Shown piece by piece: positions 1 to 64,000 of a DNA stretch of 64,000 nucleotides (positions are counted from its first letter, which is position 1; every line of letters begins with the position of its first letter). The notes under the pieces are model-generated. The model saw only the letters and a program-made list of their open reading frames with translations. It did no database searches and was not told the DNA's origin. Both the position numbers and the translations under genes were made by a program. The stretch lies in NCBI GenBank assembly GCA_963678675.1, contig OY783198.1:26336684-26400683 (forward strand), in the 5' to 3' direction. This DNA is from Xiphydria camelus (taxonomy: Eukaryota > Arthropoda > Insecta > Hymenoptera > Xiphydriidae).

Positions 1-2639
1 CCTCGTTAACCGGTTCGTGCAACGGAAAATTGCGTCCGACAGCGGCGATAATCGCGTCTTCGACGGCGCTGTCGTCGACGCGTCGAGCACATCCTGGCGA
101 ACCCCCCGCGGAGTGGATCGTCGCGTGTCCTCGCGGATGCCGGTGACGTCGCGCCCCCACGAGCAGTCGCGGTGTTCCGGTCCGCGGAACCGGTGCCGGA
201 AGTGACGGCGGACGGGAGAGGGGGCGGCTCGAACCTCGATGGCGAGCGGTAACGGATATCGAGATGCCGTCGCGTTACGCCGAAGTGATGCTTCGACGGC
301 TGCGGTACGGTAACGGTTTTCGGCGGCGAAGATCAAGGACGATGTATCGAACGTGCGATTCGTACTTTGAGATTCGATGAAAAGTTATACAGTGTCGAAT
401 TATCGACTGTAAAGTGCTTTTTGATAATTTGTTTTTGAATTAAAAAAGCAGACAGTCGAAATTACGCCGAAGAAATTAGTTTTGATAATTTTCTTGAGTC
501 CGAAAAAAAATTGACAGTCGAAATTGCGTCGAAGAAATTAGTTTCGATCACTTTCTTGAGTTCGAAAAAAATGTACAGTCGAAATTTTGCATCGAAGAGA
601 TTAGTTTTGATAATTTTCTTGAGTTTGAAAAAAAATTAACAGTCGAAATTGCGTCGAAGAAATAAGTTTTGATCACTTTCTTGAGTTCGAAAAAAATGTA
701 CAGTCGAAATTGCATCGAAGAGATTAGTTTTGATAATTTTCTTGAGTTGAGATTGCGTCGAAAAAATGACATCTCGTCGAACAATCCGAGTGGTTTCGTG
801 TATATCTACACTTGAAAGGGGTCGAAACACCCTCGCGGCGGTTAAATTCCGTCGCGTCGTGTTAATCGCGCGCGCCGCGTCCCATGAACGCCGCGTTAAC
901 CGTTCGCGAGGCCGGGGAAGATGAATCACGTGGAATTTTGCGCGACCGAGTCGTTAAGAGGCGGCCTTCGCGGAATTCCTCGAGTCTCTCGTGGAGCCGC
1001 CAACGCATTTTCTCCCGCCTCTCCGCAGGCGCGTATCGGTGCGCGTCAACCACCGTCCAAGACCGCTCGTTCACGTTACAGAAAATCCTGTACGGTAATC
1101 ACGAGGTATCGTTACGCCTACTGGTTATGGTGGTCACGGTGCGTCCACCTGTCCGTGCATCTACCCGTATGATGCATGATGCACCGTATAGGTACGGCTT
1201 TTGTGTAACGGTCAAAACTACCCCCGTATGAGCAACGTGATATATACATACATACGTATGTAGGTACGCAATGGTTCGACCCCCGTCGGACACAATCGTG
1301 GAACGACGAGGAGTAAATTGTATTTTTTAGCGTTCGGGTATACGTTGAAGAAGTACCGAACGACTGAAGTTTTCAAAGTTTACGCCTTGTTTGTTATGTT
1401 CTTGTATTTTTTATTGATACGCAAAAAATGGAGATAAGATTTTAGGTATACTGTCGAATTGTACGAAGGATTCATTCGCCGGGAAACGAGGTTGGAACGA
1501 TTTCGAGGGTGGGACCTAAACAGGACGTCGATCCGAAGCCAGATAATTCGTCCGAGAAAATTTTCTACCCTCGGATATTCAGTATGCAGCTCGCAGCCTT
1601 GGCCTTTGTTGGGGGACGGGTGGAGAGACCCGAATGCGCCGCATAAAATGTAAGTCTCCCCTCTCGAATTGCGCGTCGGACTACGACGTGCGAAATTAAT
1701 GCGTAGGTATCTCGAACGTTCGCTTTGCAATAGTTTTGCTACTGACTGGATCGCAAAATCATTTTTTTATTACTCGCTACTGTTATTTCAATGAGATTTC
1801 TAAGTGGGAAAATTAAATTGCATTTCGTCGCAAGATTTTTTCCGAGACTGTAAATAATCACTTCGACTTTTTATTTTAAACGAGACTTTATTCTTGCGAA
1901 TCGTAGGAGTCAGTCTCGCAGAATCGTTTTCGCGCGCGCCCGGATCGCGATCGTTCAGTCACCGCGCGCTCCTCTATCCGTCCAACCGTCGAGGAAAGTC
2001 CTTTTCGGTCCGGCCTTATTCTCGCAGCTTCGAAAAGTCCTCGATACCCCCTGAATCGGCTGAATCGCCTCCATTCTCAATTCAATCCGAGAAACACAAT
2101 CCGAACCGTGATCGCTGTATGCGGCTGGCTACTTAGAAAAAAGTGAGCGATGTTTTATGGTGCGCGCGAGTCCCCCATTAAAATCGCTTAGCATAATCCG
2201 TTGGTCGGATGAGGGAGAGCGCGCGCTTTTCACCGCGCATCGCCAACGCGCGCCAATAGAATTTGAACCTGAGGCACGGTGGTGGGGAGACCTCGTGGCT
2301 TCAAACGGGACTGCGGTGGGCTTCGCGACCAGAACGAGTCTGGCGGACGACCGGTGAGGTTCTCTGCTCGCAAAACAGCAAAGTGACGAGCCAAACTGCG
2401 AAGTCTTTCGGTCGTGCGATTTTGTTCAATTAAACTGCCCGCAAAGTTCGAAGTAAAACGTGTTTCGAGCGTTGGAACTCTCGGCGGAATCGAAGAGGCC
2501 GCCCAGCGACGATCCGCGCCGGCGAAGGAAGAAAGTTCGGGCGGTGGAAAAACTATCGAAGCGAAGAGCGCGCGAGGAAAAAGCCGTGGTGACGTCGGAA
2601 AGAGTTCCTCCCAGTTTCCCTCGACTGTCCTCCGCTCAG
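1..2639. other. 5' flank and probable untranslated leader of gene A
   Basis: No protein-coding gene is recognised. The first 350 bases are GC-rich and unassigned. The stretch 391-770 is a minisatellite. Around 1890-2360 a CpG-rich block contains TCAGT (near 1910), an insect initiator-like word, and a GTGAGG donor-like site at 2354. A first non-coding exon there, spliced to 2640, is possible but not demonstrated. Confidence 0.35.
391..770. repeat. Minisatellite, about 60-65 bp unit, five to six copies
   Basis: The core CAGTCGAAATTGCGTCGAAG recurs with CAGTCG starting at 453, 515, 575, 640 and 701, separated by TTGATAATTTTCTTGAG or TTGATCACTTTCTTGAG and a poly-A stretch. Units alternate between the two variants, so the sharpest period is about 126 bp, a dimeric higher-order repeat. 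Confidence 0.9.
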
Positions 2640-2657
2640 CCGAGAAAGTGCCACGAG

Positions 2658-2934
2658 ATGCTCGCCGCGTCGATCTGCCGCGAGGTGCACTTCGCCGTGT
2701 TGTCCTCCTCGATGTCCTCGCGCGTACCGCGTTGCCTCTTCGGGCCGGCGAACTCCAAGGACACCGTGGAGCTGCTGCAGGAGGCGCTGGACATGGAGCG
2801 GTCGAAGTTCGCGCGACGATGGGGCGTCGATCCGAGCTCGGAGGACAAGGAGAACATCCTGAAGAAGTGCGAGAGGGTGGAGCGATCGCCGAGGAAGAGG
2901 AGCCACCCTTACTCGAGGCAGACCAGTATTCACG
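2658..2934 (+). CDS. Gene A coding exon 1: Cip/Kip-family (p21/Dacapo-like) protein, cyclin-docking half
   Basis: First coding exon of a two-exon, 126-aa nuclear cyclin/CDK regulator of the Cip/Kip family. Residues 25-30 read RCLFGP, the RxLF cyclin-docking motif that opens the family's inhibitory domain. An amphipathic helix follows, and a tryptophan (W55) sits 28 residues after the docking leucine, the spacing I recall for human p21. The usual WNFDF strand is reduced to WGVD, and no PLEG..YEW segment or 3-10 helix follows, so CDK inhibition may be weak or lost. D63-KEN-I contains a KEN tripeptide (64-66), an APC/C degron motif. S77-PRKR combines a CDK phosphorylation consensus with a basic NLS-like patch. 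The exon ends RQTSIH plus one base before a perfect donor, G|GTGAGT. The 2658 start is preferred because a pyrimidine-rich stretch ending CTCAG (AG at 2638-2639) looks like a 5'-UTR splice acceptor 18 bases upstream. The frame is open upstream to a Met at 2460, but that extension shows no family similarity. Confidence 0.87.
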
Positions 2935-4104
2935 GTGAGTGACGAAAGCTTTTCGACTCTTCCACTCGATTGTGCAAACCTTTTCATTCGTCGAGTCACC
3001 GGAAACGCCGTCGAACGTCTCGTAAGGAATATTCCTTCCTCGCGCAGAGCCCTTACGGAAATGGAGATAGTTCGACGCGTCCGTATCGAGGTGTCTCGTC
3101 TTTCGTCGTTATCTCGCGTCGAGCTGCGGCGAGGAGAAACCGGCGCGGAGAAAGAAGTGATGCAAAGCGAACGCGAGCGCCGGGACACGTGGCACGCGGA
3201 GCTTCGAAGCGACCCGTTCCATTCCGTCCGCTTATCTCCCTGCCGGCTCTCGATTAACCTCTTCATCAAACGTCAGCTCTTTCCATTCCTCGAGGAAAAG
3301 GGAAGGAAAATATTGCGCGTCCGTAATCCCGCAGACTTCCGACTCCGAAGCCCCGTCGGAATCTCGCGCGATGTAATTATCTCCGAAATTCTTGGGCGCT
3401 CGCAAAAAATTATTTTTCTACTCGCGCGTAATTGTCGAGCAAAAAAGCCACGGCGCGCGATGACTGAGTGTTCGCGCGGCGGCGGAGCCGGAAGTGCCGG
3501 CGGGGCTCGGAGCAGCGCGGTGCGGTTTTGGCGGGAAACGCGGGACAACGGTCCTCCGCGTCGAACGGGTTGCCGGGGGCGCAGGCGCTGAGCCAGTAGT
3601 CGCGTGGCCCGAAACCTGTTTCGCATTATACGTCCCCTCCCTACCCCCTCTTCATTTGTCCCGCACTGCCTTTCTCCCTTCCACTGCCGCGTTGGCTCTC
3701 GTTGCGTCTCCCTCTCTCTCGCAGCCTCCTCTCGGCTTCTCGTTTTACACCTCGCCAAGAAGCTTTCGGTCGGGGCTACCGTTTCGTTCACGAAAACCCC
3801 TCGCGCGTCGTAACGAATGCTTTTTAATAGCGACCTGCCGACCGGCTCGTTCGTGGGCGAGTCTCGAGACGAAATACATACACGGCGGATAAAGGGAGAT
3901 GTATATTGCCGCTGTGGAAATGAAAATCTAACGAAGCGCGGAGGGGGTGTACGCGCGATGAAGGCCGGAGAAGAATAGGCAGGTTTCCGTCTCGGTTCGC
4001 GTGGTGCTGCGACGATGTCTAGGGAAGCAAAGGAGAGTTTTCGATCGGAACTTTTATTTTCAAAGTGATTACCTCTGTTTGTTTCGAGAAATACACGTGG
4101 GCAG

Positions 4105-4465
4105 GCTTATTCTTCTCCAAAAAGACAAATTTACGTAAATTATATAGTAACAATAGGCGGTATTGGCTCATCTGATGCATCAAAGTTGTGCGCTCAATGA
4201 GTCACATCACTGAGAAAGTATATTTGTATCACACACACATTAAATGCTTTCAAATACAAATAAAACGCTAAACATTTATTCAATATATGCGCAATTTTTC
4301 GTAAATATATTGCTACAATAAATACAGCGATTAATTTGAATCACATTATAGTTTAAATTTAACAATTTTTTGAAGAACAATTATTTTTCTAATTAAACGT
4401 TAACTTTAAAACAATCTGTAGCTTGCACGAGCGTCTTGACGATCACACAAGTCTATCTGGGTTCG
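4105..4465 (+). repeat. Dispersed repeat related to the 184-bp array of the gene C intron
   Basis: Diverged single copy. It shares blocks such as GGTATTGGCTCATCTGATGC, TAAACATTTATTCAATATAT, AATTTGAATCACATTATAG and ACGATCACACAAGTCTATCT with 44945-45896, in the same order and orientation. Confidence 0.85.
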
Positions 4466-5369
4466 GTCTACCACAAATACTAGCGGAGATTTGGGGAGGG
4501 CTGCCAATCGGAGAACTTTTCAGCGCGGTAGCATATTTTTCCACTCGCCCTCGCCTCGGGCGATTATCTCTGTTTGTTATTCGAGAGAGGTCGCGTCGCA
4601 TGGGTGCTTCGCTGCGGCGCGACTCTTTCCTTCGGTACCCCCGCAAGGGTTGCGATGACGCGTCACGGTTCGAGATCGCCGATCTACTCGTTCCGCTCGA
4701 GAGAACGATGTATTCGGAAGACTCGCGGTGCTTCCACATTTTTTTTATTCGACGTAATTAACTCCAGAATGCCATCCGACGGGCCATTGAATTTCATCGA
4801 TTTTTGCCCAGTCACGCCTGTGTCGAGTCTCCAGAAATTTCATCTCTCTTTCGAGAGCCGAGCAGCGCGCGCAGAGAGAGTGTACCTAACTTTGGAGCTT
4901 ATTTCGCGCCGCGCAAACGCCTTTGCTTTCCTTCGCCGATAGAAATAGCAATCAGGTCTGCAAGACCGAACGACGTGACGCAACTATCGCTACGCGGTGC
5001 AGGTTCGCGCGCGATCGGAAACTCGAGACCCGGTTCGGGCGCCTGAATGAATCACTCTCTCTCGCGTGAGTCACACGCGGGGCTCGCAAGGTACGCGCCG
5101 GGTAACCAAGGGCCTCTGACTCACGGAAGGGCTCGGTTCGCGACGCGGTCGGGGGGCCGATAGAGGAGCGTACGATCGCATTCTTCGAATTTTTCGAATG
5201 CTCGCCTCGCTCTCGCTATTATCGCCGTAAAAAAATGCGCGCGACTCGCCCTCGGTGAACTCGGGAGGACAACCGCGGCGCGACGCGACTTTTTATATCG
5301 CGACGGCAGATGAGTAGATCTCGATGCTTGCGCGCTGGATCGACCCATACATGGAGGAAAATAACATGG

Positions 5370-5823
5370 TTATACAGAGAACAAAAATAGTAGATCAGAC
5401 TAAACTGCCGGTCACGGGCGGGGGAACGCCGATTTGGTTAATCGAATTAAATAATTTGGTTGTAATGAGTTGAAATTATTTAACGAAAACGAGCTGTAGT
5501 CAAATCTGGCAAATTATTAATTCAAGTAACTTGATCCGCGCTCCCCCTCGCGTTATCGCTAATTTAGTCTGATCTACCATACTTTTTTCTCATTGTCAGT
5601 GCAGCACGATAAAACGTATGCAGCTAAAAGAATGTAGTTATTCCAACAAAAAAAAACCAGTAAGCTGAACCAAATATTTAGTAGTTCCGACTACATTTTT
5701 AGTTATTCCACCCGGAAAATAGTCGGTCCGACCAAGCAGATGGAGGATCCATTCTTGACCAAACGCTTTGGTCGTGATCTCCAAGATTTGGATTAAATTG
5801 ACCGGCTTATTTTTCTCAGAGTA
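5370..5823. mobile_element. MITE cluster: two adjacent or nested inverted-repeat elements
   Basis: At 5389-5580, GTAGATCAGACTAAA is repeated inverted as TTTAGTCTGATCTAC. At 5583-5821 lies a minus-strand copy of the MITE also found at 8669-8919, ending TTTTTCTCAGAG next to TA. The first may be inserted in the end of the second. Confidence 0.75.
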
Positions 5824-6260
5824 CTTATCACCTCAAATTCAGCGATCCGCGACACCCGGGGGTATTTCCCACCGCGAAACCCTTAAAAAGGCAGCGAACC
5901 GAAACAAAACACGAGACCCTCGACGACACCTGTCGACGTCGCGCGCGAACGCCAACGACTCCGAACGTCTTTTCCCACGATTAAAATCGGCGCGCCCCGG
6001 ACGGCACGCGATATGCTTCGTACCTACGCGCGCGCGCGGGGGACCTGCGTAAGGTCGGGCACCACCTGTTCGGTGGCGAGCTGATTGCGGCGGGGAACAC
6101 GGTCGGCTGTGTGCGGCGTCTCGCGCCGCGACCTTTATCGACTCGTCGGGGCACCGGGCTTGCGTCGTTCGTCCTTCCCGCTCTCGGACTTAACGGTTTA
6201 GAAAGTGAGCGTCGGAGAGAGACGCACACGGAATGGGCGATTACGCGAGTGGGAAGGTAT

Positions 6261-7001
6261 TTAAGGGGGGACATACAATTAGACCAAGGAAAAGCGAGGC
6301 AATTTTGAGGAATTTTTTTAACCAAGAAATATTTATTCTACATTCATCGCACTGAAGGTATTGTTTAATAGGGTATTCAAGTATGAAAAAAAATTTTTTC
6401 AATCCATTTGTCGTCAAAATGGCGGAGCTATGGTACAGAGTTACAGGTAGGTTGCGGCGCGACTTCCAAAACGGTGTACAACCTAGCTCCTCGTGAAATT
6501 CGATCTGCAACAAAATACAAACATTTTCTTATTTAAAACACGTGTAGTTTCTATGTGACGTTGAGAAAAGTCAAAAAAAAGGCAAATTTGACAAAACGGC
6601 ACGCAGTCAAAGACAAAAATCGAGTTTTCATGCAAAATTTCTTCAGAATTTGTATTAAAAAAATAGTTTTTTTCGAAATTTTCTGAAATCGGGCTTCGTC
6701 ATATAGAAGGTAATAATGTTACCAACATGTTTACCAAAGGGGAACTCAAGCGGTTCAATACTTTTTGCGTAATCGTGTACACCAGTTTCAGAAATGTAGT
6801 TTCGAGAAAAACGCGTTTAAAGTTTCGACACGTGTAAAACCAATGTTAAAACCACTTACCATTTTCGGGCTGTAACTTCCGGAGTTTTTCGAATTCCGCT
6901 TTCAAACTTTCAGAATATATTCTTCACATACAGGCCTATCGTTTAAAAATATAAAAAAAAAATCGATTTTTTCATCGGTGTAATTGTATGTCCCCCCTTA
7001 A
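6261..7001. mobile_element. TTAA-flanked non-autonomous element (piggyBac-type), 733 bp
   Basis: TTAA at 6261-6264 and 6998-7001 flank a perfect 17-bp terminal inverted repeat, GGGGGGACATACAATTA. No transposase frame is seen inside. TTAA target duplication is characteristic of piggyBac-type transposition; the G-run terminus is less typical, so the family is tentative. Confidence 0.85.
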
Positions 7002-7085
7002 TTGTGTGGGAGATCTTGGAGGTTGTATATATATATATGTGGGGTGGGAATTAGACAACGATTTTTCGGTCGATCTTTGAAAACT

Positions 7086-7306
7086 GCAGCGAGAAAACGG
7101 TTTATTTGCAGTTAGAAAATGTTTATTTGAGTATGCTGAGATAAATATTTTATTGGACCAAGTAACTATTCGACGATATCTATTTCGAACTGTTCGCGAA
7201 TGAAATAAAAATTTTAATAAATTCATGTATTTTTTTGGTCCCAATGAAATATTTATTTTACCATATTTGAAATTACATTTATGAACTATTAACAAACTAT
7301 TCTCTC
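7086..7306 (+). mobile_element. MITE, GAGAAAACGGTTTATTTG family, plus copy
   Basis: It begins GCGAGAAAACGGTTTATTTG and ends AACTATTCTCTCCG. It matches the reverse complement of 15788-16044 along its length, including a central TTTTGGTCC-like block. It lies directly beside the TTAA element. Confidence 0.7.
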
Positions 7307-7774
7307 CGTACGCCTATAAAAAAGCGCTATTAATCGAATAATTTCAATACTTTTCATTCGAATGTCTCTATTCCATCGGTATCGAACAATTCAATTATCC
7401 CTGAACAAGCATTTCCCTGAATCCCTTCGCAGAACGAGATCCTGCCTGCGCGAGTCCGCAGGAGGTGCGCGTCCTAAAAGCGTCCGCATCTCCGGTCGAG
7501 TCTCGCTCGAACCCGTCTTATCGCCGAAGAAATTCTTCGCCGTAATCTCATCCTCGAAAAGCGACGAGCAAAACGACGGTAACGGGGGAGGGTCGAGAGT
7601 TTTGCGCGTCGCGACAGAGAGAGACTCTACCGAGTCGCGGCGCACCGACCTTCTCTCGCTTTTTTCAGCGGACACTTTTATCCGATCGCGCTCGCAACGA
7701 CTGCCCCGAGGTCGAGCAGGATAAGACTCGTCGCTTCCCGCGGATCGCTCTCCCGCTCGGGCGTTTCAGGAATG

Positions 7775-7775
<1 letters not shown>

Positions 7776-7806
<31 letters not shown>
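7776..7806. repeat. CT microsatellite
   Basis: Uninterrupted CT dinucleotide run of about 15 units. Confidence 0.95.
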
Positions 7807-7812
<6 letters not shown>

Positions 7813-8250
7813 TTCAAGGCTCGCGCTTTTCTCCCCGTCGAACGCGATAATCTCACGGCGAGGCGCGCCGTAAAACGGCAATTTCGAGAGCAACACTCCG
7901 CCGGTGGAGCGAGAGAGCACTTTACGCGCTTTCCGAGAAGCCGAAGAATAGGAATATCGCCTATGCGCGTAACGTCCTTCAAAGATCCGATAGGGTAGTT
8001 GTCTGATTTTTTTTATCGATGATTCGAGAAATTCGAACAAAATTATCCACAAAAGTAGATCAATAATATGACTGCGTAGTCGTGTTAATTATATAAAAAA
8101 AAGGTTGGGGACATCTATCAAACATGCTGCAGGTTGACTTGGTTGCAGTAATCTTAATCTCGTATTACTGTAACCAGAATTGTATTATGTAGAACAATTA
8201 TCGAATCGCGGTTGGAGCTAAAATCGTCCACGATTTCTGGTGAAATTATA

Positions 8251-8481
8251 CTGGCCTCCTGAGCCAAACTGACGTAACTCAAAATTTACTCATTTTCATA
8301 TGTTTGTGGTTTCCAGCATTTCTATACGCAATCATCACATTTCCTCAGCGAAATAGGCATATCTTGTACTAGTTTCATAGGATTACATCCAAAAGCAGAT
8401 GAAAGAAAGAGATCAATTGCATAAAATGTTAGTTATCTCACAACAACCAAATATTATAGTCATTTTGGCTTAGGAGGGCAG
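8251..8481. mobile_element. Tc1/mariner-type MITE, 231 bp, TA target duplication
   Basis: The ends CTGGCCTCCTGAGCCAAA and TTTGGCTTAGGAGGGCAG are imperfect inverted repeats and are flanked by TA (8249-8250 and 8482-8483). There is no coding capacity. Confidence 0.85.
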
Positions 8482-8668
8482 TATAGCTCTTTCAACCAGA
8501 TTTTTCTCTGAGTGCGCGGTTCTCGGGGCGCGGTCCGCGTCGATTTTCCGTTTTTGCGCTTAATCTCCGTGCGGGAGGTGCTGTTCGGCGAACGGTGGCT
8601 CGTAATTGCGCGAGATTGGACGGAGGTAAAACTCGGGGTTGCAGGAGAGGAGTAGAAGTGCGCTTGTA

Positions 8669-8919
8669 CCCTGAGAAAGAAAATTGGTCAATTTAACAAA
8701 AATCTCGGGGATGATGATCAAACTGTTCGGTGAAATATGGATCTTCCATCTGTTTGGTTGAACCGATCATTTTTTTTTTTGGTTAAAATAACTAAACATC
8801 TAATTTGAGTAAATAAATATTTCGTTCAACTGACCAGTATTTTCGTTAGAATAACTCGACGCGTCAAGCTACATGCGTTTTGTCATTTTAGCCTGTATAA
8901 GTAATTATTTTTCTCAGTG
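8669..8919 (+). mobile_element. MITE with CTGAGAAA termini, TA-flanked
   Basis: It starts CCCTGAGAAAG and ends TTTTTCTCAGTG next to TA (8667-8668 and 8920-8921). It is homologous, in opposite orientation, to 5583-5821, for example in the block ATGGATCTTCCATCTG.TTGGT. Confidence 0.8.
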
Positions 8920-10021
8920 TATACGTGAAAATAAATTTTGCGTATCTAAAGAGTAGGTACAACAATTGCTGACAAATTGTAGCACGGTCCGCACTTACTA
9001 TGCGACGTGCATGCTAACAGGGTAATGTTAAATCAACAGAAGAAAAATGTAGTAAAATTTACCAAAAAAAAATGTAAAATTAACAGCAGGATCGGATACA
9101 GCTTATACATATAGGTATATATCGTGTAATTAATTATACACAGACTTTAATTGCATTTACAAGAATATATTCACAACTTTGAGACTCGGTGCAACCAAAA
9201 CGTCAGCATTTTCTCCCCGCACCTACGGTCTATCGCGCAGGAGAAAAAGTAGGAGAGCGCGAACGCGAGCGGTGTCCTTGCGGAATCCAGTGCTGCATTG
9301 TGCGCTCTCGATTTAAAGAGCCCTCGCCGACGCGTCTTTCGGGGAGACGCGTAGTTGCGCGCCAAAGAGCGAAGGACAGGGGAACGGTTACCCCCCTTGA
9401 GACGTCGACAAAGGCGCTCTCGTTCCTCGGCCCCGCGCGAGGAAAATCCGTCTCTCTCGCCGAAGAGAGACGCGAAGTCTCTCACGTGTAGGATTTTCAA
9501 CGGTATATGCCGGTAGGACAGGTAGAAGACGCTGCCGTTGGAAAGCCCGCGGCGCGTACAGTCGCCGGTTCCTTCGGGGGAGGGGATCTCGAGGAAACAG
9601 ATGTCGACGCGGAATCCCGCCAAATTCGGGAAGAATTCACGAAAGACCCGCCATATGGCGGGGCTGCCGCCACGGTTTCCGTGTACCTTCGCGAGAGAAA
9701 GGATGCGTCGAGAGGTTGCGGACATATGGTTACTGCAGCTTTTTTTTTTTCTTTCGATTTGGTCAAAACACAAGTGCGCATAGGGTGGGGAGGGGGGCGT
9801 TGCCCTGCAGTCGGCCGTTAATCTTGGTCGGGGCGAAAATCGAAGCGGTTTTGACGATGACGAACAAATTATCGCGAACTGAAATCTTCTTTAACAATTT
9901 TTGCAAACGACGAGAGATTCTGAGAAACGAGATGATTCTTTGTTTCTACACTTTTCTGGAGTAATATTTCTCCTTCTTCGAGGAATGAGCGAAAATATTG
10001 TTGTTAATTCATTTTTCACTC

Positions 10022-10496
10022 TTAACCCTTCGTTGCTCACGTGGAGTGTAGGCGACACTCCAGCCTCCTTTTTTTGCATGACACGCCTAGAGTTTTTTTT
10101 TTCGAGGTTGGCACTTTCAGTACCTTTCGAGAATATTTCATTACAGAATTGGACACCAAAAGCGCAAGACAAAACCGATTTGTTTATCCGACTGAACGCT
10201 GCATAGTGTTAAAAAGTGATTTTTAACAATCTGTAATTAACATAATATTTAATATTTTTCTATAAAACTTGTTCCAATTTGCTAATTTGTCCATCGTTAA
10301 TAAAACGAGAGTATGATAACTATCCTCAGCCTATTATTTATACTATTTTTTAATAAAAATCGGCAGGGAGATCTGAGCGAGTATTAAGAAATTTCAAATG
10401 TTTCACTAAGATAACGTTAATTTTTAACTGGGGTGTAGGGTACATCCCAGGTGATCTCTTATGTTTCAAAAATCCACGCGAGCAACGAAGGGTTAA
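10022..10496. mobile_element. piggyBac-type MITE, 467 bp, TTAA-flanked
   Basis: TTAA at 10022-10025 and 10493-10496 flanks CCCTTCGTTGCTCACGTGG and its inverted copy with one mismatch. TTAA followed by CCC is the canonical piggyBac end. There is no transposase frame. Confidence 0.9.
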
Positions 10497-12219
10497 TTTC
10501 TCCACATTTAATAACACCATCAGCCGTCGCCTCGTTTAAATCCCGCACAATCGAACGATCCTCATTCCTCGAACCCGTCGCTTTACCGCGGAGCAACGCT
10601 CCCCGCCTACCTCGACACAGCCAGCGATCACCGTTCGCCGACGGCGCTTTGTTTACGCGTCTCTCCTCTGCGCGTCCTTCTATTCGTCTCGCGCGCTGAG
10701 CACGGGCGCCGCGCTCTCCGTTAGCTTCTTCTGACGACGCGATGCGCCCGGTAGGCTTTCGGACCGAATACAGAATGTGCTTCGACTATCTCTCGCTTTT
10801 AGTCCGCGGCGACCGGCGGCGATAACCCGCGTTCTTCGCTACGCCCTACCTAACCGTCCTATCCGGCGCCGCAGCGCATTTCGTTCTCCCCGGAGAACTC
10901 GCGGCGACCCTGCCGTCGCGCGGTCGGCACTTCCGGAAGGTAGAAACGCAGAATCCGCGAGGCGTCGAGGTCACCGCGAGCGATGGCGACGTCAAACCGA
11001 GGAGGACACCTGTCACGTGTCCCTGCAGCGCGCAAAAACCAGGACCAGGGACGCCGGGGTGTGGCGCGGGGCGGCAGGAGGGGGGCGAAGAAGGGAAGGG
11101 GCTCAGGTGCTACCTGACCAAAAATAGGGTGAGCCGCCGCGGCCCCTCGAAGACGTTTTGTGAGGCGTCCTTTGTTGTGGAAATTTCGTATTTTCGTTGG
11201 GACCTCTATACAGGTTACCTACGACGCAATAAGCTGACCCGAGTTCGTTCGACAATGGGGACCGGAGAGAAGGAGAGAGTCCGCGCCGGACCCCCTAAAT
11301 ATACTTGTCGCTCGACGGTCCGGACATGCTTTTTCAGCGGGTCCACTTAAACTTCACTTTCGACGCGTCTTCTTATCCCCGCGCCGATCGCTCGCGCCAC
11401 CCCGGGGTGTCGATCGACCTTGTCGCGTTGCGCCGCTACGATTTCTTCGATCAACCGTTGCTCGGATTTTTCGCGATTCCGAGAGGCGAACGCGGAAACG
11501 AGATGAAATTCGGCGGGGTGGATTTCGGGGGGTAGGAGATCGGAGAGACGCACCCCCCGTATATGATTATCAGCGGAATAACTTCCTCGCGAGCGAACTA
11601 CCCCCCAAAGTAACTCTGCTCGTCAACGGTCGCATTGCTCGGCAGATGCCGTCCGAGATATGACCCGCATCGATGCTGTATAATCGTGAGTTGTTGCGTA
11701 TACACGCGTCGTGTAAGCGCGAGTATGCGGCGACGAGAGAGCGGTACTATTTAATACGCGCGTGTGTGCAAGGCATATGTACATATATTTCGTCACATAC
11801 GCGCGCGCGCATTATGTAAGTCCAACGGCTGAGCACCTGGGCCCTTATTTCATTTATGCGCAGGTCGCGCCCAAAAGATGCAGCGTTGTTTCTCTCGCGT
11901 GAAAATTTTCATTTCTCTCTCTCTCTCTCCCGGGGAGAATAAATTGCTTCTTCTCTTCATCTTCTTCTCTACTTGGTTTCTATTTTTTATTTATGTTCTT
12001 TCAATATTTTTTAATTATAATTTTCTTCGGTCTTCTCTGTTCATTTCAGACCTTGTCTTAGAGCATGAGTGAATAAAATGCACTTTTTTTTCTCTCTCGA
12101 ATTATAATAACATCGCGGTCGAATCTGTCCGTAACACGTCGACGTGGTCCAATTTCACGAATTCTTCGAAAAATTGACACAAACATCCTAACGTTCCATT
12201 GTCTTTCTCCTGCTTGCAG

Positions 12220-12323
12220 ATTTCTGGCGCGCCCGCAAGGTCTGCGACGTCGGCAAGAAGCAGATAACGTCGGCGGAGGCGAAGAAGCAACAGAGCGTCG
12301 ATTCGTCGACGTCGTCGAAGTGA
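12220..12323 (+). CDS. Gene A coding exon 2: C-terminal PIP box, PCNA-binding tail
   Basis: Last exon of gene A. The acceptor is TTGCAG|A at 12219/12220. The split codon G+AT gives D93, so the joined tail reads RQTSIHDFWRARK. This matches the PCNA-interacting box of vertebrate p21 (QTSMTDFY) at Q88, I91, F94 and W95. A lysine lies four residues after the box (K99), as in CRL4-Cdt2 degrons, but the usual TD is HD, so degron activity is uncertain. The remaining tail is lysine-rich, then Ser/Thr-rich, ending SSTSSK-stop at 12321. The exon has no initiator methionine and is recognisable only through the splice. The motif is restored across a 9.3-kb intron with phase 1 on both sides, which is strong support for the model. 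Extra internal exons are possible but not needed. Confidence 0.87.
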
Positions 12324-13010
12324 GAAGCCGCCGCAGGGGCGTCGCTCGCGACCTCTGATAACGTTTCTACGACCGCACTATGTATATCATCGATCTGTAT
12401 ATTTATTGACGCTATTCCATGTTTTCTCCATTATCGCTCGTATAGTATTATCGCTAGTATTACTATATCCACTACCGTACCGATAGGGTGTCTCGAAACC
12501 TCTCTTTCATTTACTGTTGTAAATAATTCGCGAATGATTTATGGAGGTTTGGGTGGACCCTCGCGCGACTCGGAAGATCGAGCGTTTCGAGGAGTCCCTC
12601 GGTCCCGCGCGAGACCGGCGTAGCACTCTCGCGAGGATCGAGGGCGATTCGGGGATGCGCGCGCTTTCGTTCCTTTCGCATTCTCGCAAACCGCGCGCGA
12701 TGGACTCGCGCGACGGTGAAAGGGAAAGCAGGGGGAGATCGATCGGGGTGGCACTCCGGCACGCGCATTTTCCGGAAGCGAAATCGACGCTCTCTCTCGC
12801 GACTCGGCGTCCACCGGAAGCCTGAAACTGTTGATTCTCAGCGAAACAACGATGCAGCGCCTCCAAAGACTAACTTACTAATTTTGATTTAAGCATCCGC
12901 ACTCTCCCGCGCGAGACGGAGCATTGTCCTATGTATATCTGACTTTTAGAAGTACGATGAAACCTCTAGTCATTTAGTTTTTAAGGGAAATAAACGATTA
13001 ACACATGTCA
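12324..13010 (+). other. Probable 3' UTR of gene A
   Basis: Follows the TGA of gene A. It contains TGTATAT words near 12378 and 12395 that resemble Pumilio sites, a short AU-rich TATTTATTG, and then GC-rich sequence. It ends near a canonical AATAAA. The extent is inferred from that signal only. Confidence 0.45.
12989..12994 (+). terminator. Candidate polyadenylation signal AATAAA for gene A
   Basis: AATAAA about 670 bases after the gene A stop, in locally A/T-rich sequence. It is the first good match downstream of the stop. Confidence 0.45.
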
Positions 13011-14462
13011 CGAAGCGACGTTTCTGGTTTTCGATCGTCGTAACCCTTGCTTATTTTTCCCTTGAGATTAATCCTCGTAGTATCGATTTGCAATTGGAGC
13101 AATGGAGGAGAAAAGAAGTGAGCCGGAGCGCGGGCTGGAATTTTTTCTTGCCCTTGGCAGTGAGAATCCAGTAAAATTCGATTTTTGAAAAATCGAATTT
13201 TCACCGGGAGCAAAATTCGTCACGAAGGATTGACGACAATCGACGTAAGGTGGGTTATTGTGTTTTTTTAAAATTAATTTTTCAAAATTCTTCTATTAGA
13301 AAAATAAGGAATACTGCAGGGATGTTTTTTTATTATCAAAATATTCTACAAATCGAATTCTATTTTCTTTAAGATTCGTAAATTTTACTAATAATTTTCA
13401 GAATAAAATAGCTAAAACCGATCAACCCAAATATGCGATATTTTGCAATTCAACATCGACTAAACGTGCGCACTTGATATATTTTCGTTTGCACGAGATA
13501 TCGCGACGTATCGCCTCCTTTGCACAGTACTCTCGCCAGCAGCCTAAGTGGCGTTATTATCGTAATTAAATACAAAGTAGCGGTTACGAACTAGAAGTTT
13601 CCGAGGTAAATAGAAGCTATTTATCTTCGCGCGGAGGAGCATCGACCATGTAACGGCGCGCGATTCTGATATAGCCTCGAGCGCGCTCGAGAGCTCTGTA
13701 TCGCGTAGATCCCTCGGCGAACCGTGCATTACGTTTCCTCGTGGTTAACACCTAAATTGACCATTGTTCTCGATTTGCCATTGTCCGTTGCACCGGGCTC
13801 TTCCGCCTCGGGGAATGATATACGCGCTGTTAACGTTGCAGCCTGCATTTAGAAACATTTTTGAGTGCAGTGAAGCGGATAATCTTGAGTATTCTTGCTC
13901 GAATTATCGGCAGTGAGGTAAACTTTATACAGAATTAATAATTGAGTGGAATATTTCTGAACAATAAATGTGGAATCTTCAGTATCCGTTTAAAGAATTT
14001 TCTGAAATTGTTTACGTAGGTATACGAGGCAATGCGCTTTATGCTTCGGAATCCACGAATCTAGTGGCTGCCTATCGTCAGGCGCAGAGGGAGTCGATAG
14101 CGCCTGTGGAAGGCAACCACGAAATTCATCATGCTCCGAAGTGTGAAGCCAAAGTGATCTGAGCGGAACGCGTCGTATCGCGAGATCTTCTCTTAATCAA
14201 ATTTAGTATTTAATCTCGCGCGATCACTGTTCCCGCGAGAAACTCGTTTGCGAATTTCCGCCGTCCAGTCGTCACGTTGGCCGTAAAACTGCAGCGTGAC
14301 AATAATGCAGCGTATACATAGATAGGCAAATGCAGTCAGCGCGCGCGATTATATTAACGAGAAGATATACGGCGAGTCGTATCGTTTCAACCTCGTGCGA
14401 GGGACGCGTGCCTGGGCACTTGACAGGGTGAAAGGGCAGTCGTCACCGCGGGCTACCTCGTT

Positions 14463-14950
14463 ATTAACGACATCTATTACTCGTGGAAATATATAATTAC
14501 CGGTTGTACGTAATGAGTAAATTTATATTATCATCGAACCAAGGACTGACAAATCGTCTTCGTTATCCGCTAACCAAATCAATACTGCACTTTTGCAGAG
14601 GCAATAAACGCCACGTTTGACAAATTATTAACAGCACCCATTACTCGTGGAAACATATATTATAATTATCAGTTGTACGCGACGAGTACATTTTTGTTAT
14701 CATCGGACCAAGTACGAATAAAAACCATCTTCGTTATTTCCCAACCAAGTCGATTCACTTTTCCAAAGCAAATAAACGCCACGTTCGAACAATTATATTA
14801 ATAGCACCCATTACTCGTGGAAATACGTCATTATCAGTTGTACGCGACGAATACATTTTTCTTTGTCATCGGACCAAGGACGGATAAATCATCCTATCTC
14901 TTCCCAACCAAATCAATTCGCCCCTTTGCAGAGTCAACAGACGCCACGTT
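14463..14950. repeat. Tandem repeat, 164-170 bp unit, three copies
   Basis: ATTACTCGTGGAAA begins at 14476, 14640 and 14810. Each is followed by a TTGTACGCGACGAGTACATT-like block, ATCATCGGACCAAG and AATAAACGCCACGTT. Confidence 0.9.
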
Positions 14951-15060
14951 TACGTTTGAAAAATAATTCATCCCGTCATTTTCACCCGCGCGCGATCGAA
15001 GGCCAGGCATACACGCGTGCCCGGTCACGAGCCAGGGAGGACGGGTGTCACCGCGCGCAC

Positions 15061-15083
15061 CCCCTCCCCCCCCCCCCCGCCCC
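15061..15083. repeat. Poly-C tract
   Basis: Near-continuous C run with a single T and G interruption, in a CpG-rich block. Similar C18 runs occur at 40465-40482 and 46482-46499. Confidence 0.95.
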
Positions 15084-15787
15084 AAACGCGGTAGCATCTA
15101 CCCCCGCGTAGCCCTGTAATTAAGCGAGAGCCACGATCCGCTCGATCGTGTGGCGAGTCGACGCGACGAGTTGTCACTCGTGTACGCGACGCGTGTCGAT
15201 GCCCACGGGCGATCGTCCGCTCGAAACAGCGGAGAACGTCGAAAATTAGGCAGCTGAAGAGTTGCCCGGCCGCGGGATCGCATTTTGTAACGTACCTCTC
15301 CACCTGGACGTGTGCCATGGGGGTCGCGGCGGCGCTGACGTGCATGGGGGTACGCGATGTACGGTGGGGCATGCGCGCGCGCACACCAACACAGCCTCAC
15401 GTGGCACGTTGGGGCGCCGAACATGGGGGTGGGCTGTACGCCGCGTATACGGTTAATTATAATGCGGCGATGCACCGCAGACCCCGTACGCGTCCACGCC
15501 GGGGGTACCCCGTGGGCGCAGCTGGTACACGGCTAATGGTTGTCATCCTAACTGGCTGTTTCGGTAATGGAAACTCTAATTCCGATACGTTTCGCCGTTA
15601 CGCACTTACGGGAATTGGGAGACTTCGCGGTCGAGGAGGTTTGGAAGGCGCGCCTACGGCGTGCGGTTGTACGGCGATTATTCAATGTTCGACCGTTGCG
15701 TTGTGGATGATAGGTAATTTGAAATTGGCAGGGGGTATGGAGAGAGCGGTACGATAGTCTGCATAGGTACCTGATGACTTGAAATAC

Positions 15788-16044
15788 CGCACCGAGAAAA
15801 TGGTTTATCGACGGTTAATGCGAATGTCATTTGAAATACGGTGAAATCAATACTTCGTTAGGACGGGAAATTCGACGTTAATCGTTGAAATGTTTGTATC
15901 GTTCAAACGGTTGTTTCGAAGGATTCAATTGCGGCCGATAAATATTGTAAGAGTTACGGAATATTAATTTGGTCCTGTAAAATGTTTATTTCGTCATGTT
16001 CGAACTGATATTTACCGACTACAAATAAACGGTTTTCTCGGCGA
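15788..16044 (-). mobile_element. MITE, GAGAAAACGGTTTATTTG family, minus copy
   Basis: It starts CACCGAGAAAATGGTTTAT and ends ATAAACGGTTTTCTCGG, giving inverted termini. Its reverse complement matches 7086-7306. Confidence 0.75.
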
Positions 16045-19000
16045 TGAGAACGTAACGTTCCGAATATGAGAGAGATATAATTTTTAGTTCATTTGACAAA
16101 TCAAGATTGCATTTAACTTTCAGAAGGTATAGAGATCGAGGAGTTCCAGCTCAAAGAACTCTCGTCACGTATCCTGTGCGTAGGTATATAGAGTACCCCG
16201 ACCAGTCCTGCCCACACCGCACACGTGCTCGCGTCTCCACGCGCGTGTCTATCCGGGTTCATCCTACGCGAGTCGCGTGCCACCCCGCTGCAGGATGCGT
16301 GTGCGTGCCGATTGTTCGAGCCGATTCACACACGTTGCTCGTCAGGAGGAGCACATATCGTCGATATGTGTTGGGAAAGAGAAATCATTCCAGTCGTATT
16401 TTCTACATTTACTGATATTTACAAAAATAAAGAGATCTTGAAACTCGTAGACGAGTAGGACGAGGAAATTTGAGACAATATTTTTTCTCGGACTTCTAGA
16501 CTATAACAAAAAATATCCACCATGAATTTTTATCGTCTGGCGCGACCCCTGGGACGTAATTTTTTTTTTTTCGGGAACGACGATTATGCACGCCGGTAAT
16601 TTAATAAATTGAAAATGCAGCCTCGATCGGTGTCGAAAGGCCCAGGTGCAACCGGAGCGCATGTAAAATGCATCGATCAACGCGAGGACACGTGTAAAAT
16701 GCGAAGCGGGACACCCCATCCTCGCACCCTTATCCGGACAATTGATTAAATTGAACCGACCCGAGTTTGCGCCAAAGTTGCGCGCACCTGACCCCGGCCC
16801 ATTATCGGACCCAGCCGCGCGTCAATCCGTGCGCGATCGATCAATTTTTTTTATCAATTTAGCCCGCGAAATGAAGACGGATCGAGCTTTTTTTTAAGAC
16901 ATCCCGCGGAATAACGTTTTCTTGTTGCTCGTAGATCGTAAACGTCGGAACGAAGATTAACTAAGGTCTCTTTTCAGAATTCTCACACGACATTTTTTTT
17001 GCATATGAGATAGACTTGAAAATCGAGCCGTACACATTACATAGGTATATTAAGATAATTTCAAGAAGTTTATCGAAACCTTTCGTTTGAAATGATTTGA
17101 AAAGTACAAAATTGAAATTTGAAAATTCAGCAATATCTTCCGGAGGATTTCGTCGATCGTCGAAAATTTGTGAAATAGTCCGACTTGCAGGAAATTAATG
17201 AAAAATAGAGTCTGTTTTCCGAATCTCTAGAAATAGAGCAAAGTTAACGAAAAAAAAAATCCCAAAAATTCTTCGAGACGCGACCATTTTGACGAATTTG
17301 AAATATTCCATTGCAACGTAACGCTTCGAACAAGCGTCACGAATCGTTATAACCGTCGCAACAGCATTTCGCGCCGCTTTTCGGCAACGCTAGCCTCCAG
17401 CCACTCCTATTCGATCGTCCGATCCCCTGGACTCGCGTCCGATGCGTAACCGAAATCCCTTTAATGAACTGCATGAAAAAATGGCCCCGCGCGACCCTCC
17501 GGCCAAACGTATGTAAACCGCGCCAATGACAAGGAGTAAACATCGCGAGGCCCGGGACACCGCGCGATCGCACAATGCCCTAATGAACTCGTCGAGCGGG
17601 ATTCGCGGGCAACGGAAGCCGGAATATGACACACGCGCGCCCCCTCGACTCCTCTCCACGCAGTCCGCACCGTGACGCGCGGCATTAGCTATGTAAATTA
17701 ACTAATGTTCCGTACACACGGGGAGAGGTGCAACCGACGCTTCAATTAAGAGCATTCAGCGTGTTATTATTTCTTTTTCGATCGCTGCGGCTGCACCGCG
17801 CGAAAACTGGTTCGATCGTTGACCGCCCGTCCGGTTAGCCGTTTGCGACCGCGGTCCTTCTCCCGCGAGGATCGCTGCAGATGCGCGGCAGGCGAATGGG
17901 AGGGAGACGCGCGCGTGGTGGGCAAGATTGACTACGGCGCTGCCGATCGAGTAGACGGTAAAATTAAAAGACGGTAAAAAAAAGCTTTATCTTTCGATGA
18001 ATTTTCTTTAAGAAATTATTTCTTCCCGATCAGACTTGAACCTTTTTAGTGCAAGAGCGAAATACCGTGTATTTATGCGAAGATAACCGGACGAATTTGA
18101 CGAATTTACGAACTTTAGGAAAAAGCTCATAAAAACCAAACTAAGAATGATAGTTAAACAATTCCGAATGCAGCGTATTACAGAAGAAGGAGAGAATAAT
18201 GTAATGTCAATTGCATTTCAATATATATATTGAAAATCATACGAATAACATAAATATTAAACCCGTTGAAAAACATATAAACAAGTTTTCCTTCTACAAA
18301 CAATATTTGCACATAACAATAATCATCGTTTGATCATAGTTTTATGTAGTTCACGTAGTATGAAGTACAAGCATTATATTTTCAATCATTTTTAATAAAA
18401 AAAAACAATATCGGTCCTGAGCGAACGATGATATATCGTCGTCCGGCACTAAAAGGGTTAAATTAATTTCGAATTTTATTGGGTATATGATAATTGAATT
18501 TATTGAAATTGGGGAATTTTTACCGAAGACACGTGCGATCGACATTTCGACGAGTTTCTCCCTCCGACGAGATATTCCAGAGGGGAGGATCGCGTCGCAC
18601 TCGACTTTTGACGCTCGCGGGAGTACTGCGCGTTTCCCGCAGCCGACCGGATCCTTCCACACACGCGCGCTGTGTTACATCCGCGCGTACACACGAGATA
18701 CCGTCGCCACGTGAGCGCGCCGCGCGCACGTGTCCCTCGTCGCGCACTCCCTCCTTCGCTCTCCTCGTCTCTCCGGAGGAGGCTTCTTTTTTCAACGGCG
18801 TTTCGAGTTCCCCGTGCGTATACGCGTCCGCGGCACCCTCCGGCCTGCACGCGTATCCGGTCCAGATTCTCCGGGCCGACCGTTTCTTCGGCCGGAGTTA
18901 ATTTTAGATCGGCGCATCGGTGAGTGTCGTTAAGGAGGGCGGGCGAGGGAGGAGAGGAAGTAAATAAAATGTGAGAGGCACTCGAGAGGTCCTCTCGAAC

Positions 19001-19712
19001 GGTGGACCGTCGAGTCGAGGTTCGGAGGCTGGCGATACTCGTATCGATGTATGCATTTATTGAGGATGTCGATGGTATTTCATTTTTAGGAAGGAATGTA
19101 TCATACATATGAAACATAGAAGGAAATTATATTTTTTATTCTGCATAAATATTCTAGTATTGAAATCTTCGTTCTTCGTTCCTCGAATTCTTCTTTTTAC
19201 ACACACTCGACTCGTTAGTGCTCGCTGGCAACTTTAGTTTTCGAGCAATGATTAAGCATTTTCGCGTTAATTGAACAATTTCTTCGGAAGCTGTATTTCA
19301 TCAAACACCAGTACAACTTCTGAAACCAATTCCCGAGTAATTGGAAAACGATTAATTCAATATCTCGAAGCAAAAATTGTTTAGCAATTGAAAATAATAC
19401 CGAAGCACTAATGGGTTTAAAGTTCGGGAATGTGTTCCACGGCATCAATTATCCGCTCTGTTCTCATTTTCCCACAACTCTGCTTTGTTATACGCGATTA
19501 GAATTGAACATATACACACACGAGCTCTCTCGAGTGCACGACGCGGTCCGCGTTATCAACGCGGCGCAATTAAGAGCGTCAGAGATTCGTCGGAGCGACT
19601 CGTTGATTAAAGGACGTCAATTAAAATTCCTTCGATGTTATGACAATGTTCGTCGCACTTCGAGTGTAAGCGTTATTCGCTCTCTTCGTTACTCAATGTA
19701 TACACGTATGTA

Positions 19713-20080
19713 CACTACCCCCGAAAAGTTTCCGGTCACCCTCAAAAGGGTTCGTCTTGTAAGAATCCGCCTTCGATCTTAATGAAACTCGGCAGATTTG
19801 AAGTTTATCAGAAAATGAGAAACCCGTCTTATTTACAACGGCTTAAGTTTGATTTAAAAATGTAAAGCAACCCTTTGAGGTTTTTTCTTCCGAAACATCT
19901 TTTAAGAAAACCAAGACACGATGAAACTTTGATGAAAACGTCGTTGAATTGTTAAAACCAAACAAATTTTGTTTGAAGGTTTTTAATCTATCTTGCTTCG
20001 TTTCAAATATAATCGACCACTCAAATTTCATTCACTCAAAGCCCTTTTGAGAGTGACCCGGAAACTTTTCGGGGGTAGTG
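19713..20080. mobile_element. Tc1/mariner-type MITE, 368 bp, TA-flanked
   Basis: The terminal inverted repeat CACTACCCCCGAAAAGTTTC continues to about 39 bases with one indel and one mismatch, and TA flanks both ends (19711-19712 and 20081-20082). The near-perfect ends suggest recent mobility. Confidence 0.93.
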
Positions 20081-21759
20081 TATCTTCGTTTCAATAACAA
20101 ATAAAGACGCGACGCTATACGGTTGACATCCGCCGAATTAATTATCCCGCGATGAAAAACAACTCCATCGATCCCCCTTCGCATCGAATTTCAGGCCTCC
20201 CCCCAAACGCGCATCCGTCGCGCGAACTTCCCAGCCTCCGTACAGTATGCCAAGGCGGTCGCATACGTGCGGTTCGCGCGTAACGTCTCCCACGGGATCC
20301 GGTCATCGGACCAAGACACCGCAAAAACTGACCGGATCGAAGAACGACCGCTGTCCGGCGTGTAACACCAGCTGAAGACACATCCTTCCTCCCGTGCGTC
20401 TCGTACGCGCGCGGGTGACCGCGCCCCTGGGAATCGTCGTCCTGCGCGGCCGTCCCGCACGTATCGGGTCCCGAAAAATATTCTCGGAGCGCGAGAAGAG
20501 GGGCAAATTGCGCGCGCGGGGTCTGGAAAGAAATTCGGAGTGGTATAGCGAAGGATCGTTTCCCCGTTTGGGAGGGACGAGAATTTTTCCGAGACGTCGG
20601 CAGCCGCGAATCAATCGGAAAACTCTCGACGGTCTTCAGGCGCGTCGCGCGATAGACGCGGAGAGTGGAAAGCGACTCGGAGCGCGGTGATTTCGGCGTT
20701 CCGGTTCGCGGCAACCGTTAACGGTTCCGGACGTCCACCTGCGCCTTGGTCTCGCTGGATTTCTCGCTAGGTTCAAGAAACTCCGTGCGAATGAGATGGT
20801 CGATGTGTTACTCTTATCTGTTTTTTTTTCTCTTCTGCTCCTCGGAAGGACTAACCTGCTTGTTTCGGGCACTGAAAAACGTCAAGAAGACGACGAATTG
20901 TCGAGAAGATCAGCGCTAATCCGCGCCGGGAGACAGCTCGACGCTCGATCTCGATCTGTACTCGACGCCAGAGCCGTCTACATAGTCGCCGGGCGACCCA
21001 AAGCGGCTCTCACCTCGGACGCTCTGCCTACCGACACGCGCTCACGCTCACGCGCAGTCGCCGCGTTGCGTCAGTGCGACGACCATAGCAACAGTCGCGA
21101 TGCGCTTTGGCGCCGATCCCCTCGATTTCGAATGCTCTTCCCGAGACGCGTGTAGCAACAGAAGAGACGAGAATCCGTCTAGTCGACCCTTTCCCGTTCT
21201 CCCACGGAAAGCGTACCTATCGCGTATTCCGCGACGTCGAGTCTGGAGCGCGAGAGCCGTCCGCCAGACCGAGCGCGACTGCGCTGGAAGACAGACGGTC
21301 GGTCGGTGCCGCTCGTCTGGCTCGGCGCGTTCCGTCTCTACTCTCGGCGCTGGCGACCCTCGTCCGCTCGCTCTGCCGCGGAAAAATGTCCGGAACGACG
21401 CACGAAACGTCCGAATGGCAACGAATTACGATAATTGAGGCGAAGGGTTGGAAGGAGGTGGTAGAGGCGGAGGAGGAGAAGGAGGACTGGCAGGATGCCT
21501 CGCCTAGATCCTGTCTGGAGGCCGGAGAAGTCCTCTGAAGCATGAAATCACTTCCAGCAAGAATAAAGAGCGAAATGCCCAGCAGCGACCATTTGTTTCG
21601 GTCGTTCTGTCCCAGCGGTTCTAAAGGTGACTTGGATACCCGATAAACTGCACCCTGGAAATCTTCGCGCGCGCGCGCGCGCTGGAGTTCTTGCTTTTAG
21701 ATGCGGTTCGGTTGGGAGTAATTTTTTATCGAATATAAAGGAATTCCCGGAGAGATGGA

Positions 21760-21816
21760 CCTAGCGAGTTGGCCCCTGAGTCTCGCTAGGAATAATGGGC
21801 GCCGAGGGCCAACTCG
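21760..21816 (+). other. Overlapping, mutually exclusive stem-loops
   Basis: CCTAGCGAG (21760-21768) pairs perfectly with CTCGCTAGG (21782-21790). Alternatively CGAGTTGGCCC (21765-21775) pairs with GGGCCAACTCG (21806-21816). The two stems share bases, so only one can form. No known RNA family is recognised. Confidence 0.5.
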
Positions 21817-23078
21817 ATCGGAGTATCTGTATATTCAATTTTAATGGGTAGAAAATTAGGCTAACGGTCTAGGGTTCGTTCGTTGATAGAATTCGAGCTC
21901 ACGGGTGGACCATAGAGAATCAATGGAGCGAAAAGCCCTTTGAAGAAACTCGATCGAAATGATTCGAAGTCGACTGAACGGAAGGAAGAGCGCCTTTGTA
22001 AACTGGGTCACGGCATAATGGGGTTGGTAAATGTTTGTTTGACTCGAATCAACGGGGTTGGGCGAATTGATTAATTCCGAAGTCGGATCTCGTAGATAGA
22101 AAGCATATTTATGTAAGGGAAGAAGAGGTGAAAGAAGAGGAGTTTTTATTGCAACAAATTCATCGTACCAAAACCACGAAAATGTTTGCAGGTCAACAGA
22201 GTTAATTATTAATATAAATTCAAAGAAAAATTACAAAGAAACCAACAGAGAGACAAAGAGTATTGCTCAATTGCAAAATGTTATTATTAAAAAGAAACCT
22301 GAAATTGTCCAGGCGCCAGACGAACGGCTTCGCATTTCGACAAAAGCGCTCGCGGCTTCCACGAAGAAACGGGAGACTCTCGCAAGGGTAGTGACCTCTC
22401 CTTCCCGGTATACGTGGTACTTAAGTCGGGCTAAAATGGATCCCGCTCGAGTCGGTCTTAAGTCAGGTTTTAGTAATCGGCTTCGCAGAGTGCTTCCACT
22501 TTTAGATAACCCTGCGAGTCGAGACGGGAGGGCTTACCGGAGGATATGCGCTCTTGCTCTTGCGCCCCCCGTGCAGCGGCGAATGGCCCGTTGCATTATT
22601 CGTTGACCCAGTGAGCTCGCATGGTCGTGGTCAGGGCTATACGCGCGTGGATCGCGCAAAGTTCTGTTATTCGCGCTGCTGAATTTGTGGGGCGAAATTT
22701 AAGGTAGGGATTTCTCAAATATCCCCGATAATAGGAGCGTTTACACGGAAAAGAAAAGTCTACAGCGAGTTTTAAGTACACCTCTGCATAAGTTTTTCCA
22801 CTCTCAGGATTGCGTGAGCGCGACTGTAGTCTATTATAAACCACGTTCTTCTTGCAGGGTACTCTCTGGAACCTCGAGAGAATTCCCAATCATTTCAACA
22901 ATGACATACGCATTGCCGATGATCTGCACCATGGAAGTCATTGGTCCCTGCCATGTGAGATGTATGCATTCGCAGCAGAGCAAAGTTGAATATGAGTTCA
23001 AATGTGACGCGAATAAGCTTGCCGAACACCAGGACAGATGTGATGCAGTATACGTTATCATAACAAGGTGTGTTAATA

Positions 23079-23273
23079 CACTGAGAAAAAAAAAGATTAA
23101 AAGTTATTCCGTTAGAAGGATAATCTGAGTACGAAAGGTACAATAGATCAAAAATTATCCTTCCAGGGTTTAAAATTTAACCTTCCTTGGGATAATTTTT
23201 GATCTATTTACCTTTCGTACTCAGATTATCCTTTTAACGGAATAATTTTTAATCTGTTTTTTTTTTCTCAGTG
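23079..23273. mobile_element. Palindromic MITE with CACTGAGAAAAA termini, TA-flanked
   Basis: CACTGAGAAAAAAAAAGATT and the inverted TTTTTTTTCTCAGTG end the element. Almost all of its 195 bp folds back on itself (for example GATAATCTGAGTACGAAAGG with CCTTTCGTACTCAGATTATC). Confidence 0.92.
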
Positions 23274-23580
23274 TACAGGGATATCAATATTTACGATACA
23301 GGAGGGAAGGACGTTTCCCTGAAACTTGTAGAATAGTTCGTATTATATTTGCCAGGAAAAGTTTCACCCAAGTTTTTGACAAAATTTTAAGATAGGCAAC
23401 ACTTGGAGTATAGGTATAAGCGGTGGCGCACTTCACGTTCAAAGTAGGATGCCTGTTCACAGGGGCATCTCATTACTTTAGCGTTGGCGCGAAACCGTGC
23501 GTCGACGTCAAAACGGCCGTGTTTTAGTCCAGTAGACGGGACCATTTTTGGCTGCATCCGGGAAATTTCGCTCCAAAAAA

Positions 23581-23860
23581 AGGTATTCGTATATTTAAAT
23601 CTAATTTGTAATCCGTATAAATATTCAGTGACAAACGAAGAAGAAACGGTTCGAAAAAATAATTACTCGCACAGTTATAAGTGCGTTTCTCTGTACGAGA
23701 ATTGTGACGTCATCGAAAATACAGAGAGACGTACTCATGCCAAGCGACGAAGGCGAGGGAGATAGTCTTACCGGACTACTACGTGGCTGCGTTTAAAAAT
23801 ATCGTCTTTCGGCTCGGATAAGGCGGAAAATGAAAAATAACAAAATACGGGGTAAATAAT
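23581..23860 (+). repeat. Dispersed repeat, ACGTGGCTGCGTTT family, copy 1
   Basis: It shares ordered blocks with 40891-41165 and 60157-60370: AATAATTA.TC.C..AGTT, GTTTCTCT, CGT.GCTGC.TTT and GCTCGGATAAGGC. There are no clear terminal repeats and no coding capacity. Confidence 0.8.
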
Positions 23861-24013
23861 TTCGTTAAAATGACTATTAACCTTTTAAGTTTTACTGGGA
23901 GAATAGTTTCCCACCAGGCCTAAGTTTCCTAGCTGATATTTTAATGGAAAACTAATTCTACACAAGATAAAGGTAAATTCTAATACATATGAAAAAATAA
24001 TATAAATAAGCAA

Positions 24014-24280
24014 GGTAAGGTGGGGTAAGAGCGTACCAAAAATAGACGGGACAAGTACATTACATCAACATGTCAACAAAAACAATAATTTAGATTAGCA
24101 ACTGCGAAAATACCTCTTAGATTTAAAAAACCGCTTAATTAACGCTTAAACAGCTTAATACGTACTCACAAAAAACTACAAATTAAAGATGGCAGCACCA
24201 TTCGTTAAGAAATTTGAATAAAAATTGATATGAGGCACTTGCCCCGTCAATTTTTTTGTACGCTCTTACCCCACCTTACC
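24014..24280. mobile_element. MITE with 24-bp GGTAAGGTGGGGTAAGAGCG termini
   Basis: GGTAAGGTGGGGTAAGAGCG at 24014 is matched by CGCTCTTACCCCACCTTACC ending at 24280, with GTAC and A/T runs extending the pairing. The element is A/T-rich inside with no frame. The target duplication is not clear. Confidence 0.9.
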
Positions 24281-25390
24281 GTATCTATAATTTTTTAAAA
24301 TATGAAGATAATTTTTTCATGGCAAGAAATATTATATACATAAAAAAAGTTCATATAATGTGTTTTAAAATGGGTCCCAGTCTTCTGCCACTTAAAGGGT
24401 TAAAAGCGAGTCCCATCAGAGTTTCCTTCCCGAAGATCGTCCGTCAAAACACCATCCGCACTCGACCTGTTACCAAGCGGCGATCGAATTGCATTCGTGA
24501 CTCATCGATGACCGTATCGAATATGCATTCCTTATCGCGCGCAAGGCTACCGAGACCTCTTCGTACCGCGTTCGATTCGAAGTGTCTCGACAGACTCAGC
24601 CGATTTGTTTAGACGAGCGAGTCTTGCCTGAAGGACCCAACGTTTTCCTTATCTGGAATGGCAAACGTGTTTACCACCGTTGCTGCGGTAATTGTCGCCG
24701 ATATAATGTAACGACCATCGGAGACGATTTCCGCGCCGCGCATTCGCTTCTCTCGCGCGCGCGCGAAAGGCACGTGCGATTCTCTCCCCCCTCCCCTCCA
24801 CGCGTAGTAGTGTCGCGGTCGAGCTGGACGCTGCTGCGGCTCGATACGAGTCGAGCGCGTGCAGCGATTCCGCGTCAGATCGAAGCGTTTTACATTACAG
24901 CGTCGGTCTTCCTCTCCCTCGATTTCTCCTTTATCGATCGAGAAAAATCACGGAGAACCGTCACCTCGCCCCCGCTTATTCTCGTCGTTGACACTTCGGG
25001 TGTATCACCCCACGAGTGTAATCTATAAATAGTGCACCGCTGCGTTCGGCCTTACGTGCATATACCGAGCACGAGTCACGCGTGCAAGCGCATACACGAA
25101 TAGACGCACATGGATCGCAGCGGAGAATGCAGTTTAGTTGCGCGCACGTCGTTAGGTCCGGAGGAGCGCGTGCTCGTTCGCCGGCGGGAGGATCGGTGTG
25201 CGTTCGGGACGATCGACTCGCGACGAACGTTGATTCTCGTACGGCGGAGAATTTTTTTTTTTTAATAAGATCGGTTTTGTTCGACGAGTCGTCTCTCTTC
25301 CTGGAAGATTTTTTGTTTTCCGGTGCTGCCGAATAGACGGACTCTGTGCAGGAGACATGCTGGCTGCTAGGCACAGGTGAGACTGCGTAT

Positions 25391-25651
25391 ATCGTCGGCT
25401 AAATATGTTAACCTGCTGACTCCACATGCAGTCAGATTTTCAGGAGCGAGAACAAAACTGTCTTGATCAGTACAAAAGTTCTGATGTGACGACGGGTTTT
25501 AACACAATAGTTGTCAGTATTTGTCTAACCTTGTTTCAAATAAAATTATGTGAATTATTTAGTCTAGTTTAGCCATGAAGTTGTCGAGTATCAAAACATC
25601 TTAAAATCGTAAGATATGGAGTTAGCGGGTTAACACATTTAGCCGACGATA
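25391..25651. mobile_element. MITE with about 33-bp inverted ends containing TTAACC
   Basis: ATCGTCGGCTAAATATGTTA and the inverted TAACACATTTAGCCGACGAT, extended by CCTGCTGACTCCA and TGGAGTTAGCGGG, form the ends. The TTAA lies inside the repeat, so either a piggyBac-type element sits in a palindrome or the true ends are the outer ones. Confidence 0.75.
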
Positions 25652-25805
25652 ATATGTATGTACACGTGTGATACGTGCACCTGCAGTAAACTGAACGGGA
25701 GGAAATCTACATGTTCGTCCGATATAATCATCTCACGCCAAAATTTCCGTCTGACACGATTCGCCGTTTCCACGGAATCGTATAACTGTATACCATATGA
25801 AGCTG

Positions 25806-25994
25806 AACTTACTCGGCAGAAAAGAAACTCTAATCACTATCATCTCATTAATTACGAACTTTTGGCCTACATCGATATGAGACTTTGTTGTAGATAAAAG
25901 TGTAATCTTCAAAAAAGCATTGTACAAATATGAGCCAAAAGCCCACAGATAATGAGATAATAGTGATTCGAGTTCCTTTCCTGGCGAGTAAGTT
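25806..25994. mobile_element. Fold-back repeat, copy 1
   Basis: AACTTACTCGGCAGAAAAGA with CTCTAATCACTAT is repeated inverted as ATAGTGATTCGAGTTCCTTT and CCTGGCGAGTAAGTT. Related copies lie at 26025-26205, 38902-39090 and 52927-53089. Confidence 0.85.
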
Positions 25995-26024
25995 TACTCT
26001 CACGTGATATCAGGTTAACTGTAA

Positions 26025-26205
26025 GCAAACTCGCCAAGAAAGAAACTTCGATCATTGTTATCTCCTTATTCAGAACTTTTGACCTGCATCGACGTAAGAT
26101 TTTGTCGTAGACAAAACTGTACCTAACCCTCGTTGTACAAGTATCAGCCAAGAGCTCATGGATAACGAGAGAAAAGCGATTGAAATTTCTTTCCCGGTCA
26201 TCTTC
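26025..26205. mobile_element. Fold-back repeat, copy 2 (diverged)
   Basis: It shares AACTCGCCAAGAAAGAAACT, GATAACGAGA and TGAAATTTCTTTCC with copy 1 and lies immediately downstream of it. Confidence 0.7.
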
Positions 26206-29200
26206 CAGGGAAAAGGAGGGGGGCGCTGCGTCTCTGGCTCGATCTCTTTGTCCGAGCGCTACCGTGTACACGCGAAAGTCCACGTTCCCCGGTATGCCAT
26301 AACGGCGGTATCCTGCCCTGCCCTGTTCTGTGGTTACCCCATCCGGTAACTCGTGGAGGACACTCGACTAGCGTTTCATACGGGATTTAAACGTGTAGCG
26401 TTACGTACCGCGCGCCGGTCACGGGACGAGGCTTGGGTTTCTCGCGCGGAGGACGGTTATTGTGTACCCGGGTTTTAAATTCGGGCAGGTTGAATGCGCC
26501 CACATACGAGACGCCACTTTTGCTCGTCCTTTTTGAAAAAGTGTAGCCAAGAGTTTCCTCTCCTGCGGGAGAGAGCTTCGGTGTCACGCGGCGGGAAGCG
26601 AGAGTATATAGTAGGGCCTTCTTCGTTGAGCGGGAGAGGGGCGGTTTGCGACGGTTGGACCGGTGGTCGAGATTCTTCGTTAGCGCCGCGGCTAACGAGA
26701 GTGGATCGATGTACTATCTATAGGTGTGGGCGCGTCGCGAAATCTCACGCGGATCCAGTTTAATAAGTTTATCAGGGTACCTAATTTTTTAAATTTTCTT
26801 TTACAGCGAAGTACGTTTTTTTTTTCCTCGTTTTTTTTATCGCGGTATTTTTCTTTCTTTCTTTCTCTCTGCTCGAGATGTTATTGATGGAATGATGATA
26901 TTTTACGAATCGATGATATTATTTTGTTTGAGATATTTATATGTGTAATTTTTAAAAATTCGCGGATTTATCAATGACATTTTTACAGGGGGACCAGATT
27001 AAGTTATTTCATCGATAAGAAAGATCGACGAAGTATCGGATAAATCGCGATAACAGGTCGAGGTTCAACATTTTTCATAAGCGATTCAATTTTTTCCAGC
27101 AATGATATGTATTTCCTCTCGCAACGACGACTCGCGCGCAGGACTCGACACATCCCGCGGCGTTTGTGACGAGTGCCGCCGGGGAATAATTATTAAATTA
27201 CCCCGTGAATTGGTCGACTTTTCGGCCGTTCCCTCGTTTCTCGCTGCCTCCCTCTCGCCGCGCCAATGCCGCAACGGTCCAGACGATAATTGCACTTCCA
27301 CATGGCTCGATCCACGCTTAACGAGCGTACGCGTGTACGCGCGCGCATCCGAGGGTCCCAGACGTCGGCCAGCAGTCAGCGACCCGCGATGCTCGGATAT
27401 TCGAGGGTCGGGGCACCAAACACGACGGCTGTGAAATCGAGAAATTGTTTTTTTTTTATCTTCGAACTTCGTCATTCGCGCCCCAGCTGTGTCCCTGCAA
27501 TATTTGCGCGATAATCGCCCGGCTCATCGAGCCGAGGAGGCGGCCCTAATTCGATTTAACCTTGGAGACGCGCCAAACGTATTCGCGAGTTCGCAGCGAC
27601 ATCTACCGGTCGGCCGCGCCGTATTGGTATTATTCGTAGGCGGACGCGTAACTGACCTGACGTAAGGTCGATACGATTGGACCGGGTCATAAGCGGGAAA
27701 TAGCGGAGCAAACGTTGGGCGAGGCGCGTGACGGCCTACGCGAGGCTATTTTCAGAAAAGCAACCGGAGGGAAAGAGTGCGCGAGTAGGTGCGAAGAATT
27801 CGGGTGTCGGACAGTTCCGTTATCCCGAGGTAATTTTTGACTTATCGAACTCCAGAGTTCGCTGAAATCGTATAGACGGCGGAAGAAAATAATGGTTGGA
27901 TAAAATGGATTTTATGTATGCTCTGCATTTTCGCTTTCCTTCGATCAGCATCCGATGGACCAATTTTGTCATGCAATAGCAGATCCAAATATGTAGATTT
28001 CAGCACCCAAAATGTATTCAAGGTCGAAGAGTGCCAGGAACGATAGAAACGAACGAACGAGTCACGCGATGAACCATATGTATTATATACATATATGGCA
28101 ACGTTTCATTGAATCGTTAAAGTTCGTTAGCGGGCCTCGAGTGTAATTAAAAAGAATTGGGTTTAACTGCCTGCGTAAAATAAGACGCGCATTCGAGCAT
28201 ACGTTGCTCGTATAATTATCGAGTCGATTCGGTATACATAATACCTGTACATAAAATATTCGATTATATGGCTTATAAATTTCATTTACACTCCCACTTT
28301 TTTGTTTTCGCTTCGATACATCGCCCCTTGCCACGCGTACACATACGATGTTCAGGTAAAAAGCCAGATGTAAATATTTTTAACCGTATCCATACCTAAA
28401 TTTAATACAGATATCCCGCGCGCTACTTCATGAAGTCATCGGGGCTCATCAGCCCCCCGATTCATTAGTCTGACACGCGGCGGACGCTGCATATGCATGC
28501 GCATAGGTACCCCACGTCGAGTGACCCGGGAGGGGTTACACATGCACGGCAGTCTGGTTCGTTACCGAAATACGCTTAGGGGGCGCCATCCCTCTTCCTC
28601 TTTTTTTTTTCATTCTAATATATCCACACGAGCGACGTCCGTTGTGACTTTCCCCGATTTCCTCCCCTTCGCGAGAACGTGCGACAGGAAATGGTACAGT
28701 TGGCGGTGCGAAGGGGTGGGACGCCTCGAATCGGAGGGGGCGAGCGCTCGCTCCAACGTTTCAAACCGCATCCGCGACCGGGGAGGGTGGATGGGGCGAG
28801 TCTGCCCCGTGTCTCTGACCTCTGCGGGGAGAGAGAGGGTTCGTTGGGTTTATTTTTCGGAGGGGGCGGGAGGGACACCTTCCAGACTGAGGAAGTTTGG
28901 CTCGGCGACGTTTTTTTGCCGCGGAGTGAGTCGTCGGGGGTAGATAGCCATCTTGTTCGTTGCGGGGTTATTATTGCAGCCACTCGGCGGCGGCGGGGCG
29001 CGCGCGAGAAAGGAAAGGGGAGGTAAATTACGAGAGTCGTTGGCTGCTTCGATTCTCGGGAGGTTCGTTAGAGGCGATTGTTCTCTTGATTTTGTCTTCA
29101 CGAAATTGCGAATCGCCGAAAACCGAGACGAGGAATACAAAGGAAGATACGACGAAGCGAATAGGGGACACGCTCGATCTCGCGGATGACGTGAAATGAA

Positions 29201-30469
29201 CGGGAAGTCGGAACGATGTTTCTATGAAAATGAAAAAACGTATCGCGGAAAATTCGTTAAAACTGCCGAGACGGAAATCGGGGGCGATCGTGATTCCGCT
29301 CCCCTTTCGGCGGTTGCGGAGTGATTCGTTTTCTTGGGAATATATTTCAAGGTCCGTGGATATGCAGGAAGTAACAGTTGGCCCGAGATTTAGCATATGT
29401 CGGATCCGAGGAAGCGGCGTATGTGTCCGACCGCCTTGGAGCGTGAAGGAATGAATGAATATGCATTCCATTCATAAGATCCTCTCAAGTTCATTGTCTG
29501 CACTGACAACAATGAGTCCCGCACGACGAGGGGGTGGCACCAAAGCACGGTTTCACGCTCGATTTCGACCGGGAAGAGGAGAACGGGCGCGAGGTGCAAC
29601 GTTGCGGGAAAATTGGAAAAGGGGCGTGTGGATTTTTCGACGATGTTTTCCTCAACGTCGGACGCAGCTGTATTTTGAACTCAATTTGAAACGATGAAAG
29701 TGAAATGGAAGCAATACACTTCACGGATGAAGATATAGGTACAGTTGCCTGCGTGTAATCTCAATAAAAGTGACAAATTCAATAATTATACACACGGTTC
29801 GTCGCCGGCATACACACTTCTAATCCTGACTAGAGGGAGATTGACGAATAGGGATCCAAAATCGTTCTATCGATCGATCGATCGCCTCTCCTTCAGAATA
29901 GACTTAAAAATAGGAATCTCCGTTCCTCGCATCGATCCCTTTCACGTGGTGCAACCTTCCGCGGCGCAAAACGTTCAACGGAAAGTACGGACGATTCGTC
30001 TCGCCTTGAAGAACCCTCGGAGAAGGCGTGCTCCAGTCGACGGAACCGATTAATCGACCGCTCGCAGCTACGAAACGGTGCAATCGCGCGATCGTAACGA
30101 GACGAGAGTAAATCCAACGGCTTCTTCGCTCTTTTTCTTTTATACAATACCTCTACTTTCTGAACGCGCGTCTGGAATACACTCGACCGTATAAGTACCG
30201 AGTCAAAACAACGCGCGATGGGAAGCTTCTCATGGGCAGCGCGAAACGACGTACACGCGATGTGCGATTCTTCATGTATATTCATGGAAACGAAAGCGCC
30301 TTCTCATAAAGTGGTCTCACGAATGCGAGGAGCTACGCTTCCTTGTCGTTGTTGTCGAGGATGTGCGATCCGTTATTCGAGAGGATAAAGACGTCGAGAC
30401 GAAAAGGGTAGATCATTTCGGCGGTATTTATATTGCGATAAAATAATAAGTGGGCCTTCGTTTATTGGT

Positions 30470-30705
30470 TTTTCTTCTTTTTGTGTTCTTCATCTGCTTC
30501 TTCGTCTTCTTCTTCGTCTTCTTCTTCATCTTCTTCTTCGCATTCTTCTTTGTCTTAAACTTCCTCTTCACCTTCGTCTTCATTTTCCTCTTCATCTTCT
30601 TCTTCATCTTCCTCTTCATCATCTTCTTCATCTTCTTCTTCTTCTTCGTCTTCATTTTCCTCTTCATCTTCCTCTTCATCTTTTTCTTCATCTTCTCTCT
30701 CCTAC
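30470..30705. repeat. TTC/ATC-rich imperfect trinucleotide tract
   Basis: About 235 bases of CTTCTTC, CTTCATC and CTTCGTC units. The opposite strand reads as Lys/Met-rich and this strand as Phe/Val/Leu-rich, so frames here are compositional artefacts. Confidence 0.93.
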
Positions 30706-32391
30706 GTATATACCATATATTCACCCGAACGAAGGGTAACTTGGCTCGCTACGTCACACTCGGCTAATCTTCAATCGAAGCCCCGGCCCGCTCAAGGTCG
30801 CAGCCGTCTACCACCGACAGACCTTTCGGGTAGACCAAACGACGGCAGAGACCCTCGAAGACTACCCGAAATCCCATTAAAAAGCCGGGGTGAACCTTAT
30901 GTAAACGGAGCAATTTCAGGCTTATCGGAACAACGCAGCGCACATGCCGCGAGCTCAGCCAAGTGTAACGCGGTTTTTTCAGTCCGCACCTCGACACCTG
31001 TGTGTGAACGCGGATTTACCCCCGAGCCCTTTCGAGGACCGAAGAAAAAGGGGTCGCACGGTGCCCCGCCCTGCGATAATCATTCCGCTCGAATTGCCGC
31101 GCGCGCGCTGCCCTCGAAAAACCCCGGCGTTATTTCTTACGACGTCCTCTTCGAGGAAGGGGCGTCGCGGAAGGCGGCCGAACGGAATCGGTACGTGCAA
31201 TTTCCTCGGACAACCCGCAATTCGATTCGCAAATTTCCCTGAGAATCTACAGGCCGCCGTTTCCGGCGGACAGTTTCGAATTAAAGTATACATGTAAATT
31301 CGCCGGTATCCGCTGTCTGTTTTCTCGCCGGCTACGTTCACGTTGATACGACGCGCCCGTGCGCGAATAACGATTGAAACATCGATAACAAATATTCGTA
31401 TAAAACGCGGCGTGGTCGAGTGATGTTGACGTCGAAACGATCGTTGTCGCGTCGATGCGGCGGAAGTTGAAATGAAAACACGCTTGCGCCGAGCCGACGC
31501 GGTTTTATTCCGAATCATTTATCGGTGATTTGTTATCGGTACCTCTCTCGAGCGTCGTCGATGTATGTAATGCCGCGCGCGACGTACTCGCGTATGCACG
31601 ATTGCGAGGCCGGCGCGCTCGCCGCGCCGATGCTTCAAAACAAACCGAGAGCCGCGCTGAAATGTTTATATCGCGAAACCCTCGCTGTCTGCCGCGCGCT
31701 CGTTTAACGGTGCTCGCGCGGTTTTACGGTGCGAGGAGTGCGCGCGGTTAAACAATCACGGGAGGGGGGCTCCACCCGCAGTCGTTACTTGCGCGTATCG
31801 CGTTGCGTTTTTCTTCTGCGAGCGTTTCGCGTTTGTGAGAATTTCCTTTCGTCTCGCTTCCCACTCTCCGTCGAGTGATAGCGGCCGTTACCGTCGGTCT
31901 CGGTGCGAAGCTGCATCGCTCTCACGACGATCGAAGGATTGTCTTTCCCCGCGGCGCGGCCGGCCGAAGACGCGACGAACATTGCCGATACGAAGCGATC
32001 GGTCATCGGCGCGGGCGGGTGTAACTTTCAGCGCGTAAGTAATCACGGCGGCGCGCGTGGGAAAGGCGATAGAGCGAATTCAGACTCCGCGCCGCGTATC
32101 GGGTGTCGCGCGCCGCCGTTACGAGTCCGTGACGCCTTGGCGCGCAACCCGAGATTCGCGACGGGCCGAAGTCGCGGAGATCTCGTTCCGCGAGGACCGG
32201 GAGTACGCGTCGTTTCCGAGCTGCTTTCACCGTCGCGTCTCTCCGCGCGGTTTTTTTCTTTCACTGTTTCCGGCTGCGAAATATGTACGTACATCGAATG
32301 CACTCGACAACAAGTATACGCGGAAAGACTGATAGCAGGAGATTTTACTGTGTTTACAGTAAAAGAGGTGATACAAATTATTGTGTAACAT

Positions 32392-32597
32392 TATAAAGGT
32401 CTTCGGATGCTCCTACTGTGCCGGAGAACAATATTTCCTTAGGAACTAGTAAACTACAATGCAAACCATCGCGATTTAACGTTCTCCGGAGAGAAATTAC
32501 GGTATCACACTGTAAAAACCTCCAAAAATCCCCGTGTGCACCACTTTTATCGCAAATACGGTAAAATTTACCGGTACCGGATTTTCCGTGTATCGAA
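32392..32597. repeat. Dispersed repeat also present in the gene B intron
   Basis: It contains ACCACTTTTATCGCAAATAC and GGTAAAATTTACCGGTACCG, with a TTCCTTAGGAACTAGTAAAC block near its 5' end. Similar sequence occurs at 37085-37200, with the second block inverted. Confidence 0.7.
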
Positions 32598-34033
32598 TCC
32601 GCTTTTATTCGCAGTTTCAGCCGACGTACGTCTCCCGCACGGCGAATGTACGGCGCGCTCCGTCTCCCCATCTCGCCTCGCCGTCCATTCATCCGTTTCC
32701 CGTTCGCGCGCGCCCCTCCCGCGAAAGTTCTCCGGTGCGTAGGACACGCGCGCGAGGCTGCACGGTGTAATGGTCTCTCGAGAAGCGACCAAATCGATCG
32801 CTGGGGTCCGCGAGAGGATCGGGAGGGCGACACCTCGCGCGTCGTGGGATGAACGACCCGAGAGGTTGCGCACAATGGAGCGTCGCGGGTTAACGGCTAC
32901 CCGCGCATGCGTCGTTGCCGCGCGAATCTAGGCTAGTCACTTGCATTCCGGTTGCAACTAGTAGGCTCGGCGCGTGGGTCGGTTGCATTCGAGATTCGCG
33001 AGTCCGTGTCTCCCCGTCGCTTCGCCTCCTCCTACTCCCCCTCGCGTCTCCCCTCCTTCCTTGTTTTCTTTACGTGTCTCTTTCTCGTTCGAGTCGCAGT
33101 GCCGTACCGCCTCGCTTGGAACGTGCGCGCGAAGTGATCGGAGGAGGAGGAGGAGACTGTCGATAAATTATTGCCGAAACGTACGGCACGCGCGTAATAT
33201 CGACTGAGCAATAAAGCGGTGACCAATTGCCCAATCTTCGGTATATCGTCACAATATTGAATTTCCACTCCGATAACATACTTCTTTGTACATCTTTCGT
33301 CGCGAGCGAACGAGTTCCCTTTAATTCGTCCGCCACTCCGCGCGTTCCGATTCCGCAGAAGCGCGCGGGGATACGGTGGAGCGGTCGGCTTGCGCGCGCA
33401 CCGACTCACCCCTCGGTCGTGGCCGCCGGTGCGCACCCCCACGAATAAAGAGCCCTATCGATCTTCGGGGGCTCGCCGACCGCGTTTCGCAGACGGACTC
33501 GTGAAACGCGGCGTTGGACGGTTTCGAGTGAGACGAGCGAGGAAATTTCGTCGGTGAAAATCAGTGCTCGCGGACAGGTGCTCCGTGTCGGGTGCAGTGT
33601 GCGTGTGCGCGATCGGAGAGCGAAGATCGGAAGGTCCCTCGGCCGCTGCCGCTGGCGCGCTCTGACGGCGGGTGCGGAGAAGATCTGCTTTCCTCTGAAT
33701 CATCCGTGCGAAGGGGTAGGGGTACGATTTCATTTGGACTGTCGAAAACCATTTTTACGATCAGCCGCGTATAAAATCGCGAACAAATAAAATAAGGAAT
33801 TTCTTGGTATGTAGCGCGCGATGGGTGAAAAAAAAAAAATAGAGAAGTCGAGGCGACAAGCGGTCAGTTCGTTTCTTTAGGTGGTCGTTAAGGAGTTTGG
33901 TACACATTCGCTGAGACGAATCAGGGGTCAGGTAGGACCTCGGACTGTTGGGCATCGGCGAGTTTAGTCTGGAACTCTTGCATCGTATACAAGTCCTGAG
34001 GATATTAATACCACTTGATATATGTGATTTTTG

Positions 34034-34292
34034 CACAGAGAAAAAGGATTAGTTGGATCTACTAAAAGTTACTTGCGGGGTCGTGAGTAATTATTTATTT
34101 AGGTACATCAATTTGACTTTTCTCATAATAATGAAATATTTCTTACTTGCAATCACGTGTTATTCAATATAACTGCAAGGAGGAGATAGGTATCAAATTG
34201 ATCTGTTAAAAAATGTCATTGATGTAGATGAATAATTGCCTGCAACTCCGCAAGTAATTTTCAGTAGATCTAATTAATTGTTTCCTCCTCTG
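34034..34292. mobile_element. Palindromic MITE with AGAGAAAAAG termini
   Basis: CACAGAGAAAAAGGATTAGT with GATCTACTAAAAGTTACTTGC is mirrored by GCAAGTAATTTTCAGTAGATC and AATTGTTTCCTCCTCTG. A second inner inverted pair is centred on AATATTTC. Confidence 0.85.
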
Positions 34293-35586
34293 TCTGTAAC
34301 ATTCGCGATACCGTTGTATATCGTGAAAAGTAACAATGACGATTCGTGAGTATCGATTCTAATTTTCGATAATAGCTCGAAACGCGTCGAATTAAAATTT
34401 TAATTAGACCTTCATCGCAGAGCAACGACAGCTGAACTAAAAACTCAGCCGTTCTCCTTGATTTGACTCTTCGGAAACGCCGTTCTCTTTTCCTCCCCGA
34501 TGCGATGCAGCGGTAGACTTATCGCGTCTCGACTGTAGGTACGTGCACCGCGAATGCACGTGCCGCAGTCACCGACGTCTAGGAGTCAATTCGGACGCGA
34601 TAGCGGCGCTTGTTGACGCAACTGCTGCGCATGTGTAAACACTTGCATAGACCGGAAATTGCGCCTCGTACGTCCTTCGAGACGACGGCGTGTGGATGCG
34701 CGTAAATACGGATAACGGAAAATCATTCGATTTGAAGAATATTATTTACGGACGAAAATTTCTCTCTCGATGAAATAAATAACTTAATACGTTACTTACG
34801 TATACGATCGCGTAACAAAACGTGAAATTGCGTCGAACAATTTTGCTTCCCGTCGTTGCGTCGTTAAATCAGAGCAGCTGCGAATCGCGCGCACATCAAG
34901 GCACCGTGCAGTTGCAATCATCGCACCCGCGATTATTAATGCCCCGACGTAATCTCACCCCCTCGCTGTCCCCCTCCCCCCTCGTGCAAAGGCAAACTTT
35001 TTTATCGTTTCTTTCAAACAGCAACGCGCGCGACGCGATTCTACAGCGCGCTCGAAAAATATTTGCCCGCGCGCGGAAAGCGACGACGGGTCGAGGCCGT
35101 AAACGGCGGATGTTAGACGGCGTGCAGGTGCATTTCTCCGTTAAAGATTCTTTGTTCGGCGCACGAGTCTGTGAGATCCGCTCGTCTGTTTGTCCCCTTC
35201 GGTGTCGCGAGCGCGCCGAGATAACGGAGGAACCTTATCGGGGCCATTACATGTACGATACTTCGGTCTCCTCCTCCGTTTTTCCGGTATTTGGTCACTT
35301 CCCTCGATGTTCTACTTTTATTTCGAGTGCAAGAGTTGAATAGAAAAAAATTTTACTTCCGGGTGCCTCGATTTTTAAAAATGTCGATGTAAATGCATAC
35401 GTATCGCGACACCCTTTCGGAGTCGTTTGCTGCAGAGAGGGCTCGGCATAAATCATCCTCTAATTGGATAGCGGCGACGAGACCGGTCGGTGCAATTGAA
35501 TTACGAGCAATTTCGACGATTGACCGCGTCTCTTTTTGCGCGCTTTCTTTTCCGCCGCGCCTCTCGCGTAATCGTCTTTGCTCCAA

Positions 35587-35832
35587 TTAACACTAGAACT
35601 ACCGAATGGTCGCGTTTTATAAGACGGTCGTATTGGCGGGTGATTATCTCGTTATCTGTGGATTTTTCGTCCACACTGCTATAGAACTTTTTTGTAGAGC
35701 GAAATGTGCTCTACAAAAAAGTGTTCTACCAATTTTGACGAAAACCTCACGGGTTACGAAATAATTGAGGTTGAATGAAATTCTGAATGAGACACCGGTC
35801 AAATTGACCGGTTGCGGTAGTTCTAGTGTTAA
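35587..35832. mobile_element. piggyBac-type MITE, 238 bp, TTAA-flanked
   Basis: TTAA at 35587-35590 and 35829-35832 flanks CACTAGAACTACCG and its inverted copy. A central hairpin (AACTTTTTTGTAGAGC with GCTCTACAAAAAAGTG) is also present. Confidence 0.88.
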
Positions 35833-36767
35833 GAATGCACGGGCAGCATTTCAAATCACCGAGAAGAGATGCTGAAATTTTTACACGTACATACCGGGCA
35901 TACTTGTAAAAAAGCCATACACGTTTCAAAAAGATTTAAAACACCGTTTCCAAGAAAAGTAGATATATTTGAAGTCGGATTCTCTTACGCATAGGAGCTT
36001 GTGGCAAACGCTAGCAGAGAACCAGCTTTTACGTTCCCCTCTAATAGACACAGCTCCGAGAAAATTAGTAAGATCATACGTTCTTGATTCGAGAAACATT
36101 TTTTCGACGCTATAGGAACTATTCTCCTCGGTGTATTTCCTTCCACCAAATCCGCGATTTTATCCTCAACCGCGAGCGCGGCGACAATTTATTCCCGCGC
36201 GCGCTTGTATTTTCGCGCCGGCAAACCGGAAGTAGGATCCGCGCGTCCGCAACGGCACATCGACCGACAACGCGCTCGGTCGTTTCTCCTCCTCGCCGTC
36301 GTGTCACCGCCGTCCTCCTTCCTTCCGTCGACGATGTCTCCGCCCCCCCTTCCACCGCCGCCACGGCGTACACGCGCGTGCGACACACTGTTTACAAAAC
36401 ATAAAATCGCCCGTGTACGCCGCATGCGGCGGTATTAATTAGCATTAAGTACCGTACGACCGTGTGTCATTGGACAGGAATCATCCGCCGCACCGTGCGC
36501 CTTACATTGTTCTCTCGCGAGACGCGCTCGCCCCACGGATTTTATCACGCGGCGGTAAACCCGCAGAAATCGGGAACTCCCGTGGCGCGCGGATGCGATT
36601 ATGTATATTTACGTCCCACCCTGCATCGCCGGCAAACGCGGCGCGTGAGAACTCGGGCCTTCCCCGATTTTCTCTTCGCTGGGATCGTTCGATCGGACGA
36701 ACGTACTTTGTTTCTCCCGCGAGTAACGTCGCCCGCTTACGTTCGTATCTCCAGGGCGCGCCTGGCG

Positions 36768-36932
36768 ATGCAGGCCGGCGAGGGCGACGTGTCGGAGAGG
36801 CTGAGGTGCAGCAGGGTGCGCAGGAGGCTGTTCGTCGACGACAACGACGGCGAGACTCCCGATCGGGATCCCGGAATCGAGGACAACATCGTCAATCAAC
36901 TCTGCGAGGAAGCCAGGCGGAGCATGAGAGAG
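36768..36932 (+). CDS. Gene B coding exon 1: Cip/Kip-family inhibitor, N-terminal cyclin-docking part
   Basis: First coding exon (55 aa) of a predicted 132-aa Cip/Kip protein. Residues 18-22 read RRRLF, a strong RxLF cyclin-docking motif, although the usual LFG glycine is V. An acidic insertion of about 11 residues (DDNDGETPDRDPG) lengthens the loop before the helix NQLCEEARRSMRE. The end was placed at 36932 because joining to the next exon gives MREAKERWNFDF, which aligns without a gap to human p21 IQEARERWNFDF as I recall it. That requires a GC donor (GAG|GCGAGT), which matches the GC-AG intron consensus well. A GT donor that keeps frame would be GAA|GTTTTA, which is poor and inserts extra residues. 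If unspliced, the frame runs to a stop at 36984 and lacks the kinase-binding segment. A splice-acceptor-like sequence (TATCTCCAG, AG at 36753-36754) lies 13 bases before the ATG. A possible non-coding first exon ends near 32034 at a strong GTAAGT donor; that is speculative. Confidence 0.8.
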
Positions 36933-37257
36933 GCGAGTGCGATATTCGAGAGGAAGGGAATCGAAGTTTTACCGTATTTGCAATAAGAAAAGGTACACAC
37001 GAGGGTTTTTTCGAATTTTTTTCGACAGTGCGGTGCAATAATTCATCTTTTTGAAAGCACATTAAATCATAGGAATTTAAATTGCAATCTACTAGTTTCT
37101 AAGGAAAAATTGTTCTTTAATACCAGAGACATCCGAAAACCCTTGTGTGTGTACCACTTTTATTATACGAATACGATAAAATTTACTGGTATCAGATTTC
37201 CCGCGTTCCTTCTCCAATTTACAGATATTCTCACGCGTCGCTTTTCTCGATTGCCAG
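36933..37257 (+). other. Gene B intron, GC-AG type, containing a dispersed-repeat fragment
   Basis: This 325-bp intron interrupts the inhibitory domain just before KERWNFDF, where genes A and C have no intron. The 5' end is GCGAGT and the 3' end is TTGCCAG. Roughly 37085-37200 resembles sequence at 32425-32595 (shared blocks such as ACCACTTTTAT and TAAAATTTAC), in part in inverted orientation. Much of the intron is therefore repeat-derived. It also contains GT dinucleotides, so alternative donors cannot be excluded without RNA data. Confidence 0.65.
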
Positions 37258-37491
37258 GCGAAGGAACGATGGAATTTCGATTTTGAGAAGGACCAGCCGC
37301 TGTTCGGCCGCTACGAGTGGGTCAAAGTGGACAGGGATGGAAACGAGATTCGGGATCCGGCGACGAGCGACGAGAGGCGGGAAGGATTGGATGGAAACGA
37401 AGACGTGGAGGGGAAGGAGGAGCGCGTCGAGAGAGAGGAGGAGAAAGGAGGGAAGGAGGAACGCGAAGGGGAGAAGACTGACGATAATTAG
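37258..37491 (+). CDS. Gene B coding exon 2: CDK-binding WNFDF...YEW segment and charged tail
   Basis: Second coding exon (77 codons plus stop), in a frame with no methionine, so a simple ORF search misses it. It begins after TTGCCAG (AG at 37256-37257). Residues 56-79 carry AKERWNFDFEKD, then QPLFGRYEWVKV. This is the kinase-binding strand and hairpin of the Cip/Kip domain and is the best-conserved copy in the window: p27 has WNFDF...PLEG.YEW. The rest, from about residue 80, is very hydrophilic and Glu/Lys/Arg/Gly-rich, ending GEKTDDN-stop. I see no VP.PY/FYY 3-10 helix and no PIP box. Either this paralogue lacks them or another exon exists that I did not find. Without a PIP degron the protein should escape PCNA-coupled destruction; this is inference. 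No canonical AATAAA was found close downstream. Confidence 0.84.
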   Translation, partial: AKERWNFDFEKDQPLFGRYEWVKVDRDGNEIRDPATSDERREGLDGNEDVEGKEERVEREEEKGGKEEREGEKTDDN

Positions 37492-38901
37492 GAGAAAAGT
37501 TGCAATTGCCGATTGATAAGTACCTCGATTTATTCACGTCGCTCAATTTGAGCGCAATTTTCGACCTGTAAATTGTATCGACAGTCGTAATCAGGTCGAC
37601 GAAGGGACAATTTCGGAGGATTCATATTGGAAATGTATTTTTATTATTTATACGAGACTTTTTATATTAGAGACGAAATATCGTTTCCACATCGCGTTTG
37701 AGCGATGGAATGAAGGATACCAAAAAATTGTGAAACGAACGGATTGTTCTTTTAGTCAAGATTCGCTTATAAATGCGTTGTCGGTGTAGTAAATAGAATT
37801 TAATACCGTGCGCACCTCGGAATTGCATTCGCACGCTCGACGTGAGATTATTTTTAAATGAAAATTCTTCGAATCGCGCGAACCTTCTTTACTCGAAACA
37901 CGCGTAAAAACCGTGAAAATCTAGTCAAAACAGAGCCAATTTGTAAATCGCAATTTTTGCCGAGTCGCGATCGCGCGAATCCGAGGCGCGAAAAGACGCT
38001 TATTTATTTAATTTATACCGCGTAATAGTTTTAAGACATATTTAAACGGACAAATCTCTTTAGTCGATCCTATTGCAGGCGGATATAATGTGCAATACGA
38101 ATGATAATTTATATCCCTCAAAGTGTACGATATTTTTCATTCGATAAATCGAATAATATATTTCTACCGATATATCGCAACACCAGTTTCATTCCTTCGC
38201 CCCGTACCGATGCATAACGCAGCCTACTGCACTTCAGTTATGCGCGACCCAGTTTCCGCGCTTAGCAACGGAGCAAAACATCCGTCGCACTCATCTCGCG
38301 TCTCTTTTGTCCAAACATTTCATAACAGTCGGCATAAGTCGTTAAGTGAATGACATAAGGTATCGGGTTCGCCGCGTGTCTCTCGAGATAAACACGCTGG
38401 CTCGCTCTCCGCCGAGGAGTGACGTGATACGAGTTTGGCGAGAGGTCGAGAGCGTTGGGCGGAGGAGGACGGTCCCAGAAAAAAAATTGAACCGGAGACC
38501 TTCGAAATCAGGGCACGACGAGAGCTGTAAAAATAGTACGAAACGTACATACGAGCGACCCCTTAATAAACTCGTCAATTATACGTATGAACATTTCTCG
38601 CCGTCTCCTATTCGCCTCGTCACCCAATTGTGGTCCTGCGCAGGACAGGAGAACCGCGTCTCGCTTGTGCGTCCCGATTACAGCCTCTTCATTTGGTCCA
38701 CGTGGAAAGGGGATGCCCGCGCGTCGGAGCGCGATTGCGGCCTCATAAATCTCTCCCCTTTCTCTCCGGCTGAAGAGATGTGCACTCAAGAAGGGGTATC
38801 AAAAATGTAGGGTTCAAAAAATCACGAGAGAGTATATGTATATATCTACCTGAGAGGATCACTGAATTTTCTTTCTCGCCAGATGTAGGTATCATATGAT
38901 G

Positions 38902-39090
38902 TACTTATTCGTCAGGAGAGGAACTCTAATCGCTGTCATCTCGTTATCTATGAGCTTTTGGCTCGTATTTATATAATACTTTCTTGAAAATTACACGTTT
39001 ATCCATAACAAAGTCTTATATCGACTTAGGTCCGAAATTCATTGATAATGAGATAATAATGATGGAAGTTCCTTTCCTGGCGAGTAAGTT
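38902..39090. mobile_element. Fold-back repeat, copy 3
   Basis: TACTTATTCGTCAGGAGAGG to CCTTTCCTGGCGAGTAAGTT. It contains TCTCGTTATCTATGAGCTTTTGGC and GATAATGAGATAATAATGAT arms as in copy 1. Confidence 0.8.
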
Positions 39091-39632
39091 TAGCCTCATT
39101 TAATTCGATTCGAATTCTCCGTCCGATCGTGTCCCACCTCGGTGCGGCCGAGAAGTCTGTGGCGGTTTTTTTTTTGTTTTTGAAACGCACCGCGCGCGAG
39201 GAGGAAGTCGGTGCACCTGGCGCTCCCCGACGATCGTTCGCGCGCGCTTTCTTTCATTCGGCCTCGCACTCCTCGTCGCGCGCCTCTCTCGCCCGCGGTC
39301 TCACGTGGCCCCGGCACGAATTGCACTACCGTTCCGCGAATTCCCACGGAAGTCGCACAATCGCGAGCGCGACAAAGGATTCGCACCACCTTCGCGCGCA
39401 CGATCATTGTCCCGGTGGCGGGTCGCGTTTAAAGGTCCCCGCGAAAAGTATCCGCGAGAGGGAGGGAGTGGGGAGAAATAAAAGGGGGCGATGCGAAGGG
39501 GTGCCGGACGCGGGCACAGGTTGCGGGTTGCGGTGAGTCGAGAAATGAGAGCGATTCCTTCTCGGACAAAGCGACAATAATTGTTGCGCGTTTTCGAGAT
39601 TCGTAGCGAGAATTGAAATGGTTTCAAGGCTA

Positions 39633-39935
39633 AACTGAGAAAAATAATATTGCTAGTGTCAAGAAAATATTTCTCGAACCAAGAACATATTATGATCTTA
39701 AACATTTTTAAGAATACAGATTCTTGGTCGAAGAATATTACATCGTTGATTCAGCAACACCCCTTCGTTTCAACGAGAAATTCTTCCTGCGCGAAAAAAA
39801 AAAGAAACAATTACTCGAGCCTATAAAATATTTTCTCGCACGAAGAAAACCATGGCTCGATCCTGGAATTATATATCGTGTTTTCGATCGAAGAAAGTAT
39901 TTTTTTTAGCACCAGCAATTATCTCTCTCTCGGTG
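39633..39935 (-). mobile_element. MITE, CTGAGAAA/CACCGAGAGA family, TA-flanked
   Basis: It starts AACTGAGAAAAATAATATTG and ends CAATTATCTCTCTCTCGGTG next to TA. It is the reverse-complement homologue of 61090-61377. Confidence 0.82.
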
Positions 39936-40890
39936 TAAGCGTTGGAATGATCATCGCGCCAAATTACGAGGTAAAAAGGAAAATAAAAATATTCGTAAAG
40001 AACGCGTTATCGCCCCCCGTACGATCAGATGATTTCGAAACGAGTCGAAAAAACTCGCCGGGAATCCGTAGTCCCCGATAATTATAGGCGAACCGCGCTT
40101 AGAATGCATAACAGGAGACGGTTGCTTTACGATCGGACAGGTGCTTCCTCGAGAAGCAAACACGGGGCAGATGTTGCGTCCCAGTTCGTCCGTTTCGCAA
40201 GCAAATACGTTATCTTCCGATTACGACGCGAGGCGTTGCGTACGCGCGCCCCAGTGATTCTTCCCTTGGACTCCTCCGTCCCACGCGCGCGATAGAATTT
40301 CTACAGGCGGACGTCAGAGTACCGTGTTGTTTATTTTCCCCGGCGAGGCACGAATGGAAAAACTAAAAGGGCTTTCGTTTCGTCGCCGCCGCCCCTGGAC
40401 GGGCCAAGTGGAATTTCAAAAAGAACGCCACGGAATTTATATTCACGCGAGTGCGCGTACCACTCCCCCCCCCCCCCCCCCCGCGGACCGTCGTCCAATT
40501 GTTTTACGCGAATTCATTCATTCGTTCATCGAGGTGCATCCGGTGCGCCTCCCTCGCCACTTCCTGGATGCTGCAGCGCGCGTGGGATCTCCGGCGAGAT
40601 TCGGGGGGATCATGGGAATTCTCCCCGTCGCGCGCTTCCATGCGCGCACGCGTGCTCGGGATGCACGAAATACGTGACGCGCGATGCGCTTTCCCGCGGC
40701 CATGTGCTGCGCGGTCTCCTCGCCTTTTGCGGCGGAGGTGACGGCTGCGTAAAGAGGTTTTGGAGAAAAAAAAAAGGAAATGCGTTCCACGCGTAGAGAG
40801 TCGCGGAAGGGAGGACATTTTTATGAGCAGGGTATAGGGGAGAAACGTCGGTGTCGTCGCGCATGTGCACGGAATTCGGTCTTTAGATGA

Positions 40891-41165
40891 AACGAAATTC
40901 ATATATTTTAAATTCAATTTCTAATCTGCATTTATATTCAATGTGTCACGCGCGAAGAAGAAAATAATTATTCGCTGAGTTATAAATGTGTTTCTCTCTA
41001 TGGCATCGTGATGTAATCGAAACGTCAGAGAGACGGAGTTATGCTGAATTGCGAGTGCGAAAGAAATAGACTCACAGCGGAATAACGTAGCTGCATTTCA
41101 AAATGTCGTTTTCCCGCTCGGATAAGGCCGAAAATGACAAATGAAGAAACACGGGGTAATTTATT
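40891..41165 (+). repeat. Dispersed repeat, ACGTAGCTGCATTT family, copy 2
   Basis: Homologous to 23581-23860 and 60157-60370: AATAATTATTCGCTGAGTTA, TGTTTCTCTCT, ACGTAGCTGCATTTC and CTCGGATAAGGCC. Confidence 0.82.
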
Positions 41166-43098
41166 TTCTCGGCATTTTTCGAATCTGCGATTTAAAAAAT
41201 TGCTTAAAAATCGAATCGGGTCTCAGCATCGCCGATCTCCAGCGAAACCCGTGATCTTCTGGTATCCACGCTTTGTTTTCGTCGGGAGACCCCACGTGCG
41301 TCTCGTTCGAACGCTTCGCGCTTCGCGGTGGCGCTACCATCTCGAGTTGATCTGTTGAACTGGAGTCGAGAGCCGGGGGATCGCCAGCCACTCCTTATTA
41401 CCCACGTAGCGCTCCGATTGGACCGCACGCTCGTTCGTATACGGTATCCTCCTCGAGACTTGCTCGCTGTCTTGTTTACGCCGTGGCATCGTCGTGCGCC
41501 TGGCGCTTTCCCGTTGCAGCGCCTCGAGGCGATAAACCTTGAGCGTCGTTGAAGTAAATTGACAATTATCAATGAAAAGTCTCGATTCGCCTCGTTAACG
41601 TTATACCGTCTCTTGGAGGAGGGCTATTGGCGTGCTTCTTTCACGGTGTCGAGCGGCGATTCACTCAGAATCGAGCGAATTTTCGATCGACAATGCATAT
41701 CGCTCCATTTATCGTACCAATTTTTACAATTCGATTCACAATAAGCCTCGACGACCGATTGAATAATTATAAGCAATTGAGAAAATTTTGAAGGGTTCAT
41801 TTAATCGGGCAAACTCGAATTATAATCACTCAACGCATTTCGGGGCAATCGTTGTTTTCGGCACAAGCGAAAGCGAGATAAGCGTTTAGGTGGCGCTCCG
41901 TGCAGGTCTTTCATTTACGATGAGATATCATCGGTCAGCGCGTAGGATAAACGGGACGAAGATAATCCGAGTCGAGTATAAATAAGGCATAGAATAATAC
42001 GTCGATGAGAGTAAACATTACAAATCCGTCAAATACATATGCAAATTCCGATAAGATAGAACTGTTGTTTCGGAGCTTCGCGGGTTTATTTCGTTGCGTA
42101 TTCCGCCACTCCGGTCAATTGTTCTGCTCTTCTTCTCGATCGAGCCTCGTCAATCGCCCGGAGACAGCTCTTGCTGCGATCGGACCGATTCGTTTCTTTT
42201 CCGATTTTTTTTCCCTCGCGATAGATTAACGTTCGAATTTATCGTGCAATCTTGCGAAAAAAATCCTCGGTATATATTTTTCTACCAAATTCATGGACGT
42301 TCATCTATACCGTCCATAAATTAATTTTAATTCAGAATTTTCATATCAGCCGATCGCTATGTCGAAGGCAATCGTAATATTCGTTCGTCGCGCCAGTCTA
42401 CCAAAACGCCCCGCTCCTTTTTACGATACGTCGGACGAAAGCCGCGTATCACCTAAAACGTTTCGCAACGTTCGCTCGCGCGATCGCTACTTTAAAATAC
42501 CGCGTCGCCGCGCTTCGGCCGAGTCGAGTCTATGCGGGAAGTGGCGGTTATTTGGTCTCGCCATGCGAGGGGGGCGGGGCCGAGCGAGTTCCACCGACTC
42601 CGACCGATGCTCGCCGAGCCAGGGACGCTGCAAATAGGAGCGCTCTTCTCAGTCGCCAGAGAGCGCTTCGCACGTACGCCACGCACCTCCGCGCTTCTTG
42701 CCGCTCGCAACTACGCAATCCCGTTCAAACGCCGTTTCACAATCGCCCGGGAAACACGCGCTCACCGTTCTCGAGGACGCGTTCGCGCGACGTGATCTGT
42801 CACCGCCGTTGGCGGGAAGTGACTGGCGAGTGATCGAAAATCGGTTTCCGTCCGATTTTCACTCGGGAAAGTGTCTACCCCTCGAGCCAGCATATTGGAA
42901 CGTTCGGGCCGTGTGCAATCGTGATTTTTGGCGAATTCCACGGAAAAACCCGTGGGGTATCGCGAGTCGCCCGCGATTTTCCGACAGCGGCCGCCCGTGC
43001 GGTGAGCCGATCGCGAAATCGCGCCGCGTTCCAGTCGAATTTCCCCGCATTTGCGTCTAAATTCAAATTCCTCGTATCTCCGTCCTTCTCCGACGCAC

Positions 43099-43680
43099 AC
43101 GCAAGTGCGTGCGGGGTTGCCGGATCTCCGATACCGCCGCCGCGGTTCTCCGCGGCCACCGTGAAAAGGACGGCGCCGAGACTTTTGACCCAGTGTGTTT
43201 TGCGTGCGAGAGAGAGAGGGAGCGCCCAGCAGCCGAGCTTCGTACCACGAGCTCCGCGGAAAAACCTCTGTGATCGGGATTCGCCGCGATAGCGAACGCG
43301 AGTGTCGCGAGAGTTTGTTTTCGAGCGTCGTCGCAGCGTTCCCACTTCGAATCGAAAGTGTGCTCGTGTACGCAAGTGCGTGCGACGTTGCCGGATCGCC
43401 GCCATTCACCGCCGGACCTGAAAATATTCCACGAGAGCGAGAGACTTCTGACTGCGAACCCGCGCGATTGCTCCTGAAAATTCGATCGACGGCTCCGACG
43501 TCCACGCGCCATCGTCGATTTCACCGCGAGCCAGCGAAACCCCCGGCGCGGATCGAACCACGAGGCGAGTCGGCGCGCACACCTCGTGGCTCGCGACATT
43601 TTCGAAACCCGCGAGCGACGCACACAGTCACAGGCCGCGCGGTGTGGGTATTACGCAGTTGCGTGCAACGTTGCCGAATC
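43099..43680 (+). repeat. Triplicated motif upstream of gene C
   Basis: ACGCAAGTGCGTGCGGGGTT, ACGCAAGTGCGTGCGACGTT and ACGCAGTTGCGTGCAACGTT start near 43099, 43370 and 43653. Each is followed by GCCG(G/A)ATC, so the spacing is about 270-285 bases. It lies in the CpG-rich leader or promoter of gene C. Function unknown. Confidence 0.75.
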
Positions 43681-44220
43681 TCTCTCTCTCTTTCTCTGTA
43701 GTGAGCGGTAGAGAATCAGAGAAAGAGAGAGAGAGGGGGAGAAGCCGCGGGCTCTGGAAAGATTCAACTGGTCGCGCGCGCGTGCGCTCGCTCTCCACGG
43801 CTAGAGAGAAGCACGCGGAGCCCGCCTCTATCGCGCGGCCCTCGCTGATAGATTCCTGGAACCGACTACGTCGGCACGTTCTCGTCGCACCGTCGCTGGC
43901 CATCGTACGGAGAGAGAAACGCCGATGATCCGAAGGACCGCGCCGCTGGAGACGGATCTTTCGCGGGTGCGAAATTCAGGCCCGGCCACCCTAACCTGAC
44001 TTAACCGCGAGGCACGATCGCTCGCTCGCTCGCTCGCCCGGCGACCTTCCACCACTGCCGATCGAGGCCCCCGGAACTCGGTCCCGCCTTCCCCGCGAGA
44101 ACGGAGAACGGACCACGTTTCTTCCGCCGCCCTCCTTTGGCGCTTTTTGTCTCCTCGCGCGTGGCGAGGGGATCGAAGCCCACGAGAGCCGCTCTCCCCC
44201 AGCCCCGCAGTCGTCGAAAT

Positions 44221-44854
44221 ATGAGCGCGCGGGTGCTGAATCCTGTGATGATGACGGAAATGAGCCGCAATGTGGGGGGTGCTCGCGCGGTGCCTAGCAG
44301 AGCGGCCCTTGCGCGCGTCCGGAGGGACCTCTTCGGACCCGTGGACCACGCGGCGGCGCGGGCCCTCGCCGAGCGCGAGCTCCGCGCGCAGTCGCTGCTC
44401 GACGCCGAGAAATGGGGCTTCGACTTTCACCTGGGAGTACCGAAGGGCAACGCGCGCTACGACTGGGAGGTCGTGACTTCGTCGGACGTCGTACCCGAGC
44501 CGTACGCGCTGCGGGGGATGCCGTACTTGCGCAAGCACGCGCCGGGCACGCCCAGGAAGTCGAGAACGTCGTCGTCGTCGTCGCCGCCGCGCCTGGAGAC
44601 ACCGACAGTAGCGGTGGTGACGTCGCGCGTGGAGACACCGACGGTGGCGGCGGTGACGTCGCTGAAGACGGAGAGGACGCCGCCGCAGGAGACGCGAGTG
44701 CCCGAAATAGGAGCGCACAGCGGGGAGACCACGCCGGAGAACCACGCGTCCGTCGCGACGCCGCCCAACGGACTCAAGAAGAAGAAGTGCATAGTCGAGG
44801 GTCCCACCACGCCGGTGCTTCCACCCGCGACGAGGAAACAGTCTTCCATTACGG
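44221..44854 (+). CDS. dap: Gene C coding exon 1: dacapo-type Cip/Kip CDK inhibitor, full inhibitory domain
   Basis: First coding exon of a 244-aa Cip/Kip inhibitor, the best dacapo candidate. By family function it binds and inhibits Cyclin E/Cdk2-type complexes to drive cell-cycle exit. Residues 34-42 read RRDLFGPVD (RxLF cyclin docking). The helix runs AARALAERELRAQSLL, then EKWGFDF at 64-69, RYDWEVV at 79-85 and VPEPYALRGMPYLRKH at 91-106, the region that in p27 inserts into the kinase cleft. The middle is a low-complexity Ser/Thr/Pro linker with an imperfect duplication (ETPTVAxVTS near 127-136 and 138-147) and many TP sites that could be CDK targets. L185-KKKK is a basic NLS-like patch. 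The exon ends RKQSSIT plus one base at a good donor, G|GTAAGC. The ATG has A at -3 and lies 10 bases after an acceptor-like CCCCGCAG (AG at 44209-44210). The open frame continues upstream to 44137, but with no family similarity. Confidence 0.95.
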
Positions 44855-44944
44855 GTAAGCGGAAATTTTGCGCTTCTCGCGCATTTCTCGTTATTTTCGT
44901 CGCACGACGAGCGACGGAGCGCTTTCTCGTAGTTTTCCGGGTAG

Positions 44945-45896
44945 ACGAATAAATGTACGTAAATTCTGTAGGAGCTTTGGGTAGTATTGGCTCGTCAGAT
45001 GCATCAAGGTTGTACGCTTTATGAGTCATTAGACAGGCGTATCGGTGACATCAAATGGTTTCAAAATAATACAAATAAAATGCTAAACGTTTACTCAATA
45101 TAAGCACAATTTTTTGGTAAATACCCAGATAGACAAATATACGTAAATTGTATAGCAACTCAAGGTAGTATTGGCTCGTCAGATGCATCAAGGTTGTACG
45201 CTTTATGAGTCATTAAACAAGCATATCGGTGACATCAAATGGTTTCAAAATAATACAAAAATAATGCTAAACGTTTACTCGATATAAATACATTTTTTTT
45301 GTAAATACCAAAACAGACAAATATACGTAAATTGTACAGCAACTCTAAGTAGTGTTAACTCATCAGATACGTCAAAGATGTACGGCTTTGAGTCATCGTT
45401 AGGTAAGCGTATTTGTGCCATTAAATGATTTAAAGTTAATACAAGTAAAATGCTAGACATTTATTCAATATATACACAATTTCTTGTAAAAATGTTGCTA
45501 CAATAAGTACAGCAATTCATTTGAATCGCACTGTGCCTAATTTAAATTTAACCATTTTTTGGAGAATTATTATTTTTTCAAATTCATGAGGCAAAACAAG
45601 TATAAGCTTTAGAATGATCAATTATTGGAGCAAGCATATTTGTGCCATTAAATGATTTTAAATTAGTACAGATGAAATGCTACATTTATTCAATATATAT
45701 ACAATTTTTTGTAAATATATTACTACAATAAATACAGCAAATTATTTGAATCACACTATAATTTAAATTTAACAATTTATTTAAAAATATATTTTTTTTC
45801 AAATTCATAAGGCAAAACAATCGTAAGCTTTAGAACGATCAATTAGTGAAGTTTGTATGAAGGTCGTGACGATCATACAAGTCTATTTGGGTGGGC
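44945..45896 (+). repeat. 184-bp tandem repeat plus diverged tail
   Basis: GTAGTATTGGCTCGTCAGAT begins at 44981 and 45165, and a diverged copy begins at 45349; each step is exactly 184 bases. Further diverged partial units follow. The array ends in the same terminal block as the single copy at 4105-4465 (GACGATCATACAAGTCTATT), suggesting a mobile repeat whose 5' part amplified in place. Confidence 0.9.
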
Positions 45897-48800
45897 TTGC
45901 GAAAGAGCGGGCGTGCTCCCGAAAGGATTAATATTTCGCGCTGCATAGATTTATCCTTCCCTTTGCAATCGACACGAAAATAGGGACGATATTCACAGAT
46001 AATCTAAAAATCCGATAACCATGTGACTCGTGTATCGTGCGAACGATTTCGCGAACCGCGGAACAAAGGACGGAATTCCTCGCGACATTCCGAGAAAAAT
46101 TCTTTTCGCCCCGTCAAAAGGATTCCTCTCGCGCGGAGCGTAAACAGAATTCCTCTTCCCGCAAAGATAATAACCGTTCGCCGCTGTTGTAATTGCTATC
46201 TGTTCGCCGCGAGCGGATTTCCGTTGTTGTTGTAATAAATAAAAAATCACCCGCGGGTGGATCCTCGTTTCGACGAATAAAAGAAATTCCGCTCTGCTCG
46301 AATCGAGTCTACGTACGATTTTTCCACAATTTCTTCCGTTCTTGCTTCGATGATACTCCTCGCACTCGTTATAAAATCACTGTCAATTTCTTGTAAATTT
46401 CTGTCAATTTCAATAAAAGGGCGAAGCTCGATTCACGTCCCCGAGTGCCATGCGCTCAGGCATCCGTTGCAATAGGTCACTCCCCCCCCCCCCCCCCCCA
46501 ATAAAGTAAACCCGATAATTAGATGATTCACGCGAGCGACTCTGCGAAGCGGGGGAAGAACAAAGAATTCGTTATAATCGGTGCGCCTATTACGTCGTCC
46601 GTATATTTTTCTGCCGTCCTTCGCAATGGTGTCAATTTCACTTTCGATAACAAAGTCAGAGGGTCGCCCGATCGCGAAACTCTGCGAACCAATCGCCCAT
46701 TAGGTATGCGCCTTCCGTCCACCGGCCGTATACGGATCGGGTGGCGTAAATGAATTTGTCTACGCTACTACGGGCTCGCGATACCGCTTTACCGTCGCGC
46801 ATATCTGGTGGACTCCGACGACGGGCAGTCTACGCTCTCCTCCGTGTTTCTCGCGCGCGGTGAACCGGAAGACAGTTACATGCGTTTCGCCCCACCCACG
46901 GATTTCGGTATAAGCGTCGCGACGAGCGGGCGGGAGACGCCGCTGTAGGTCAATCCAATTCGACGATTGAAACAGTCGTCGCTGGCAATTTAAAATTCAC
47001 TGTTTACGGGGTCGTTGCAATTGAAGCGACTACTCATCCGGGAATGCTGTCGCTTGTGGTCTCTCTCGCCGCTGTCGGAAGATTGCAGCTGTGCGTCGCA
47101 TCGTTGCCGCTTGAGACCTTAATACGAGGAGGAGAAGGGCGAGCTACACATATAAGAGGTCCGGACGCAAAACCTTCGCGGTCGAAATTCCTTTTTGGCT
47201 GGCCTTCGCTCGCGCACATTCCTGCACTTCCGGCGTGTTCCTTCTGCGGTGTTTCTGCTCAATTCGGCTCCAATTAAAGCAGGGGGTCGGGAGGTGGACG
47301 AGCCCATCCCTTTTGCAGATTTTTCTTCGTTCGACATTCCTGCATTTCCCGCGCATTCTCGGTAAAATTCGGAGTAATCGAATAGAATTTTTTTTATCAC
47401 GATTATATGCTACTTTTTATCACTACCGTCACGTGTCGATATCGCCGCCACGCGAAACGAACGCTCGGAGAAACCGAGGCGAAAAAATAAGCTACATAAC
47501 AAAAATAAAAACGACACGCGAGCCGATAAAACTAGCGAATCCCGCTCCTCCCTCCTCCGTCGCCGCTGACCCGCTCGCCTCTTTTTTTTGCCTCCCCCGA
47601 CTCATTAGGCCTCTTTGTTTATATTTATACCTTTTGCGCGAACGGCCATCTTGCCACCCCATAGTTTCCGGTCCTTTTATTATTGTTCTACGCGCACACC
47701 TCCCACGCGAGATGCGACTATTTCTGGACGTGACGTCGCATGGCGTTCCCCCCCGGCTTGTGTACAGTACACGTATACGCGCGCCGTGCACGCGCTCCTA
47801 TGCGCGTGGCGGCCGCAGCGGCGAACGACGATCCCTCGTGTTTACGATTTCGCGCTCGAATCGCGCGGTTGTGCAGCAGTCGCCTTTCGCGCGCGTCCGT
47901 CGGGTCGGCCGCGTCGATGGCAACGGCTCGGAGGCCTCGTTCGCGACCTTGATGCACCTCGAGTAGAGCGGGAGAGAAATCGCGGTTCGAGAGGTGAATT
48001 TCCTTGCGAGAAAAATACTCGGATGTATCTCGAATATGGGATTCGCAGGGCTCCCGTTTGGCCATTCTTTTCGTTAGTCAGAAAAAAGTCATTGTTATTT
48101 TTAAAAAAGTCACTGAAAATTATTATTTTTAAGATTCTATTCCTTAACTCGTCACATTATTTCACAATACCTTCCCGCCGCTAGAACGCTGCAATATATT
48201 CGTATGAATTCTTAGTGTCGAGGTGGTCACGCTATCAGTGCCCAGATTCTGTAAATCATAACGATTTATGATGGCGCGTGACAAGTATTCGGTGTTATAT
48301 CGTTGCGAGTGTTACTCGTGATATGAGAAAAGGTTTTTTTTTGAGGTATTTGTTCGTTGATGAGTGATGTAATCTGTTATCTTCCATACTTCACAATTTC
48401 GTTGTGTTCTTATGAAAATAAGTTATTTCGATTACTAATCTCAATCACTTTATTTCAATGTTATTTCCTCAAAACTGCCAAATCTATCAGAAATCCCATT
48501 AGACCGCTTTTTCTTCTTCGCCCTTCGTAATGTTAGAACGAGGAAAAATTGGTCATTTTTTTTCCCAAAAAAGGTGCCATAAAAACCCACTATTTTGGAA
48601 CATCCAACTGGACGGGAGCCCTGAATTCGTATATGAGATTTTATCGGGCTCGAATCAACGTACAAATTAGCGATCGCAAACAAAATTACGTTGATTATTA
48701 GTCCTAACTCAAAAATAATTGCGGCTCGGAGAGACTGGCGGTTGCCTCTTCAACAGTACCTCCACTGTTCTTCGACCTCGTCGATTATACACGCGGGACG

Positions 48801-51800
48801 CGTCCAAACGTTACATACGAATTATTGCACGGTTCGCACGCGCGAATTGGACGCAGAGTCGAGTCTGCGGTGATGTGTCTCGAATACAATCGCTTCCATT
48901 TTTTTTTCATCGATCCATCGGGACAGTCGTCGCGACTGTTTAAAGTCCTCAGGAAAAAGAAATATGCATACAACATCCCCCCCAATGGGTTAAACGCTCG
49001 ACGGTGTAGTTAAAAGTAGCCGGTCGTAACTCTTATGACACAGTACCTTCACTGTTACTTGACCGCGATAGTTATGCATATGGAACATCCTCCTCTACGT
49101 TGAATTACACGCTTCGCGCGCGCGCATCGGATAAACCTACCAGGATGCCGCCTGAAATTCATTTAAAATACAATCGCCCCCCCGTGCGCGATATTAATCC
49201 GCCCGCGGTGCTTCGCGTGCTCGGATCCATTAGCGCTTAGTAATATAAAAATGCTGAAATCCGTCTCGGGGGGCAATTTTGAAACCGGACGTCGGTAGGT
49301 GTAACCCGCGAATTAAAGTTCTCGAGTAGCGTGGACCAAATACGGATGACGATACGTTTTCCCCGAAATGCTTGACAGGGATGAAACGCAGACCGATTAA
49401 TTCGTAAATCAGAAAACCTTTCGCGACGCCCGTAAAAGCTCAACGTTTTTCCGTTGAACGAGTGAAACGGAAAGTAACAGTACGCGCCATCGGTCCCTTT
49501 AAAGGGGGTACGCGTCGAGGGGATAGGGGCGCGGGGAGAGCTTTTCGTAACGTACTTTATTAATGAGAACCTGGTCAGCTGTTCGAGTCCCATATGGGGC
49601 CGGCGGCGTCACCCTCGTTCGCCCTCGTATTTCCCTCCCCTCTTCCCCTGCTTTGCCGCCTCACGAGAGAGAGAGAGAGTTTGCACGCGTAACAACCCCC
49701 CCATGGGGGTATCAGCCGTGCGCGCGCGCGCGCGCGCGACGCGTCGTATCGGTGTAGGATTTTTAGGAGAATGGTCGCGCGCAACCCTACGGGGGGTGCG
49801 CCATCAAAAATCAGAAACGAATTAAAGCCCCTCGCGCGCGCGCGCACGTGTGTGTGTGTGTGCACCACCTATGCAAGCGCATCGCGGAGATTCGATGCTT
49901 ATCTGGACACCGGGGGGAGGCGATTTAAACGGCGGGACGAGGAGAGCTTTAAATGGTCTTCGTTTGATCGCGATCACTTGTCGCGCGTCTTTCAGTCCCT
50001 CGTAAAAATGCATCTCGCGAGGATCAACGTCCTCGGAGGAGACCTTACCGTGTTCGGACGTCCTGGGATGTGTCTTTGGCCGCCGGAAGAGTGTCCCGGT
50101 TTGCAGATCGATTCGTCGTGGCGGTAGCGCTTCTGCAATCGATAGTTACGGTAGATCTCGCTCGTCGGTGCGTCGACCCGCGAGGCATAGGCTCGATTCA
50201 CCGTAAAAGAGCGGTACTTCGTTCTCTTCTTTTCCTCGTCGAGATTCACGGAATACGATGAATACGGGATGCGATGGCCATTTCAATTTCCGTATATCCG
50301 CTCGTGTTTCAGCGTAGTCCGAAATTTGCTTTCGCATCCTTTCATCGAAATTGCGATTATTTTCACTAAGTTTTCCTTCTACAAAAACTCATAAATTCTC
50401 TCCCTGTGGCTCTATGCGGACGCGCCGAAGGGGGCGGTAGGGATGCCGACGACCGGCGCGGGGAAATCCGCAAGGGTTGGGAACCGAACAGATGCGCTCG
50501 GCTACCCGTGCGCGGAATCAACGTCGACGCGCCGACGAATCGCAGGGGGTGGTAGGGATTGTCCCTGGTTACCGGTGGTTGGTCCGCCCGCCACGTTCGC
50601 GACACGTGACCGTTGCGCGCCTCCGCCGTTTGCCGTGTGAGTCACGCCGCGGGACCAGCGCTCGTTTGTATGCGCGCGCGTGCTATAATAGCGAAGTGCA
50701 TTGCACGGTGCCCGGGGGGGCGCTTACAAAGAGACCTCCTCCCCCACCGACGCGTCGCGATCGGCCCGCCGATTCTGCCCCTCCGCGCGTACCGCGTATT
50801 TTCAACGAGCGCTGGACCCGCGCTTCGGCGTTCCCGGCCACACGCCGCCGGATGTTTACCGTTGCCTCTCGCGCGCGGAGCCTCGCTCCTAGCCGTCGGA
50901 CAGAGCGGGGCGCATCGCGCGCGCGCGCTCGCAAAGTAACTCGTACACCGGCGTCGTTGCGAATTTTATCGATCGATCCCCGGCCGATTCTCCCCCCCCG
51001 AGGACTGGCGCGCGCGTATCTTCGACAAACGCTGGACACAATCGCGCTCTATATATCGCGCCGCGCGCGCGCGCGCCAGATGTTCACCGTTGCCCATCGA
51101 CGCACTGCTTGTGTACGCCGAGAATCTGCAGCGGCGCGTCGCCGATCTTCACGCCGGCAGAAAACATGTTTTTCGCCGGCGAACGGAGGGAACGCGACCG
51201 CGATAACCTTGACTCGGTAATTTTCTGGTGGAAAATAACAAAACCGTCCTGGTTGCGTGATTTTCGCGAGCGAGAAGGGGCGGCGAAGCTCCGGGTAATC
51301 TCGAGGAACGGACGTAATTATAATCGTGTGTCCTGTGAGAATTTCGTTCCCGAGTGCCATGGTAGCTTCGCCGGAAATTAATATTTAGCGTGATTTCGGC
51401 GATACTTTCGCGCCCGGCCGTTTTTCGAAACTTGGTGCGAATTTACAGAAAAACTCTTCGAGGTAAAAACATCTTCGAGGATCCGGAGAACGTAGCCGCG
51501 ACTAAATAACTCCATCGACCGTTCTCGTGCAGTTTTCGAATCTGGGTGTGCGCAATTAAAGTCGAATTAGCCGTAGGGCCCCGAGCCCCCGCCGTTTGAC
51601 CTCCGGGCGAAAAGTATTTGACGATCGACGCGAGCTTTATCGCGCGGATTGACCCCCGCGCGAACGCATATCGCACATACGTGCGTGCCGCGACCGTTAC
51701 CGTACGGCTTATCTGCCGGAGATTTCGCGTGCAGCAATAAACGCGCGTATCGTGCCGTGCAGGTCTTGCGCGAGGTCAAGCAACGACGGCTGCAGCAGAA

Positions 51801-52341
51801 GCAAGTAGCCGGCCGCGATGCGACGCGGTTTGACAAATCGCCTCGGATGATAAGCGCGTGGGAGGAGTGTCGAATTTATCGCGAGGGTCCGTCTCGGTGG
51901 TAGCCGCAAGGTCGTGCATCGATACGCCGCGTGAGACTTTTTTCTTCCGTAGGATTTTCTAAAAAATCGCGATCCCTCGTGGATCGAGCGTGCGAAACTG
52001 TTACGCCGTTTCGATGCACGGATTGCACATTTGGGTCGCCTCGCTCGAGTAGGCCGTGACTGACAGCCTCAGCCGCTTCCACGGAGGTACACGAGTGTGA
52101 GGTCACGGCGTACAAGGCGGAGTACCTCGCGGCGGTAGCGCGCTGGTATATAAGAGATAGAGATGCGCTGCCGCGTCGTCGGCGCTTACGTGCTCCGCCG
52201 TTGTGCCGGGGAAAAATACGCCCGGCTCCGGCAGTGCGTTTAGACTCGTGTTTCTGGAGAGGCGAGCGTGGAAATTCGTATCGCAAAGATATCGGAGCTA
52301 CTTTGTCTTTCGGGGAAGTTTACTGTGCAACGCTAAACTTA

Positions 52342-52926
52342 GGCCGCGGACACACTATTGTCACGTCACGTGAACTCACGCGATAGCACGTAGCATGGGA
52401 CAATAAAATCGCCGATATCTTAACCCATTTGTTTCGCGTGACGTGACGGCAGTATGTCTCTGATGGATTTGAATATATCGTCGGTCTTATCGCGTAAGGG
52501 CGTGTCTCGGAAAATTTGAAAATTGAGTTAAGACCGCCAATAGGTGGCTTAAGCCTTATATTTTCATCTTACGACCCGGCGTACCTCAACATTTTATACT
52601 TTTGCTATTCCCCGTGTATTTTTTTCGTCGTATCTCAAAATAATCAAAATTTAAATCTCACGTATAGGCGTAACTTAGGATAGGCCCGTACGTGTGATTT
52701 AAAAGGCATCGGGCGCATAATTTTATACATAAAAAAAATCACCAAGCTATACAAATAATTGGAGAACTTATTCACAATGAAAAATCGTGAAATATTTAAA
52801 ATCGCTCTCCTGAGAAGTCATCAAGACTGAGATACGATCGACGACGTGATAAAATATTAAATTACATTCTTCGAGCGTCCCGTGAACTCGTGAGCTCACG
52901 TGACGTGACAATAGTGTGTCCCCGGC
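52342..52926. mobile_element. MITE with about 35-bp GC-rich ends
   Basis: GGCCGCGGACACACTATTGT with CACGTCACGTGA is mirrored by TCACGTGACGTGACAATAGT and GTGTCCCCGGC. It directly abuts a fold-back repeat, suggesting a nested insertion. Confidence 0.87.
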
Positions 52927-53089
52927 TTTACTCGCATCTCATTACCTATAAGCTACTGGCTCATATTTGTATAATACTTTTTTGAAGATTATGTTTCAAT
53001 CTACAAGAAAGTCTTATAACGATACAGGCCAAAAATTCATCGATAATGAGATAATAGCGATTTGAGTTTCTTTTCTAGCCGAGTAAGTT
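52927..53089. mobile_element. Fold-back repeat, copy 4 (5' truncated)
   Basis: It lacks the first arm block (about 15 bases) present in copies 1 and 3, and ends CTAGCCGAGTAAGTT. The truncation falls at the junction with the 52342-52926 element. Confidence 0.75.
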
Positions 53090-53109
53090 TAGCCTCGTAT
53101 GGTATACCT

Positions 53110-53324
53110 GCTCTCGGCGTCACGGATTCTGTCGCTGGTGACTTTTTAAAATGTGATTTTTAAGCATACCAGCCGATCAAAAATTAATTCTCATGTTCTC
53201 ACCAGCTACGGCAACATTTGCCCTGGTTAATGAAAGCATGAGAATTGATCGATCATTGATTAGTACGTCAAAAAATGACATTTTAAAAAGTCACCTGCAA
53301 ACAAAATCCGTAACGCCGGAAGTA
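53110..53324. mobile_element. MITE, CTCGGCGTCACGGATT family, copy 1
   Basis: CTCTCGGCGTCACGGATTCT and the inverted AAAATCCGTAACGCCGGAAG end the element. It is homologous to 59557-59890 and lies 175 bases before the gene C terminal exon. Confidence 0.82.
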
Positions 53325-53498
53325 CGACGGAGTTCGAATTGTAGGAAAAACCTCGAGATTGTAAAATTCGAAAATCGAAATACGCTGTTAATCGGCACGA
53401 ATAATATTTAAAAATGCATGTATTTCGAACGTGCAGAACGCGTCGAATTCGTAACCCGAGCAACGCGCCTGACGTACGCTTTCCGTTTCCTGTTGCAG

Positions 53499-53599
53499 AC
53501 TTCATGAAGAGCCGCAAGCGCTCGCTGAGCGGCTCCCCGAAGAGCATGGTGGAACCGCCGGAGAAGATCGCGCGCAACGCGGGACAGATACGCAGCTAA
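53499..53599 (+). CDS. dap: Gene C coding exon 2: PIP-box/degron tail
   Basis: Terminal exon of gene C. The acceptor is TTGCAG|AC, with AG at 53497-53498. The split codon G+AC gives D212, restoring QSSITDFMKSRKR (Q207 to R219). This fits the PIP degron pattern Q..I-TD-F-(hydrophobic) with a basic residue at +4 (K218). TD is intact here, unlike in gene A, but the second aromatic is Met. The tail continues SLSGSPKSM and ends GQIRS-stop. The basic cluster KSRKR may also serve as part of an NLS. The expected behaviour is PCNA-dependent ubiquitination in S phase, as described for p21 and Drosophila Dacapo; activity of this particular motif is inference. The intron lies in the same codon and phase as in gene A. 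Confidence 0.93.
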
Positions 53600-56500
53600 G
53601 CCCTCCTCCTCTCCCTGTGACAAGAAACAAACAAACAAAAGCGCGCGCGCGCGCGCACTTGCCCCGCGCGTCAAGATGCGGAGGAGTACGGCGCGGAAGA
53701 GCGCGCAGGGTCCCTTGGCTGTGCCATTCACGTAGATTTATCCGCCTGACACGCAAAACGACCGAGAATATTACGTCACAAAGCGCGAAGCAGAGCCCGG
53801 CCCCGCACGTGTGAATCTTCGCGGAGCGGATTTTCGTGCGAGCGCGGCGCCACTCCCTCGCCTCTCTCCCCCCTCCTCGCCGCCGCGCGCAACGACGCCG
53901 CGGAGAGGGGGGCGGAGCGGTGCGCACGCGCGCGCGTTGGACGCACGCGTGAATCGCGAGGGAATAATGAGAAGTGAAAATAGCGCGAGGCGATTCGCGT
54001 CGACGCCATTGTTTTACGGAGTGCCGGAGAAAATCGCGCGGGAAGCGAAGCACGCGCGCGCACGGGGAAAGAGACGAAGGAGAGAGAGGGAGGAGGGAGA
54101 GAGAGAGAGAGAGAGAGAGGAGAGGAGAGGAGAGAAAGTGCGAGATATCCCAGTTGTCACTTTCATTTAACGTTTCTGTCGTAGGCTAGGCAAATTAGGG
54201 TAAGAGATAAGTTGTCCAAATTTATTGTAATATATTTCTTCGTTTGGTTTTTCGGATCACAGTATGCGAGTGCGAATAAACGCGCGCGAGCCCCCCGCCG
54301 CCCACTCCCCCCACGTAATCGTCGACGCGCCTCGGCCGGGACGCTTCTGAATTGAAGCGCGCGTCGGCGTCGGAGGCTGGATAAAATCGCTCCGATCGCG
54401 ATGACGACTGGCGTTTCAACGCAGAAGGGTGCCGCGCGCGAGCAGCGGGGGGAACGAGCAAACTTCACGACAATAGTAGATACACGTACAAACAACGCTG
54501 CGTAACCCCCTCCCATTTCAACCCCTTAACTCACTCTCACCGTATGGACACAAATATACAGATTAGCGGTTAAGCAATTAAATCGTAGTTTAAGGAAGAG
54601 TCTTCTATGTATTCTTACGCGTCTGTGTGTGTTGGTCGCTTTGGATCGTTGATATTGGTCGGGCACGATCGTGGTTCTTATCGGCGGTGGGTCTCCTTCG
54701 AAATCGATCGATCGCGAGTCGTTCACGGCGCGGGATTCGCGCGATTCGAGGGAGAACCCGTGGAAGATCGGTTCCCGCTTCGACGTGCGGCTCTGCGGAG
54801 GATCGTCTTCGTGGTCTGCAAGGTGAATATTTCGGGACACTTCGACGGCCGTCCGACGTGGAAACCTCGGACGTCCGTCGAAGCTTTCGACGTATGGGAA
54901 ATTGGGAAGAGGATTCGATTTGGTATAATATTTTGTCGAATGCGATGGGATTTTTTTTTTTTTGATCGGTACCATTCATAGCGCGTTTCGCGTCACTCCC
55001 GACCACTTTTGTCTCTGGAGCGGTGCGAAATAAAAAAAAATTAGGAGAGTCGACAGTTCAAATAATTCCCTTTCAAAATAGTCGTCGAAAGATCGTAGCT
55101 CGCGCACAAAAACAGAAAGGGACGCGTCGGAAATCGATCCCAGAAGATCCCGGCGAGTCGCGAAACGTTCCGAAAAAATTCGGCATCGATCGACAATCGC
55201 GGAGCGATTGTCGTCCCCCTTCGAAAACGACGCCCGGAGGGTCTAGGCGAGCCCGAAGAAGCCACGTCGAAGACATCTGTGGTTTACTCCGGCGCGAGAG
55301 AGGCGAGAAGTTCTCTCGCAATTATTTTCGAAAGACGCGAACGGCGAGTTCGTCGGTGCGGCGATTTTGAGTATCGACGCGACGAGGAACTCCGTCGACG
55401 AAAGTACGATGCGCGACCATCTTTTCGACGTTCGTTTCGCGCTTTCCGCGAGAATCTTTCGAGGATCGATCGCGCAGAGATCTTTCGACGACGCCACGGA
55501 GACGATCGTTCGCGGGCCGCTCGTCGCGATTGAGAGAAAGAGCGAGCGAGAGAGAGAAAACGAGAGCGAGAGAAAGAGAGAGAACTTGGAGAAGAAAGAG
55601 ACAAGAGAATGAAAGATATTGCGCGCGAGAGAGAGAGAGAGTGAGAGTGAGAGACGGATCAGTTAGAAGGGCGAAAGAGAGATGTAAAGTAGCTATATTA
55701 TAGTTCGTTACCCAAGAGTTTAAGCATTGATCTCCTGTACGACTTTATGAAAGTACAGCCGATGCCAAATCATCATCCCTCGAATTTCTTTTTTTCTCGT
55801 ACCTTCAAACGAGGACCCTTCCCCCCCCCCTCCTTGCCAGGAAAATCCACCCCTCTTCCCGCCTCTTTCTTTTATTTTCTCAGCTTATCCGTCCTCCGAT
55901 ATCCTTTCCCGATGTTCTTTCGAAATCCCGTTATTTATGTCGCTTTTACAAATTTTCAGTCTCCCGAGAACACGAGACGCGCCACCGATTGTCCTCCTCC
56001 TTCCCCGCCTCCGCGTTCCACGACCATATCTACTTACCTCTCCGTGTCACACCGAGGAAAAAAAATTCGTTGCGGCAACTATAATATTTTCGACCCAACT
56101 GCTCCAGTTTTGCAATCAGGGCCAGTTTTATACAATTATCGCAACAATTCTTTCGTTCCGGTAATGAAAAATAGTCGCAACAGTTATAAAAAAAAAACTG
56201 GTAGGTACTGATTACCGAACCAGAGCAATTGAGTTCGAAATAGCTGTCACAACCGCATTTATTTCTATCAGTGCGCGCGTAGTGCTCGGGCGAGTTCTTT
56301 TTCGATCGCTACGAGAAAGTCCGGCGAGAATCGCGATGCGGAAACTCTCATTCGGCGACCTCGCCGGGGGGGAAGCCCGCGCGCGTTTGCAATGCATTTT
56401 TTAACACGTCGAACTCGCGAGGAGGAGTCGCACGATTTTATCGGGTAGTGCAACGAGGCCGTCGTCATCGTCAAAGCGGTGGACGAACGTTCGAGTCTTC

Positions 56501-58230
56501 TAGAGTTTTACGGAATTTTTTACCGCTCCCTCTCGACGTCAAACGCGCGCGGAGAAGCCGCTCCCTCGTCGGAGACTCTCGTAAAGAGCGTCGATTGCGA
56601 AATTTCTCGTCCGATCGGCTTCTTCGGAAGAACGAAAGAGGAGGGAGTGGAAGAACTCCTCCGGGTCAATTTCGAGCGGTCCCCGCCCCCGAGGCCGAAT
56701 TTTGGAATGGTGACATTTGTTTGCCCTTGAATTATTTCGCGAGGAAAACGCGAGAGGAGAAATCCGACTACGTACAAAATTTAGCGATCGATCGTAAATC
56801 TGTTTTCCACCCAATCGAGGAGCACCGGAGGTGCATCCACGCGCGGGCGCGCGCGTCGATATCTCGTTTTCGAATTTTACGGTGGCAGCTGATTTTTCTC
56901 CATTTTTTTACATCCCGATCAAGCCGCCCACGATATATTAATATCCCGACATTTGTTTCTCCTTATTATTTTCTTCATCTTTTCCTTGAGATTATAGCCC
57001 AAAAAATACGACTGGTGGTTACAAGCTATTTTTTCGCGGAAACACCAAGCAAGAAAACACGACCGGCTGAAACCGTAGTGAGACGAGTACGCGGATGCGT
57101 TCGGTTTCCAGAGAAGCCTGAAGAAAGAGAGAGGGGAGGGAAAGAGAGATAGACGGAAAGAGAGAGGGAAGGGGAGAGAAAGCAGGAAAGAGGAAAAGAG
57201 AGAAAAAGGGAAAGTGTTACCACGCAGTTGTCGCGAGCGAAATGCGAAATTCGGCAGAATCTCGAGTTTCGTCGCCCGGGCATTTTTTTTTTCCTCCTCA
57301 AATTCGCACCTTTCCGGCCCGCCAACTTTTCCGTCGAGCGACTGGATTCGCTCGATCGACGCCTCCCGACGCTTTCGGGAAAGAATTGCCGAGTGGTGCG
57401 CGCTTGCGCGCGCGCCTCTCGCGCGAGCGTGAAATTCTCGAAGGGGGAAGGAGAGCGGCGATACATTCGAGCCCGAAGCATCGAGAAGAGTTCAAATCCA
57501 AATAGTAAAATAAATCTTTGGTACAAGTCTGTCTATAGGGATTCTCTAATGACGCGTGTATACTTTGTTGCGACGTTTCGCGTCGACCGTAGACGAAAAC
57601 GAGAAAAGCCGGGGGGCCCCCTCCCGCCGCGGCATTTCGCGATAAGAAGCCCCCCCTCCGCGAAAGCGATACGAGCCGACGAACGCATCCCCCGCTTTTC
57701 CGAGATCTCGGAAGCGGCCACTGCGCGCGTACCGACGGAAATCGAGCGGAACGGCGTATCGCTGCGGCGGCGGCGGCTCCTCGCGGAGTCTAAAATATAA
57801 AAAATAGCAAAAAGCAAAAACTTATATCTATGTAACCCTGTGATGTATTAGTATGATCTCAGTAAGCGTAACTTAGCGTGTACTTTTAACGTGTAATTAG
57901 ATTTATCGACCGATTGTAATATGTAGAGCAGAGAATTAGAGAGAGAGAGAGAGAGAGAGTGTGTGCGTGTATGTGTGGTAAAGAGAAAATGATACGCACG
58001 AACGAGCGAGAAAGCGAGCGGGCGAATGGTAGCGCGAGAGAATAAAAGAGAATAGGACACCCAGTGAATCAGGCCTTAACTTTCCGAAGTTAGCAGTCTC
58101 GGTACAATAAGAACTAAATATGTAATAATAATACAATTCTATAAACCTTAATTGTAAGAGAGTCTAAAAAACTAACATGTACAAGTAAATACAGCGCTAT
58201 TGTTTATTAAAAAAAATACAGAAAGAACGG
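53600..58230 (+). other. Probable long 3' UTR of gene C
   Basis: No gene is recognised after the gene C stop. The stretch is CpG-rich with purine runs (GA tracts near 54100, 55550, 57130 and 57940). It contains AATAAA at 54275-54280, 57509-57514 and 58041-58046, and becomes A/T-rich at 57790-58225, ending in TTTATTAAAAAAAATAC. Which signal is used cannot be decided from sequence. A MITE lies inside at 56049-56273. Confidence 0.35.
56049..56273 (-). mobile_element. MITE, CACCGAGGAAAA family
   Basis: Reverse-complement homologue of 62898-63106. It shares GCAACTATAATATTTTCGAC, CAGTTTTATACAATTATCGC and the end TTTATTTCTATCAGTG. Confidence 0.8.
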
Positions 58231-59556
58231 CGTTCGTCTCCTTTCTTCCTTTTCTCTTTTTTCGATCCGTCCATCCCGATGGATATCCAACTACGTCCTG
58301 TGAAAGAATCTAGCACAGGTTAACGTCGCGTTCGATAAATCACGGATGCAGCGTCCGGAGGACGAAGTTCGCCATCCACCTGTTGCATCGTTACGCCGAC
58401 AAACGATAAATCGGTACGTATACATCGTGGTCCTCGGAATAGCGTCGTCGATTGCACCTAGCCTCTCTCCCAAACGTGCCTTATCGCTCGATAAGACTGC
58501 AAGGCGAGAACTGCGAGATAACGACTCATAACCTTGACGAATTGGCGAACGGTCAACTTTGTTTACAAATAATCGAAAGTCGCTCATCGTTACAGCGGCT
58601 CTGTTTTAAAATTCGAACCGGTCACATTGGCGCGCGATTTCGTAGACCTCCGGAAACGCGACACATGGTACGTATGAAATGCAATTTGTGCAAAGGTGAT
58701 GACATATTTATTTTTCAGACGATATATCGCCGTCAAATTTAAATCGTTCGAAATAACGTAGTTATGTGTGTTTAGTCACGCTCGTTCGCGATAACCTACT
58801 TCGGGAATATCAGTAATTCCATACATGGGCACATCTATAAACACGGAACACCCTTCCGCTTCCTCTATCTTTCTTCCTCTCTCCCCTCTTTTCCTCTCTC
58901 TCTCTCACTCTCTCCCTCTCTCTCTCTTGGCTTCCGTTCTTCAGTGACGTTACGAGAGGGAAGCCCTCCGTCGCAGAAGGTCAGCCGTTGTTACGGGGAG
59001 ACGCACACGTGCAGAATCCGGCGCGCGAGGGCCCCGAAAAAATTGAGAGAGAGAGAGAGTGCAGGTGCGGAGGGAATCCGGAGGAGTGCATGCGCCTACC
59101 TGAGGTTCGGACGCGGCAGGTGCGCGAGATCGGTATACGTATACTCGCTCGAATCTCTTCTTCGCGTCGTGGTTATACATGTTTACGAGAAAGATGTTTT
59201 ATTAGGGGTTGGAAGAAGAGGGTGGGAAGAAAAAGAAGAGGGGCTGAGGAAGCGGAGGCGTAACGGTCAAAATCGACCTTGGCTCGACTCGTACGCGGTC
59301 CTTTTTGAATTTTGAACGCACCGCCGTAATTACGCACGTATAGCGCGCTCGTGCGATTGGATAACCTGTCGAGCAGCAGGTGCAGCTGGGTGAGAAATTT
59401 GCAGACGTGGAAGCTGCACTTTTCGGAATTTTTTCCACGGCAATCGCGAAATGAAATTTTCATTCGTGGGTGAAAGTGGAGGGAGGGTGATCCTCGGCTG
59501 CTGTTTAAAATTATAACGACAGGAACAAGTGCAGACTGCGAGGTGCTGTACGTACC

Positions 59557-59890
59557 TACTCCCGGCGTCACGGATTCTGTCGCTGGTGATATTTGAAAAC
59601 GTTATTTTTGGAAACTCTTACCAGCCAATGGGCTAATTAAATCGCATATCGATACCTCACTTTGAAAACCTCGTAAGTGCAATTTTTGACCAAAATGCCA
59701 TTTATAGCTTACTGCGTTAAGGTTTAAAATCTGAACACAATAAGCTATAAATGGCATTTTTGTCAAAAATTGCATATGTACTTTCATTAACTACGGCGGC
59801 ATCAACCCTTGCTGATGAAGGCATGAGAATTAATTATTAATTCGGTAGTACGTTAAAAAATGACACTTTGAATCCGTGACGCCGGGAGTA
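59557..59890. mobile_element. MITE, CTCCCGGCGTCACGGATT family, copy 2
   Basis: TACTCCCGGCGTCACGGATT and the inverted AATCCGTGACGCCGGGAGTA end the element. An extra inner palindrome (GCCATTTATAGCTTACTG with AATAAGCTATAAATGGC) is absent from copy 1. Confidence 0.9.
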
Positions 59891-60156
59891 CATACATATT
59901 AGACTTCGGACAAAACGAAGCGCGCACGCCAATAGACAGTGCAGCTCTACGCGCGCCCGTGGCTGCACTGGGGCCTTGCGACTGCCGTTCCGAGAAGTCC
60001 CATTGTCGGTGTAGCGGTAACGCGATGCACCATGTCGAGTCGTGCGTATACAATAACGACGTGTACGCTGTGACATACGCACACCCGGGCATTATGGTGC
60101 TAATGTGGGCAGAGAAGCGTCGCAGTCACGTCGAGATTATTCGGTATTTGCATAAA

Positions 60157-60370
60157 AAGATATTCATATTTTTAAATTCAATTTGTAAACCGCACATATA
60201 TCATAAGAAATAATTATTCATTGAGTTTCAAATGCGTTTCTCTCTGCGAGATTGTGACATCGAGCAACGAGTGCGAGAGAGATAATCTTACGAGACGATG
60301 ACGTAGCTGCATTTCTAAATAAGACCAAAAGTGAAATATGAAAAAATACAGAGGCGATTAAGTTTTGTTA
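60157..60370 (+). repeat. Dispersed repeat, ACGTAGCTGCATTT family, copy 3
   Basis: It shares TTCATATTTTTAAATTCAAT, AATAATTATTCATTGAGTTT, GCGTTTCTCTCTG and GACGTAGCTGCATTTC with copy 2. Confidence 0.78.
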
Positions 60371-61089
60371 GGTTTTTCGAACCTACGATAAAAAGAAATT
60401 AGTGAGAAGACCGAACTGTTGAGCGCCAGAAAAAGAAATACAGGCGCTGTTTTTCCGAAACAATGTTGCGGTGCACTCGCGCGACGATATTTTCCACGCG
60501 TTTCTATTATTACCGATGCACCGTGGCGCTCACGTTCGTTGCAACTGCAGCGCGTCGCTCGCCCTTGACTCGTACGAAGGCTTAGCCGGGAGACTACATT
60601 TTGCGAAAGCTCGCGAAAGTTTCGACGCGCGTTACGAGACGTCGCTGTCTCGCAGACTTGGCGCGGAAAGAAAAAGCGCTGCACCTCGTCCGGAATACGA
60701 ATATAACGTCCCTAATTGGACGATGGATTTGCATATGAATTAACGATTGTTCTCCCGGATTTTCTGGGAGGCACAATTATATATGACGTTTATATATTCC
60801 GAGGAACGACTTCCACGTCAGGAAGCGACGTAGACGGACCGAAATTACAGCTGTCGCGCGGACGTACGCGTCCGTCGCGCTTCGTGGAAGCATTTTTTCG
60901 ATTACGGATTTTACGCGGTACACGCGTATCGGTACGTCCTTCGATCGCCGGTTTTTGCACTTTTTTTCGAGTCTACCAAATGTGGTACTACGAGAGGTAT
61001 CGTTCGTTTTTACGCGGAGGTAAGTTAATACGTCACGCGTGGTGATACGGAAAATCCTTTTTTTTCCGAAATACGAACGACCGAATCTA

Positions 61090-61377
61090 CACCGAGAGAA
61101 ATAATTGGTGGTACTAAAAAAATTGTTTCTTCAATCAAAAACGTTATACAGTTCCAGAACCAAGTCACGGTTTTCCCGTGCACAGGGAAATATTTTACAA
61201 GTTCGGGTAATTATTTCTTTCGCGCAGGAAGAACTTCTTGTCCCAACGAAGGTATTCTTGAGCCAAGAATTTATATGTTCTTCAACCAGGGGAATCCGTA
61301 TTCTTGAAAACTTGTAAGATCGTATTTTCTTCACTCAAGAAATATTCGTTTGATACTAGCGTTTATTGTTCTCATTG
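61090..61377 (+). mobile_element. MITE, CACCGAGAGA family, TA-flanked
   Basis: CACCGAGAGAAATAATTGGT to TTATTGTTCTCATTG, with TA at 61088-61089 and 61378-61379. Its sequence matches the reverse complement of 39633-39935, including TTTCGCGCAGGAAGAA. Confidence 0.85.
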
Positions 61378-62897
61378 TACACTTGTAATCTGCCCGGCAA
61401 CGGCGATAGGCAAATCGCGAAATAAAGATCTGTACCTACGACACTCTGACCCCCTTTGGATTTCAATCGTTTCGAGTCCGACAACATCTGCGGCATGAAA
61501 GGGCGAGCCTCACTCGCTAGACAATGGGGGGAGGGGCCCTCGACAGGTCCTCGCGGCTGGTACGCGTTCCGCAAACATTGAACCCGGCCCAAAATCGTAA
61601 GATTTTTCTCGGAAGACACGTGCCGAGCCGACGCGGCGCAGACTCGTCGCGGCATTATCTCGGGAAGAGGGTCGAACCTAATAAGGGATGGCAAAAAACG
61701 TCGGGAGGGCACAAAAAGCCGTACCGAATCTTTTTCGGCGGCACTTCTTCCACGGCGACCGCGGAGACGATTGCGGTGCGATTGATACGAGCTACGCGCG
61801 TGGCAGCGCACCGCCTATCACAGCGCGTAATTTATACGATCGACGCAGACGAATCGTGGAGAATCTGTCGAAGTTCAAAATAAAATGTCTTTCACGACTC
61901 TCGCTAATCCACGCGCTCGACTCGCCTGCGGTGAAATCCGAAATAAGAGAAAAAAAGGCGCAGGAAAAATATTTCTTCAAAATATATCGAACCGCCCTCG
62001 CCTCTTCCATCGGCGACGGCGGGACTTCTACGTCCTCCAGGAGCCGTCCTGTCGTAACGAGCGGAGAACTCCTTTGTTTCTCTCCCGTCCAACCGGGACG
62101 CCCATTGCCGAACAATGAAATTTTGATCCACGCCCAAAAAACAAAAAGAAACAAACGATCGCCCCAAGCCGATCATTCGGAGCTCCATGCCGGCGATATC
62201 GCGACGATGACCGACGAAAAAGTAGATCGACGCGTGATTGCCGGAGGTCGCGTTCCAAATTCGAAAAAACGACTCCCTCGCCGCGGCGCCAAACGGCGGT
62301 AGGCGCCGTCGTCGCCGCGCGGCGATCCTCTTCGACAGTTCGAACGCGGGCGGGCGTCGGCGCGCGGGACTCCCTTTCACCGGCCAATTAGAGCCGACTT
62401 TTTCGCGCGCGAAACGCGCGCCCCTCGCGACCGCGTTCGATCGCGCGCGCGATCCGTCGTCCCGCGCGTTTCGTGCAGCGGATTTGCTGCCGGGTGCAGA
62501 GAGCGCCTCGATTAATATTTTTCGACCGCACGGTCATGTTTGACTTCGGGGCCCTGTCTGTACGCGCGGGCCCGGCGGCCTCTCGCGCGAAAGCGGCAGA
62601 ATTCCGAAATAATTATGTGCCGAAGGTGTGCCTAGAAAATGAACGAGCGTCATAAATCACGTGGGCCGCGTATGGGCGCGCGCGCGCGCTCGCGCGGGGA
62701 TTAAAGAAAAAAGGACCGGTATTAATATGCGGAACAGTGGCGGCCGAAAAAATCGCGGCGGTGAATTTTGAGGAATTCGCGCTCGCGCGCGCGTGCTTTG
62801 GAGGTGCGATTCGATCGATCGTCCGATTTGGCAAGGGGAGGATTTGATCGAGCAGCGATAGGCGCCTCGATCTGTTTTTGGTATCGAGTTATACTTA

Positions 62898-63106
62898 CAC
62901 TGAAAGAAATATAAATGTGGCTGTGATAACTATATTGGACTCAATTGCTTAATTTTGGTATATAACACTAGTTTGTAGAGTTGTAACTATTGTTAATTAC
63001 CGGAATAAAAGGATTGTTGCGATAACTATATAAAACTGGTGCTGATTACAAGACTGAAGCAGTCGAGTCGAAAATAGTTGTTACAACAACTTTTTTTTCT
63101 CAGTGT
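62898..63106 (+). mobile_element. MITE with CACTGAAAGAAA/TTTCTCAGTG termini, TA-flanked
   Basis: CACTGAAAGAAATATAAATG to ACTTTTTTTTCTCAGTG, flanked by TA (62896-62897 and 63107-63108). Homologous to 56049-56273 in the opposite orientation. Confidence 0.88.
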
Positions 63107-64000
63107 ATACGGATGAACGGTAGGCACTGTCGATTTTGCGTGAATCAAATTTTGAGAAAGTATATTAGCAGCGTCGGATGAAATATCGAGTGGAAATGTA
63201 TAAATAATAATTACATGAAGTATTTAGATCTCCTCGACAAACGATATTTGCTCGTGAATAAATCGATATCGTGATTCGTAGATACCTATAGCTGTGTCTA
63301 TTTGAAAAGAACGGATGTAGGCTGGATGAAAATAATTTTTATGGTATTGTAAAATATATCATGGGAGAGCGAGAGCTATAACGGAGTGTATCGCGGAGAC
63401 CGCGTCGAAAAGAGAGAGAGCGATTGCGTCGACGGTATTTCTGTGAAATGAAAAGCGCTTAGAGCGACTGCGAGAGACTATTTCGCAAGTAGCCGCCGCG
63501 AAACCCTTTCTAAAAGGAAATTGGCACCGCGCTAAATCCGCTTCGACGTTCGAATTGCCTATACGGCGCTCGGGTGAATAGTTTCGCGCGTCGACGGTCG
63601 CGAGAATATCGAGAGTCGGAGTATCAACGTCGCGAGTAATAACGTTTGTGTAAATACGCCGAGTAATTTCGTCCATTCATCGAGACGAACGAGGACGCCC
63701 CGATGCGTGCAGACATGCGTCCAAGAATCTTATTCAATAAGGTGGAGTTAATTCTACGCGTCCTCCGATAAGAGAAATATTACAACGCTGAACGAGGAAT
63801 CGACGGAAGCTTCACCTCCGGTGAATAATCTCAATTCTTTATCGATTCGACGCTGCGAGGTATTCGCGATCGCTTCGAGAGACCTTCGCACTTGCCGCCC
63901 CGTGAGAGGGCGATAAGAGAGCTCGTTCCCACAAATTGGCGGGACGTTCCAAACTTGTTAACGACGAATCGCGAAGAAACCACTACGTTCGAGCTATTCT

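Follow-up and report, generated by a model that had tools for sequence, protein, structure and literature searches.

Three clustered genes of Cip/Kip descent in Xiphydria camelus and a proposed division of inhibitor modules among them

The window analysed here is a stretch of 64,000 nucleotides from Xiphydria camelus (assembly GCA_963678675.1, contig OY783198.1, positions 26,336,684 to 26,400,683). It holds three genes, here called A, B and C, all on the plus strand and within 51 kb of one another. A preliminary description had read them as a tandem cluster of CDK-inhibitor genes of the Cip/Kip family, pointing to an RxLF cyclin-docking motif in each, kinase-binding strands in B and C, and two PIP boxes. 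All of these motifs were located: RCLFG at 2730 (A), RRLF at 36822 (B) and RDLFG at 44323 (C); WNFDF at 37270 and YEW at 37312 in B; WGFDF at 44413 and YDW at 44458 in C; and A and C each complete one PIP box across a splice. In stop-to-stop frames of at least 40 aa, RxLF had 49 matches in the window and W[NG]FDF had two matches only, one in B and one in C. Because RxLF alone is so common, the case for the cluster rests on domain scores rather than on motifs. Scanning the window for Rfam families and tRNAs gave no matches.

Gene C (244 aa in our model) has two coding exons. The first (44221..44854, its start corrected to 44221) encodes RDLFG, a linker, WGFDF..YDW, VPEPY and TPPQE and ends within the PIP box at a phase-1 donor, GTAAGC; the second (53499..53599) completes the PIP box QSSITDFMKSRKR across the splice 44854/53499 and carries the stop codon. 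RxLF, linker, CDK hairpin, the plug tyrosine of VPEPY and the PIP box follow one another in that order. Against the Pfam CDI profile C scored 48.0 bits (E 1.3e-12; cut-off 25), and its best PDB matches were human p27 chains (1.4e-5). The search for relatives at E<=0.01 returned 148 proteins, many of them named dacapo or CDK inhibitor 1. Among the best 120, which were listed, RxLF was found in 118, the hairpin W.FDF..Y.W in 85, PE.Y in 80 and the PIP pattern in 75, the W.FDF pattern being missing in 34; the L of RxLF lay 28 residues from the W, as in p27, in all 106 of the 120 in which this distance was measurable. Pattern counts of this kind, for C as for A and B below, cover every database protein listed, with truncated and unspliced entries among them. 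The PIP box carried TD plus a basic residue at +4 in 68 of the 75 C proteins having one, which we take to be the Cdt2 degron form. In the account of PMC11763709, CRL4 is reported to mediate Dacapo degradation. Judged by these features, gene C is an ordinary Dacapo/p27 orthologue with all modules.

The model of gene B (143 aa) was corrected in two respects: a first coding exon was added at 25357..25376, and the second intron proved to be GC-AG. The added exon encodes MLAARH plus two bases of R and matches the start, MLAARHRARL, of several relatives. Coding exon 2 (36755..36932) carries RRLF, an acidic stretch and a predicted linker helix up to the GC donor GCGAGT; coding exon 3 (37258..37491) carries the WNFDF..YEW CDK-binding hairpin, an acidic tail and the stop codon, without a PIP box. 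The join of RE to AKERWNFDF at the GC donor gives the same residue count as in relatives (EEARKNRENAKERW vs EEARRSMREAKERW). Scored as a 132-aa model without the first exon, which was found afterwards, B reached 48.2 bits against Pfam CDI (E 1.1e-12; cut-off 25) over profile positions 12–49 of 49, and its best PDB matches were human p27 chains (1.3e-6). Relatives of B at E<=0.01 numbered 16 proteins, several of them isoforms, with 9 named species. RxLF was present in 15 of the 16 and the hairpin in every one; PE.Y after the hairpin was found in none, a polar stretch standing in its place, and neither was a PIP pattern. In the 15 measurable proteins of this set the L of RxLF lay 39 to 48 residues from the W, a longer linker than that of p27. 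Profile-profile comparison of B with C gave E 3.6e-8. The AlphaFold model of a bee B protein placed a helix at 43–62 with low confidence (mean pLDDT 54.5); like the model of A below, it is a single, mostly low-confidence chain and uninformative on complexes.

Gene A (126 aa) has two coding exons. Exon 1 (2658..2934) carries the RCLFG docking motif, a linker helix, RWGVDP, SPRKR and the start of a PIP box and ends at a phase-1 donor, GTGAGT. Exon 2 (12220..12323), the top of 13 candidate second exons listed together with those of C, follows a CAG acceptor after a pyrimidine tract, completes the PIP box QTSIHDFWRARK across the splice 2934/12220 and carries the stop codon. A has H where C has T, and its exon 2 carries a distinct H-D/E-F/Y-W tail that relatives share. 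A is without everything beyond the first tryptophan of the CDK-binding strand. Against Pfam CDI, exon 1 alone (92 aa) scored 22.7 bits (E 1.1e-4) and the full-length protein 22.0 bits (E 1.7e-4), both below the cut-off of 25; the match covers profile positions 1–37 of 49 and ends at RWGVDP, the CDK-remodelling half being absent. Relatives of A at E<=0.01 numbered 81 proteins, 7 of which are annotated with PF02234; when window A was aligned with 23 of the 81, all 24 matched CDI at E<=0.01 (best 8e-6). RxLF was present in 77 of the 81 and the PIP pattern in 46, while hairpin and PE.Y occurred in none; the distance from the L of RxLF to the W was 28 residues, as in p27, in all 76 measurable cases.

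Profile-profile comparison of A with C gave E 1.2e-6, and the direct comparison of A with B gave no signal (E 0.41), as expected if the halves they retain barely overlap. The profile of 24 A-type proteins matched no PDB chain at E<=1; the single sequence matched only a bacterial protein in the PDB (E 0.033 or worse), and these matches were rejected. In the AlphaFold model of A exon 1 (mean pLDDT 65.0), a helix at 33–55 is the only confident part (block-mean pLDDT 83, 91 and 86). Since A falls below the Pfam cut-off, is without the CDK-remodelling half and has no PDB match, the preliminary label of CDK inhibitor is weaker for it, and its membership in Cip/Kip appears borderline. The CDI profile thus upheld the family assignment of B and C, both above the cut-off, but left A short of it.

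In both A and C a phase-1 intron interrupts the PIP box, following base 1 of its D codon. At this site 29 of the 81 A-type proteins and, among the C-type matches listed, 37 of 120 read on as IHG.. or Q..ITG..; we interpret them as predictions that were left unspliced and run into the intron, whose site is conserved. Duplication from one ancestor had been proposed partly from this shared intron. The intron is real and conserved, but it provides no date for the duplication: the PIP box of human CDKN1A is presumably split by an intron at the corresponding position, which would make it an ancestral intron of the family.

In a six-frame PF02234 scan of the whole 357-Mb genome, C, B and A took ranks 1, 2 and 3 (E 5e-11, 4.8e-8 and 0.038), with rank 4 at 0.94 and seven matches in total at E<=10. 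When 14 control genomes were scanned, one also gave a match at E<=10, below the cut-off. Searching the genome with protein A returned good E-values only for its own two exons (next match 0.157), and protein B matched well only its own two longer exons (next 9.09). On the evidence of these scans, A, B and C are all the recognisable Cip/Kip genes of the X. camelus genome.

The named relatives of A and B were all Hymenoptera, and those of C among the best 120 of 148 were Hymenoptera except for one leafhopper, Macrosteles; these assignments were judged from names, many rows were nameless, and the search requires shared five-residue words, so that distant homologues in other insects may be missed. 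Names of the type 'uncharacterized', 'histone H3.v1-like' and 'UPF0329-like' prevail among A and B relatives; a small number already bear the label of CDK-inhibitor-domain proteins, and the B protein of Aphidius is named CDK inhibitor 1-like. Apart from the window species, B was seen only in bees, vespids, one ant and one braconid. For 26 of the 43 named A rows, a listed C protein (best 120 of 148) lay on a contig of exactly equal size, which we took as one shared A + C contig; the other 17, without a size-matched C contig, include short-contig assemblies and species with C unlisted. Six of the 9 named B species had a contig size-matched with a listed C, and four had both A and C on such contigs (Calliopsis, Nomia, Dinoponera and Aphidius). 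The Dinoponera locus numbers are consecutive: LOC106749024 (C), -25 (A) and -26 (B). As A and C share a size-matched contig in the sawfly Neodiprion too, the two genes were probably paired before the deep splits of Hymenoptera. Conservation of the copies across relatives suggests that they are real genes. The CDI matches, and the co-location of the same genes on contigs of other Hymenoptera, bear out the central preliminary claim: three separate plus-strand genes of Cip/Kip descent are clustered in the window.

When the A and C proteins of 17 species were joined and placed in a tree, the shortest path from the window led to Cephus; the fork that unites the window, Cephus and Orussus had no resolved order. 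A second tree, of the CDI stretch, was built from rows picked by hand (the three window genes, human p27 and, taken from the hit lists, 14 A, 8 B and 17 C). A (100/100) and B (100/98) each formed a firm group and 17 hymenopteran C rows came together (96/88); the leafhopper Dacapo fell beside A (98/74), hence C and the leafhopper Dacapo were not one group. With 67 columns kept, long branches meeting and the bootstrap unsettled, this tree bears out A and B as groups but gives neither order nor date of duplication.

We believe, with a probability of roughly 0.7, that the window represents an old hymenopteran three-gene Cip/Kip cluster whose inhibitor modules are divided among C, A and B. This reading builds on gene models, motifs, conservation and clustering, and every binding and effect that follows is a prediction from them. 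As described in PMC6459857 and PMC9279356, the D1/RxL part of p27 blocks substrate docking on cyclin, and Cip/Kip proteins remodel the CDK N-lobe, with a 3-10 helix carrying Y88 that fills the ATP site. C would dock on cyclin through RDLF, wrap the CDK N-lobe with the WGFDF..YDW hairpin, use the tyrosine of VPEPY to plug the ATP site and bind PCNA through its degron-form PIP box. B has RRLF docking and the CDK hairpin; without ATP plug and PIP box, it should clamp cyclin-CDK with the ATP site incompletely closed, and might either inhibit weakly or act as an assembly factor. A would sit on the docking patch of cyclin, where it would bar RxL substrates or other inhibitors, and would tether cyclin-CDK to PCNA while catalysis is not shut off. 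Much more tentatively, A may represent a functional class of a new type: a cyclin-PCNA adaptor that derives from CDI but has no kinase-inhibiting parts, kept by Hymenoptera in the divided cluster and vying with Dacapo both for PCNA and for the patch on cyclin. If so, a CDK inhibitor would be restrained or timed by a descendant of its own kind, perhaps in tissues that endocycle.

The CDK-binding hairpin is absent from all 81 A-type proteins, which speaks for a serious rival reading of A as a docked CDK substrate and PCNA adaptor and no inhibitor, bringing cyclin-CDK to PCNA and being phosphorylated at SPx[KR] just before the PIP box. What gives the substrate role its weight is this motif, which 60 of the 77 readable A-type proteins (of 81) have ahead of their PIP box; a basic cluster occurs in all 77. 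However, 17 of the 77 are without SPx[KR], and docking alone can block RxL substrates according to the account in PMC6459857, so A could still inhibit. We regard the substrate role as possible, if on the unlikely side.

Two further explanations appear far less probable. That the window holds one gene with alternative first exons, A exon 1 and C exon 1 both being joinable to the exon 2 at 53499, would be in keeping with donors of the same phase, at the same place in the PIP box and on the same strand, with compatible frames. Yet A owns a second exon, starting at 12220, that has a good acceptor and its distinct tail, and 46 of the 81 A-type proteins have a PIP pattern of that form; public annotation gives A and C a locus each (LOC107266958 and LOC107266889 in Cephus, for instance), and B, with its own start and stop, sits between them. 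We therefore consider a single gene very improbable, and slightly more so the idea that A and B are what is left of Dacapo duplicates in decay. Each is indeed without parts of the CDI domain, but 28 columns are invariant in the alignment of 24 A proteins from sawflies to bees, and 16 columns, the WNFDF core included, in 16 aligned B rows, several of which are isoforms of one species. The absent parts are likewise absent in relatives (hairpin 0 of 81 for A; PE.Y and PIP 0 of 16 for B).

If Hymenoptera do have three divergent members, as the divided cluster that we favour implies, Dacapo alone could not tell us how bees, ants and wasps leave the cell cycle and become polyploid. The cluster would amount to a natural dissection of the p27 domain, with docking but no remodelling in A and remodelling but no ATP plug in B, each state conserved between distant species. 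The one-Dacapo view comes from flies, which serve as the insect model. Among the listed papers of the open-licence PMC literature, judged by titles and abstract starts, we found no description of the hymenopteran trio, and absence is not proven by such a search; two honey-bee papers, PMC5289437 and PMC9548569, treat Dacapo as a single gene or refer to it from Drosophila. The A, B and C sequences are already in public databases, where few A and B entries have a name that gives the family away.

Drosophila has a single Dacapo gene. Gene C is the orthologue of this gene and of its insect counterparts, and relative to Drosophila the cluster in the window adds two further members, A and B. With human p27/CDKN1B, C shares RxLF, linker, W.FDF..Y.W and an aromatic plug, which is LPEFYY in p27; p21/CDKN1A carries a PIP box, as C does. 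Vertebrate Cip/Kip paralogues are dispersed in the genome. Each of them has the 3-10 helix as described in PMC9279356, whereas A and B are without it. C. elegans has two Cip/Kip genes, cki-1 and cki-2, whose names T05A6.1 and T05A6.2 are consecutive in PMC1482691 and which are presumably neighbours; it differs in having two genes, and their duplication was presumably independent. In cestodes, likewise with cki-1 and cki-2, a second CDI paralogue is retained through most of the clade, and the account in PMC12693960 describes neither a cluster nor a module split of the kind proposed for the hymenopteran trio. The family is known and ordinary in kind; what appears to be new is the three-gene variant with its clear division of modules.

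Gene B, the second of three clustered plus-strand genes of Cip/Kip descent, contains a second intron (36933-37257, plus strand) that begins with a GC donor (GAG/GCGAGT), a rare type of splice site. In the protein alignment, the residue number at this join agreed with that of the B relatives. For gene A, no chalcid or Leptopilina names appeared among its relatives (81 database proteins, E<=0.01), and several such names were present among the best 120 of the 148 relatives of gene C, the Dacapo orthologue. Gene A may have been lost in chalcids and Leptopilina, may have diverged excessively there, or may have been missed by the search.

The tandem-repeat scan of the window detected arrays at 451-748 (62/125 bp), 14461-14950 (~165 bp) and 30486-30696 (TTC-type), together with two overlapping arrays just within the gene C intron (184 bp x 2.9 and 221 bp x 2.0; 44951-45845). 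Opposite exon 1 of gene C, the minus strand carries an antisense stop-to-stop frame of 388 aa (43828-44994), which is most likely a by-product of GC-rich coding sequence. The tandem-repeat scan also found ~2 copies of a 36-bp unit inside the gene C coding exon (44588-44662), encoding the recurring peptide ETPTVA.VTS, and the aligned C relatives differ in the length of this repeat-bearing part. The conserved TPPQ peptide of gene C (44677-44688), which by pattern count is present in 112 of the 120 C proteins among the matches listed, could be a CDK phosphosite or degron.
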